Shown in pieces: positions 1 through 64,000 of a DNA stretch of 64,000 bases. Every line of letters begins with the position of its first letter. Position 1 is the first letter of the stretch. The notes beneath the pieces were generated by a model. It was not told the DNA's origin and did not search any database. It worked only from the letters and a program-made list of their open reading frames with translations. Location of the stretch: contig JACYXH010000710.1 in assembly GCA_026745465.1 (NCBI GenBank), positions 45,001-109,000 on the forward strand. Reading direction: 5' to 3'. The translations under genes were made by a program, and so were the position numbers. The DNA comes from Lota lota (Eukaryota > Chordata > Actinopteri > Gadiformes > Lotidae).

Positions 1-946
1 GAAAGAGAGGGGGGACAGATAAGGGGGCTGCCTAAAATAGAGACTGATTTTCAAATTAACACATTATCAAACTGTTAAGTCATTTGAAAATTGGTTTTCA
101 ACAAAGTCTTGCTGTTAATGTCCCTTAAACATTCGCTATGCGTCTGTGAGTGTGCTGTAAATGCAGGCGGGAACGTTTATGTTGGACTGCTGGAAACACG
201 TGTTTGATTGAATGAAGTTCACTTTTGACAGCGTTAACAGCATACAAATATATCACATACATACTGTATGTTGCAGTCCTGGCACTCTTCCTTGTTATCA
301 GACAATCTGTTGACATCACACTGTGTTGATGTCACGCTCACACTCTCCTCACGGCAGCACGATATTGTTAGATATTCCCACCTTATTACTTTTATTATGT
401 TGTATCCGTGCGCTTTGATTCCTCCCTGCAATAATGGGCCACTGTGCTGATCAATTCCCCCGAAGGAATGCATAAAGTGTCCATCTGATTCACATATGCA
501 GCATTCGCGCAAGCGTCGTTCATGTTTCAGTCCCAGCTCTGGATGTGGCCAGAGACTTGGCCGCCATTGTTGATTATGTCCTGGTGTTGGGATTTCCAAG
601 AAGAAAATACATCCAGGATATTCTCAGGGCCTCAAACACATTGGCCCCGTATCCTCGTGTGTGACTGCCTTGGATTTCCATCACGACCACCGATGGATAA
701 TAGGATGATTGCAATACTTAGCACCAGATGCTAAAGGGACAGCGACGAGAGGGGGAAATAAAGGAAAACAACACAGGAGGTGAAAGACAGAAGCGAGTAG
801 GAAGGGAACAACAACAATGAGGAAAGAGTAAATGGTGGATAACGGCTGCTCAAAAGAGACGATAATGGGACAAAAATGGGACAGATATCTGTTTTCAGAC
901 AAACAACAAATCTAGAACTGCCACCGGAAACCAGGGATTCCTATGA
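1..946. other. No gene seen
   Basis: Mixed-composition sequence with only short, unrelated open frames on both strands. No splice-bounded exon, RNA gene or mobile element was recognised. It is probably intergenic or intronic DNA. Confidence 0.5.
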
Positions 947-969
947 CCCCCCCCCCCCCCCCCCCCCCC
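947..969. repeat. Poly-C homopolymer
   Basis: An uninterrupted run of about 23 C. A second poly-C run lies at 1931-1946. Lengths of such runs are unreliable in assemblies. Confidence 0.9.
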
Positions 970-1293
970 TCCTTGTTAGCATATCTAGCCATTGTTTCAA
1001 TGCGACCAAAGGAACCGGAAACTATTTATTTGGGGGGGGTTTCTCGGTACGGAGGGGCCAACAGCGCGTGGCGTTGGAAACAGCTGGCCTCAGTGCTGCT
1101 GACAGCACAGTTCCCGCGCTGATTAAATCGCAATTGATTTCTGTCAGGAAACACAAGGCGCTGCGGGGGCCGTTTGGTGCGCGCCCCGCCGAGAGCTGGG
1201 GGTGCACGGGTTGGCCGTGTGAGCCCTCGCGTGTCACCCCCAGCAACAACATGACAGGATGCTGGCGGAACTTTATGACGCGGTCACACTTGC

Positions 1294-1383
1294 GGAGGAG
1301 GAGGAGGAGGAGGAGGAGGAGGAGGAGGAGGAGGAGGAGGAGGAGGAGGAGGAGGAGGAGGAGGAGGAGGAGGAGGAGGAGGA
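1294..1383. repeat. (GGA)n trinucleotide array, about 30 units
   Basis: A pure GGA/GAG array of about 90 bases. Its frames read as poly-Glu, poly-Arg or, on the other strand, poly-Leu, which creates long but meaningless open frames. The purine/pyrimidine asymmetry could favour triplex or slippage. Confidence 0.95.
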
Positions 1384-4948
<3,565 letters not shown>

Positions 4949-5015
4949 AAACACTTTGAATGCTAGAATGCGAGTCCCCCCAGTTCAGCACAACATGGTG
5001 AATGTGAATGTGCGA

Positions 5016-5717
<702 letters not shown>

Positions 5718-5800
5718 TCTTGCGCCGCAGCACCCAACTGAATACAGATTTAATAAACAGTCTTATCGATTCCGAGAGAGGCTACACGTCCGTGGGTGCA

Positions 5801-5802
<2 letters not shown>

Positions 5803-5837
<35 letters not shown>

Positions 5838-6120
5838 GCACGCGTTCTCTGCCTCTCTCCACCTGTCTCTCTCTCGCTCTCTCCACCTGTCCATCTCTCT
5901 ACTTGTCTCCATCTCTGCTTCTCCCTTTTTCTCTCTCTCTACCTGTATCTCTCTCTCTACCTCTCTCTCTCTCGTTCTGCTTGTCTCTCTCTCCCTTTAC
6001 CTGTCTCCCTATCCTCTCTCTCTGCCTGTATCTCTTTCTCTACCTGTCTCTCTCTCACTCAACTTGTTTCTCTCTCCCTCTCTCTACCTGTCTCTCTCTC
6101 TATCTCTCTCTGCCACACCT
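5803..6120. repeat. CT-rich imperfect array
   Basis: A short pure (CT)n run at 5803-5834, then about 280 bases of degenerate CTCTCT with ACCTGT-type interruptions. It is pyrimidine-rich on the plus strand, opposite in polarity to the GA arrays just before it. Confidence 0.85.
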
Positions 6121-6978
6121 CTATCTAGTTTTCTTGTCATTCTGCCTTTCATGTCACAACTTGAACATTTCTTACTGTCAGTGACGAAAGCAGAGATCGT
6201 TTGGAGAAGGACTTGTTTTTCTTCCTACTTTTCCATGGCAGACATTGGCCCAGTTTGCCTGTTAGAAGGCAGACTAGAAACTATTCCTGCCCATTTCTTT
6301 TTAAGGCAGAGGAGAAAGTGTGTCATGACCCAGTAACAGTAGAGACAAAACACGCCTGACATCCTCGCTGGCCGTTTCCAATATACCTCTCCACTTTTCG
6401 CTGTTAAAAGGACACCGTGCCATGATTTCGCAGATGTGAATATATGTAATACTCTCCTTCCCCCTGTTGGGGAGGATGTCAGAAGCCTCATCTTTTTTGT
6501 TCACAAGCACTTAGAGCGAGAGTTTTATTTTTTTTAGAGTGTGGTATTTCCTCACGGACGGGGTCAATAAAAGTGGTGTTAATTCCCCTGGGTGTAAATA
6601 AAAGACGAGAGCGTTCAGCGTGGGGGTGTGGTCTTACGGCCGCGGCGGGCCACGCTTTTATGGGTAGTGTTAGTGAGGGTTTACGAGTTGCACCTTGTCT
6701 CTGCACTGTTGATTTACCTATATTCTGAGCGCGTCGTGGGTCCTACTTATACAGAAAGTTATCCCTTTAACGTGTTAGCTTTTGAGTTTATTTTACCGAC
6801 ATGGCCGCCTCGTCGTCCCCTTGCTCTCTGATTGGATGGTTTCACCGCTCACCTCTCCACTGTGAGTCAGTGCACTGTGTGGTGAGCGGTCTGGTGGAGA
6901 ACTGGCAGCTCTGCAGCACCCAGGTGAGTGCTGCCCTGTAGATGCACAATGGGTGAGGTGTGATAACCCACACCTCCC
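6121..6978. other. Non-coding stretch, no gene seen
   Basis: Open frames of 60-90 codons occur on both strands but show no domain, splice signals or repeats that would support a gene. Confidence 0.45.
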
Positions 6979-7427
6979 ACGCACGCACGCACGCACGCAC
7001 GCACGCAGACACACACACACAGGCAAGCAAGCACGCACGCACGCACTCACACACACAGGCAAGCACGCACGCACTCACACACACACACAGGCAAGCACGC
7101 ACGCACTCACACACACACACAGGCAAGCATGCACGCACTCACACACACAGGCAAGCACGCACGCATGCACACACTCACACTCACTCACACACACACAGGC
7201 AAGCATGCACGCACTCACACACACAGGCAAGCACGCACGCATGCACACACTCACACACAGGCAAGCACGCACGCACGCAGTCACACACACACACCAGCAT
7301 GCACGCACTCACACACACACAGGCAAGCACGCACACACAAACACAGGCAAGCACGCACACACGCACACACACAAGCACACGCGCACACACACATGAACCC
7401 ACTCACACACACACACACACACACAGA
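6979..7427. repeat. CACACGCACGCA-type minisatellite
   Basis: Variable units built from CACA, GCACGCA and AGGCAAGC, of about 24-40 bases, for about 450 bases. A purine-pyrimidine alternating tract of this kind can adopt Z-DNA. It produces spurious Thr-His frames. Confidence 0.9.
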
Positions 7428-8426
7428 CTGTAGCTGTGATTAAGGGCTACACAAAATAAAATAGACATGACTTGACTTAATAAATCATTATATAATTAAC
7501 GTTGAATAATTTAAATACTGTACAAACACTGTTCAACCAGATATTGCCAATTCATTTCTTTTATATAATCTAATTGGCGAACGGTACTCTTGTATATGTG
7601 GTCTAGGATACTGTGGTCTAGGATACAGGATATAGAACAGGAGACTGAAGTTTGATGACTTAGCATCCCAACATCTCAATGCTCAAGTTAAGAAATAGTG
7701 ATAAAAGATTGCGTCAGCCACAGTAATGTATCTTTCTGCCTCCATGCACCAGTGTTTAATACTATGTAGACTTAAAGGCTCAAATCCTTGTGGATAAAGT
7801 ATGTAAAATGTTATCACAAGAATCTCTTTCCAAAGTGAAAGATGGCTTGGCTAGTAAGTATTATGAGATTTTCTGTTCCATAAAATATTGCTCAATGCAA
7901 TGTTTGTGATTGGGTGTGATGGCAGTTTGAAGATTAAAAAACCGAAACGAGGAAATACGATCTTTCGTCATAGTATGAAACACTCGTGCTAATTCCCATA
8001 CTACCATTCCCATGTCTTTGGTGTTCTGAAACATGCACATAACACATAAATCACGACGTTTCAGCGTGTGCAGTTGATCTCCTGCCATACAAACAAAGAC
8101 GGAACATAGACCGGTCAACATCCAAGCCCCCGGAGGCAAGCGTTGGGTGGATGTCTCTGCATTGAAATGACAATGACACCCTCAATATTGTTTATGTGTT
8201 GTGCAGGCGCTGCTTTCCCCCGCCGATTGGTCCTAGCCAAGTGTAAGCGGCGCGGCGCGCAGGATGTCTGGCGGAGGTGGCGGAAGACGCGCTCGTAATC
8301 GGCTGTGTTATTGAATTATTGAATTAAAAGCTTAAGTGCTCAGGGTGAGCGTGTCGATTTTGCACAACTGAATGGCACACTGCTCATTCCCTTTTCATCT
8401 GAATAGATCATTTGTGTATGTAAAAT

Positions 8427-8455
8427 GGGGGGGGGGGGGGGGGGGGGGGGGGGGG
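8427..8455. repeat. Poly-G homopolymer (29 G)
   Basis: A run of about 29 G. A similar poly-C run is at 8958-8977. Both are potential G-quadruplex formers and common assembly weak points. Confidence 0.9.
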
Positions 8456-9356
8456 AGAGAATGGCGACATTACACAGATCACTTTCATTGTCTGTAATTC
8501 CCTTTCATTGTGACTGTAATCATTCCCCGAGACAAGTCATATTCATCCGGCGGTGCATGCTAGTCCCTAATCTGCATTCAGCCACCCTGAACGCAACATG
8601 GCCCGTTTCGCTGCCCAGCTGTACCCTAGCACGCTGCTAATTAAGCAAGGGTTCGCTGCAAACCAAACATTTTGCATAATTATGAATGAAGTGAGAGGTG
8701 AGCCGGTTTTCATTACTTAGGAGACACAGCGTCGGGTATCCGAGAGGGTAAGTGTCTTCGCCAAATAGTTTGACCCCTCTCCTCCCCATCCCCCCTTCCC
8801 CCCACCCCCACACCCCCTTTTTTGCATTCTGTTCACCGGTTTCCTGTCTCCTCTCGTCGCTCTGCTAAGTCTGGGAAGTGATGTGAAGAAAACGACGTGA
8901 TGTTAAAACCGTGTCTGTGTTTCACTAGGATGAGTTGCTGCCTGTGACCCACGCAATCCCCCCCCCCCCCCCCCCCCGCACCACCTCCCTTTCTCTCTCC
9001 CTGTCTTTGTCTCTCTCTCTCACGCTCCCTCTCCCTCTCGCGCTCACCCTCTCAAAAGAGTAGCTCAACGTATGCAGATGAGCTCATCAGAGCGCCGCGC
9101 GGAGACGAGGCATCTAGGTCTGGAATTGTGTCAATACCGGCACCAAAACAAATGCAAATCAAATTCCAAATGAATGTGTTTTCCCCCCGAGGAGCAGCGG
9201 AGTCGCACTTATAGTCGTCTCTCGGAAGATGACAGGATTCTGTCATCCAGAGCACGCGCCAAACAAGCCACCGTCAACCCGCTCGCTTGGAGACGGCGTC
9301 GGTGTGCAGAAGCCTCGAGTCTCGAGGTGGAAGGAAACGCTAACCGAAATAGAACA

Positions 9357-9427
9357 GGTGGTGGTGGTGGTGGTGGTGGTGGTGGTGGTGGTGGTGGTGG
9401 TGGTGGTGGTGGTGGTGGTGGTGGTGG
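9357..9427. repeat. (GGT)n trinucleotide array
   Basis: About 23 GGT units ending in a G-rich run. It reads as poly-Gly or poly-Val in spurious frames. Confidence 0.95.
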
Positions 9428-9984
9428 GGGGGGCGGGGGGGTCGTAGGCCTACCGCTTCTTTGAACAGACGAACCACGTTGCCTAGGCCTACTAGGTTGG
9501 TTTTTTATTTTTTTTGTGTAATGTTGATTTAAAATGGGGATTTCTGTAGCCTATCCAATCTGTTACAGTAACATGTGTGTACACGATAAATCCAAATCCT
9601 ATTTTACGGATAGTCCTGCTCTGGGTGGAGCCGCGCGCTGAGTTGAGGAGAAATGAGACATTAACCTTTTAGAAGGTTTGAAGTGGTAAAAGCTGCAGTG
9701 CCACTGCAGCAGTCATTGGATTTTATTTGATTTTATTGTATCTCTCCCCACAGAATTGGACATTGTGAGTCGTTTACACTGTCCAGTGTACATCTCGACG
9801 CTCTACTGCACGTCTCTTCAGGTGATGACAGAGGCAGATAATCTCCCACGGGCGATCAAAATGGTTAATACTGGAGAGACCTCTGCATTGCTAACATTTT
9901 GATAAGCTGTCAACTAAATACACCCCCAGAAAATACAGTATTTTAATAGACGTCTGGATGCAAGTGTTTGCTGCAATAGCCTGT

Positions 9985-10110
9985 TGGAGTAAACCTATGT
10001 TAGATATATTAGTAATATCCTATCTCTTGTACTCTCAGGATTTTCTCTGGAGTAAACCTATGTTAGATATATTAGTAATATCCTATCTCTGGTACTCTCA
10101 GGATTTTCGC
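9985..10110. repeat. Two-copy tandem duplication, 63-bp period
   Basis: Two nearly identical 63-base copies starting at 9985 and 10048, differing at about two or three positions (for example TTGTACTC versus TGGTACTC). A simple recent tandem duplication in non-coding DNA. Confidence 0.9.
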
Positions 10111-11285
10111 TGGCCTTGTGATCGTACATTTTTAGATCAACTCATTAAATATAAGTGACAGTTGTGGCTCACCGCAATTAATTTTTGATTGTTGACGAGG
10201 TGTGCTACACATCCATGCCTTGTCATCTGTCACATGCATAGATCTGCTGAATGACAGCTGCATCGCAATATTGTCTACGGAAGCACAGGAAACATGTTCC
10301 AAAGTACATTAAGCTAGCACATAGTGGAAGGGCCCAACGTGTACATTTAATTTGCATTGGTTTTGAGTCGGAGCGAGCGAGACTGTTTCTTTTAACTGTG
10401 CGATGGTTGAGATTTTTTTATGTGCTGCGAGAAAGTATTGGCAGACATTGTTCGCAAAGGCCTTATTAAGATTCATAGTTTGGACTGCTGTCCAGAAAAC
10501 ATTTGAAAGCCATTCCATGACAACAAAAGATGTGTATACAAATTTAATAAAATACACACAGTGAAATACACACAGTGGCCCATTTTCACGTGTAAGCTCA
10601 GCTTATTGGCACATAAACCGCAAAAAGGACGACATTTAAATTACAAATACATTCTTAAAAAAACGTGTTTTTTTTTCCAGAACCTCAAATGGTTTTTTAT
10701 GAAAAGGGACATTCCCTGTTGTACCACCATTAATAGTTCATAAGACACTTCATTTAACGTCACTGATATGTATTTCAGTTGCCTGGAATATCCAAAGAGA
10801 TGTTTCTTAAAACACTAAGTGGAGACAAAAAGCATCACTGTACAAAAGCAGACGGGACTTAATAGCTCAACAGCAGCGATTCTTTCAACGGCCTCACGAA
10901 ATTGTTCTTAAAATGTGTAAATTACAGACATCTAAATTGACAGGTCACAGTACACCATGGATACACGCTTCTTGGTGAAGGAAAAATGATGTTTCTCCTC
11001 CCCATACCTCCGTCACAGTAGTCAAAGACACAGTTATATCACCTCAACACAACAAAGCCACAAACTCAAGGTACACACAAAGCGGATGGTTTTTGGTTAT
11101 ACAATGCATGTCCGGGAACGCCGTGGTCACGGTACCCGGGAACGCCGCTCCGGGGTCACTTCTTACCTGTGATTTCACTATCACACTTCGGGCGGGTGAG
11201 CGTGAGGGAGAGGGCGAGTGAGAGCACAGAGAGCAGATAGAGAGAGAGAGAGAGAGAGGGCGGGAATGGGCGCTCGGCTGACGGC

Positions 11286-11929
11286 TCAGTTCCCAGATTG
11301 TCGCTGGGGGTCCAGAGCCCCCTCCTGCACCCCGCACTCCTGGCTGATGACGGAGCTGCGGATCAGGCTGCTGGACAGGGTCTTGGGCCGCAGCTCGCCA
11401 CCGCTCAGGAACCGGGGCTCCTCCATTTCCGTGTGCGGTGGCGAACACTGGCCGTCTGGAGGACCGTAGGCACTGATGTCCAAACCGCCGCCGCCGCCGC
11501 CGCCTCCTCCTCCCCTCATCTCCTCCTTGGACTGCGGGCTGGGCAGCAGGTCCAGGGGGGGGCGGCTGGTGGGGAGGGGCGGGGGAGGGGGGCTGCATGA
11601 CGCGGACGACGACGGGGTCTCCTGCAGCGGGGGGCTCAGCGTCGCCCCCTGCTGGGACTTCAGGTAGGGCTTGACGTTGGCCACCAGGATGGTGCCGTCC
11701 CGGGCCTGCTCCTTGCCGAAGGTGCTGAGGGTCTTCCTGCGGCTGATGGTGCCGTACAGCTCCGCCTCTAGCAGGGCCTCCACGCCGGCGGGGACCACGG
11801 GGTCGGCGCGGTCGTCCGCGGCGCCGTCCGCCAGCCGGCCGCTCGCCACCCGTAGCTTGGGCATCCAGCAGCGGTCCGAGTGGCCGAGCGCGCGGCACTC
11901 GTCGGTGCAGTGGGCCGACCGCTCTGGCC
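11286..11929 (-). CDS. Delta-2 protocadherin, last cytoplasmic exon
   Basis: This is the terminal coding exon of a non-clustered protocadherin, a cell-adhesion protein whose cytoplasmic tail recruits actin regulators. On the minus strand an acceptor (pyrimidine-rich, ending GCGCGCAG) lies just before 11929, and the frame runs about 214 codons to a TGA at 11286-11288. Near the start it carries HCTDECRALGHSDRCWMP, the hallmark tail motif of PCDH8/10/17/19, followed by TFGKEQ and ILVANVKPYLKS, which most resemble PCDH17 or PCDH8. The rest is Pro-rich with a ten-residue Gly run encoded by a GGC array at about 11482-11511. The extracellular cadherin exon is not in the window; upstream exons should lie at higher coordinates but none is seen before the retrovirus at 14047. 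Family assignment is firm, the paralogue is not. Confidence 0.82.
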
Positions 11930-11994
11930 CTGCGCGCGCACAAAGGGAAAGAGGTTTCTGTGCGGAAAGTTTGTTATTGGAGCGCATGGAGAAG

Positions 11995-11996
<2 letters not shown>

Positions 11997-12024
<28 letters not shown>
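11997..12024. repeat. (CAA)n microsatellite
   Basis: About nine CAA units in the intron just upstream (minus strand) of the protocadherin exon. Confidence 0.9.
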
Positions 12025-12025
<1 letters not shown>

Positions 12026-12870
12026 TCTCTAATACACTTGGTTATCGAGCAAAAGTTTCTACACACTGGAAGACAAAAGAGTCCCACAACCTCCCCACTG
12101 TATCAGCATTCTGTCTTCCTCGGTTGAATTCTACCGATGCATAATTAACACGGTGCGAGGAGAACAACTCCTGAGCCTGTTGCACCAGCTGCCTGTGAGT
12201 TCAAACGGCTCCCTGGCAACGTAGCCTCGATTTACTTTAGATCTCAACCGTTCATTATTACAAATCACTAAATGTTACGCTCTCAGTAGAATTATCCTTC
12301 CCCAAAAAAAACGAATCACTATATATTATTTAGAGATTTTGTTTTCGTCTAGGCATAGTTGTTGGGACTACATTAACATTTTATTTCCTGTTCTGCATTA
12401 TGCTGTTATTATGGGATGCTTGAGAGCCCGATTTTGAGTGCCCTTTGTTTTTGCCTCAATACGTAGTTATTGAGGCAAACAACACAACGACATGGTGATA
12501 AGTAGAGTACAACTTGAATGCGTGCACATTATTTGAATACGTTACATTTATCTTTACTAAATCGCCAAAGGAAAATCTAACCAGTAAAAAGAGAATATAC
12601 ATATATACACACACATGTTGATACAGGCGTTTTGTAATTCTAGGTTAATACGATGATTATTATTACCTTTACTGTAAGACTCTAAAATAATGAATACATG
12701 TGTAAAATGTATAAAAACGATACATGCATATGACCGCTGTGACGGGGACCATTATATCAAATGCAAGAAAACTCTGTTATGGACTTTGAAGACGAGAAAA
12801 CGTGCTCCAAATGCCTATTCGATCACAAGGCGTACCAAACGATGACCACATGTGAGACATGGGCAGCGGC

Positions 12871-12992
<122 letters not shown>

Positions 12993-13550
12993 CCACCGCC
13001 GCGATGGGTTTGCTTTCAGTTCCCACCCTTTTTCACTCCGGCTCACAGTTCACCGCGTTTCTTATAAACTGTCGCAGATGCATTATCTCCACGTACGGCT
13101 CCACACATCAGAGACCCTGAGAGCCGCGTCGGAGAGGAGGGAGCGGACAAGGCTACCTTTCCCTGTACCACAGGCTTTCTCCACGCCACTGCAGCAGGGA
13201 GACGATGCTGATGCAGAGAGATGTGTGGGGTAAGATGCTTCAGCGTGGAATGCTGGACCGGCGTTTGGGTCACTATACCGTTTTGGCTGAATACACAGCT
13301 AAAAACAATGCATCTTCTGTTTGCCTTACTGGGGAAACGTATACGATAATATCAATAATAACAATAATTGAAATTGTATTCTTTTTATACCCTGTATATT
13401 GTAATTTGCTTAAAAATACCCAAATGCTCTCACTCCATTTCAAATCAAAAACCATCCAATCTTTCCCATGTTTGAATACGGCATCACAAGCATTGTCCAC
13501 CAAAATGGTCCATGAGCAAATATAAAATGGGAGAAGGACTTATTCACACA

Positions 13551-13657
<107 letters not shown>

Positions 13658-14302
13658 CAAATATAATCAGAGACAGCCTAGCAACATAGCCAATGTGCAT
13701 CTGGTAATGGGGAATAAATATTCAGAGGGGCGGCTGGAGGGGGCCTCACAGGTGCATACATTAGCTGTGTTGAGGCAACGGGGGCCCTGGTGCTGCTGAT
13801 AAAGGGGGTGGATGTAGGAAAACACAACCCTTAGCAGGGCGTGAAGGAAAACAATCGGCCACGTTCCAGTTAAGACAACAGCAACACCGTTCAAAATGGT
13901 AAAGTATGGATTTTGTTTTCAATTAATATCAAATAATTCTCTCTGGCTCTCTCTCTCTGTGTCTCTGTCTCTCACACATGCGCGTACACACACACACACA
14001 AACATTGTGTTGATGTGTGCACCCTTGCATGTGTGTGTTTGTGTACTGTTAGATCCGTCACAATGTGAAGCTTGTTGTCCAGTAACGGTTGTGAACAAGC
14101 CGGTGAGGAGATTCGCCCAGCCCCTAACTACTCTGTACCAGACGCCTATCCCGCTTGCTCCGGCGCCCTACCCCTGGGCATAACCCTGGCCAGGACCGTG
14201 GCTACCGGCCGCGTCTGTATAGTAGCTCTCCTCTGGGATCCGTGCGCTTGGAAGTTTGCTGGGATTATTTAAGAGTTTGGAAAAACAACTCTAAGGATAT
14301 GT

Positions 14303-14421
14303 TTTATTTATGAGGACTAGGTAACCTCTCAGAATCACGATGTCAGATACAACTCCAGTCCAATTGATGTCCAAAGGAAGAAGATGTCGGGAAATGACAA
14401 AAAGGATTAAATTGTTTTATT
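14303..14421 (-). terminator. Candidate polyadenylation signals in the 3' LTR
   Basis: Two minus-strand AATAAA hexamers, at 14416-14421 and 14303-14308, lie 500-640 bases downstream of the TATA box. Either could end the R region. Which is used cannot be told from sequence. Confidence 0.5.
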
Positions 14422-15369
14422 GTATTTGCTTGCGGATTATAGGAGGGAACATTGCAAATTGCTAAAAAGTCCTTCGATATATAAAATCAAAAGAACGTAT
14501 AAAATAAACAAAAGTATACTTTCCAATAATAATTGACAATAAAAGAAAAAACAACGATCACACATGTTGCTTACTTGTGATGAGAAGCCGAACGAGTTCG
14601 TAGGGGCGCAGAAGGAGTAAAAACTCCTTCTACGTTTTGAGAAAAAACCTAATCAATTTCTTTCCTAATCGTCCCTTTTGCATGTATAAGTGAGCCTACA
14701 TAGCTGTCCCAGCTATGGGAGGAATCCTCTCCGGAGATTGAATAATACTAGGCTAGCTTCTAAAAACACATGTCTATCCGAGGTGTTCTGAGAATGTTCT
14801 ATCTCTTTTCGGTTTTCTGTTCCAATTCGTTCTATTCGTCTATCGGCTATTTTATTTCTTCCGGAGGTCCGGGTTGACGTCCTGCATGGAGTCCCCGTAG
14901 TAAGGATTCCTCCTCGTTCTGTTCATATGCAGGTTCTTTTATAGGACTTATAGTTCCTCCCTTTTCATGTCGTAATATTCCATTACACTTCTACTGACGC
15001 GTATAGTTCTTATCTCTCGGCTTCTAGGTACTTTTTCCTCTTGGCCCATCTGGCGTGATTACCACCATCTCCTGGGTTCTTTATGTATTTACCACCTGTT
15101 TTTATTATGGCTTTTTAATTACCGAGTGATTCGGTTTCCGAGAAAGCACCTAAAAAGATCCGAAAGTCACATTAGACCTGATGGATGAGCTTATGTTCCC
15201 AAGCACCATTACATGCCTGAGATATGCATTTCATGCTAGACATGCACTCATAGTATCATAAACCTGTTTCTTCATTGAATATGATCTTCCTAGTTCATAT
15301 CTCGTGTACAAAACAACCCATATCTGTTAACGCCAAATCTCATATCTAAGCCTCGTATTAGAGTACAAC

Positions 15370-15525
15370 ACAATACATCAGTGCGTAGAATATAAGACCA
15401 TACAGCAGTGCGTGAAGACAAAAGTTGATGTATCTCAGTGGTCAGGACAAACAGGAAGTGATATATATCAGTGTAGACAAACAAAAAGTAATATATCAGT
15501 GTTGAAGACAAAATGATATAAGGTA
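15370..15525 (-). promoter_or_regulatory. Degenerate repeats in U3, candidate enhancer
   Basis: Within U3, about 150 bases hold four or five degenerate copies of a unit containing ATATCAGTG followed by GACAAA-type sequence. The same array is at 32273-32428 in the other LTR. Repeats in U3 are often enhancer or transactivator-binding sites; here that is inference. Confidence 0.4.
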
Positions 15526-15813
15526 GCGCGGTTTACATACATCATGAGGCCTTGACGTTGTTACCAGTATAATGTGAACCCGTGTTTTCAAATGTATACA
15601 TAAGACAGTGCTCAACCTAGTAAGTGCCCTTATATAGTACACAAGTGTTCTTATAAAATCAGTTGTCGTTGTATCAGTGCTTATTGGCTAACATAGGATA
15701 TAACAGTAGATAGCAATCGACAATAACATCATCCCTTTTTGACTCATGTTATATTACTCATATCCACGTTTTTAGACACTGTCCGGGTTTCGATGAATCA
15801 ACCTTACTTGACA

Positions 15814-15823
15814 CCCCCTCCTT
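15814..15823 (-). other. Polypurine tract
   Basis: On the minus strand AAGGAGGGGG directly precedes the TG of the 3' LTR, the standard position for the plus-strand DNA primer used in reverse transcription. The last accessory ORF ends 38 bases upstream. Confidence 0.85.
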
Positions 15824-15861
15824 GATATCAGTGGAACCCAGGGACAGGAAGTCCACGTAGC

Positions 15862-16602
15862 TCAGCGAGAGGCCGGGGAATATCCGGAGGCAGAATCGAC
15901 CGCCGGAGCCCCGGTCAGGCCATTACGTCCAGCATGCGGACCAAGGGTGACGTCCGCAGGGGAAGGGGGACGTAGAAGAAGGGTGCGGAGCATAGAGGAG
16001 GAGACCTGGTGATCCCGAGGGGCAGGAGGATAGATGACATCCAAGGTGTCGAGGGAGGCCGATGGATCCCGGGAAACCAGCACGGGGGGTGATCTGGAAC
16101 GAGCATCACTGTTGTCCGAATTCCGCCGAGGCCGACGAGAGGAGCCGGAACGTGACCAATCGAAGCCCCGGGAGCGATGGGTACCCAGGCGGGTAGCCGA
16201 GGAATCCCAACCACAAAGAGCCAAGCCTTGGTGACCGCGGAGTCCCCGATAGGTGGTCCATTGGCCCCATCCACAGCCACAGCATCGCCACAGACGAGCC
16301 AGAGGATCGCGATAGGCAACGCTGTTATCAGGTTGAGGAAAATGGGGCACCAGGGCGTCGATCACTGGAGTTGCCGGGGGGGATCCTGGGCCCATGATGT
16401 GTCGGAGGCGTTCCTGGATCATGTTCTCAATGTCAGAATCGGGGAAGTGTCGTGGACGATACAATGGGGAAAAAAGGCCGTTACGCTGCCACGGCCCATA
16501 GGCGGGTAGGGGCCTAGGGTTAGGTGACGGAGGAAGAGAACTCAGCCAGTCAAGTACATCGTCCAACGCAGAGTCAGTATGAGCCATGAGTCCGGGAGGC
16601 AA
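15862..16602 (-). CDS. Retroviral accessory ORF, 246 aa, Cys/His and Arg-rich
   Basis: The last ORF before the 3' LTR; not recognised as a known family. Around residues 105-140 is a cluster (RCCGCGWGQW, then GLRGHQ and LCGW) of Cys and His that could bind zinc. It is followed by an Arg/Ser-rich basic stretch (about residues 150-175) that could serve nuclear import or RNA binding, and a Pro-rich tail. Its position 3' of env is where foamy and other complex retroviruses keep regulatory genes, so a regulatory role is plausible but unproven. A downstream in-frame ATG (residue 6) exists; I keep the first. It starts 123 bases after the end of the 301-aa ORF and must be translated from a spliced RNA. 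Confidence 0.7.
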   Translation of the reverse strand: MPPGLMAHTDSALDDVLDWLSSLPPSPNPRPLPAYGPWQRNGLFSPLYRPRHFPDSDIENMIQERLRHIMGPGSPPATPVIDALVPHFPQPDNSVAYRDPLARLWRCCGCGWGQWTTYRGLRGHQGLALCGWDSSATRLGTHRSRGFDWSRSGSSRRPRRNSDNSDARSRSPPVLVSRDPSASLDTLDVIYPPAPRDHQVSSSMLRTLLLRPPSPADVTLGPHAGRNGLTGAPAVDSASGYSPASR

Positions 16603-16725
16603 AAATACTTATAAAAAGATATAAAAAGTAAAAGGCGATAGGGTGAGGCCTGAGTGTCTACAAGTATTCGCCGTGTTCAGCGCCCTGTGATGTCTGCATA
16701 GAGGAGTTGTCCATCTTTATACCGT

Positions 16726-17631
16726 TTAGTCATACATATCCCACCCAGTGGGAGGGGCTACAGACAAGGCGTTGCCCCAGGAATCCAAAACAAGGAACTC
16801 GGAACGAAGTGGCGACGCCTCGGATGGTGATGACGAAAGGTCACCTAATGACACATCGTCCAGTGGATTTTTATCCATCTCTAACGTTGGGTCTGGGGGA
16901 GTGAGCGGTAGGGGGTAAGCAGAGACGGGGTTAGAATCGGGGAGACGGGGGGGGGAAGGTAACTGGGCGCCTTGTGCCGTTACCAAATGGGCAAGAGCCC
17001 TTTCCAACTTAGGGATTGCCGTCACCGAGAGCGGTGAGGACGGGGGAGAGGGTTTAGGAGGGGGCCTTGGAGAGGGAATGGGAGAGGATGTGGGAGATGG
17101 GATCGGGGAGACGTTGAGGCCCAACATTTCACTAAGAGTTTGGTCCCAATCTAGCATAGGAGAAGAGGGTTCGTCCGATACCCCAGAATCTGTGTGTGGC
17201 TCAAAAATGGGGATTTGGACAGTAGAGGAAAGACTGGCCTGGCCCGAAACCGAACGAACAGCAAAATACGTGCCATTCCCTAATCGAGCAACACTCGTAC
17301 CCGAGCCCTGGGCTCGCAACCAAACTTCAAGAAAAACTTGGTAATAATACCCATTCAGATACCGACGTACGCCCGAAGGGGCAATACTCGGAACTGTGGC
17401 ACTGGCGTCATTACGCCAAGAAATGGGGTGGGACGTTACAAGATATTGCAACGTGGACATTGGTAAGGCAGGAGGGGGGCCATAGACAGTAAAAATCCCG
17501 TTACCGGTGTAGAATCCGGCTTTAGTATTATAGCAATTACAGCAAACAATACTTTCTGCCATATCCCACAAGTAGGGAACATGCGTTGGACTGGCTTTAC
17601 AAATGCAACACTCGGCCAAACCCTGTAACAA
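16726..17631 (-). CDS. Retroviral accessory ORF, 301 aa, N-terminal Cys cluster and acidic tail
   Basis: Unrecognised. The N terminus has two Cys groups, CCIC at residues 8-11 and CCNC at 30-33, a likely zinc-binding pair. Residues about 165-205 are Pro/Ser-rich, and the C-terminal 80 residues are acidic with hydrophobic spacing (several D/E next to L, W, F), the layout of many transcriptional activation domains. Together with the position 3' of env this suggests a Tas/Bel1-like transactivator by analogy only; I see no direct sequence match. The Cys pattern (CxxC followed by ICxNC) also occurs in the 524-aa ORF between pol and env, so the two could share an origin. Confidence 0.72.
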   Translation of the reverse strand: MLQGLAECCICKASPTHVPYLWDMAESIVCCNCYNTKAGFYTGNGIFTVYGPPPALPMSTLQYLVTSHPISWRNDASATVPSIAPSGVRRYLNGYYYQVFLEVWLRAQGSGTSVARLGNGTYFAVRSVSGQASLSSTVQIPIFEPHTDSGVSDEPSSPMLDWDQTLSEMLGLNVSPIPSPTSSPIPSPRPPPKPSPPSSPLSVTAIPKLERALAHLVTAQGAQLPSPPRLPDSNPVSAYPLPLTPPDPTLEMDKNPLDDVSLGDLSSSPSEASPLRSEFLVLDSWGNALSVAPPTGWDMYD

Positions 17632-17714
17632 AAAAACATAAGTAAATATATGGATCAGATAAATATCTACTAATATAGTGCTAAGCAGGAAAGCAGGGAT
17701 GCGATTTGTACGGA
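17632..17714 (-). other. Short spacer between accessory ORFs
   Basis: Eighty-three bases with no frame of note. It likely contains a splice acceptor for the 301-aa ORF, but none stands out. Confidence 0.3.
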
Positions 17715-18434
17715 CTACTCGTACATTGGTGGTTCGTCATAAGGAGGCTCCATTGGTGGATAATAGACCGGAGGCATATTATTGACATTAAGCATGGACA
17801 TTTCTAATACCTCTGTCCTGCTGTTAGTGATCCCAGTATGTTGTACCCTTACTCGAGTGGCTCTTTGTAAGAAAAGGTCACAAACAATTAAGTACAATAT
17901 TTGGTCAATCGGCATAAGCATCTTGGCCCAAACTCCTGCTGAAACAGTGGCCCACCCTATGGCGCATAGTAAAACACCACACACGTCACTACAAACAGGG
18001 ACATCTAGGATTGGCAGAAGACGAAGGGCCCACATAACCGCACCATCGTTAACAGCCATTATCGCTAGGCAGTTGTATCGTAAGGCAGCGGGACTGAACA
18101 AAGGGGACATATGGATAAACGTTTGAACCACTTGACTAATGGTCCAGACCGAGATCATGAGGGCTTGAGCTTTCTGGGACGTAGTGTCAGAGGCATGCTG
18201 TATCCCTAAAATAAAAGTGATATATAGACCTAAGCAAAAGTCCAAAGGTCCTGTAACCATAATGCATACGTGCTGGGTAAGAGTAATGGATAAGGCAAAG
18301 ATCCGAAAGGGGTCACTCCAGGAACCCTGCATACAATAGCACATCCAGCACAGTAATTCATAATAAAGACCAACAATCTGTTGTATGCTTACGTTAGCCG
18401 GCCAAGTAGCATTAGGTGCCTCCGTTGGTTCCAT
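17715..18434 (-). CDS. Retroviral accessory multi-pass membrane protein with PPxY tail, 239 aa
   Basis: Unrecognised family. The first 25 residues hold two N-glycosylation sites (NAT, NVS). Five or six hydrophobic segments follow (about residues 45-65, 66-85, 93-113, 122-142, 150-172, 178-192), so it is a polytopic membrane protein. The C-terminal 25 residues are cytosolic-looking and Pro/Tyr-rich, with two PPxY motifs (PPVY and PPMY) plus PPYD. PPxY recruits NEDD4-type ubiquitin ligases and acts as a late domain in many retroviral Gags. I saw no PPxY in this virus's Gag, which suggests that the budding signal, or a trafficking or receptor-downregulating signal, sits on this protein instead. 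Retroviruses rarely encode polytopic proteins. It starts 241 bases after the env stop. Confidence 0.78.
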   Translation of the reverse strand: MEPTEAPNATWPANVSIQQIVGLYYELLCWMCYCMQGSWSDPFRIFALSITLTQHVCIMVTGPLDFCLGLYITFILGIQHASDTTSQKAQALMISVWTISQVVQTFIHMSPLFSPAALRYNCLAIMAVNDGAVMWALRLLPILDVPVCSDVCGVLLCAIGWATVSAGVWAKMLMPIDQILYLIVCDLFLQRATRVRVQHTGITNSRTEVLEMSMLNVNNMPPVYYPPMEPPYDEPPMYE

Positions 18435-18675
18435 GGTCTAACTGTAAGAGATTTGGCGTTTGTTAATATGAAGAGAGTCTTAAGACAGGCTCCGTAATGG
18501 TCTAACCTCCTATGTCGTAGCGTCCGTATGCAAGTGATTATATACAGCTAGAATCCACCTCCCTTTTGGGAGGGTGGAGCCTGGTTTGTCTCCTTCCCCA
18601 GCCGGGGTAGGGGTTTTTAAACATAGTCAGTTGTAAGAGTCAGTCTTGTTAGTCGTCTGGTGGATAATATTATCA

Positions 18676-21123
18676 TTATTGGTGCTCAGGGGTTTGTATC
18701 GGCGGCTTTTCTATATGGGCACCTACTCCAAATAAGCGTTGGAATGCGGCCATCGTTCCGGCCTTAAATAAGATAAAAAAGGTGAGAACAGCGATCGCTA
18801 CCAAGAAACACGTCAATATTATGGGCCATAGCATATGTAATAATTTTAATATAGTATTGACTATCCACTTCCCGATGGCCATAGCTCCTTCTTCGATGGC
18901 TCCTATAATTGTTCCGACCGTTTTTACCGTCACTAGCTTCACTACGAGACCTGCGCGTTCGATCCAGGTGCAATCGCGCATATTCTGTCCTTCCCCGCAT
19001 TGCTGCCAAGTTTCAGTGGGCCATCGGCAAGTACTATTGGTGTATATTCTATTGACTCCCACCCATTCATAGCCCTGGATTTCAGTTCCATTACAGAGAC
19101 TTTGACGAAATGCATGTCCTTCAACTAGTTGGAGCAAACCATGTCCAGTATATGGTAGATCGGTAGGAAGTAGATTCTGCCTTTGTGGGGTGGATTGGGC
19201 GTAGGAACATCCGCCATGGAGGGGTACAGCTTTGATCCATGTCCCCGTAACATTAACCCATGTGGCTCCTTGATAAGCACTTCCTACCATACCGCGGTAC
19301 CAACGGGTACATTGTTCCTTCCAGCCGGGGACTGTGTGACATGGTCTTCTGGCTAAGGCTATAACACATGTTGTGTTGGCAGCGTTACATTTCATTCTCC
19401 AAGGTTGAGGGGTAGCATATACGGTGGGTTGTGTGAGTCCTGGCCAGATGTCGCGGTCATGGGAATAGACAGTGGCAAGGAACTGGTACTGGACCCAGTA
19501 ATTAGTCGTTTCGTTCAGGCAGGGTATAACCCATGATACTACCTCATTTTCTTGAAAACCCCACCAGGTAACGTCAGAGGATCTCTGTAGGTGTCCTTCT
19601 TCCCATCCCTGCAGGGCCCCTTTTACTGTTTGAGAAGCATTAAGGACACTGCAATCATAGAACCAATTAGAGCGACCTAAGTTGATGTGCTGGTAAATAG
19701 GGCAGCGTGGTGAGTATCCTTTATTCACAAAAGTCGTTCCGTCCAGGTCTGTGATCATTCTTTTAACCGTACACCTATCTATCTTATCGAAATCTCCCGG
19801 TGGCACACTCCATAAATCCTGGGGGGTTGGTAGTTTCTGGACATTGAACGAGGTGACTTCCGTCTGAATGGGGACTCCCTGTGAATATTTTCGATCTCGC
19901 GTTCTTCGTCCCAAGATGGTGATAGCAGTGCTATAATAAGTAAGGCCTTGATACCAAATCCAGGGAAAGGAACTATTGAGCCATAATTCTGCCGCTGCTC
20001 CTCGTCCATTTGCTGACCCAAACATTATCTTCCTTCCAGCATAATTATATGAGCCTTTTTCTACATGAGAGTATACAATGTAGTTTTGCCCTCTACAAGG
20101 GGTGATCAGACTCCAATAACAGGGCAATAGCCGGTTTTTCATTTGGGCAGTACAGTGAACCGCCGTTCTAATTCGTTGGTCATATGTACGATTACTATGC
20201 CGGGTTAATGCGTCTAGAACAGCAGAGATGTTTGGAGCGTGGGTTAAGCGTTTCCTGGTGCGTCGTCGTCGAGTATTCGCTACCTGGGTTGGTGAGGTTC
20301 CAGGTTGGGGGGTAGAGGAGATATTACCTAAACGCTGAATAGCTTTGCGATATCTGTTGGCAATATCTTTATCAGAAGCGGGGCATTGTAAGTCGTAATC
20401 GCTCCATGAATCCCATACGGAGAAGAGACCATAACAGGCTACTGCTGCCTCCGTCGAGGGGTATTCTACATCGGAACGCCAGTAGCCATACGTGAAGGCT
20501 GGTGGGATGGGAATGCAACTCCAATTGCAATAGATCCTGGGCGGTGTGTCCACGATTTGCATCCATGTGCAGGCAGCTTGTTTGACTCGTAACTTGGTTA
20601 AATTTAACATGCGGATTTCTACCTCATTTTGGGTGATAGATAGTATCTCCACTAGAACTAACCCTGATTGGTTATAATAATGGTATTGTTTAGTTGTGCA
20701 ATTAGCCGACGAGTTGAGCATACATTGAGCAGTTTGAGGATCTACTCCTTGGGCCCGTGACCACCATTCCAATATATCTGCGGTGGAGTTGTAGGTGTCA
20801 TTGTTTTGGCTGGTTTGATTATCCCAGGCCATATTGAAAACCTGTTCTTCTGCCATCCAACATTTCATCTGGAATCCTTTCGTAGACTTGTAGTAGGCCG
20901 CCACATGAGATCGGGTCCAGGAGTCAACACCGCAAGCATAACAAATGATGGTCATAACAGCTAAGGCTATGAAGAGTAATATAGTAGTCTTATGTTTCGA
21001 AATCTTGTTGGGTTTTACTGGTTGTTCTTGATTGGGGTTCGGGGTTTTAGCAGCATCAGGGTGTAGCAACAAATGTCTTTCATGCAGGCCGTCGTCCGAC
21101 ATCCTTGCAAGTGAGACGTCCAA
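18676..21123 (-). CDS. env: Retroviral envelope glycoprotein, 815 aa
   Basis: Mediates receptor binding and membrane fusion. Residues about 46-65 form a hydrophobic segment after a 45-residue, largely polar N terminus, i.e. a leader or anchor of the foamy-virus type rather than a short cleaved signal. A polybasic furin-type site RRRRTRKR is at residues 285-292 (20248-20271). About 18 N-glycosylation sequons and many Cys are spread through both halves. A C-terminal transmembrane helix lies at about 764-786, followed by a 29-residue cytoplasmic tail without the dilysine retrieval signal of foamy viruses. The long C-terminal half (over 500 residues) is Trp-rich. The frame is fully open. It starts three bases after the stop of the 397-aa ORF. 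I cannot place the fold; a profile search would be decisive. Confidence 0.88.
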   Translation of the reverse strand: MDVSLARMSDDGLHERHLLLHPDAAKTPNPNQEQPVKPNKISKHKTTILLFIALAVMTIICYACGVDSWTRSHVAAYYKSTKGFQMKCWMAEEQVFNMAWDNQTSQNNDTYNSTADILEWWSRAQGVDPQTAQCMLNSSANCTTKQYHYYNQSGLVLVEILSITQNEVEIRMLNLTKLRVKQAACTWMQIVDTPPRIYCNWSCIPIPPAFTYGYWRSDVEYPSTEAAVACYGLFSVWDSWSDYDLQCPASDKDIANRYRKAIQRLGNISSTPQPGTSPTQVANTRRRRTRKRLTHAPNISAVLDALTRHSNRTYDQRIRTAVHCTAQMKNRLLPCYWSLITPCRGQNYIVYSHVEKGSYNYAGRKIMFGSANGRGAAAELWLNSSFPWIWYQGLTYYSTAITILGRRTRDRKYSQGVPIQTEVTSFNVQKLPTPQDLWSVPPGDFDKIDRCTVKRMITDLDGTTFVNKGYSPRCPIYQHINLGRSNWFYDCSVLNASQTVKGALQGWEEGHLQRSSDVTWWGFQENEVVSWVIPCLNETTNYWVQYQFLATVYSHDRDIWPGLTQPTVYATPQPWRMKCNAANTTCVIALARRPCHTVPGWKEQCTRWYRGMVGSAYQGATWVNVTGTWIKAVPLHGGCSYAQSTPQRQNLLPTDLPYTGHGLLQLVEGHAFRQSLCNGTEIQGYEWVGVNRIYTNSTCRWPTETWQQCGEGQNMRDCTWIERAGLVVKLVTVKTVGTIIGAIEEGAMAIGKWIVNTILKLLHMLWPIILTCFLVAIAVLTFFILFKAGTMAAFQRLFGVGAHIEKPPIQTPEHQ

Positions 21124-21126
21124 GCG

Positions 21127-22320
21127 TTATGAGTGCTGCGTCGGGGTGGCTCCTTCCCTTAATAACTCCTGCAATAGCTCCGGGTGGTGTAGGAGGGTGT
21201 GGTCTAAACCTTTCCAACCCCACCTCCAGGTCGCAATTCTAAGCCTGTCATGTACCGGCCGAGCACCCACGTAAAAGTTGTAAATCGGATGTCTACGGTT
21301 GGCAGGTATAGGATGGGTCTGTTCCAGGCATTGCATGATTTCCTGTCGTAAAGTGGGATAAAACTTGCGTATGTTGCCAGAGGTGCACATAGGTGGTTTC
21401 AATGTGAACTTCTCCGCCCATAGCATGGCAGCCAACCCGTGATAACAACTGATCGTGTGTCTCCAATCCGGCCCTGTTCCTTTGGCCAGGATCAAAGAGG
21501 CCCATAGAACATTGCAAGAGGCTGACCGTCCGTCCTTCCTTGTTCGGTCTAATTGAAGTTCTACTGTACGGGTCCATAATAAGCCCCAGCGTTCATGTAA
21601 TATGTCTGGGTCCATTCTTGGGCTTGGATCATGTATTGGGAGAAAAAGAGGCCGACAACAGTGGAAATCGAACTGGGATTCCTTAATATGGCCCGTATCC
21701 TTTACTCTTAAGGGTAAGGTTTGATTGAAAATCACTCTCTCTGAATTCCTTACTTTATCCTTGATGCAGTTCCTCATAAACGGATCCGTGGTCCAAATGG
21801 ACATTACCCCACACAATATTTCTATGTATAGCGGTTGGATAGGATCGGCATAATTTGGACCCCATCTTAGGGTAAACCTTATCCCTTCAAATAGCAAGTC
21901 TACGCTATTAATGATCCAGGGAAAGTCAAAAGGAATCCGTTGGACTGGTTGGGAACCTCCTTGTTTCCCTATCTGTTGTATGCGCCATCTCCCCAGGGTC
22001 ACAGGAGACATAATGCATTGCACGAAATTGTTTGGTATTGTATTCGTGAGATCCAGTGCTCTTTCCTGGGTTTCATTAGTACAATAATATGCTGCTGTTC
22101 CGCAGGCTTGTCTGTGGTAATCCCAATCTTTTGTGGGTTCGTCTAAGGGTACTTGCTCATATCGTAATGGTATTACAATATTACCTTGTTCGGTCCGTCG
22201 AGTTTTCTGTCTGGGTTTTAGTGGTCGGGTCTGTCTGTGTCGTCCTGCTGTGTCTAGATTTACTGTCTTTGAGGTCTCTTGTCTTTCCGCCATTTCATCC
22301 ATTTCATCCATTTCATCCAT
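21127..22320 (-). CDS. Unknown retroviral ORF between pol and env, 397 aa
   Basis: Not recognised. The N terminus is acidic with three Asp-Glu-Met repeats from a GATGAA-like microsatellite, then a basic stretch (about residues 28-43, RPLKPRQKTRR). The rest is globular-looking and Trp-rich with scattered Cys but no motif I can name, and no signal peptide or obvious transmembrane helix. It overlaps the end of the 524-aa ORF by 61 bases in another frame and ends three bases before env. Large ORFs in this position are not part of standard foamy, gamma or epsilon genomes; lentiviral genes found here are smaller. The frame is open, suggesting selection or youth. The start may be any of several close Met codons. 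Confidence 0.68.
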   Translation of the reverse strand: MDEMDEMDEMAERQETSKTVNLDTAGRHRQTRPLKPRQKTRRTEQGNIVIPLRYEQVPLDEPTKDWDYHRQACGTAAYYCTNETQERALDLTNTIPNNFVQCIMSPVTLGRWRIQQIGKQGGSQPVQRIPFDFPWIINSVDLLFEGIRFTLRWGPNYADPIQPLYIEILCGVMSIWTTDPFMRNCIKDKVRNSERVIFNQTLPLRVKDTGHIKESQFDFHCCRPLFLPIHDPSPRMDPDILHERWGLLWTRTVELQLDRTRKDGRSASCNVLWASLILAKGTGPDWRHTISCYHGLAAMLWAEKFTLKPPMCTSGNIRKFYPTLRQEIMQCLEQTHPIPANRRHPIYNFYVGARPVHDRLRIATWRWGWKGLDHTLLHHPELLQELLREGATPTQHS

Positions 22321-23834
22321 CTCTGCTGTGTAGTCGGAGGTGGTATTGGTACGTTCTCACTAGATGGTATCTCGTCAGGAGAAACACGTCTTAGTACTAC
22401 GACTGTAGCGCCCACAGACTGGATATTTTTGTAGGGCACGATTACCATCTGTACTATAAGCTCCACCTCTAGGTGGTCCTCCGGTTTCCAGGGTTGACTT
22501 GTTCTATTGGCTATTGTGCCCGGCCGCTGCAAAACCCCTTCTCGTCGCCAATCCTCAGGGGTTACTTTGAATGGCTTTCTTTTCAGTATTGCCATAGATT
22601 CATGACTTCCCCATCCATCTAATGTAGTGGCTAAGTATTTGAGATGACTTGTGGAAACTCCTCTTTCTTTGGATATTTGTAAGGGGGTAACAGGAATATT
22701 GGGATCTCGGATGACTTCATTAATTAACCGAGCCCAGTCCGTATTTTCCCACGGACCAGACCACCCTGCCCGTATAGCCCTTTCTTGTTGATCCTCGGGC
22801 AGTTGTTCCATACTGGCTAATTGGAGGTATTGGGCAGGCTCACGGTACACCCGAAATCCTTTCTTGTGGTGGGTAGCTCCCATTGGTGGTTGTCTTTCCT
22901 CACAAAACGTCTGATCCTCCGGCCAACAATGTCGAATTGCTTCTTCTAAGCGTGAAAGGTTGTCCTTCATACAAGAGGCCGGGGGAGCAGTCGGGGCTGC
23001 ACGTTCAAAGGATTGGAACATTTGCTCTTCTGACTGACCGTGGCAACTCGTATCCTCCGTTTGCTCTTGAGCACTATCTGAACAGGAGACGAGGATTGCA
23101 GAGGGTACTACAGTCCCTAATGGCCTGGGTATATCATAGAGATTTTTATCTCCATCTCCTGTATCTGTATGGGAAAGGTTATTATCCTCGGATAATGGCG
23201 GCAAAATGGGTGCAAACCCAACTTTTTGCTCTGGAGTCATTTCTTCCAGTGGTTCAAAAAACCGCCTCACCTCCCATCCTTCTGCTGGTGGTAGACTACG
23301 TAAACGTTCGTCCTCCATCATCTCTATACACCAGTCACAATCCTTGATGTTTTCGCCATCCCATTCACATCTGCATCTCGAGTTCCGTGACAGAGGGTCA
23401 TCTAGGCTCCATTGAGTGTATACCATAGTCCTTGGGAGTATTTTAATGCGACAGTTTCCACAAATAATTGCATCCATTACTTTTACCGGGGCTGGCATTA
23501 AGTTCTGCATCTCTTCTTTCTTTGGTTTAAAAGCCATGGGTCTCAGCTTCCCTGGGCCCTCGTATAGGACGGACAATCCCGTGTCCTTACCACAGAGGAT
23601 ACATGTACTCCCTATTTTCCGCCACACAAACAATTCTAAAAATCCCGTCAGGTAGCCTCGACGGGCATAATGTAGTTTGGACAGGGCTCTTCCAGCCCAT
23701 ATTCCTTCAATTCCTCTTCGTAGGATTACTGCTGCTTTCACATTGGCCAATTTGATGTATGGTATTTCGGTTAATCTTGTACGTCTATCATCATTATGTA
23801 ATGATGAGGTTGTCTTCCCTATCTGTTTTGCCAT
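22260..23834 (-). CDS. Unknown retroviral ORF between pol and env, 524 aa, zinc-binding N terminus
   Basis: Not recognised. Residues 78-81 (CILC) and 125-128 (CGNC) form a possible four-Cys zinc site, and CRC at 154-156 with CDWC at 166-169 a possible second. A long acidic, low-complexity middle (about 190-290) is followed by a Trp- and charge-rich C-terminal half. The last residues repeat WMK three times because they are encoded by the same microsatellite that gives the next ORF its Met-Asp-Glu repeats. It begins 18 bases after the pol stop and overlaps the next ORF. The CxxC ... ICxNC layout resembles the 301-aa ORF 3' of env. A regulatory or nucleic-acid-binding role is possible but is inference. 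Confidence 0.7.
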   Translation of the reverse strand: MAKQIGKTTSSLHNDDRRTRLTEIPYIKLANVKAAVILRRGIEGIWAGRALSKLHYARRGYLTGFLELFVWRKIGSTCILCGKDTGLSVLYEGPGKLRPMAFKPKKEEMQNLMPAPVKVMDAIICGNCRIKILPRTMVYTQWSLDDPLSRNSRCRCEWDGENIKDCDWCIEMMEDERLRSLPPAEGWEVRRFFEPLEEMTPEQKVGFAPILPPLSEDNNLSHTDTGDGDKNLYDIPRPLGTVVPSAILVSCSDSAQEQTEDTSCHGQSEEQMFQSFERAAPTAPPASCMKDNLSRLEEAIRHCWPEDQTFCEERQPPMGATHHKKGFRVYREPAQYLQLASMEQLPEDQQERAIRAGWSGPWENTDWARLINEVIRDPNIPVTPLQISKERGVSTSHLKYLATTLDGWGSHESMAILKRKPFKVTPEDWRREGVLQRPGTIANRTSQPWKPEDHLEVELIVQMVIVPYKNIQSVGATVVVLRRVSPDEIPSSENVPIPPPTTQQRWMKWMKWMKWRKDKRPQRQ

Positions 23835-23852
23835 CGTGATTCCTAGTCGTCC

Positions 23853-26738
23853 TTAGTCTGAAATCGGTTTGAGTTGGCTCACTCCTTGTATCCCTTTCTT
23901 ATTTAACAACACTGTGTTACTATCGATGATCCTTGTCACAATATCTTGTATTTCGTATTTAGGTTTTACAGCTGTTCCGGAGGGATGATCTCTTGCCTTC
24001 ACCCAGACTCGTTGTCCTACAGAAAAAGGTATTTTTGGCTGGTCCACCTCTGTTTTGAGCTTTGGAAGCCGTCCCACCTTTTCTGAGGAGAAGGGGCGTT
24101 GATTTAGCTCCTGGGAAGGGGAGGGTCTCTGAGCACGATGTCGGTCGTTCAATGACTGTCCGATTTCCACCATTTTAGTACTCCATAACTTAGTGTTTTC
24201 ATTTTTTCCTATCCATAATTTAATTAGCCCTATTGTTCTTTCTACTACCCCGTTGGCTTGAGGAGTATATGGGGGCGAATAGATCCTTTCCACTCCGTGC
24301 TGCTGACACCATTGATCCACTTGTTTGTTACGAAAATGGGAGCCGTTATCGGTTCGTAATTCCTTGGGAACTCCCAAATCACTGCAAACTTGTATCAACA
24401 TATTGACTACACTGTTGCCGTTGGCTGCTCTAACTGCCCTGGCCGTCACATATCCTGACATTGAATCTACTAATACAATTATGTATTTCTCACCTTTTGT
24501 TCCCTTAATACCCATAGGGCCAGCTACATCCATACATACTGAACCCCAAGGTATGGTACTTTTTATGGTGAGACCATCTACTCTTTGTCCTCTTCGTCCG
24601 GCATTGTATTGTCCACACTTCACACAGTTTTTTAGGACCTGCCGGATCTTCTTATCTGTGATACTGAGCCTACTTTCCACCAATTCCCTCCGTGTTGGTT
24701 TGGCTCCGGCATGGCCCAATCCCTCATGGACGGCCAGCACGACCTTTTCCACGGACTTGTCTGGGACTACTTTCCCCAACGGGGTTTCTTCCCAATCCTC
24801 GATATCGACGAACACAACTTTCCTTAATTGAACGTAGCGATCGACGTTTTGGTTCCCTTGCCAGTGTTCCCCTTCCTTGGTGTGGGCCTTTTGATGGATC
24901 ACCTCTAAATCTAGCGTGTGTCTCATCTGTGCTATCTTGGTCCACAACTCGTAGTGCGCTACTTGTTTTCCTTTCGCTCCTTCAAACCCATTTTCTTCCC
25001 AGATTGTGAGGTCCTCTTTTAGCGCCTGTACACAGTAATGACTATCAGTGATAATTCTAGCCCTTTTTATATGTCGTTTCTCTAGTTCGAGAAGTCCTTC
25101 TAGAATAGCTGTTACTTCTCCCGCTTGAGCACTACCTTCTACCTTTCCTCTCTGTCGCCAGATTTCTCTGTCTTTATGATATAGGATATATCCCCAATAG
25201 GCTTGATGATCCTGTGCCTTCTTGGATCCATCCGTATACAATGTCCACTCATATTGTCCTATTTCACTAGGCTCTTGTTTCTCCGGGCTCTGGGATGTTT
25301 GTTGTATTGTACCAATTTCCAAATCGGGGTCTAGAAGAATGTCCTCCCATCTTCCCCACCTGGTATTAGTAGCTTTGGTACTTTCTATAGTCCCTTTACG
25401 TAAGAACCTATGAACGTTACTTTGTGTGGTTATCTTGATTTGTTGTCCCTGTGCTAGGTCTTTCAGTGAGCTCCAATAGCGTGCTATCACAGCTAGTTCT
25501 TTTTCTTCAGCTGGATACTTCTGCTCTACTGTAGTTAGCACATAACTCCATAGGGTTACTAGTTGTTTTCCTTCGTTGCATACGGTTACTACGGCGTCAG
25601 TGTCTTCTAGGTTGATTTCTACCACTAACCGTGTCGTAGGATCTCTTGGTTGCAACCGTACTGCCTCTCTGATTGCTTTTTTAAGTATTTCGAGGTTGTT
25701 TTGGTCCGTTGCCGTCCATTGGAAATCTGTCTCGTCCTTTTTCCGTAGACATGCATATAGGGGCTTGGCATATTTCTGGTAGCTTGGCACATGATCTCGT
25801 ACGTAATTACATAGGCCTAGTATTTGTTGTAATTCTCTGATGGTTGTTGGAGGAGTTATTTTCTCAATTTTACTTCTATATCCATCTGATAAACCTAAAT
25901 CCGTGGAGATTTGGAAGCCTAAATAATTTACTTGAAACTTGCCGAATTGACATTTGGTTAAATTCAATTTCAACCCTGCGTCCGATAAACGTTGTATTAC
26001 TTTCTCCAAAAGCTCCAGGTGTTCCTCTTCTGTATCATTGGCAATAAACACATCATCTATATAGATAGTGACTGGGAGTCCTTCCAACACTTCCATTACC
26101 GCGGACTGGAACACGTTAGGAGAATTTTTGTAGCCTTGGGGCAATCTTTGCCACACATATGCCTTTCCTCGGTGCGTAAATACTGTTTTAGCTTGAGATG
26201 GTCTTGCCAATGGTAGGGAAAAGAATCCATTCGCTAAATCTATACAGGATTTAAATTTTCTAACCTTCAGTGTTTTTAAGGCTCCTTGTGGGTTTATTAG
26301 ACTTGCTTTATTCGCCACTGTTCTTCTATTTAAGGCTTTAAAATTGATCACGGGTCTCCATGAGCCATCAGGCTTTTTTACGGCTTGTATGGGACTATTT
26401 GTCATAGGATTGGGTTCTTCTCTTATTATTCCTAATGCCGTTAATTCGTTTACGATCAAATCCATTTCTTTTATGGCATCCGGGTGTAAGGGATATTGGC
26501 GCACGGCCGGGTGTACTCCTCCTATAATAGTGTGAGTATAATGTGCTGATAACGTTCCACAATCATTTTTAAAGTGGCTGATTTTCGCCTTTTTTATAAT
26601 GTCCCCTAATTTTCCTTTCCCCTGCTCAGTGAAATCGCTCTCCTTGACTTTTTCTTCTATGGTGGTGGGTACATTAATGGTTTTATACCATGATCGCGTT
26701 ACAATAGGGTCATCAGGTGTAAGTCCAATTCTAAGCAC
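23853..26738 (-). CDS. pol: Pol: reverse transcriptase, RNase H and integrase, 961 aa
   Basis: Copies viral RNA into DNA and inserts it. RT spans about residues 60-340 with the DLANGF motif (catalytic Asp 167) and YIDD at 226-229. RNase H spans about 495-640 with Asp 503 (TDGS), Glu 541, Asp 565 (TDSHY) and Asp 633. Integrase starts near 665: zinc-binding His 671, His 676, Cys 705, Cys 708; catalytic Asp 737, Asp 797 and Glu 833 with 35 residues between the last two; a C-terminal SH3-like segment follows from about 905. All catalytic residues are present and the frame is open. DLANGF and the long RNase H are foamy-like. Protease is in a separate upstream frame that overlaps by 40 bases. Expression by a -1 shift or from its own ATG/spliced RNA is undecided. 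Confidence 0.96.
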   Translation of the reverse strand: MLRIGLTPDDPIVTRSWYKTINVPTTIEEKVKESDFTEQGKGKLGDIIKKAKISHFKNDCGTLSAHYTHTIIGGVHPAVRQYPLHPDAIKEMDLIVNELTALGIIREEPNPMTNSPIQAVKKPDGSWRPVINFKALNRRTVANKASLINPQGALKTLKVRKFKSCIDLANGFFSLPLARPSQAKTVFTHRGKAYVWQRLPQGYKNSPNVFQSAVMEVLEGLPVTIYIDDVFIANDTEEEHLELLEKVIQRLSDAGLKLNLTKCQFGKFQVNYLGFQISTDLGLSDGYRSKIEKITPPTTIRELQQILGLCNYVRDHVPSYQKYAKPLYACLRKKDETDFQWTATDQNNLEILKKAIREAVRLQPRDPTTRLVVEINLEDTDAVVTVCNEGKQLVTLWSYVLTTVEQKYPAEEKELAVIARYWSSLKDLAQGQQIKITTQSNVHRFLRKGTIESTKATNTRWGRWEDILLDPDLEIGTIQQTSQSPEKQEPSEIGQYEWTLYTDGSKKAQDHQAYWGYILYHKDREIWRQRGKVEGSAQAGEVTAILEGLLELEKRHIKRARIITDSHYCVQALKEDLTIWEENGFEGAKGKQVAHYELWTKIAQMRHTLDLEVIHQKAHTKEGEHWQGNQNVDRYVQLRKVVFVDIEDWEETPLGKVVPDKSVEKVVLAVHEGLGHAGAKPTRRELVESRLSITDKKIRQVLKNCVKCGQYNAGRRGQRVDGLTIKSTIPWGSVCMDVAGPMGIKGTKGEKYIIVLVDSMSGYVTARAVRAANGNSVVNMLIQVCSDLGVPKELRTDNGSHFRNKQVDQWCQQHGVERIYSPPYTPQANGVVERTIGLIKLWIGKNENTKLWSTKMVEIGQSLNDRHRAQRPSPSQELNQRPFSSEKVGRLPKLKTEVDQPKIPFSVGQRVWVKARDHPSGTAVKPKYEIQDIVTRIIDSNTVLLNKKGIQGVSQLKPISD

Positions 26739-27058
26739 TTTAGTTGAAGATTTAATAATCTTTTCTTCATGGGACGTCTTCTCCTCTTTGGTTTCTGTAA
26801 TTCCTGTAAATCCTCTATGGTAACTAAATCATTAGGGCCTATGAGCCATATTACTCCTTTCCAGATGCCACATGGCATAGTTCTTGTTTCACCATTGGCT
26901 AATTGTACTTTTAGGTGTCCGATTATTTTCAGGTTTCTACGGGTCATTGACACCTCTGCTCCGGTGTCTACTAGGTAAGGTTTTCCATCTACTATAGTAT
27001 AGATATTATTCCCTTCCCAATACGCACCGTCTATCGTGACCCGTACCTGTGGTTCCAT
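26699..27058 (-). CDS. pro: Retroviral aspartic protease, 119 aa
   Basis: Cleaves the viral polyproteins. The catalytic signature VDTGAE is at residues 30-35, with a flap-like GIWKG region near 85. The length is close to a standard retroviral protease monomer plus a basic C-terminal extension (KRRRRP). The ATG shares its A with the gag stop (TGATGG at 27056-27060), and the frame is -1 relative to gag, so either termination-reinitiation or a -1 shift could link them. I see no canonical slippery heptamer at the junction. It overlaps pol by 40 bases, again a -1 relation. A stand-alone protease frame is unlike foamy viruses, where it is the start of Pol. Confidence 0.88.
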   Translation of the reverse strand: MEPQVRVTIDGAYWEGNNIYTIVDGKPYLVDTGAEVSMTRRNLKIIGHLKVQLANGETRTMPCGIWKGVIWLIGPNDLVTIEDLQELQKPKRRRRPMKKRLLNLQLKCLELDLHLMTLL

Positions 27059-30000
27059 CAGTTCTTAGGCCCTCCGGCCGCTCGATCCCGATCGGCTCGG
27101 AGAGCGTCCTTCCCTGCCTTATCTAATTTAAGGTAATCTTCATGGGAGAGGTATTGGGGTTTCCTACCGGTGAGTGGCCTTCCCCCTCCTAGGGGTGACC
27201 CTTCTTGTGGTTTCCGTGGCGGTTGAGTGTCTCTTTTTCCTCCAAATCCTCTATCTATAGGGCTCTGTCGGTCAAAATATGATTGGTGGAAGGTCCTCGT
27301 CCGTTGTTGGTCCTGTGGTTTAGGCTGACTACGAGCTAAATGGTCTTCTTGCTGAGCATAAGGCTCGGAGTTCCTATCATCTCTCCAAGGGCTTCGCTGG
27401 GAAGATGATGCGCTTTCTCGTTTCTGTCTATTTCCCTGTCCATAGTTGGCGGGCTGTGCTCCCCGAAGGCGTTTTTCTCGGGACAGATGTTCTTCACAAT
27501 CCCATTTTTTTACTGCTCTTTCCACATCTCGTGGTGTCACATCCTCCGAGGTCATGCATAGAAAAGTCGCCTCTGATCTACGCCCTGTCATGATCTTTTT
27601 TAACACTGGTAGAGTTCTATTTGTGGTTACCTGATTTTGTACTTGATGCCATACAGTTGCTAAGGGTTGCCCGTTGTTAAGCGCCTCCTGGCTTCGATGA
27701 ATTAACTCGTCTTCTTCGTCGACCTCCACTATAGTCACCATTCTATCGAAATGTTTTTGAGCCGGTTCATGATCACTCACGTCCTCTCCTGTTACTCTCC
27801 CTAACCATAATCGTTTTGCCGCTTCCCCGCAATCCTGATTATTCTTCACCTTGGTCCACACTCTTTTCAAATATCTAATTCTGTCCTCATTTGGTCCTGG
27901 TTCGGGTACTGCTAAATTCAACAACTGCAGTCCATGTAAGGGGCTAATAACTCCTACAGACATAGGTTTTGGGGGATCAAATCGAGAAATCCCCTGTAAC
28001 TGATACTGAGGAGTAGAGACAGTTGGTATATGTTCTTCAACTAGGGCCTTTGTCGGGAGAGCAGTAGGCATTGGAGGTGTAGGTTCTGGTTCTGAATCTT
28101 CATCTGGGGAATTGTCGGTTTCCTTCCTTTTTTCTTTCTGAGCGGCCCGTATCGCTACTGGTTTTAATTTATACCTTAGCGCATCATATACTACCTGTAC
28201 TAACGTGTTCCTAAAGTTTTTTGTGAGGCTCCCGCAATCAATCAAAGTGGCTACCGACGGCATCATCACAATGTTTGCCCATTCACCTTTTTTCATGGTT
28301 ACCTCTAATGTTAATGGGTCCTCGCAACCTTCCTTCCAACTATCAGGGATCGGACGGTTCTTCTGTCCTACTTCTGGCATATAGACTTTCCTTCCATCGT
28401 ATGTTACTAACGGTCCATACCCTTCCTCTCTCGCATGTTTCCTGGTATGGGCTGTGATATCGAACAGCTCTACTTTAGCGGTGGGTCTCCTATGATAACC
28501 TGTTCTTAAGTCAGTCACTTTCATTCCCTTCTCTGCTGTAGAGACCCAGGAGGGATGGTCACTTCTATCCTCTCCTTCAGGCTCCGCTAAAGGCTCTGAG
28601 ACGTGTTCTGATCTTGGAGTAGATATGTTCTCTCTAGACAGTTGCTCTTCAGGTGTGCTCCATAGCTGTCTTGGTTCCGGGCTTTTTCTAAGCTTATCTA
28701 GGTTCCTTTTGGGGGTTTTCTGGTGATCACGGAGTTGAAGACTAGGTGCCGTCGAATCAGAATAATCAACTCTCTTCACTGTGCACACTGCCTCTTCCTC
28801 ACTGGTACCTAACTCATAGGATTCCTGATCTATACTATAGTCCTCCGGGCTCTTCTTCTCTATAGATAATTTGCTTAGTCTTTGGATTATTTGTTCTCTC
28901 TGTTGTTGTGCTTGCTCTGGATGAGTTACCTGCACTATCTCACAGGCCTCTTCTTCAGCTGTCGCATGTCCGTACAGATTTGCTTCTACTGCTAGAATAA
29001 TTTTCTCTGCCTCCTTCCAATCCATATTATCCTGCCTGACCGCATCATTACAGATCACCGTCCTTCTCGACTGTTGTTCGGCGGCGCGTAAGAGCCCTTC
29101 CCTTAGTGCGCCTATAATTTTCTCCTGTAACTCAGTTAATGTTTCGTTCGGTGGGCTTTTCCGTATAGGGACATGTATTATTGAATGGTAATCTGTCTCT
29201 CCTCCACTGGTTACTCTAGCCCATTGCCTAGGTGTCCGTTTAAGTTCCTCTTGCACCTCTTTTCTATATCCTTTCCTTCCTGCCTGCGTTATCATTTGCT
29301 CCGCGAAAGAGCTATTTATGGCTTGTAAGGTTTTATCTGTGAGGACTATCAGGACATCTCCATCTAGTTTCCATGGGTCTCCTTCCCATCTAATTAGAGT
29401 GGTTCCGCATGGTCTCACTTTCTTTCTATTAGGTCCAGGTACGGGTTGGAGTGGTTGTCGATATTCATAATCTGGTATGAGATTTTCTTGATGTTTTTCC
29501 TTTTTCACTGCTTTCTTTGGGGTTGGAGCGCTGTCCGTCCTGGGGGGAGTGCTGGGGGGGCAAGTCTTCTTTTTTTTCCTATTCTTCCTTTTTTTAGTCA
29601 TGTCACTATCCTTAATCTCTTGTATTCTTTCTGCTATCTCCCTATGACGTGCCTCTAATTCTTCTATGGTTCCCTCTCGCAACGTGGACAGTAGGTCTAA
29701 ATATCCCGTTTGTTCCAACTCTTCGGGCGGGTCGAGGGGCTCTAACTCCTCTGATCGTCTCTTTACCCTCCCTGTGTAGGGGCTCTGCCTGCCTCCGGAC
29801 GGTCCCTCTTCAGGCTCCTCCTCTTCACCTGAGGACTCAGAGTCGTGGTCATTATCATGTGCATCATAAACATGTGAACGGACTGATATTACACTAATTG
29901 CGTCTTCCTCCATTTTCCGGCACCATGTTTCTAATTGTTCGATTATTTTTTCGTAATGTCTATGGTTTTTAACGGGCTTCGTGTCTTCATCCACGCGTAT

Positions 30001-30540
30001 AGCGTCTATTTTCATAAGTTTTGCGATAAAACTTACCCATCCATCTAGAGTATTATTGGGGCTTATTAGGACTTTTATGTTTCCCCATCTCTCACCATTA
30101 TTTTCTAGTCTCTCAACCCAGTCGCTCAACCATTTCTTTCTTCCCACTACTCTGGTCAAATCTCCTGGTCCAGTTGGTATGATAATCACGGGTTCTCCCC
30201 GCTCGGGCTGATGACATCGATAGAAGCCTTTGTCCGCGAGGTCCTTGGCAATGGCTGGGAAAAGGATTTCAGCGTTCACTGTATGTAGTCTTTCTATCAT
30301 CGACTTTATGGCTGGATCCCATGTCTGAGGACCTCCTCCATATAATAAAACCCTACATGGTCCAATACTGTGTCTAGGTAGTCTTATTGGGTCCAACGTT
30401 CCTCCTAACTCTGAGGTCCCTACGTCCAAATCTGACCTATCCTCATCGTCCTGTTCTTCTTCTTGTCCTTGAAGCGCACTAGTCGGGGAATCCACTGGCT
30501 CTGGGTCCGTATTAACGTCTTGTTCTGTCCTGTTCGCCAT
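27058..30540 (-). CDS. gag: Gag polyprotein, 1160 aa, with macro-like segment
   Basis: Structural protein that assembles the particle. Unusually long for a retrovirus. Order: acidic N terminus (1-50); a folded-looking region (60-215); acidic and basic linkers with a probable coiled coil (280-312) and a Lys/Arg-rich patch (315-327); a macro-domain-like segment (about 376-525) with AG near 420 and a TSGG...IIHVPI block at 444-459; a charged, low-complexity linker; a capsid-like helical region (about 840-1020); and a basic Arg/Gln/Gly-rich tail (1020-1160). The tail has no CCHC zinc knuckle, as in foamy viruses, which use Gly-Arg boxes. No PPxY or P[T/S]AP budding motif was noticed. The ATG at 30538-30540 is the first in the frame, about 390 bases after the primer site. 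Foldedness of each part is inference. Confidence 0.9.
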   Translation of the reverse strand: MANRTEQDVNTDPEPVDSPTSALQGQEEEQDDEDRSDLDVGTSELGGTLDPIRLPRHSIGPCRVLLYGGGPQTWDPAIKSMIERLHTVNAEILFPAIAKDLADKGFYRCHQPERGEPVIIIPTGPGDLTRVVGRKKWLSDWVERLENNGERWGNIKVLISPNNTLDGWVSFIAKLMKIDAIRVDEDTKPVKNHRHYEKIIEQLETWCRKMEEDAISVISVRSHVYDAHDNDHDSESSGEEEEPEEGPSGGRQSPYTGRVKRRSEELEPLDPPEELEQTGYLDLLSTLREGTIEELEARHREIAERIQEIKDSDMTKKRKNRKKKKTCPPSTPPRTDSAPTPKKAVKKEKHQENLIPDYEYRQPLQPVPGPNRKKVRPCGTTLIRWEGDPWKLDGDVLIVLTDKTLQAINSSFAEQMITQAGRKGYRKEVQEELKRTPRQWARVTSGGETDYHSIIHVPIRKSPPNETLTELQEKIIGALREGLLRAAEQQSRRTVICNDAVRQDNMDWKEAEKIILAVEANLYGHATAEEEACEIVQVTHPEQAQQQREQIIQRLSKLSIEKKSPEDYSIDQESYELGTSEEEAVCTVKRVDYSDSTAPSLQLRDHQKTPKRNLDKLRKSPEPRQLWSTPEEQLSRENISTPRSEHVSEPLAEPEGEDRSDHPSWVSTAEKGMKVTDLRTGYHRRPTAKVELFDITAHTRKHAREEGYGPLVTYDGRKVYMPEVGQKNRPIPDSWKEGCEDPLTLEVTMKKGEWANIVMMPSVATLIDCGSLTKNFRNTLVQVVYDALRYKLKPVAIRAAQKEKRKETDNSPDEDSEPEPTPPMPTALPTKALVEEHIPTVSTPQYQLQGISRFDPPKPMSVGVISPLHGLQLLNLAVPEPGPNEDRIRYLKRVWTKVKNNQDCGEAAKRLWLGRVTGEDVSDHEPAQKHFDRMVTIVEVDEEDELIHRSQEALNNGQPLATVWHQVQNQVTTNRTLPVLKKIMTGRRSEATFLCMTSEDVTPRDVERAVKKWDCEEHLSREKRLRGAQPANYGQGNRQKRESASSSQRSPWRDDRNSEPYAQQEDHLARSQPKPQDQQRTRTFHQSYFDRQSPIDRGFGGKRDTQPPRKPQEGSPLGGGRPLTGRKPQYLSHEDYLKLDKAGKDALRADRDRAAGGPKN

Positions 30541-30929
30541 ATCGAGTCGTTTCCCTCTCTGGGCCTCCCTTAGCGCATCGGGCAGGGGAGAGAGGTAGAC
30601 TATTTGGTTATGCTCTCGTCAGTACGGTCTTCCGTTCTACGAGTACCTATTCTTTCCTTGTCGTTTTCTCGTTCGACTTCGGAAGTCCCGGTCTGTTTTC
30701 TTTTCATAGAATTCAGCACCGGCGGTGGTGTCTGCTACCCACAAAACCTCCCACCTAGTTTCGAGGCTGCTCGCTACTGCATGTCCTCACGGGTCGTTCA
30801 CTGTCCAGCCGTGCACTTCACTCGGGTCCAGTAAAGAGCGCCTCCATCACGGTACACATCTTTCTGGATTCTTCCGAATTCGTTCTCGCAGCTGGGGGTT
30901 CCTGAGCACAACGATTCTTCTTCGTAGTT
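30541..30929 (-). other. Retroviral leader between primer site and gag
   Basis: About 390 bases with no conserved frame, expected to contain the packaging signal. No strong splice donor stands out here; a GTAAGC donor candidate lies inside the LTR R/U5 part at 31472-31477, as foamy viruses have their major donor in R. That assignment is weak. Confidence 0.5.
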
Positions 30930-30947
30930 GCCCCACGTTGGGCGCCA
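30930..30947 (-). other. Primer binding site, tRNA-Lys1,2 type
   Basis: On the minus strand TGGCGCCCAACGTGGGGC, a perfect 18-base match to the 3' end complement of tRNA-Lys1,2, starts two bases after the 5' LTR. This primer is used by foamy viruses, Mason-Pfizer-type and visna-type viruses. Confidence 0.95.
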
Positions 30948-30949
30948 AG

Positions 30950-32716
30950 TGTTAGATCCGTCACAATGTGAAGCTTGTTGTCCAGTAACGGTTGTGAACA
31001 AGCCGGTGAGGAGATTCGCCCAGCCCCTAACTACTCTGTACCAGACGCCTATCCCGCTTGCTCCGGCGCCCTACCCCTGGGCATAACCCTGGCCAGGACC
31101 GTGGCTACCGGCCGCGTCTGTATAGTAGCTCTCCTCTGGGATCCGTGCGCTTGGAAGTTTGCTGGGATTATTTAAGAGTTTGGAAAAACAACTCTAAGGA
31201 TATGTTTTATTTATGAGGACTAGGTAACCTCTCAGAATCACGATGTCAGATACAGCTCCAGTCCAATTGATGTCCAAAGGAAGAAGATGTCGGGAAATGA
31301 CAAAAAGGATTAAATTGTTTTATTGTATTTGCTTGCGGATTATAGGAGGGAACATTGCAAATTGCTAAAAAGTCCTTCGATATATAAAATCAAAAGAACG
31401 TATAAAATAAACAAAAGTATACTTTCCAATAATAATTGACAATAAAAGAAAAAACAACGATCACACATGTTGCTTACTTGTGATGAGAAGCCGAACGAGT
31501 TCGTAGGGGCGCAGAAGGAGTAAAAACTCCTTCTACGTTTTGAGAAAAAACCTAATCAATTTCTTTCCTAATCGTCCCTTTTGCATGTATAAGTGAGCCT
31601 ACATAGCTGTCCCAGCTATGGGAGGAATCCTCTCCGGAGATTGAATAATACTAGGCTAGCTTCTAAAAACACATGTCTATCCGAGGTGTTCTGAGAATGT
31701 TCTATCTCTTTTCGGTTTTCTGTTCCAATTCGTTCTATTCGTCTATCGGCTATTTTATTTCTTCCGGAGGTCCGGGTTGACGTCCTGCATGGAGTCCCCG
31801 TAGTAAGGATTCCTCCTCGTTCTGTTCATATGCAGGTTCTTTTATAGGACTTATAGTTCCTCCCTTTTCATGTCGTAATATTCCATTACACTTCTACTGA
31901 CGCGTATAGTTCTTATCTCTCGGCTTCTAGGTACTTTTTCCTCTTGGCCCATCTGGCGTGATTACCACCATCTCCTGGGTTCTTTATGTATTTACCACCT
32001 GTTTTTATTATGGCTTTTTAATTACCGAGTGATTCGGTTTCCGAGAAAGCACCTAAAAAGATCCGAAAGTCACATTAGACCTGATGGATGAGCTTATGTT
32101 CCCAAGCACCATTACATGCCTGAGATATGCATTTCATGCTAGACATGCACTCATAGTATCATAAACCTGTTTCTTCATTGAATATGATCTTCCTAGTTCA
32201 TATCTCGTGTACAAAACAACCCATATCCGTTAACGCCAAATCTCATATCTAAGCCTCGTATTAGAGTACAACACAATACATCAGTGCGTAGATTATAAGA
32301 CCATACAGCAGTGCGTGAAGACAAAAGTTGATATATCTCAGTGGTCAGGACAAACAGGAAGTGATATATATCAGTGTAGACAAACAAAAAGTAATATATC
32401 AGTGTTGAAGACAAAATGATATAAGGTAGCGCGGTTTACATACATCATGAGGCCTTGACGTTGTTACCAGTATAATGTGAACCCGTGTTTTCAAATGTAT
32501 ACATAAGACAGTGCTCAACCTAGTAAGTGTCCTTATATAGTACACAAGTGTTCTTATAAAATCAGTTGTCGTTGTATCAGTGCTTATTGGCTAACATAGG
32601 ATATAACAGTAGATATCAATCGACAATAACATCATCCCTTTTTGACTCATGTTATATTACTCATATCCACGTTTTTAGACACTGTCCGGGTTTCGATGAA
32701 TCAACCTTACTTGACA
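30950..32716 (-). repeat. 5' LTR of the retrovirus (1,767 bp)
   Basis: Direct repeat of 14047-15813. Contains minus-strand TATAAAAG at 31839-31846, U3 repeats at 32273-32428 and AATAAA at 31319-31324. Drives transcription leftwards through the provirus. Confidence 0.97.
31839..31846 (-). promoter_or_regulatory. LTR TATA box
   Basis: TATAAAAG on the minus strand, 870 bases from the outer LTR edge. Transcription should start about 25-30 bases further left, near 31812. The same box is at 14936-14943 in the 3' LTR. Confidence 0.65.
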
Positions 32717-33000
32717 AGGTGGGGCTGGGTTCTTCCTGAAGTCCACAACCATCTCCACTGTCTGTAGAGCGTTCCGTGTCTCTGTCTCTGTCCGCTCTGT
32801 AGAGTTGGAAGCCTTCCAGCTCTAGCGCAGAGTCCGGTATTAATCCACAGAGCCACGTCTCCGTGAAGCACAAAACAGTAGATGCAGAAAAGTCCCTGTT
32901 TCCCCCCAACAGCAGTTGTAATTCTTCCAGTTTGTTGGGCAGTGAACGCACGTTAGAGAAATATGGCCGGTAACGGTGTGCGTGGTCCTCGCTTTAAACA
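32717..33000 (-). mobile_element. Broken LINE (non-LTR retrotransposon) fragment
   Basis: On the minus strand the frame reads NVRSLPNKLEEL and LCFTETWL with IPDS and GF..YRADR, typical of the APE endonuclease start of L2/CR1/Rex-type ORF2. It then jumps to EMVVDFRKNPAP-like sequence in another frame, which belongs to the reverse transcriptase part, so the element carries an internal deletion. It is cut at 32717 by the retroviral LTR. Confidence 0.75.
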
Positions 33001-33299
33001 CAAAACAAAACAACGCGCACAGACACACCGAGTCAACCGTTTGCGGCGCCATGGATTCAACTGAACCTAATTGAAAATTGATATATACACTGTATAAAAA
33101 CTGTTTATGTATATGCTAAAAGCTTTATAGTAAATACACTAAGGGTGGAACGGTTCAAGTAAAACAGTGGTACCTAGTGAATCTTCTGTTTGGAGATGAT
33201 TGTATGTGGTGCTTTCTCAATGAATTCTCTCATTGGCGTTTGGGGTTTTGCTTTGGCAGACCAGGAAATTTATTCTCAATGCTGGAAAAGCCTGTTGTG
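33001..33299. other. No gene seen
   Basis: Unique sequence between the LINE fragment and the minisatellite. The first coding exons of mdm2 would be expected in or before this stretch, but I cannot identify them. Confidence 0.4.
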
Positions 33300-35160
33300 T
33301 GTGTATAATACTGTCTATGTAGTGCTATGTAGTGTGTCTGTAGTGTGTATGATACCATGTGTCTGTGCAGTGTGTGTCTATGTAGTGTGTATTATACCGT
33401 GTGTCTATGTAGTGTGTCTATGTAGTGTGTATGATACTGTGTGTCTATGTAGTGTGTATGATACTGTGTGTCTATGTAGTGTGTATGATACCGTGTGTCT
33501 ATGTAGTGTGTATGATACTGTGTGTCTATGTAGTGTGTATGATACTGTGTGTATGATACCGTGTGTCTATGTAGTGTGTATGATACTGTGTGTCTATGTA
33601 GTGTGTGTCTATGTAGTGTGTATGATACTGTGTGTCTATGTAGTGTGTATGATACTGTGTGTCTATGTAGTGTGTATGATACTGTGTGTCTATGTAGTGT
33701 GTATGATACTGTGTCTATGTAGTGTGTATGATACTGTGTGTCTATGTAGTGTGTATGATACTGTGTGTCTATGTAGTGTGTATGATACTGTGTGTCTATG
33801 TAGTGTGTATGATACTGTGTGTCTATGTAGTGTGTATGATACTGTGTGTCTATGTAGTGTGTATGATACCGTGTGTCTATGTAGTGTGTATGATACTGTG
33901 TGTCTATGTAGTGTGTCTATGTAGTGTGTATGATACCGTGTGTCTATGTAGTGTGTATGATACAGTGTGTCTATGTAGTGTGTATGATACTGTGTGTATG
34001 ATACCGTGTGTCTATGTAGTGTGTATGATACTGTGTGTCTATGTAGTGTGTGTCTATGTAGTGTGTATGATACTGTGTGTCTATGTAGTGTGTATGATAC
34101 CGTGTGTCTATGTAGTGTGTCTATGTAGTGTGTATGATACTGTGTGTCTATGTAGTGTGTATGATACCGTGTGTCTATGTAGTGTGTATGATACTGTGTG
34201 TCTATGTAGTGTGTCTATGTAGTGTGTGTCTATGTAGTGTGTATGATACTGTGTGTCTATGTAGTGTGTATGATACTGTGTGTCTATGTAGTGTGTCTAT
34301 GTAGTGTGTATGATACCGTGTGTCTATGTAGTGTGTATGATACTGTGTGTCTATGTAGTGTGTATGATACTGTGTGTCTATGTAGTGTGTATGATACTGT
34401 GTGTCTATGTAGTGTGTATGATACCGTGTGTCTATGTAGTGTGTATGATACCGTGTGTCTATGTAGTGTGTATGATACCGTGTGTCTATGTAGTGTGTAT
34501 GATACTGTGTGTCTATGTAGTGTGTATGATACCGTGTGTCTATGTAGTGTGTATGATACTGTGTGTCTATGTAGTGTGTGTCTATGTAGTGTGTATGATA
34601 CTGTGTGTCTATGTAGTGTGTATGATACTGTGTGTCTATGTAGTGTGTATGATACTGTGTGTCTATGTAGTGTGTATGATACCGTGTGTCTATGTAGTGT
34701 GTATGATACTGTGTGTCTATGTAGTGTGTATGATACTGTGTGTCTATGTAGTGTGTATGATACCGTGTGTCTATGTAGTGTGTATGATACTGTGTGTCTA
34801 TGTAGTGTGTATGATACTGTGTGTCTATGTAGTGTGTATGATACTGTGTGTCTATGTAGTGTGTATGATACTGTGTGTCTATGTAGTGTGTATGATACCG
34901 TGTGTCTATGTAGTGTGTATGATACTGTGTGTCTATGTAGTGTGTCTATGATAGTGTGTATGTAGTGTGTCTATGTAGTGTGTATGATACTGTGTGTCTA
35001 TGTAGTGTGTATGATACTGTGTCTATGTAGTGTGTATGATACTGTGTGTCTATGTAGTGTGTATGATACTGTGTGTCTATGTAGTGTGTATGATACTGTG
35101 TGTCTATGTAGTGTGTATGATACTGTGTGTCTATGTAGTGTGTATGATACTGTGTGTCTA
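33300..35160. repeat. 25-bp minisatellite, about 75 copies
   Basis: Units of about 25 bases built from TGTCTATGTAGTGTGTATGA and a short variable end (ATACTG or ATACCG), with shorter deletion units interspersed. It fills 1.86 kb directly upstream of an mdm2 exon and creates long spurious Cys/Val/Tyr frames. C/T variants (ACTG versus ACCG) could reveal higher-order units. Confidence 0.95.
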
Positions 35161-35170
35161 TGGTTTCTAG

Positions 35171-35245
35171 GTGAGACCTTCGGCTGAGTTCCAGTCCCTC
35201 CTCATTCTGGCTGGAGCCTCTAAAGACCTCTTCACCATGAAGGAG
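35171..35245 (+). CDS. mdm2: mdm2 exon: start of the p53-binding (SWIB) domain
   Basis: Twenty-five codons (VRPSAEFQSLLILAGASKDL then FTMKE) between a TTCTAG acceptor and a GTAACC donor, phase 0 at both ends. Mdm2 binds p53 through this domain and ubiquitinates it. The reading matches the vertebrate Mdm2 exon ending in TMKE. Preceding exons (initiator Met) were not found in the window; the 25-bp minisatellite sits in the upstream intron. Confidence 0.85.
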
Positions 35246-35364
35246 GTAACCATGGGAACCATATGTGATTAGTGTTGTCAATATTATTACGTTATCCATC
35301 ATGAAGGCCTACCATATTATTTTGTTAGCAATATTATTAAAATGTTTTATAAATAATGTATAAC

Positions 35365-35970
35365 CTGGGTCAGTACATTAATAATAATATGAATCTGTAT
35401 TGTTATATCATAGGTCATGTATTACCTGGGTCAGTACATTAATAATAATATGAATCTGTATTGTTATATCATAGGTCATGCATTACCTGGGTCAGTACAT
35501 TAATAATAATATGAATCTGTATTGTTATATCATAGGTCATGCATTACCTGGGTCAGTACATTAATAATAATATGAATCTGTATTGTTATATCATAGGTCA
35601 TGCATTACCTGGGTCAGTACATTAATAATAATATGAATCTGTATTGTTATATCATAGGTCATGCATTACCTGGGTCAGTACATTAATAATAATATGAATC
35701 TGTATTGTTATATCATAGGTCATGCATTACCTGGGTCAGTACATTAATAATAATATGAATCTGTATTGTTATATCATAGGTCATGTATTATCTGGGTCAG
35801 TACATTAATAATAATAATATGAATCTGTATTGTTATATCATAGGTCATGTCATGTATTACCTGGGTCAGTACATTAATAATAATATGAATCTGTATTGTT
35901 ATATCATAGGTCATGTATTACCTGGGTCAGTACATTAATAATAATATGAATCTGTATTGTTATATCATAG
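35365..35970. repeat. Minisatellite carrying the mdm2 acceptor and exon start
   Basis: About nine or ten copies of a 62-65 base unit. Each contains TATATCATAG followed by GTCATGCATTACCTGGGTCA (or GTATTA), i.e. the splice acceptor plus about 26 bases of the next mdm2 exon. Only the last copy continues into the full exon. Confidence 0.93.
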
Positions 35971-36136
<166 letters not shown>

Positions 36137-36420
36137 TAGAAACACTTTCCCTCTCTTTACAACTCTCCAATCTTAGGCTGCAGCTTTAAAAAAAGAACTA
36201 GTCTTAATCATCTAACCCCGTTTCTGGAAACAGGACCTCTAAACACTGGTTCTGTGTGTCTTAAAGGGGGATATTATGCTTTTTCGTCTTTTCTCTTTGC
36301 TTTAGAGTGTTATATGCCGTTTTTATACATGTTTAAGGTCTGCTAAGCCAATGAATACCAAAGTCCGAGCCAGGGGAGAGTACTCAGACCCACCGAGAAC
36401 ACCCTTCATTTAGTTAAATT

Positions 36421-37140
36421 ACCTTTCAGATACCTGTAACACCTGTATGGAGAGGATACATTACCTAACCCTACGTACTGTCCAGCCAGATACCTGTAAC
36501 ACCTGTATGGAGAGGATACATTACCTAACCCTACGTACTGTCCAGCCAGATACCTGTAACACCTGTATGGAGAGGATACATTACCTAACCCTACGTACTG
36601 TCCAGCCAGATACCTGTAACACCTGTATGGAGAGGATACATTACCTAACCCTACGTACTGTCCAGCCAGATACCTGTAACACCTGTATGGAGAGGATACA
36701 TTACCTAACCCTACGTACTGTCCAGCCAGATACCTGTAACACCTGTATGGAGAGGATACATTACCTAACCCTACGTACTGTCCAGCCAGATACCTGTAAC
36801 ACCTGTATGGAGAGGATACATTACCTAACCCTACGTACTGTCCAGCCAGATACCTGTAACACCTGTATGGAGAGGATACATTACCTAACCCTACGTACTG
36901 TCCAGCCAGATACCTGTAACACCTGTATGGAGAGGATACATTACCTAACCCTACGTACTGTCCAGCCAGATACCTGTAACACCTGTATGGAGAGGATACA
37001 TTACCTAACCTACGTACTGTCCAGCCAGATACCTGTAACACCTGTATGGAGAGGATACATTACCTAACCCTACGTACTGTCCAGCCAGATACCTGTAACA
37101 CCTGTATGGAGAGGATACATTACCTAACCCTACGTACTGT
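36421..37140. repeat. 60-bp minisatellite, 12 copies, nearly identical
   Basis: Twelve almost perfect copies of a 60-base unit (containing ATACCTGTAACACCTGTATG and CCTAACCCTACGTACTGT) in an mdm2 intron. Because 60 is divisible by three, frames run open on both strands. One copy lacks a C at about 37010. No spacers, so not a CRISPR-like array. Confidence 0.97.
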
Positions 37141-37275
37141 AGAGATACTGACATCAGACCTACTCTAGTAGTACCCCCAAATGAAATGAACCCAAAGCAT
37201 AGTATGGTTACTTTAATCACCACATCTTGTGGAAACAGGACCTCTGAACACTGCTTGTGTGTGTGTGTGTTTCAG

Positions 37276-37320
37276 ATTCTTTTTTCCTTTAATTATCAAG
37301 AAACCTTGTAGCAGTTAAGA
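37276..37320 (+). CDS. mdm2: mdm2 exon: last part of the p53-binding domain, with +1 frameshift
   Basis: A GTTTCAG acceptor and a GTAAGG donor bound 45 bases. The first 28 read (R)FFFPLIIKK and the rest, after removing one extra A in the AAGAAACC run, align with the KNLVAVK end of the domain. Phase bookkeeping with both neighbours needs 44 bases, so one base is surplus. Short and divergent, but phase and position fit. Confidence 0.6.
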
Positions 37321-37329
37321 GTAAGGGAA

Positions 37330-37665
37330 AGATCTCCTCCTACACCTGCTAACTCCTGCATATCATAGCTCCTCCTCCTCTCTCTCCTCTAACTCCTACT
37401 CCTGCATATAACTCCTCTCTCTCCTCCTACACCTAGCTCCTGCTAACTCCTGCATATAATAACTCCTTATCCCTCTCCTCTTAACTCTTCCCCTAACTCC
37501 TCCTCCCTCTCCTCCTAACTCCTACTCCTGCTAACTCCTGCATATAATAACTCCTTATCCCTCTCCACCTCTTAACTCCTCCTCCCTCTCCTCCTAACTC
37601 CTACCTGCTAACTCCTGCATATAATAACTCCTCATCCCTCTCCTAACTCCTGAGAGAGAGATCAT
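37330..37665. repeat. CT-rich tract with CTCCTAACTCCTGCATAT motifs
   Basis: Imperfect pyrimidine-rich repeats (CTCCTCCTAACTCCTGC-like, with CATATAATAACTCC recurring) in the intron before the next small mdm2 exon. Confidence 0.8.
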
Positions 37666-37689
37666 CTAATGTGTCCATCTGTATTTCAG

Positions 37690-37730
37690 AGTCTCCTGAA
37701 GTCTCCCAACAACGCAATGGTCAGACAGAG
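37690..37730 (+). CDS. mdm2: mdm2 small exon, linker region
   Basis: Forty-one bases between ATTTCAG and GTAACG. In the phase left by the previous exon (one base) it reads SPEVSQQRNGQTE, a polar linker after the p53-binding domain. Sequence is weakly conserved; the call rests on splice sites and matching phases. Confidence 0.6.
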
Positions 37731-37810
37731 GTAACGCGCACACACACGCACGCACGCACACACACATATGGACGCAGGCGTGTGTTTATATAGCGTGTGT
37801 GTGTGTGTAG

Positions 37811-37856
37811 GGGCAGTCAGTGTCTCCTGAATCCACCAGGAGAAGCGGTGAACCGG
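37811..37856 (+). CDS. mdm2: mdm2 small exon, linker region
   Basis: Forty-six bases between GTGTAG and GTGAGT, read GQSVSPESTRRSGEP plus one base. Phases fit the exons on both sides. Ser/Arg-rich linker before the nuclear localisation region. Confidence 0.6.
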
Positions 37857-38456
37857 GTGAGTACTGTACAGACAGACAGACAGACACCAGTCATTGTACT
37901 TTGGGTGTTTGGATTTGAGTTAACATGGGAAGTGATCAAATGATTTACAATAATCAAATTATTAATATAAACACTCTTGAGTTTGAAGGCTTTTGTTATT
38001 GTTTCAGTATCGCTATGGAGATATCTAGGCAGGGATCTCGAAGTATAGCATATAATACATATAAAATACATATATTATATAAAGGCCTCACACCAAGTTA
38101 TTACAATATTCTTTTATATATTACATTATAATAATATATAACTAGACATGTCGCCGTGCGCATGTTCTGAAGAAGATGCGTGTGTTGCTTGAGCCGCCTT
38201 GTCATGTGTGCAATGTAGCCGTGAGCAATGCTAACATGCTAATGCTAATAAGCGAGCACGCTTCAAGGCCCTGGGCCCCTCGGAAGAGGGCTTGTGATTG
38301 GTTGAAGGACGTTGGCTCATTTGCATGTATTTTTTTACCTCAATCAAAAAATATAATACATAAGTGTAAAATAAATACGTTAGTATATTATATAAAGGCC
38401 TGCACACAGCGAAGTTACTATATAACAATGTAACGTGTTGACGCGGTCTGGTCCAG

Positions 38457-38632
38457 GTCCATCGGGCGCCATAGAGGAGGAGCAGGAGCAGCAGCAGGAG
38501 GAGCAGCAGGAGGGAGGGAGGAAGCGAAGGCACTCTGATAGTTTCTCTGTGACCTCAGATGACACCCTGTCCTGGCATGGACTCGCAAATGACACAGACT
38601 GCCACAGCCAGGCATCTGACATACACAGTACG
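38457..38632 (+). CDS. mdm2: mdm2 exon: Glu/Gln-rich linker and nuclear localisation region
   Basis: Between TCCAG and GTGAGC. Reads PSGAIEEEQEQQQ..., then GGRKRRHSDSFSVTSDDTLS, matching the Mdm2 basic nuclear localisation signal with its following Ser-rich segment. The Glu/Gln stretch comes from a GAGCAG-type repeat. Phases fit both neighbours. Confidence 0.82.
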
Positions 38633-38639
38633 GTGAGCA

Positions 38640-38954
38640 CACGCCTGCTGTCTGTCTGTCTGTCTGTCTCTCTCTGTCTCTGTGTTTCTCTCTCTCTTTG
38701 TCTGTCTCTCTGTCTGTCTCTGTGTTTCAAACTCGCTGTCTCTGTCTATATGTGTCTCTATGTGTCTCTCTCTCTGTCTCTACATGTGTCTCGGTCTCTA
38801 TCTGTGTCTCTCTCTGACTCTCTGTCTCTCTCTGTGTCTCTCTGTCTCTATCTCTGTCCCTATTGCTCTCTCTGTCTATATGTGTGTCTCTCTGTCTCTA
38901 TGTGTCTCTCTCTCTGTCTCTATATGTGTCTCTGTCTATCTGTTTCTGTGTGTG
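38640..38954. repeat. CTGTCT/CTCT-rich imperfect repeat
   Basis: Degenerate TCTGTCTCTCTCTGTCTC-type array in the mdm2 intron, ending where the GTAGGTGAGTGA minisatellite begins. Confidence 0.85.
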
Positions 38955-39613
38955 TGTAGGTGAGTGATAACTTCAGTGTGTATTTCTAATGTGTGTGTGT
39001 AGGTGAGTGATACTTCAGTGTGTATTTCTAATGTGTGTGTGTAGGTGAGTGATACTTCAGTGTGTATTTCTAATGTGTGTGTAGGTGAGTGATACTTCAG
39101 TGTGTATTTCTAATGTGTGTGTGTAGGTGAGTGATACTTCAGTGTGTATTTCTAATGTGTGTGTAGGTGAGTGATACTTCAGTGTGTATTTCTAATGTGT
39201 GTGTGTAGGTGAGTGATACTTCAGTGTGTATTTCTAATGTGTGTGTAGGTGAGTGATACTTCAGTGTGTATTTCTAATGTGTGTGTAGGTGAGTGATACT
39301 TCAGTGTGTATTTCTAATGTGTGTGTGTGTGTGAGTGATACTTCAGTGTGTATTTCTAATGTGTGTGTAGGTGAGTGATACTTCAGTGTGTATTTCTAAT
39401 GTGTGTGTAGGTGAGTGATACTTCAGTGTGTATTTCTAATGTGTGTGTAGGTGAGTGATAACTTCAGTGTGTATTTCTAATGTGTGTGTAGGTGAGTGAT
39501 ACTTCAGTGTGTATTTCTAATGTGTGTGTAGGTGAGTGATAACTTCAGTGTGTATTTCTAATGTGTGTGTAGTGTGAGTGATACTTCAGTGTGTATTTCT
39601 AATGTGTGTGTAG
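38955..39613. repeat. Minisatellite carrying the mdm2 acceptor and exon start
   Basis: About sixteen copies of a 40-43 base unit with GTGTGTGTAG followed by GTGAGTGATA(A)CTTCAGTGTG. Each repeats the acceptor and the first 19-20 bases of the next exon (VSDNFSV). Most copies lack one A relative to the exon. Confidence 0.93.
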
Positions 39614-39706
39614 GTGAGTGATAACTTCAGTGTAGAGTTTGAGGTGTTGTCTCTGGACTCTGAGGACTACAGTGATGAAGAAACGTCATTATCTGGGGAT
39701 GACCAG
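39614..39706 (+). CDS. mdm2: mdm2 exon: acidic domain
   Basis: Thirty-one codons, VSDNFSVEFEVLSLDSEDYS to SGDDQ, phase 0 on both sides. This is the well-conserved start of the Mdm2 acidic domain, which contacts the p53 core and ribosomal proteins. The acceptor is the last of a long row of near-identical acceptors. Confidence 0.93.
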
Positions 39707-40329
39707 GTACACACACACACATGCATGACATACAACACAATACACGCACACACACATGTGCATGACATACAACACAATACACGCACACACACGTGCATGA
39801 TATACAACACAATACACACTACATACCTTCTGGGGATGACCAGGTACACACACTAAACAATTTATATATTACACACACTATACACATATACTACACACTA
39901 TACACTACACACTACACTATATACTACACACTATATACTACACACTATGTATTACACACTTACACTATATACTAAACACACACTATATACTACACACTGT
40001 ACACTATATACTACACTATATACTACACACCATATACTACACACTACACTATATACTACTATATAAACATAATTTATATTAAAAAACACTAAGATATAAA
40101 TTAGAAGTTTCTAGTTAATCTAAATCTAAAGACTATTATTTACACGTATGTTTGATGTACTATGTATACTAATATATACCTATTTTCCGCACTATATACT
40201 ACACATTATAACACTTCAATAACTATTTTAGAACTATGTTTATCATATATACACCATATATAATATAGAATAGAAGATACTATAAACTATTTGACTTATT
40301 TTCTACATCCACTAGATATTCTATAGAGA
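39707..40329. repeat. CA-rich then TACACACTATA-rich intronic sequence
   Basis: Starts with a roughly 60-bp repeat of ACACACATGCATGACATACA type that again includes GGGGATGACCAGGTACACAC (exon end plus donor) at 39831-39850. It then passes into degenerate ACTATATACTACACAC repeats and AT-rich DNA. Confidence 0.8.
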
Positions 40330-40860
40330 TTACGTCTTTCATAAAACAAAGCACCAGAAGGATAAAACTATGTTATGTGTGCTACTGTTGCCTTCATTCG
40401 AATATACTGTAGAGACGCTACTTGCTGCTCTCTGTTCAACAACCCACATTCGAGTTTGTCCTCTAACTGTGGCCATCTCCTTTGTTCCCTCGGAAACTCT
40501 GTTAGTCTTTTTACTGGCGCAGGTCATCTTCTTGCTTCCTCCACTCCGTACCATTGATTCATAATGAACTCTCGCTGCTGCTCTATTCCAACTACTGCGT
40601 GACCGATAGCCTTGAGCTTGAACTCTGCGTCGTAAGCGTGTCTCTTGAAGGTGCCATTTTGTCCTTTATACACACACAAGTGGTGTACTGTGAGTAACAC
40701 AGTAGCTGTTTACTGACTACTGCTGCAACTCGGCTGTAGTTTACCAGTCATACTAAAACATTTTGACAGAGCGCCTTGATCCATATATAGGCGTCCGATT
40801 ATAAGTCGTGAGAAAATTAAAGGTTTTAAGTGCGCCTTATATAAAATACGGTATGTATAT
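40330..40860 (-). mobile_element. Decayed pogo/Tigger-like DNA transposon
   Basis: The minus strand encodes a shifted reading with YDAEFKLKAIGHAV...INESMV-like and TTK.FRGNKGRWP-like pieces, typical of the N-terminal DNA-binding part of pogo/Tigger transposases. At 40785-40855 GCGTCCGATTATAAG and GTGCGCCTTATA...AATACGGTA match the terminal region of such elements. Several frameshifts; inactive. Confidence 0.65.
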
Positions 40861-40987
40861 TAATACTATATATATTATATAAATATTATAGACTATGTAA
40901 ATAATATAAATATATATATATTTCTACCATATATATATATGTATATAAATACTGAAAATATGTATACACTAACTTCTCTTTCCTCAG

Positions 40988-41056
40988 GTCTATGAGGTCA
41001 ACATCACCGAAGCAGAGGAAGACTCTTCTGATGAAGATCCTGAGATCACACAGGCT
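40988..41056 (+). CDS. mdm2: mdm2 exon: end of acidic domain
   Basis: Twenty-three codons, VYEVNITEAEEDSSDEDPEI then TQA, phase 0 both sides, acceptor TCCTCAG. Matches the Mdm2 segment just before the zinc finger of other vertebrates. Confidence 0.92.
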
Positions 41057-41060
41057 GTGA

Positions 41061-41360
<300 letters not shown>

Positions 41361-41635
41361 ACCCCTCCCCCATCCAGAGTGTAGTACCACTCCCCCTAAC
41401 CCTCCGCCCTAGTAACCAAGAAGGATTATGAAGACACAATGAAGGATTGGACAGAACGCTGGGGCTAAGGTTGGGTCTCTAGGTGTGTTAGCAAGAGCTA
41501 TGTTTGGTTATATGTTTTTGTTGAATTTTTTATTTATTGAACCTGTACAGTATAAAGATGAATCTGAATGATACTGAAAAATGTAGATCTTGTATTCATT
41601 TGAATCAATTGTATTTAAAGGGCCCCTATTATACC
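41361..41635 (+). other. mdm2 3' untranslated region, probable
   Basis: Directly follows the stop. It includes an imperfect repeat of CCATCCAGAGTGTAGTA from the coding end (41371-41388), so even the 3' end of the exon has been partly duplicated. No AATAAA clearly placed. Confidence 0.5.
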
Positions 41636-42499
<864 letters not shown>

Positions 42500-44316
42500 T
42501 GGTCTGTCACCCCCCCCCCCTCTAACCTCCACTCTCCTACCTCCTACCTTAACCTCCCTTCTCCCTCCCCTTTACCTCACCCCTCCTATCTACCTACCCC
42601 CCAACCTCCTGCCCATCTACCCTACCCCCTCAACCTCCCCCCTCCCTAACCTCTCTCCTACCTCCTCTACCTTAACCTCCCATCTTCCTCCTACCCTCAG
42701 CTTAACTTCCCTTCTCCCTCCCCTTTACCTCACCCCTCCTATCTACCCTACCCCCTCAACCTCCCCCCTCCCATCTACCCTACCCACCCACCCCACTACC
42801 CTCACCTCAGCTTCCCCTCTCTCCCCCTTACCTCACCCCTCCCATCTACCCTACCCCCTCAACCTCCCCCCTCCCTCTTCTACCCTAACCACCCCACTAC
42901 CTCACCCTCAGCTAACTTCCCCTCTCCCCCCTTTACCTCCCCCCCTCCCATCTACCCTACCCCCTCAACCTCTCCCCCACCATCTACCCTAACCACCCCA
43001 CCCTCTACACCTTAACCTCACCCCTCCCTCCCTCTACCCACCCCCCTCAACCTCCCCCCCCATCTACCCTACCACCCCACTACCCTCACCTCAGCCCCTT
43101 CCCCTCTCCCCCCCTTTACCTCACCCCTCCCATCTACCCTACTACCCCTCAACCTCCCCCCACCTCACCCTAACCTCTCTCCTACCTCCTCTACCTAACC
43201 TCCCATCTCCTCCTACCCTCAGCTTAACTTCCCTTCTCCCTCCACTTTACCTCACCCCTCCTATCTACCCTAACCCCTCAAACCTCCCCCCACCCATCTA
43301 CCCTACCCCCTCAACCTCTCCCTAACTCTCTATTCCTCTACCTTAACCTCCCATCTTCCTCTACCTCAGCTTAACTTCCCTTCTCCCTCCCCTTTACCTC
43401 ACCCCTCCTATCTACCCTACCCCCTCAACCTCCCCCTATCTACCCTAACCACCCACTACCCTCACCTAGCTTCCCTACACCCTAACCTCCCCCTCTCTTC
43501 ACCCTCATTTTAACCTCCCATCTACCCTAACCATCTCTACCTTAATCTCAACCTAACTCCACCTCTACTAACCTCCTCTACCTTAACCTCCCAACCTCAG
43601 CTTAACTTCCCCTCTCCCTCCCCTTTATCTCACCCCTCCTATCTACCCTACCCCTCAACCTCCCCCCTCCCATCTACCCTACCCACCCCCTACACCTACT
43701 CTCTTCTCTTTACCTCCATCTACCCTACCCCCTCAACCTCCCCCTCCCATCTACCCTAACCACCCCACTACCTACCTCAGCTTAACTTCCCCTACTTTAC
43801 CTCCCCCCTCCCATCTACCCTACCCCCTAACCCTCCCTCTACCCTAACCCACCCCCCTCACCTCAGCCCCCCTTTACCTACCCCCCTCTATCTAACTACC
43901 TCAGCTTCCCCTCTCTTTACCTCACCCCTCATCTACCCTACCCCCTAACCTCCCCCCTACATCTACCCTACCCCTCAACCTACCTCATCTAACCCTACCA
44001 CCCACCCCCCTAACCCGCCCAACACTACCTAACCCTAACACTACCTAACCCTAACTCTAGTCTATCTAAAGCTAGCCCTAACACTACCTATCTAACGCTA
44101 GCCTTAACACTACCTAGCCCTAACACTACCTAACCCTAACACTACCTAACCCTAACTCTTCTCTATCTAAAGCTAGCCCTAACACTACCTAACCCTAACT
44201 CTTCTCTATCTAAAGCTAGCCCTAACACTACCTAACCCTAACACTACCTAACCCTAACACTACCTAGCCCTAACACTACCTAGCCCTAACACTACCTAAC
44301 CCTAACTCTAACTCTG
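42500..44316. repeat. C-rich degenerate tandem array, 1.8 kb
   Basis: Almost no G on the plus strand for about 1.5 kb: degenerate units of CCCTCAACCTCCCCCCTCCC and ATCTACCCTACC type. From about 44010 it becomes CCTAACCCTAACACTAC units with telomere-like CCCTAA blocks. It ends directly at the duplicated astn1 exon. Confidence 0.9.
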
Positions 44317-44760
<444 letters not shown>

Positions 44761-44839
44761 TGACTACTTCCTGTCTGCCTTTTCTTCATCTTACCCTGTA
44801 CCTAACCCACCTATACCAACCCCTATAGCTAACCCATGT

Positions 44840-45235
44840 ATACCTGGTTGTTAGAGGTCTGGTTGTTAGGGGTTAGGGGTCTGGTTGTTAAGGATCAGGG
44901 GTCTGGTTGGTAGGGGTCAGGGGTCTGCTTGTTAAGGGTGTTAGGGGTCAGGGGTCTGGTTGTTAGGGGTCAGGGGTCTGCTTGTTAAGGGTTTTGTTGT
45001 TATGGGTCAGGGGTCTGGTTGTTAGGGGTCAGGGGTCTGGTTGTTAGGGGTCTGGTTGTTAGGGGTCAGGGGTCTGGTTGTTAGGGGTCTGGTTGTTAGG
45101 GGTCAGGGGTCTGGTTCTTAGTTAAGGGTTTTGTTGTTAGGGGTCAGGGGTCTGGTTGTTAGGGTGTTGTTAGGGGTCAGGGGTCTGGTTGTTGCGGTCT
45201 GATTGTTAGGGGTCAGGTCCCTAACCCTGGGCTGC
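44840..45235. repeat. GGGGTCTGGTTGTTAG minisatellite
   Basis: Short variable units combining GGGGTCAGGGGTCTGGTTGTTA with deletions, filling the intron between the two astn1 exons. Confidence 0.92.
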
Positions 45236-45254
45236 TGGGTGATTTGGTTCCCAG

Positions 45255-45485
45255 GAAGGCGAGTCTGATCCTGTCCCAGCTGGACGAGCTGTCAGGATGG
45301 TGTCGGGGCCTCCTCCAGGAACCCAAGATCGGACTGCGCCGGATGTCCCTGAGGTTCTTGTAATGTCGCTACAGCGACACCAAGGCGTTCGGTCTCAACT
45401 GGGTGGACCTGGGGCAGGACCTCCGCAAGGCCTGCGAGGAGCAGCCGTCATGTACAACGACTACGGCGAGGCCAGGGACCTCTGA
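45255..45485 (+). CDS. astn1: astn1 last coding exon, with in-frame stop and one-base loss
   Basis: Acceptor TTCCCAG; reads [35 protein letters not shown], then TAA (45360-45362), then [20 protein letters not shown] and RKACEEQP. One G appears to be missing near 45448, because the expected end ([11 protein letters not shown], stop TGA) lies in the next frame and finishes at 45485. Family comparison shows the TAA falls at a normally sense position. So the copy is broken or mis-sequenced. Type kept as CDS since the rest is well conserved. Confidence 0.78.
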
Positions 45486-45884
45486 GACCACAGCGCCCTC
45501 TCTGGTAATTAAAGGTCAATACGGCCACGGCTAGAATCCATCTGAGTGGTGGGAGTCCCTGGAGCTGAAATAATACACCTTTAATTGGCTTCCATGCTGA
45601 ACCGCTGAGTTGTGCGGGTCTTGACAACATCATGAGTACGACTTCACAGACCCAAGGCGCCAATTTCTTTGTTTTTATAACTGAAAATACAATTTATCTT
45701 CTGGCTGTGGTTGAGTTACATTTTGTCTGTACTATAAAGTATAGTATAGACTATAAAGTATCTAAATATGATTTTTACACTCAAATGATTTGTTAGAAAC
45801 AGAAATAAAGAGAACAAATAGGATGAATAGTTGGTGCAAAACTGCTAATAAAACCTTTATGTCTAAACCATATACACATTAAAT
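45486..45884. other. astn1 3' flank, no further gene seen
   Basis: Unique sequence after the astn1 end, AT-rich from 45700, with AATAAA at about 45806 on the plus strand as a possible polyadenylation signal. Confidence 0.45.
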
Positions 45885-46060
45885 GAATTAGGACTAAACC
45901 ATTACCCATGAAGAGAATTAAGGACTAAACCATTACCCATGAAGAGAATTAAGACTAAACCATTACCCATGAAGAGAATTAAGACTAAACCATTACCCAT
46001 GAAGAGAATTAGGACTAAACCATTACCCATGAAGAGAATTAGGACCAAACCATTTACCCA
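45885..46060. repeat. About 28-bp tandem repeat, six copies
   Basis: Units containing GACTAAACCATTACCCATGA and AGAGAATTA, slightly diverged at both ends. Confidence 0.92.
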
Positions 46061-46134
46061 TTAAGATAATTAGGACCAAAGCAATTTACGCATGAAGATT
46101 ATTAGTTAATGATCCAGAGCCAGTCAGAAAACAG

Positions 46135-46830
46135 GAGGCTCTGAGTGACTGGTTCTGGTGGGTCTCTGAGTGACTGGTTCTGGTGGGTCTCTGGGTGACT
46201 GGTTCTGGTGGTTCTCTGAGTGACTGGTTCTGGTGGGTCTCTGGGTGACTGGTTCTGGTGGTTCTCTGGGTGACTGGTTCTGGTGGTTCTCTGTGACTGG
46301 TTCTGGCGGGTCTCTGAGTGACTGGTTCTAGTGGGTCTCTGAGTGACTGGTTCTGGTGGTTCTGAGTGACTGGTTCTGGTGGGTCTCTGGTGACTGGTTC
46401 TGGTGGTTCTCTGGGTGACTGGTTCTGGTGGGTCTCTGAGTGACTGGTTCTAGTGGGTCTCTGAGTGACTGGTTCTGGTGGTTCTCTGAGTGACTGGTTC
46501 TGGTGGGTCTCTGGGTGACTGGTTCTGGTGGTTCTCTGGGTGACTGGTTCTGGTGGGTCTCTGAGTGACTGGTTCTAGTGGGTCTCTGAGTGACTGGTTG
46601 TGGAGGGTTCTCTGGTGACTGGTTCTGGTGGTCTCTGGGTGACTGGTTCTGGTGGGTCTCTGAGTGACTGGTTCTAGTGGGTCTCTGAGTGACTGGTTCT
46701 GGTGGTTCTCTGAGTGACTGGTTCTGGTGGTTCTCTGGTGACTGGTTCTGGTGGGTCTCTGAGTGACTGGTTCTAGTGGGTCTCTGAGTGATTGGTTCTG
46801 GTGGGTCTCTGAGTGACTGGTTCTGGTGGC
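46135..46830. repeat. About 26-bp TGACTGGTTCTGGTGGGTCT minisatellite
   Basis: About 27 units of TGACTGGTTCTGGTGG(G)T(T)CTCTG(A/G)G, with a few short or altered units. Confidence 0.95.
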
Positions 46831-46849
46831 CTCTAAGACATTAAGCAGA

Positions 46850-47745
46850 CCAGCCCCCTGCTGGTCCCCCCAGTAAGCCCTTCTGGTCCCCCCAGTAAGC
46901 CCTGCTGGTCCCCCCAGTAAGCCCTTCTGGTCCCCCCAGTAAGCCCTGCTGGTCCCCCCCAGTAAGCCCTGCTGGTCCCCTGCTGGTCCCCCAGTAAGCC
47001 CTGCTGGTCCCCCCCAATAAGCCCTGCTGGTCCCCCCAGTAAGCCCTTCTGGTCCCCCCAGTAAGCCCTGCTGGTCCCCCAGTAAGCCCTTCTGGTCCCC
47101 CCCAGTAAGCCCTTCTGGTCCCCCCAGTAAGCCCTGCTGGTCCCCCCAGTAAGCCCTGCTGGTCCCCCTGCTGGTCCCCCAGTAAGCCCTTCTGGTCCCC
47201 CCAGTAAGCCCTGCTGGTCCCCCCCAATAAGCCCTGCTGGTCCCCCCAGTAAGCCCTGCTGGTCCCCCCAGTAAGCCCTTCTGGTCCCCCAGTAAGCCCT
47301 GCTGGTCCCCCCAGTAAGCCCTGCTGGTCCCCCTGCTGGTCCCCCAGTAAGCCCTTCTGGTCCCCCAGTAAGCCCTGCTGGTCCCCCCAGTAAGCCCTGC
47401 TGGTCCCCCCAATAAGCCCTGCTGGTCCCCCAGTAAGCCCTGCTGGTCCCCCTGCTGGTCCAGTAACCCCTGCTGTCTGCTGGTCCCCCCCAGTAAGCCC
47501 TGCTGGTCCCCCTGCTGGTCCCCCCAGTAAGCCCTGCTGGTCCCCCCCAATAAGCCCTGCTGGTCCCCCCAGTAAGCCCTGCTGGTCCCCCCTGCTGGTC
47601 CCCCCCAGTAACCTGCTGGTCCCCCCAATAACCTGCTGGTCCCCTGAACCTGGTCTGCTGGTCCCCCAGTAACCCTGCTGGCTGGTGTAACCTGCTGGTC
47701 CCCCTGCTGGTCCCCCCAGTAACCTGCTGGTCCCCCCAGTCCCCA
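46850..47745. repeat. About 22-bp CCCCCCAGTAAGCCCTGCTG minisatellite
   Basis: About 40 units of GGTCCCCCCAGTAAGCCCTG(CT), with C-run length variation and AGTAAG/AATAAG variants. It directly follows the previous, unrelated array. C/T strand bias gives long Gly-rich minus-strand frames that are not genes. Confidence 0.95.
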
Positions 47746-48110
47746 GCATCAGAAGCAGGGGTCCAGGCTCAGCAACATGTCCACTGGTTTGGTTACAGAA
47801 GCATTCAGACGGTGATGAGGGAACTGGAATGATCCATGGCGCTTCTAAATGGAACAGGCCATCTCAGAGTGGAAACAACTGCTGCTCTTTACTTCTGATG
47901 GTTTCTGCCAGTGGAAATAAATGGAATTGCATATAAAATATCCATGAACTAACAGTGATATATATTAATGTAATGCGCTCTATATGTTGCTGCGGTTAGC
48001 ATAGTATATTCTGATGATATGTGTTTATATATTATATCTATGATATATGTGTACTTGTGTACTTGTGTATTGTTATTTATTATGTTCATCAAGTGCTGTT
48101 CACTCCCCTC
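47746..48110. other. Intergenic DNA including a copy of a dispersed repeat
   Basis: 47745-47820 matches 42180-42252. The rest is AT-rich without a recognisable gene. Confidence 0.55.
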
Positions 48111-48264
48111 TCTCTCCCTCCCTCCCTTCTTCCCTCCTTCCTTCCCTCTCTCTCCCTCCCTCCCTTCTTCCCTCCTTCCCTCCCTCTCTCTCCCCCTATC
48201 TCTCTTGTTCTCTCCTCCCTTATATATCTATCCTCTCTTTATTTTCTTACACACTTGTTTAAGG

Positions 48265-48330
<66 letters not shown>
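48111..48330. repeat. CT-rich tract and (CA)n microsatellite
   Basis: CTCTCTCCCTCCCTCCCTTC-type degenerate repeats at 48111-48240, then a pure CA array at 48268-48330. Confidence 0.9.
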
Positions 48331-48331
<1 letters not shown>

Positions 48332-48420
48332 AGTAATGTGATGGTTGTTGAGTGAAATAAAAACGTAAACTACATCAAGTTTACTCTTAATTACTTTACT
48401 TTTGACTTCTAATGACCAAA

Positions 48421-48685
48421 GGGTGGAGCGAGAGTAGTGGAGACTGTTAATGGTATAAAGACTAAGGGTGGAGCGACAGTAGTGGAGACTGTTAATGGTA
48501 TAAAGACTAAGGGTGGAGCGACAGTAGTGGAGACTGTTAATGGTATAAAGACTAAGGGTGGAGCGACAGTAGTGGAAACTGTTAATGGTATAAAGACTAA
48601 GGGTGGAGCGACAGTAGTGGAGACTGTTAATGGTATAAAGACTAAGGGTGGAGCGACAGTAGTGGAGACTGTTAATGGTATTCAT
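48421..48685. repeat. 45-bp minisatellite, about six copies
   Basis: Nearly identical units containing GGGTGGAGCGACAGTAGTGG and AGACTGTTAATGGTATAAAG. The seed sequence appears once at 42318-42350 as part of the dispersed repeat, so the array likely grew from it. Confidence 0.95.
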
Positions 48686-49403
48686 ATTTACAGGTTTCCA
48701 CTGCCCAGTAAACTCCTTCCACAAACACGGAGCCCTGAGCTCTACTGGCTGTTTCGTCCAGGTGGAGGAACACATCTGCAGGTGGAGGAGGAGAATGTGT
48801 GTTTTCCTTGGCTGCTCCACCTGTGTTTGATGCAAGGCAGCAGTGCTTTCTCACTACAACACGTGTTTTAATGTTGGACAGCTGTTTCTTTCAGCATGGG
48901 ATACACCTTGTTGACATTAAATACTGCAGACGCTTTGGAAAGCATAGAGAAACAGAAGGGTTAGACCACACTGTGTAGAGAAACTGGTTATAGTACCCTC
49001 TAAACCCACGGCCTCCAACCCGCTAGAGGCCGCTGGTTCCCGGCAGCAGAGCGGAGTAGCACCGGCCTCCTAACCGCTAGAGGCCGCTGGATCTCGGCAG
49101 CAGCACGGATGAACCCAGGGACTCGGAGCTTCCTCAGTAGCTAGCCCGCTAATCCCTTGAAACGCAGCAGGAATATTTGTTCTATTCACTTGTTTCACAC
49201 TTCGTGTCATTTTGCATTGAATAATTCATCTGTTGTCGACTTAACCGTGAGTGACACAAGCCAAGCAGGCGGTACCCAGGCTCAACACGCCGGGTTGTGT
49301 TGTTGTATCTCCCGAGACTAGCACTACTAGGCTAATAACTCACAAACTCCTCCGGTCTGATCTGAACACCGTCCCGGTGGATGTTTTCTGTCCGTGTTGA
49401 GTC
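48686..49403 (+). promoter_or_regulatory. cop1 upstream region and 5' UTR
   Basis: No coding exon seen. The last 400 bases are moderately GC-rich with a partial tandem copy of CGCTAGAGGCCGCTGG (49021 and 49075). The transcription start is not identifiable; the ATG at 49404 is the start that gives the conserved COP1 N terminus. Confidence 0.5.
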
Positions 49404-49705
49404 ATGTCAGACAACCGGCCCCAGCAGCACGCCGGCGGGGCCAGCTCCTCTGGGAGTACCCCCAACACTAACGGTAGCTCGGCGGGGAATGTTGTGCCTT
49501 CCCGGGCGCTGGCAGCAGCCGGCGAGGGGCCCCAGTCAGTGCCCGTCCTGGCCGCTGTGCAGCAGGCATCCCGGGGTGGCTTGGCTTCGTTGAGCTGGCC
49601 GTCTTCCTCGTCCTCCGACCCGGGTAAGAAGAGGTCTCTGCAGCCGGCTCCCCTCTACCCCGGCCTGCTCCACTCATACGAGGACAAAAGCAACGACTTT
49701 GTTTG
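49404..49705 (+). CDS. cop1: cop1 exon 1: Ser/Gly-rich N terminus
   Basis: COP1 (RFWD2) is the RING E3 ligase that, with DET1-DDB1-CUL4 or alone, ubiquitinates p53, c-Jun and ETS factors. Exon 1 begins at ATG 49404 (MSDNRPQQHAGG), continues through a low-complexity Ser/Gly/Ala region and ends LLHSYEDKSNDFV plus two bases of the first RING Cys codon, then GTGAGT. The first 80 residues are poorly conserved in all vertebrates; SYEDKSNDFV is diagnostic. This exon and the fifteen below join in frame without any indel. Confidence 0.95.
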
Positions 49706-49838
49706 GTGAGTTGTCTCCCTTTACTCATAAAACTTGTATTTGTATATCAGAGGAGCAGCTTGTCAGTGGAATCGATCGTGGTCCAATACCAAAATAGCAT
49801 ATCCCGTATTATAACACATCTTATCTCCTGGTTTCCAG

Positions 49839-49898
49839 CCCCATCTGCTTCGAGATGATCGAGGAAGCACACATGACCAAATGTGGCCACAGTTTCTG
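49839..49898 (+). CDS. cop1: cop1 exon 2: first half of the RING
   Basis: [20 protein letters not shown] plus part of Cys: the first three zinc-ligand groups of the C3HC4 RING. Acceptor TTTCCAG, donor GTGAGT. Confidence 0.96.
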
Positions 49899-50776
49899 GT
49901 GAGTTGTATTGATATCACTGACGCTGTTGCAATGGAGACCATAGCATAATGTTGTATCTATTGGGTGCTGGGTCTCTATATAGAGGTAGTCCTCCCAAAA
50001 GTAAACATATTACTGACACCATAACGTGCTTATCTACTCTAGGTGTACTCTTTACTAATTTGGTCTATTAGCTTCTACAGCTTTCGGTGGGTAGATGAGG
50101 TATCGTGATGTTCATTTATGAGTTGTTAATATTATCAAGTGTAGCTATGTGTTGTGGTGTCATAATGCTGGTAGCTCTTTATGATTTAGATGTGAGCCAT
50201 ACGTGATTACAGATGCCTTGTGACATGATTGGTCCAAACCTATAGGAAGCATCACAATGTCACATCCCTTTTCCACTGAAACTACAAATGAGAATGAATT
50301 TGGTGTCAATCGGGTGCAGATGCACATACACACGCGCACACATACACATGCGCACACACACATGCACGCACGCACACACACGTACATGCACAAACGTGCA
50401 CGCACACACATGCTGGCACACACACACACACATTTAAACACATGCATGCACACACACAGATGCGCACGCACACACACATTCACGCTCGCATGCACACGCA
50501 TGGCCAAGACTGCTACTGTCTCACAGGCTGGAGCCTGTAAGTAAACTAGATGGTGTAACATTACCTGGTATAGGAATAGGTATTCCTTCTAATGTGCAGT
50601 ACATGAGTATTTTCCCCTAATGTGTAGTTAATGAATACATTTTTTCTCCAGATGGGTAGTTCATGAATACGTTTTTTCTCCTGATGGGTAGTTCATGAAT
50701 ACGTTTTTTCTCCTGATGTGTAGTTCATGAATAAGTATTTCCTCCTGATACAAACCTTGTTTCTCTTCTTCTGCAG

Positions 50777-50874
50777 CTTCAAGTGCATCCGCCAGAGTCT
50801 GGAGGACAGCAACCGCTGCCCCAAGTGTAACTACATCGTTGACAACGTGGACCAGCTCTATCCAAACTTCCTCG
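50777..50874 (+). CDS. cop1: cop1 exon 3: second half of the RING
   Basis: [20 protein letters not shown] and [12 protein letters not shown] complete the RING. Acceptor CTGCAG, donor GTACGT. A spurious frame extends into the intronic repeat that follows. Confidence 0.96.
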
Positions 50875-50879
50875 GTACG

Positions 50880-51415
50880 TCACTAAACTACATCTACCCT
50901 GATGAAGAAACTACATTTACCATGTTAATGAACTACATCTACCATGTCAATGAACTACATTTACCATGTTAATGAACTACATTTACTATGTTAATGAACT
51001 ACAGTTACCCTGATGAAGAAACTACATTTACCATGTTAATGAACTACATTTACCCTGATGAAGAAACTACATTCACCATGTTAATGAACTACATTTACCC
51101 TGATGAAGAAACTACATTTACCATGTTAATGAACTACATTTACCCTGATGAAGAAACTACATTTACCATGTTAAGGAACTACATTTACCCTGATGAAGAA
51201 ACTACATTTACCATGTTAATGAACTACATTTACCCTGATGAAGAAACTACATTTACCATGTTAATGAACTACATTTACCCTGATGAAGAAACTACATTTA
51301 CCATGTTAATGAACTACATTTACCCTGATGAAGAAACTACATTTACCATGTTACTGAACTACTATTACCCTGATGAAGAAACTACATTTTCCATGTTGAT
51401 GAACTACATTTACCC
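50880..51415. repeat. 45-bp minisatellite in cop1 intron 3
   Basis: About eleven units of AACTACATTTACCCTGATGA plus AGAAACTACATTTACCATGT. Starts six bases inside the intron, just after the donor. Unit length divisible by three keeps a false frame open. Confidence 0.95.
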
Positions 51416-51504
51416 TGATTACTTTGTGATAGCGTATTCTTACTAATAGTGGAATCAATGCTAGGCAACAGGAAGTTCTGATCACCTTCTGTGCTGTATT
51501 CCAG

Positions 51505-51563
51505 TGAATGAACTGATCCTGAAACAGAGGTCAGAAGAGAAGAGACTGAAATTGGACCATCCT
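51505..51563 (+). CDS. cop1: cop1 exon 4
   Basis: (V)NELILKQRSEEKRLKLDHP, the link from RING to coiled coil. Acceptor TTCCAG, donor GTGAGT. Confidence 0.95.
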
Positions 51564-51712
51564 GTGAGTATTGGTTTATTCCTCTCACACTTTTTCACTC
51601 GCTCTCATATTGCCTCTCTCTCCTCATTGTCTCTGGGATCTGTAGTCCTGTGGGGGAGATGTAGGATCTGTAGTCCTACTGGGAGGCAGCTAACGTTGGT
51701 CTCCTGTCCTAG

Positions 51713-51832
51713 AATGGGTCCAGGTGGCAGGTGTTCCAGGATGTCCTGAGCCCAGAGCAGGAGAACATGGACCTGGCCAACATCAACCTCATGCTGGAGC
51801 TCTTGGTGCAGAAGAAGAAGCAACTGGAAGCT
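51713..51832 (+). CDS. cop1: cop1 exon 5: start of the coiled coil
   Basis: Forty codons, [20 protein letters not shown] then [20 protein letters not shown], phase 0 at both ends. Acceptor CCTAG. Confidence 0.95.
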
Positions 51833-51929
51833 GTGAGATTTGATTCAAACAAACCATTTATTAGTTGAATAAACCATTTAGCTTAGCCTGTATCAGCTAA
51901 TTCAGCGTCATCCTTACTAGATGTGTGTG

Positions 51930-52100
51930 ATGTACAGGTGTGTGTGTAGTACAGGTGTGTGTGCTGTACATCTGTGTGTTGTACAGGTGTGTGTGTTGTA
52001 CAGGTGTCCTTCTGTTGTTGAGGTGTGTGTGTAGTACAGGTGTGTGTGTAGTACAGGTGTGTGTGTGTGTAATACAGGTGTGTGTGTGTGTGTGTGATAC

Positions 52101-52142
<42 letters not shown>

Positions 52143-53450
52143 CAGGTGTGTGTGTAATACAGGTTTTCTATGAAAAAAAGTCTACCCAGAATATTTTAAA
52201 TAATCCTATCAACTAAATACAAATGAAAGACACTTTCTCTTTTCTCCTTTTATTTGGAAGTGACGTTGAGCAGAACTGGAAGCAGAAAAAAAAGAAGGGA
52301 TATTGAACATATAAAAAAACTAAATCAATATTAAGTAAAAAAAACACTGTTTCAAGTCTCAGAACTCTCCAATAGTGCAGCAAAGAAACATAAGTATATG
52401 AAAATAAAAAGTAAACGTCACTCTGTTTCAGAAATCTCCAGTACTGCAGCCAGTAAACCGAATAAGTACAATATCAAATATAAAAACCAGAAATCTCCAA
52501 CAGACATCCAGTTAACAAAGGAAGTAGTTGGCGCGGCTCGGCCCCTGGTCCGGTGTTAGCGTGTAGGTGAACCCCCCGCTTCAGCTGGAACTCAAACCCT
52601 ATGAGATAAAGAAGAAGAAAGGGTTTGGGCTGAGTGTCTTATCCCCATGGTTACAACCCACAACCCTCGGTGAAACCTTTTTAGTACCGTCGTTGTGTGT
52701 GAGTATATGACCGGCGGCACACCCCGTGGTATTATACTGAGCTTAACCCTCACTCAGACACCATCATCAAAATCAGCAGCTGTCCACAACCAGCTTCACA
52801 CATCCACACACTAAGACTCTTTCAACTTGTCTTGTGACTGTTGTTCTGCCTCAGACTGTTGCAGACGTTGCTTCTGTTTCTGCATTCGTCGAGCGTGTGT
52901 AGTGAGCGTAAAGCAGGGTCAGAATGACGTAAAATACTGCAGTAAAGTAACGATAGAAGGAAATATCTATTGGTAGACCTTTTTCTCTCGTCCCCCGATA
53001 AATATCGTCATATCGCACAGCCCTAGTGTGTAGTACAGGTGTGTGTGTTGAACAGGTGTACGTTGTACAGGTGTATGTTGTACAGGTGTGTGTGTGTGTA
53101 GTACAGGTGTGTTGGACCGGTGTGTGTGTGTGTGTGTGTGTGTGCGTGTAGTACAGTTGTGTTGGGCAGGTGTGTGTATAGTACAGGTGTGTGTGTGTAG
53201 TACAGGTGAATGGGTAGTACAGGTGAATGGGTAGTACAGGAGAATGGGTAGTACAGGTGTGTGTGTGTGGTACAGGTGTGTGTTCTGTGTGTGTGTGGTA
53301 CATGTTTGTGTGTGGTACAGATGTGTGTTCTGTGTGTGTGTGGTACATGTTTGTGTGTGTGCGTGTGGTACAGATGTGTGTGTGTTCTGTGTGTGTGGAA
53401 CAGATGTGTGTGTGTGTGTGTGGTACTGGTGTGTAAAGTGTGTTTCTCCT
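51930..53450. repeat. GT-rich repeats framing cop1 intron 5
   Basis: Imperfect GTGTGTAGTACAGGTGTGTG arrays at 51930-52165 and again at 53025-53450, ending just before exon 6. The 850 bases between them are unique and hold no exon that I can see. Confidence 0.8.
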
Positions 53451-53454
53451 CCAG

Positions 53455-53523
53455 GAGTCCCAGGCCGCCCAGAGGCAGATCCTGATGGAGTTTCTTAAAG
53501 AAGCGAGATGCAACAAGAGAGAG
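53455..53523 (+). CDS. cop1: cop1 exon 6: coiled coil
   Basis: ESQAAQRQILMEFLKEARCN then KRE, 23 codons, phase 0. Acceptor CCTCCAG, donor GTAAGA. Confidence 0.95.
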
Positions 53524-53524
53524 G

Positions 53525-54535
53525 TAAGACATCTCCCATCCCCCCAGAACATCTCCCATCCCCCCAGAACATCTCCCATCCCCCCAGAACATCTCCCATC
53601 CCCCCAGAACATCTCCCATCCCCCCAGAACATCTCCCATCCCCCCAGAACATCTCCCATCCCCCCAGAACATCTCCCATCCCCCTTAGAACATCTCCCAT
53701 CCCCCCAGAACATCTCCCATCCCCCTTAGAACATCTCCCATCGCCCCAGAACATCTCCCATCCCCCCAGAACATCTCCCATCCCCCCCAGAACATCTCCC
53801 ATCCCCCCAGAACATCTCAACTTGGGACAGGGCAACCTGTGTGCTCAACTTGGGACAGGGCAACCTGTGTGCTCAACTTGGGACAGGGCAACCTGTGTGC
53901 TCAACTTGGGACAGGGCAACCTGTGCGCTCAACTTGGGACAGGGCAACCTGTGCGCTCAACTTGGGACAGGGCAACCTGTGTGCTCAACTTGGGACAGGG
54001 CAACCTGTGTGCTCAACTTGGGACAGGGCAACCTGTGTGCTCAACTTGGGACAGGGCAACCTGTGTGCTCAACTTGGGACAGGGCAACCTGTGTGCTCAA
54101 CTTGGGACAGGGCAACCTGTGTGCTCAACTTGGGACAGGGCAACCTGTGTGCTCAACTTGGGACAGGGCAACCTGTGTGCTCAACTTGGGACAGGGCAAC
54201 CTGTGTGCTCAACTTGGGACAGGGCAACCTGTGTGCTCAACTTGGGACAGGGCAACCTGTGTGCTCAACTTGGGACAGGGCAACTTGGGACAGGGCAACC
54301 TGTGTGCTCAACTTGGGACAGGGCAACCTGTGTGCTCAACTTGGGACAGGGCAACCTGTGTGCTCAACTTGGGACAGGGCAACCTGTGCGCTCAACTTGG
54401 GACAGGGCAACCTGTGTGCTCAACTTGGGACAGGGCAACCTGTGTGCTCAACTTGGGACAGGGCAACTGTGTGCTCAACTTGGGACAGGGCAACCTGTGT
54501 GCTCAACTTGGGACAGGGCAACCTGTGTGCTCAAT
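53525..54535. repeat. Two adjacent minisatellites in cop1 intron 6
   Basis: 53525-53816: about fifteen 19-20 base units of AACATCTCCCATCCCCCCAG, starting in the donor region. 53817-54535: about twenty-six 28-base units containing CAACTTGGGACAGGGCAACC and TGTGTGCT, nearly identical, with T/C variants. No relation between the two units. Confidence 0.95.
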
Positions 54536-54694
54536 TCAACTTGATCATTATACAGCTTCTTCAGGCGGCCTCTAAATCAAACACAACCAGTATATCGTGC
54601 ACCCCTAGCCCAATCATTGCCCTTTTTAAACCTATTTGACCTAAAGTGCCATGCATCATGAGAGGCTGTGACCAGATGTTTGCTCCATCATTAG

Positions 54695-54754
54695 CAACTG
54701 GAACAGCTGCAGAAGGAACTCAACTTCTTTGAAGATGACATCAAACGTGTCGAG
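54695..54754 (+). CDS. cop1: cop1 exon 7: coiled coil
   Basis: QLEQLQKELNFFEDDIKRVE, 20 codons, phase 0. Acceptor CATTAG, donor GTAGTT. Confidence 0.95.
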
Positions 54755-54840
54755 GTAGTTTTTAATCTGTTGATTTTGTATCTAAATAATATTTATTTGA
54801 GGTCTGGTACCATGTAACTCATCTCCATCCCTTCCTCCAG

Positions 54841-54920
54841 GATATGAGTGGACTCCACTCCCCCCTAAAGGAGGCAGAGTGCACCGTGCCCAACGTGGAG
54901 GCTGCATCACCGGCCCTCAG
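54841..54920 (+). CDS. cop1: cop1 exon 8: linker before WD40
   Basis: DMSGLHSPLKEAECTVPNVE then AASPAL plus two bases. Acceptor TCCTCCAG. The donor CCCTCAG/GTACAC is the first of a row of identical decoys. Confidence 0.93.
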
Positions 54921-55505
54921 GTACACCTGTGGTCCACTAGCAGCTCCCTCACCTGCCCTCAGGTACACCTGTGGTCCACTAGCAGCTCCCTCACCTGCCC
55001 TCAGGTACACCTGTGGTCCACTAGCAGCTCCCTCACCTGCCCTCAGGTACACCTGTGGTCCACTAGCAGCTCCCTCACCTGCCCTCAGGTACACCTGTGG
55101 TCCACTAGCAGCTCCCTCACCTGCCCTCAGGTACACCTGTGGTCAACTAGCAGCTCCCTCACCTGCCCTCAGGTACACCTGTGGTCCACTAATGAACATA
55201 TTGTGGACCAGTAGTAGGAGCAGTCTAGTGTATTAAGGTGTGTTGTGTATCAGTAGCAGCAGCAGTCTAGTGTATTAAGGTGTGTATTAATGTGTGTTGT
55301 GGACCAGTAGTAGGAGCAGTCTAGTGTATTAACACGTGTATTAAGGTGTGTATTAAGGTGTGTTGTGTATCAGTAGCAGCAGCAGTCTAGTGTATTAAGG
55401 TGTGTATTAATGTGTGTTGTGGACCAGTAGTAAGAGCAGTCTAGTGTATTAACACGTGTATTGAGGTGTGTTTGAAGGTGTGTATTAAGGTGTGTTGTGT
55501 ATCAG
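54904..55505. repeat. Minisatellites spanning both ends of cop1 intron 8
   Basis: 54904-55190: 42-base unit, about seven copies, each repeating the exon-8 end CCTGCCCTCAG with donor GTACACCTGTGG. 55195-55505: units of about 45-125 bases that repeat TGTGTATCAG/TAGCAGCAGCAGTCTAGTG, i.e. the exon-9 acceptor and start, at about 55245, 55370 and finally 55498. So nearly the whole intron is copies of its own splice sites. Confidence 0.93.
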
Positions 55506-55581
55506 TAGCAGCAGCAGTCTAGTGGAGCCTCCAGAGTACAGCCAGACTCCTGGCTTCATCGGAGCAACACCGGGCAGTCAG
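55506..55581 (+). CDS. cop1: cop1 exon 9: linker
   Basis: (S)SSSSLVEPPEYSQTPGFIGA then TPGSQ, 76 bases. Phases require the ATCAG acceptor ending at 55505. Matches the STEYSQPPGF region of vertebrate COP1. Confidence 0.88.
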
Positions 55582-56440
55582 GTGACCAATCTGTTATTAC
55601 ATAATCATATACATAATCATATAGAAACACATCATGTGACCAATCTGTTATTACATAATCATATACATAATCATATAGAAACACATCATGTGACCAATCT
55701 GTTATTACATAATCATATACATAATCATATAGAAACACATCATGTGACCAATCTGTTATTACATAATCATATACATAATCATATAGAAACACATCATGTG
55801 ACCAATCTGTTATTACATAATCATATACATAATCATATAGAAACACATCATGTGACCAATCTGTTATTGCATAATCATATAGAAACACATCATGTGACCA
55901 ATCTGTTATTACATAATCATATACATAATCATATACATAATCATATAGAAACACATCATGTGACCAATCTGTTATTACATAATCATATACATAATCATAT
56001 AGAAACACATCATGTGACCAATCTGTTATTACATAATCATATAGAAACACATCATGTGACCAATCTGTTATTACATAATCATATACATAATCATATAGAA
56101 ACACATCATGTGACCAATCTGTTATTACATAATCATATACATAATCATATAGAAACACATCATGTGACCAATCTGTTATTACATAATCATATAGAAACAC
56201 ATCATGTGACCAATCTGTTATTACATAATCATATACATAATCATATACATAATCATATAGAAACACATCATGTGACCAATCTGTTATTACATAATCATAT
56301 ACATAATCATATAGAAACACATCATGTGACCAATCTGTTATTACATAATCATATACATAATCATATAGAAACACATCATGTGACCAATCTGTTATTACAT
56401 AATCATATAACAGATCAACAGTACTCCGGCCTCCAGAATA
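55582..56440. repeat. 54-bp minisatellite and partial exon-10 copy in cop1 intron 9
   Basis: About fourteen units of GTGACCAATCTGTTATTACA plus ATAATCATATACATAATCAT and CACATCAT from the donor onward, with shorter units lacking one 15-base ATACATAATCAT block. At 56415-56440 ACAGTACTCCGGCCTCCAGA is a partial copy of exon 10 (there ACAGTACTCTGGCCTCCAGA). Confidence 0.93.
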
Positions 56441-56532
56441 AATGTGTGTTCATAGGATACATTAGTGATGTAGTTCTGATATATGTTTGATCTAGTTAGA
56501 CTATATTTATGATTTCTTCATGTGTGTTGCAG

Positions 56533-56647
56533 GGTAAAAGACAGCCATGGTATAACAGTACTCTGGCCTCCAGAAGAAAGAGACTCACAGCTCATTTTGA
56601 AGATCTGGAACAGTGCTACTTCTCAAACAAGATGTCTCGTATCTCAG
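56533..56647 (+). CDS. cop1: cop1 exon 10
   Basis: [20 protein letters not shown] then [18 protein letters not shown] plus one base. Contains the conserved linker just before the WD40 propeller. Acceptor TTGCAG, donor GTAGCA. Confidence 0.95.
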
Positions 56648-57060
56648 GTAGCATTACAGCTTAATGCCTGCTTCATTCTAGATCTATAGTATACATCTCA
56701 GGTAGCATTACAGCTTAATGCCTGCTTCATTCTAGATCTATAGTATACATCTCATCTCTCTCTTATTATGGGGGTTGTTTTAACTCTGTGTAGAGGAGGA
56801 GGGGCTTGTTTTAACTGTGTAGAGGAGGGGCTTGTTTTAACTGTGTAGAGGAGGAGGGGCTTGTTTTAACTCTAGAGGAGGAGGGGCTTGTTTTAACTGT
56901 GTAGAGGAGGAGTAGCTTTTTTTAACTCTAGAGGAGGAGGGGCTTTTTTTAACTCTAGAGGAGGAGTGGCTTGTTTTAACTCTAGAGGAGGAGGGGCTTG
57001 TTTTAACTCTAGAGGAGAAGGGGCTTGTTTTAACTCTAGAGGAGGAGGGGCTTGTTTTAA
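56641..57060. repeat. Donor duplication and GGAGGGGCTTGTTTTAACT repeats in cop1 intron 10
   Basis: 56641-56748: two 54-base copies beginning with the exon-10 end ATCTCAG and donor GTAGCATTACAGC. From 56775: about thirteen 20-30 base units of TAGAGGAGGAGGGGCTTGTT. Confidence 0.9.
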
Positions 57061-57417
57061 AGAGCCAGTGAACCCAAAACGGTTTATTAATTATTTTAAC
57101 TTGGTCATTTGTTTTATATGATCGTCAACATAGTAATTAATGCCATGTTATCACTTACTGAAATAAGTCCCCAATTTAGAGAGAAAAGGGGTCAAATCCT
57201 ATGTTTTTGCCCTCCTCCCCAAAACACTGCGTGAACGTTCCCCTCTGCTGAAGGCAGGCGGCGTTCTTTAGTGGCGTCTGAGGGCCTTTCTGAGGCCCTT
57301 GGACGTCACGACCAAGGGGCCCCGGCGGCGTGGTGTGTGTAGACGTGTGGAGCTCTGCCTGGGCAGCGGTTGACTGCGGCGTCCGAGAGAAAGTTGAGCT
57401 TTTCGGACCCTTTTCGT
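57061..57417. other. Unique intronic stretch, no exon seen
   Basis: Between two arrays in intron 10. Its last part (57410-57417) is the seed of the 71-bp satellite that follows. Could be a transposon remnant; not recognised. Confidence 0.4.
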
Positions 57418-58800
57418 ATAACGCCACGGTGTGTGTGGACGGTGAAGCTCCGTCTGAGTCAGGGTTAGGATTCCCGGTCACCTATAGTATAACGCCACGG
57501 TGTGTGTGGACGGTGAAGCTCCGTCTGAGTCAGGGTTAGGATTCCCGGTCACCTATAGTATAACGCCACGGTGTGTGTGGACGGTGAAGCTCCGTCCGAG
57601 TCAGGGTTAGGATTCCCGGTCACCTATAGTATAACGCCACGGTGTGTGTGGACGGTGAAGCTCCGTCCGAGTCAGGGTTAGGATTCCCGGTCACCTATAG
57701 TATAACGCCACGGTGTGTGTGGACGGTGAAGCTCCGTCCGAGTCAGGGTTAGGATTCCCGGTCACCTATAGTATAACGCCACGGTGTGTGTGGACGGTGA
57801 AGCTCCGTCCGAGTCAGGGTTAGGATTCCCGGTCACCTATAGTATAACGCCACGGTGTGTGTGGACGGTGAAGCTCCGTCCGAGTCAGGGTTAGGATTCC
57901 CGGTCACCTATAGTATAACGCCACGGTGTGTGTGGACGGTGAAGCTCCGTCCGAGTCAGGGTTAGGATTCCCGGTCACCTATAGTATAACGCCACGGTGT
58001 GTGTGGACGGTGAAGCTCCGTCCGAGTCAGGGTTAGGATTCCCGGTCACCTATAGTATAACGCCACGGTGTGTGTGGACGGTGAAGCTCCGTCCGAGTCA
58101 GGGTTAGGATTCCCGGTCACCTATAGTATAACGCCACGGTGTGTGTGGACGGTGAAGCTCCGTCCGAGTCAGGGTTAGGATTCCCGGTCACCTATAGTAT
58201 AACGCCACGGTGTGTGTGGACGGTGAAGCTCCGTCCGAGTCAGGGTTAGGATTCCCGGTCACCTATAGTATAACGCCACGGTGTGTGTGGACGGTGAAGC
58301 TCCGTCCGAGTCAGGGTTAGGATTCCCGGTCACCTATAGTATAACGCCACGGTGTGTGTGGACGGTGAAGCTCCGTCCGAGTCAGGGTTAGGATTCCCGG
58401 TCACCTATAGTATAACGCCACGGTGTGTGTGGACGGTGAAGCTCCGTCCGAGTCAGGGTTAGGATTCCCGGTCACCTATAGTATAACGCCACGGTGTGTG
58501 TGGACGGTGAAGCTCCGTCCGAGTCAGGGTTAGGATTCCCGGTCACCTATAGTATAACGCCACGGTGTGTGTGGACGGTGAAGCTCCGTCCGAGTCAGGG
58601 TTAGGATTCCCGGTCACCTATAGTATAACGCCACGGTGTGTGTGGACGGTGAAGCTCCGTCCGAGTCAGGGTTAGGATTCCCGGTCACCTATAGTATAAC
58701 GCCACGGTGTGTGTGGACGGTGAAGCTCCGTCCGAGTCAGGGTTAGGATTCCCGGTCACCTATAGTATAACGCCAAGGTGTGTGTGGACGGTGAAGCTCC
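57418..58800. repeat. 71-bp satellite, about 19 near-identical copies, cop1 intron 10
   Basis: Unit contains AACGCCACGGTGTGTGTGGA, CGGTGAAGCTCCGTC(C/T)GAGT and CAGGGTTAGGATTCCCGGTC. The first two copies have CGTCTG, later ones CGTCCG, and the last copies degrade at 58800-58870. Very low divergence implies recent expansion or gene-conversion-like homogenisation. Confidence 0.97.
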
Positions 58801-59093
58801 GTCTGAGCAGGGATAGATTTCATGTCCGAGTGGGGCTTAGGATTCCCGGACACCTTATATCACCACGGTGTGTGACGCATTTCTTATACAACATCGCTCA
58901 TTATAACGCTCATACACAACGACGGTACTAAGAAAGTATCACAAAGTTGCCGTGTGTCGTAACCATGGGGATAACACGCACCCCTCTATCTCTCAGCCCA
59001 GAACACATCATTTAAATGTCAGTGTTGGAATTGCAGCTGAAACAGTGGGTGTGTTGAGGAGGAGGGGCTTGTTTTAAGTCTGTGTGTGTGTAG

Positions 59094-59229
59094 ACGAGGG
59101 GCGGAGCCTGGGCCAGCTGGATGACTTCATGGAGTGCCTTTCTAAAATCACCCGTTACAACTCTGTCCGCCCGCTCGCCACGTTGTCCTACGCCAGCGAC
59201 CTATACAACGGCTCCAGCATCGTCTCCAG
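59094..59229 (+). CDS. cop1: cop1 exon 11: start of WD40 domain
   Basis: (D)[20 protein letters not shown], then [20 protein letters not shown] and SIVS. Acceptor GTGTAG, donor GTAAGA. Confidence 0.95.
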
Positions 59230-59261
59230 GTAAGAGGAGGCCCCGCCCTCTAGACAGTCTC

Positions 59262-59367
59262 CGACCTCTCGATATTAGTATTGCGTTTGACCTCTGACCT
59301 CTCTATATTAGTATTGAGTTTGACCTCTATATTGTATTGAGTTTGACCTCTGACCTCTCTATATTAG
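59262..59367. repeat. Acceptor-containing repeat in cop1 intron 11
   Basis: Three or four imperfect copies of CTCTGACCTCTCTATATTAG followed by TATTGAGTTTGACC, the exon-12 acceptor plus its first 14 bases, in an intron of only 138 bases. Confidence 0.9.
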
Positions 59368-59511
59368 TATTGAGTTTGACCGGGACTGCGACTACTTTGC
59401 GGTTGCCGGTGTCACTAAGAAGATCAAGGTGTTTGAGTATGGCATGGTGATCCAGGATGCAGTGGACATCCACTACCCGGTCAACGAGATGACCTGCAAC
59501 TCTAAAATCAG
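59368..59511 (+). CDS. cop1: cop1 exon 12: WD40 repeat
   Basis: (S)[40 protein letters not shown] and MTCNSKI. Acceptor ATATTAG, donor GTATCA. Confidence 0.95.
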
Positions 59512-60084
59512 GTATCAGCTGCTTCCCATTGAGTTTCTTATATTCTATTCTATTTATAGTTTATTATCTATAAAGTTATAGTTCTGTTTATAACATTAGT
59601 CTGTATCAGATATAATGTAGTTAATAATGCTTCATATATTGTGCAGTGCCCATATCTGGGCAATTCCTCCTCCCCACAAATGCAAAGACGTCAACGCCTT
59701 AAAAGCCATGAGAAAGCAGTCATGGGCCACACCTCTAAAACGTTGCATTCACAACTAAACGAAACATTTCCAACAACAAGACTTATGTATTTCATAACTC
59801 TGCACATGCACAGCAAAGCTGAGGCTCCACTGATGCCAACAGTCCAAACTATATCACTCTGATCAACGCACTAGAGGCTAAAATCCATCATGAACAAACT
59901 CATTAAAGTTGTGTTTGATCCTATAAACCCACCATCAACTGATAATCCAGTGTCTGTGCACCATTTTGAAACAATCAATGTATAGTAGCTAAGACAGGGT
60001 TTCACAGGAAATAGGTCAGTTGCCTACGATCAGAACAAACTGTCTTTGTCGCCATCTGGTGGCCGTTAGATGCAATTGCGATGG
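59512..60084. other. cop1 intron 12, unique part
   Basis: No exon or recognised element; an open frame at 59641-59862 has no features of a gene. Confidence 0.45.
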
Positions 60085-61796
<1,712 letters not shown>

Positions 61797-61878
61797 GAAC
61801 ATGAGAAGCGCTGCTGGAGTGTCGACTTCAACCTGATGGATCCTACACTGCTGGCGTCCGGCTCTGATGACGCTAAAG
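61797..61878 (+). CDS. cop1: cop1 exon 14: WD40 repeat
   Basis: EHEKRCWSVDFNLMDPTLLA then SGSDDAK plus one base. Acceptor GCGTTAG, donor GTTAGA. Confidence 0.96.
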
Positions 61879-61897
61879 GTTAGAATCACTACTACTG

Positions 61898-62600
61898 TAC
61901 CTTGGTTTAGTCTTTCTAGAATCACTTCCTGGTCTGTACCTTGGTTTACTCTTTCTAGAATCACTTCCTGGTCTGTACCTTGGTTTACTCTTTCTAGAAT
62001 CACTTCCTGGTCTGTACCTTGGTTTACTCTTTCTAGAATCACTTCCTGGTCTGTACCTTGGTTTACTCTTTCTAGAATCACATCCTGGTCTGTACCTTGG
62101 TTTACTCTTTCTAGAATCACTTCCTGGTCTGTACCTTGGTTTACTCTTTCTAGAATCACTTCCTGGTCTGTACCTTGGTTTACTCTTTCTAGAATCACTT
62201 CCTGGTCTGTACCTTGGTTTACTCTTTCTAGAATCACTTCCTGGTCTGTACCTTGGTTTACTCTTTCTAAAATCACTTCCTGGTCTGTACCTTGGTTTAC
62301 TCTTTCTATAATCACTTCCTGGTCTGTACCTTGGTTGACTCTTTCTAGAATCACTTCCTGGTCTGTACCTTGGTTGACTCTTTCTAGAATCACTTCCTGG
62401 TCTGTACCTTGGTTGACTCTTTCTAGAATCACTTCCTGGTCTGTACCTTGGTTGACTCTTTCTAGAATCACTTCCTGGTCTGTACCTTGGTTGACTCTTT
62501 CTAGAATCACTTCCTGGTCTGTACCTTGGTTTACTCTTTCTAGAATCACTTCCTGGTCTGTACCTTGGTTTACTCTTTCTAGAATCACTTCCTGGTCTGT
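61898..62600. repeat. 39-bp minisatellite in cop1 intron 14
   Basis: About eighteen units of TCTAGAATCACTTCCTGGTC plus TGTACCTTGGTTTACTCTT, with a block of TTGACTC variants in the middle. The intron start GTTAGAATCACT resembles the unit, so the array may have grown from the donor side. Confidence 0.95.
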
Positions 62601-62629
62601 ACCGTGGTGTACTCTTGTTCCTGTTTTTT

Positions 62630-63570
<941 letters not shown>

Positions 63571-63654
63571 GTACCATCTGGTTTTCAGTTGCGTAAGTAC
63601 CTCTCATCCCATAGTTAGTGTGGTCTAGATCACTCCATGACAACCACTGTTTCT

Positions 63655-64000
<346 letters not shown>

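What the first reader, a model, noticed from the sequence alone, without database searches (positions are those of the whole stretch)
14047..32716. An 18.7-kb, apparently intact, complex foamy-like endogenous retrovirus
Seen: nine open frames, matched 1,767-bp LTRs, perfect primer site and polypurine tract, all Pol catalytic residues. Known: most retroviruses are 7-13 kb; foamy-like endogenous viruses exist in teleosts. Inference: this copy belongs to or near that group but carries five non-standard genes and is among the larger retroviral genomes. It is the strongest candidate here for an undescribed system.
Basis: partly seen in the sequence, partly recalled or inferred. Interest (0 to 1): 0.9.

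Follow-up and report, generated by a model that had tools for sequence, protein, structure and literature searches.

The report
Giant foamy-like fish endogenous retrovirus
This is one of many recent copies, in what is evidently a fish genome, of an already described group of giant foamy-like retroviruses; this copy is not fully intact, but its five extra genes are real and its Gag protein may hold a hidden macrodomain-like module.

Summary
The element at 14047-32716 is real, on the minus strand: paired 1,767-bp LTRs (6 differences), tRNA-Lys-type primer site, polypurine tract, nine open frames. It is not an undescribed system. RT places it in the ray-finned-fish foamy-like clade (98/96); size, primer site and gene order match the FLERVs of Aiewsakun & Katzourakis 2017 (proposed 'Gigantospumavirus').

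It is not intact: protease and RT lie in different frames, but in one frame in 14 of 18 copies of this genome and in 5 relatives of the same clade, so nine frames are eight genes. It has no target-site duplication.

New here: 29 gag places (whole or partial) in the same genome; all five extra ORFs, against three diverged copies, show dN/dS 0.12-0.39, so they are genuine genes. Gag residues 372-535 look macro-like, with degenerate ligand loops and dN/dS about 0.1. They score just under the Pfam cut-off; a small alignment beats 200 of 200 shuffles against a mixed macro profile, but single sequences do not, and structure prediction failed. I saw no foamy-like Gag macro domain in the papers listed or read. 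Function is inferred: structural or host-facing, probably not a hydrolase.

The parts
30950..32716 (-). 5' LTR, 1,767 bp
   Evidence: TATA-like at LTR base 871 and AATAAA at 958, 1393 and 1506 among other matches (consensus matches only)
30930..30947 (-). primer binding site, tRNA-Lys type
   Evidence: tRNA identity recalled; same type stated for AciFLERV/AliFLERV in PMC5512871
27058..30540 (-). gag, 1,160 aa, open; no CCHC knuckle
   Evidence: relative P0060
28936..29427 (-). macro-like segment, Gag residues 372-535
   Evidence: Pfam; hhalign; dN/dS 0.09-0.12; against: single-sequence rows
26699..27058 (-). protease part of pol; its ATG overlaps the gag stop (TGATG); out of frame with RT in this copy
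23853..26828 (-). RT-RNase H-integrase part of pol (open frame)
22260..23834 (-). ORF-A, 524 aa, cysteine-rich N part; in the acc3 position
   Evidence: dN/dS 0.12-0.13; 12-13 of 13 Cys kept in 3 copies
21127..22320 (-). ORF-B, 397 aa; in the acc4 position
   Evidence: dN/dS 0.16-0.24
18676..21102 (-). env, 808 aa; N-terminal hydrophobic segment, furin-type basic run at 278, C-terminal hydrophobic span, 18 N-glycosylation sequons
   Evidence: dN/dS 0.11-0.12
17715..18434 (-). ORF-C, 239 aa, hydrophobic stretches, PPxY motifs in the C-terminal tail
   Evidence: dN/dS 0.15-0.18
16726..17622 (-). ORF-D, 298 aa if it begins at an acceptor-like site; CCxC...CCxC and proline-rich/acidic C half
   Evidence: (one of 8 acceptor-like sites of a crude scan without chance control); dN/dS 0.21-0.39
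15862..16587 (-). ORF-E, 241 aa; one zinc-finger-like CxxC...H stretch; in the acc2 position
   Evidence: dN/dS 0.16-0.17
15814..15823 (-). polypurine tract AAGGAGGGGG
14047..15813 (-). 3' LTR, 1,767 bp

Best explanation
[quoted passage not shown] Likely working of the family: transcription from the LTR; priming from tRNA-Lys; Gag and Pol made as separate proteins, Pol from its own ATG overlapping the gag stop; Env and five accessory proteins from spliced or internally started RNAs. Shown: sequence anatomy, RT placement, purifying selection on gag, env and the accessory genes (pol was not measured), near-identical LTR pairs and sister copies. Inferred: expression; ORF-D as a transactivator-like nuclear protein (Cys-rich head, proline-rich/acidic tail, in the bel1 position), ORF-E as a zinc-finger protein, ORF-C as a membrane protein that recruits WW-domain ubiquitin ligases through PPxY. 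Gag probably carries a conserved macro-like domain between a fast-evolving N-terminal part and the capsid-like part; with its ligand loops lost it is more likely a structural or protein/RNA-binding module than an ADP-ribose hydrolase. This particular copy cannot make an ordinary Pol, because PR and RT are out of frame.
For: Pol: 300 bits to simian foamy PR-RT-RH against 129 for Ty3, 113 for MLV-type and about 71 for HIV. 14 relatives with 65-84% RT identity, 9 of them from named fish; RT tree of 38 rows: clade of these and the window 98/96, simian foamy next (84/77), MLV-type apart (99/96). Size, PBS and gene order match AciFLERV. Sister copies: 46 Gag matches, which I group into 29 places, 8 of them full length at 99-100% including this one. 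LTR pairs with 0-6 substitutions in 5 of 5 sister copies that could be paired (9 fetched). dN/dS against 3 diverged copies: A 0.12-0.13, B 0.16-0.24, env 0.11-0.12, C 0.15-0.18, D 0.21-0.39, E 0.16-0.17; Gag N-term 0.40-0.51, macro-like 0.09-0.12, capsid-like part 0.045-0.052. Pol frame split. gag/pol TGATG junction.
Against: No published FLERV sequence was at hand, so homology of ORFs A-E to acc1-4 rests on position and size only. ORF-C and ORF-D are not alike by BLASTP (E 1.0), whereas acc1a and acc1b of AciFLERV are paralogues, so the 3' gene set may not be the same. The foamy + fish node is only 84/77 and P0020 has a long branch. No foamy Gag or Env family appears among the Pfam hits. dN/dS values carry no significance test. 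For the macro-like segment: below the Pfam cut-off (17-21 bits against 22); in whole Gag another family (FlgI, E 0.0033) ranks above Macro (0.0084); single sequences score 19.6 and 23.7, no better than the best shuffle (24.1); bacterial-only profiles fail; no confident model (pLDDT 49 and 39). No RNA data.
Confidence: 0.88

Rival explanations
1. An undescribed kind of complex retrovirus outside the known foamy-like fish group.
For: 18.7 kb, slightly larger than the 17.4-17.5 kb reported; ORF-D unlike ORF-C and ORF-E (C against E was not compared).
Against: RT clade 98/96 with fish proteins, including one of Larimichthys crocea, a species listed by the FLERV paper; same gene order and PBS type.
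Confidence: 0.06
2. The accessory ORFs are chance open frames or mis-joined cellular sequence.
For: No Pfam hit up to E 10 for any of the five, no NCBIfam hit.
Against: All five recur in the same order in 3 of 3 diverged copies examined, some with a stop or a split frame, with dN/dS 0.12-0.39.
Confidence: 0.01
3. The Gag 372-535 segment is not macro-related; the match is chance or another alpha/beta fold.
For: Below the Pfam cut-off; FlgI ranks above Macro in whole Gag. PDB sequence searches give no macro chain: whole Gag PCSK9 prodomain E 0.046, segment a flavoprotein E 0.001 and then PCSK9 0.0046. AlphaFold2 models poor, no macro chain among the 50 VIA rows shown. YmdB-family profile gave 8.4, under the shuffle mean of 13.5. 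Single sequences 19.6 and 23.7 do not exceed the best shuffle, 24.1. Two pieces of a broken older copy gave no Macro hit.
Against: Macro was the best Pfam hit in 4 of 4 unbroken segments, E 3e-4 to 5e-3, and in whole P0060 (0.056). hhalign of the small alignment against 11 fish and bacterial macro domains aligns 138 columns, score 32.5, against a maximum of 24.1 in 200 column shuffles; these windows rank first of 308 (most control windows were single sequences, a weaker control). The PCSK9 match covers only about 48 residues and falls when P0060 is added (segment 0.0046 to 0.047; whole Gag 0.046 to 0.44), as does the flavoprotein (0.001 to 2).
Confidence: 0.25
4. PR and RT are joined by programmed ribosomal frameshifting, so pol is not broken.
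For: The two frames overlap (26699-26828).
Against: 14 of 18 copies in the genome and 5 relatives have one frame. A small assembly error cannot be excluded.
Confidence: 0.05
5. The missing target-site duplication reflects assembly joins between near-identical copies rather than recombination in the genome.
For: Only 1 of 5 sister copies with both ends (C459, CTAT) has a clear duplication; two LTR pairs differ by 24-25 gap columns; on one contig two proviruses appear to share an LTR; several of the contigs are short.
Against: The same pattern is expected from real recombination between copies, and the window is rich in minisatellites.
Confidence: 0.4

Closest known systems
AciFLERV / AliFLERV, ray-finned-fish foamy-like endogenous retroviruses ('Gigantospumavirus', PMC5512871)
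   Same: Foamy-like Pol, tRNA-Lys PBS, about 17.4 kb, 8 genes in the order gag, pol, two accessory genes, env, three accessory genes (AciFLERV); young LTR pairs
   Different: 18.67 kb; ORFs A, B, D and E longer than acc3, acc4, acc1b and acc2; ORF-C and ORF-D show no paralogy; no domain was reported in AciFLERV's accessory ORFs, and the passages read mention none for Gag
ERV-F.1-Xeve-chr-15, swordtail endogenous foamy virus (PMC12642411)
   Same: 17 kb, gag-pol-env plus at least three extra ORFs, one with a transmembrane domain, LTR pair alike, recent insertion
   Different: That copy has a 6-bp target-site duplication and a C3-gene fragment; this one has no duplication, and a host fragment was not looked for
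Simian foamy viruses
   Same: Pol similarity (300 bits); tRNA-Lys PBS, Pol with its own start and no CCHC in Gag (features of foamy viruses recalled)
   Different: About 10 kb, two bel genes; no foamy Gag or Env family hit here
Viral macrodomains (coronavirus, alphavirus; recalled) and macro-domain ORFs in epsilon-like fish ERVs (one sentence in PMC4977317, citing Basta 2009; passages)
   Same: Macro-related domain in an animal virus
   Different: Here it would be embedded in Gag, with degenerate ligand loops, in a foamy-like element

Membership tests
Ray-finned-fish FLERV / 'Gigantospumavirus' | RT in the fish foamy-like clade | tested here: met
   98/96; published FLERV sequences themselves not held
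Ray-finned-fish FLERV / 'Gigantospumavirus' | extraordinarily large genome, about 17 kb | tested here: met
   18,670 bp
Ray-finned-fish FLERV / 'Gigantospumavirus' | acc3/acc4 between pol and env, acc1/acc2 after env | tested here: inconclusive
   ORFs in those positions under selection; sequence homology to acc1-4 not testable
Ray-finned-fish FLERV / 'Gigantospumavirus' | tRNA-Lys primer site | tested here: met
   tRNA identity recalled
AciFLERV lineage | acc1a and acc1b paralogues | tested here: not met
   ORF-C against ORF-D BLASTP E 1.0; said by the authors to be lineage-specific
Foamy viruses proper (Spumaretrovirinae genera) | foamy Gag and Env families (that Pfam holds them is recalled) | tested here: not met
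   none among the Pfam hits up to E 10
Foamy viruses proper (Spumaretrovirinae genera) | Pol expressed separately from Gag, own start | tested here: inconclusive
   ATG overlaps gag stop; RNA not available
Foamy viruses proper (Spumaretrovirinae genera) | internal promoter for accessory genes | tested here: inconclusive
   TATA-like site at 18544 upstream of ORF-C, one of three in 16600-21200; no chance control
Pfam Macro domain (PF01661) | score at or above the curated cut-off of 22 bits | tested here: not met
   16.5 bits whole Gag, 20.3 window segment, 21.2, 20.7 and 17.2 in relatives
Pfam Macro domain (PF01661) | full-domain profile similarity | tested here: inconclusive
   small alignment: 138 columns, above 200 of 200 shuffles, fish-only profile 34.2; but bacterial-only 18.0, single sequences 19.6 and 23.7, YmdB family 8.4
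Pfam Macro domain (PF01661) | ADP-ribose loop motifs (NAAN, glycine loops; recalled) | tested here: not met
   replaced in the hhalign alignment; the early Gly-Asp and the T-GG...IIH stretch are kept

The most novel reading that the evidence does not exclude
Giant fish foamy-like retroviruses carry inside Gag a macrodomain captured from a host PARP- or macroH2A-like gene, now degenerate in its ligand loops but under strong purifying selection. It would be the first macrodomain described, as far as my searches show, as part of a retroviral Gag, used for particle assembly or for blocking host ADP-ribosylation signalling.
Probability: 0.4. Interest if true: 0.75.

Novelty: new member of a known kind. 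Interest (0 to 1): 0.5.

Why it matters
It gives a multi-copy population of young giant foamy-like proviruses in one genome. The accessory genes of this group, annotated in 2017 on reconstructed sequences, can here be shown to be under selection as proteins. A macro-like domain would add retroviral Gag to the virus proteins that carry macrodomains and would raise a testable question about ADP-ribosylation as an antiretroviral defence in fish.

Tried and rejected
Rejected: accessory ORFs as cellular or chance sequence. Rejected: ORF-A and ORF-D as paralogues because both have CxxC pairs. Weakened: PCSK9-prodomain-like fold for the Gag segment.

Led nowhere: full-length Gag protein search, 0 hits; IMG/VR scans with Pol, Gag and Env, no relative; NCBIfam, only a weak FlgI-type hit for Gag (E 0.061); single-sequence and two-sequence AlphaFold2 models, too poor, with no macro chain among the 50 VIA rows shown for the first (absence there is not evidence); YmdB-family profile against Gag, negative (score 8.4; 100 shuffles reached 28.5). 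The macro claim therefore rests on the broader profile chosen after that negative result; its six fish members came from a family search of the host genome made for this purpose. With that profile only the small alignment, not the single sequences, exceeds the shuffles. A central polypurine-tract-like site at 24869-24878 (1 mismatch) was not tested against chance.

Dropped rows: the RT tree used 34 of 43 database proteins that matched the RT query over at least 215 columns, plus the window and three PDB segments; nine rows beyond P0040 and all shorter matches were left out. PR/RT frame: 20 of 30 Gag loci were examined, two lacked one of the pieces. LTR pairs: 9 copies were fetched, 5 could be paired; in the others my stretch cut the 3' LTR or the U3 was too diverged. 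dN/dS used 3 diverged copies only, without a significance test; pol was not measured.
Full report
OBSERVATION. The element is there, on the minus strand. LTRs at 14047-15813 and 30950-32716 are 1,767 bp with 6 mismatches. The primer site TGGCGCCCAACGTGGGGC sits two bases inside the 5' LTR, and AAGGAGGGGG abuts the 3' LTR. Nine long frames run gag, protease, RT-RH-IN, A, B, env, C, D, E. Pfam finds RT (5.9e-30), RNase H (8e-19) and the integrase core (6.9e-17).

NOT INTACT. Protease and RT are in different frames in this copy. Five relatives of the fish clade (P0001, P0002, P0004, P0006, and P0007 from the named fish Zoarces viviparus) carry PR and RT in one frame; P0007 lacks part of integrase, and P0003 begins inside PR. 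Of 20 Gag loci of the same genome examined (30 held), 18 had both pieces and 14 of these had them in one frame; this copy and three others did not. So the nine frames are eight genes, one of them frameshifted here; a small assembly error is possible. There is no target-site duplication (0 of 4 bases): the left flank is a CA/TG-rich stretch; at the right flank a stretch that I read from memory as a LINE endonuclease fragment (Pfam found nothing up to E 0.01) stops at the LTR edge.

WHAT IT IS. The best PDB relatives of Pol are simian foamy PR-RT-RH chains (300 bits), then Ty3 (129), MLV-type (113) and HIV (about 71). A protein search gave 59 relatives (only the 7,998 candidates sharing most words were scored), the closest being fish proteins and unnamed ones like them. 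In an RT tree of 38 rows the window sits with 14 such rows (98/96; 9 of the 14 from named fish), then P0020 (94/95) and the simian foamy viruses (84/77), away from two MLV-type rows (99/96) and 18 other retroelement rows (100/99). Aiewsakun & Katzourakis 2017 (PMC5512871: passages, sections 7, 10 and 23) described ray-finned-fish FLERVs with inferred ancestral lengths of 17,409 and 17,490 nt. AciFLERV has a tRNA-Lys primer site and eight ORFs: gag, pol, acc3 (465 aa), acc4 (334), env, acc1a (253), acc1b (251), acc2 (234). Here the accessory ORFs are 524, 397, 239, 298 (from the acceptor-like site) and 241 aa in the same positions. They proposed 'Gigantospumavirus'; in my one search for that word only their paper appears. 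A review (PMC6431247, passages) repeats 'up to 17 kb', and a 2025 preprint (PMC12642411, passages and section 8) reports a 17-kb, recently inserted one in swordtails. A zebrafish ERV survey (PMC8672886, passages) added nothing on this point.

THE POPULATION. The host genome held here has 575 Mb in 867 contigs and no name. A Gag search gave 46 matches (40 of 73 candidates scored, so a lower bound), which I group into 29 places, whole or partial: 8 full-length at 99-100% including this one, three full-length at 85-90%, others partial, and an older lineage on C373 (50-53% in the N-terminal part, 72-79% beyond). In five sister copies with both LTRs measurable, the pairs differ by 0, 0, 1, 5 and 6 substitutions. 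One of the five (C459, CTAT) has a 4-bp duplication; two pairs differ also by 24-25 gap columns; on C787 two proviruses appear to share an LTR. This points to recent spread with much recombination, or assembly joins between near-identical copies. In the diverged copies the U3 part of the LTR is only 66-86% alike, while the rest is 90.6-95%.

THE EXTRA GENES ARE REAL. In three diverged copies (C179, C526, C59) all five accessory ORFs and env are found in order. dN/dS against this copy: A 0.12-0.13, B 0.16-0.24, env 0.11-0.12, C 0.15-0.18, D 0.21-0.39, E 0.16-0.17 (no significance test). Each of these three copies has some stop or split frame. Features: ORF-A has 13 cysteines in its first 328 residues, 12-13 kept. 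ORF-C has hydrophobic stretches and a tail with PPxY motifs; counting this copy, the first is kept in 4 of 4, the second in 2 of 4. ORF-D has an acceptor-like site at 17622 (one of 8 in a crude scan) and keeps 6 of 6 cysteines. ORF-E keeps 4 of 4 cysteines around a finger-like CxxC...H. None of the five hits a Pfam or NCBIfam family up to E 10. Functions given in the best explanation are inference from these features and from position.

THE GAG DOMAIN. In whole Gag Pfam Macro is weak (E 0.0084) and FlgI ranks above it (0.0033); in the segment alone Macro is first (5.7e-4). Three unbroken relatives give 3e-4, 4.2e-4 and 5.1e-3, Macro first each time; all are under the cut-off of 22 bits. P0060, a separate relative (49% over residues 372-540), is among them. 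Two separate pieces of a broken older copy gave no Macro hit. PDB sequence searches found no macro chain. Against a profile of 11 macro domains (6 from this fish genome, 5 bacterial) hhalign aligned the small Gag alignment over 138 columns with score 32.5 (probability 47%, E 1.9e-4); 200 column shuffles reached at most 24.1. These windows ranked first among 308 windows of this element's proteins and of 12 other retroelement proteins, mostly single sequences; the fish-only profile gave 34.2, the bacterial-only one 18.0; this window's sequence alone gave 19.6 and P0060 alone 23.7, not above the best shuffle. An earlier, narrower YmdB-family profile gave nothing (8.4). AlphaFold2 models were poor (pLDDT 49 and 39) and none of the 50 VIA rows shown is a macro chain. 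In the hhalign alignment the Gly-Asp pair and the T-GG...IIH stretch are kept, while the NAAN and glycine loops (recalled as the ligand loops) are replaced. dN/dS is 0.09-0.12 here, 0.045-0.052 in the following capsid-like part and 0.40-0.51 in the N-terminal part. I give about 0.75 that this is a macro-fold domain (0.8 before I weighed the single-sequence scores), and less for any function.

IN PRINT? Searches for macro domain or macrodomain with foamy, Gag, fish or endogenous retrovirus (mostly listings seen, and only the best of 182, 15 and 59 papers) showed no paper on a macro domain in a foamy-like Gag. One review sentence mentions macro-domain ORFs in epsilon-like fish ERVs (PMC4977317, passages). 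A survey of NAD/ADP-ribose systems in viruses names retroviruses only for 2H domains in the passages found (PMC9503650). The library lacks most subscription papers.

VERDICT. A new member of a described group with some damage, not a new system; raised in interest by a sister-copy population, genes shown to be under selection, and a probable macro-like domain in Gag.

Noticed in passing
window 33312-64000: Dense minisatellite arrays (81 of the 93 tandem-repeat rows start here), including TTAGGG/CCCTAA-like stretches near 44-45 kb; looks subtelomeric.
   Followed up: no
window 32717-32993: Stretch that reads like a LINE endonuclease fragment (from memory; no Pfam hit), cut at the LTR edge; I saw no continuation by eye in the left flank.
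   Followed up: partly
host contig C787 (L048, L067, L070, L076): Two proviruses appear to share an LTR: a polypurine tract lies directly upstream of the 5' LTR, and a second gag start lies 16.9 kb upstream.
   Followed up: partly
Gag residues 1-360 (window 29461-30540): dN/dS 0.40-0.51, about four times that of the macro-like segment (0.09-0.12); may be a host-interaction surface.
   Followed up: no
window 43001-44000: Almost G-free, C-rich stretch (GC skew -0.97).
   Followed up: no
host contig C765 (L040-L042): Cluster of host macro-domain matches within about 24 kb, PARP9/14-like by guess.
   Followed up: no
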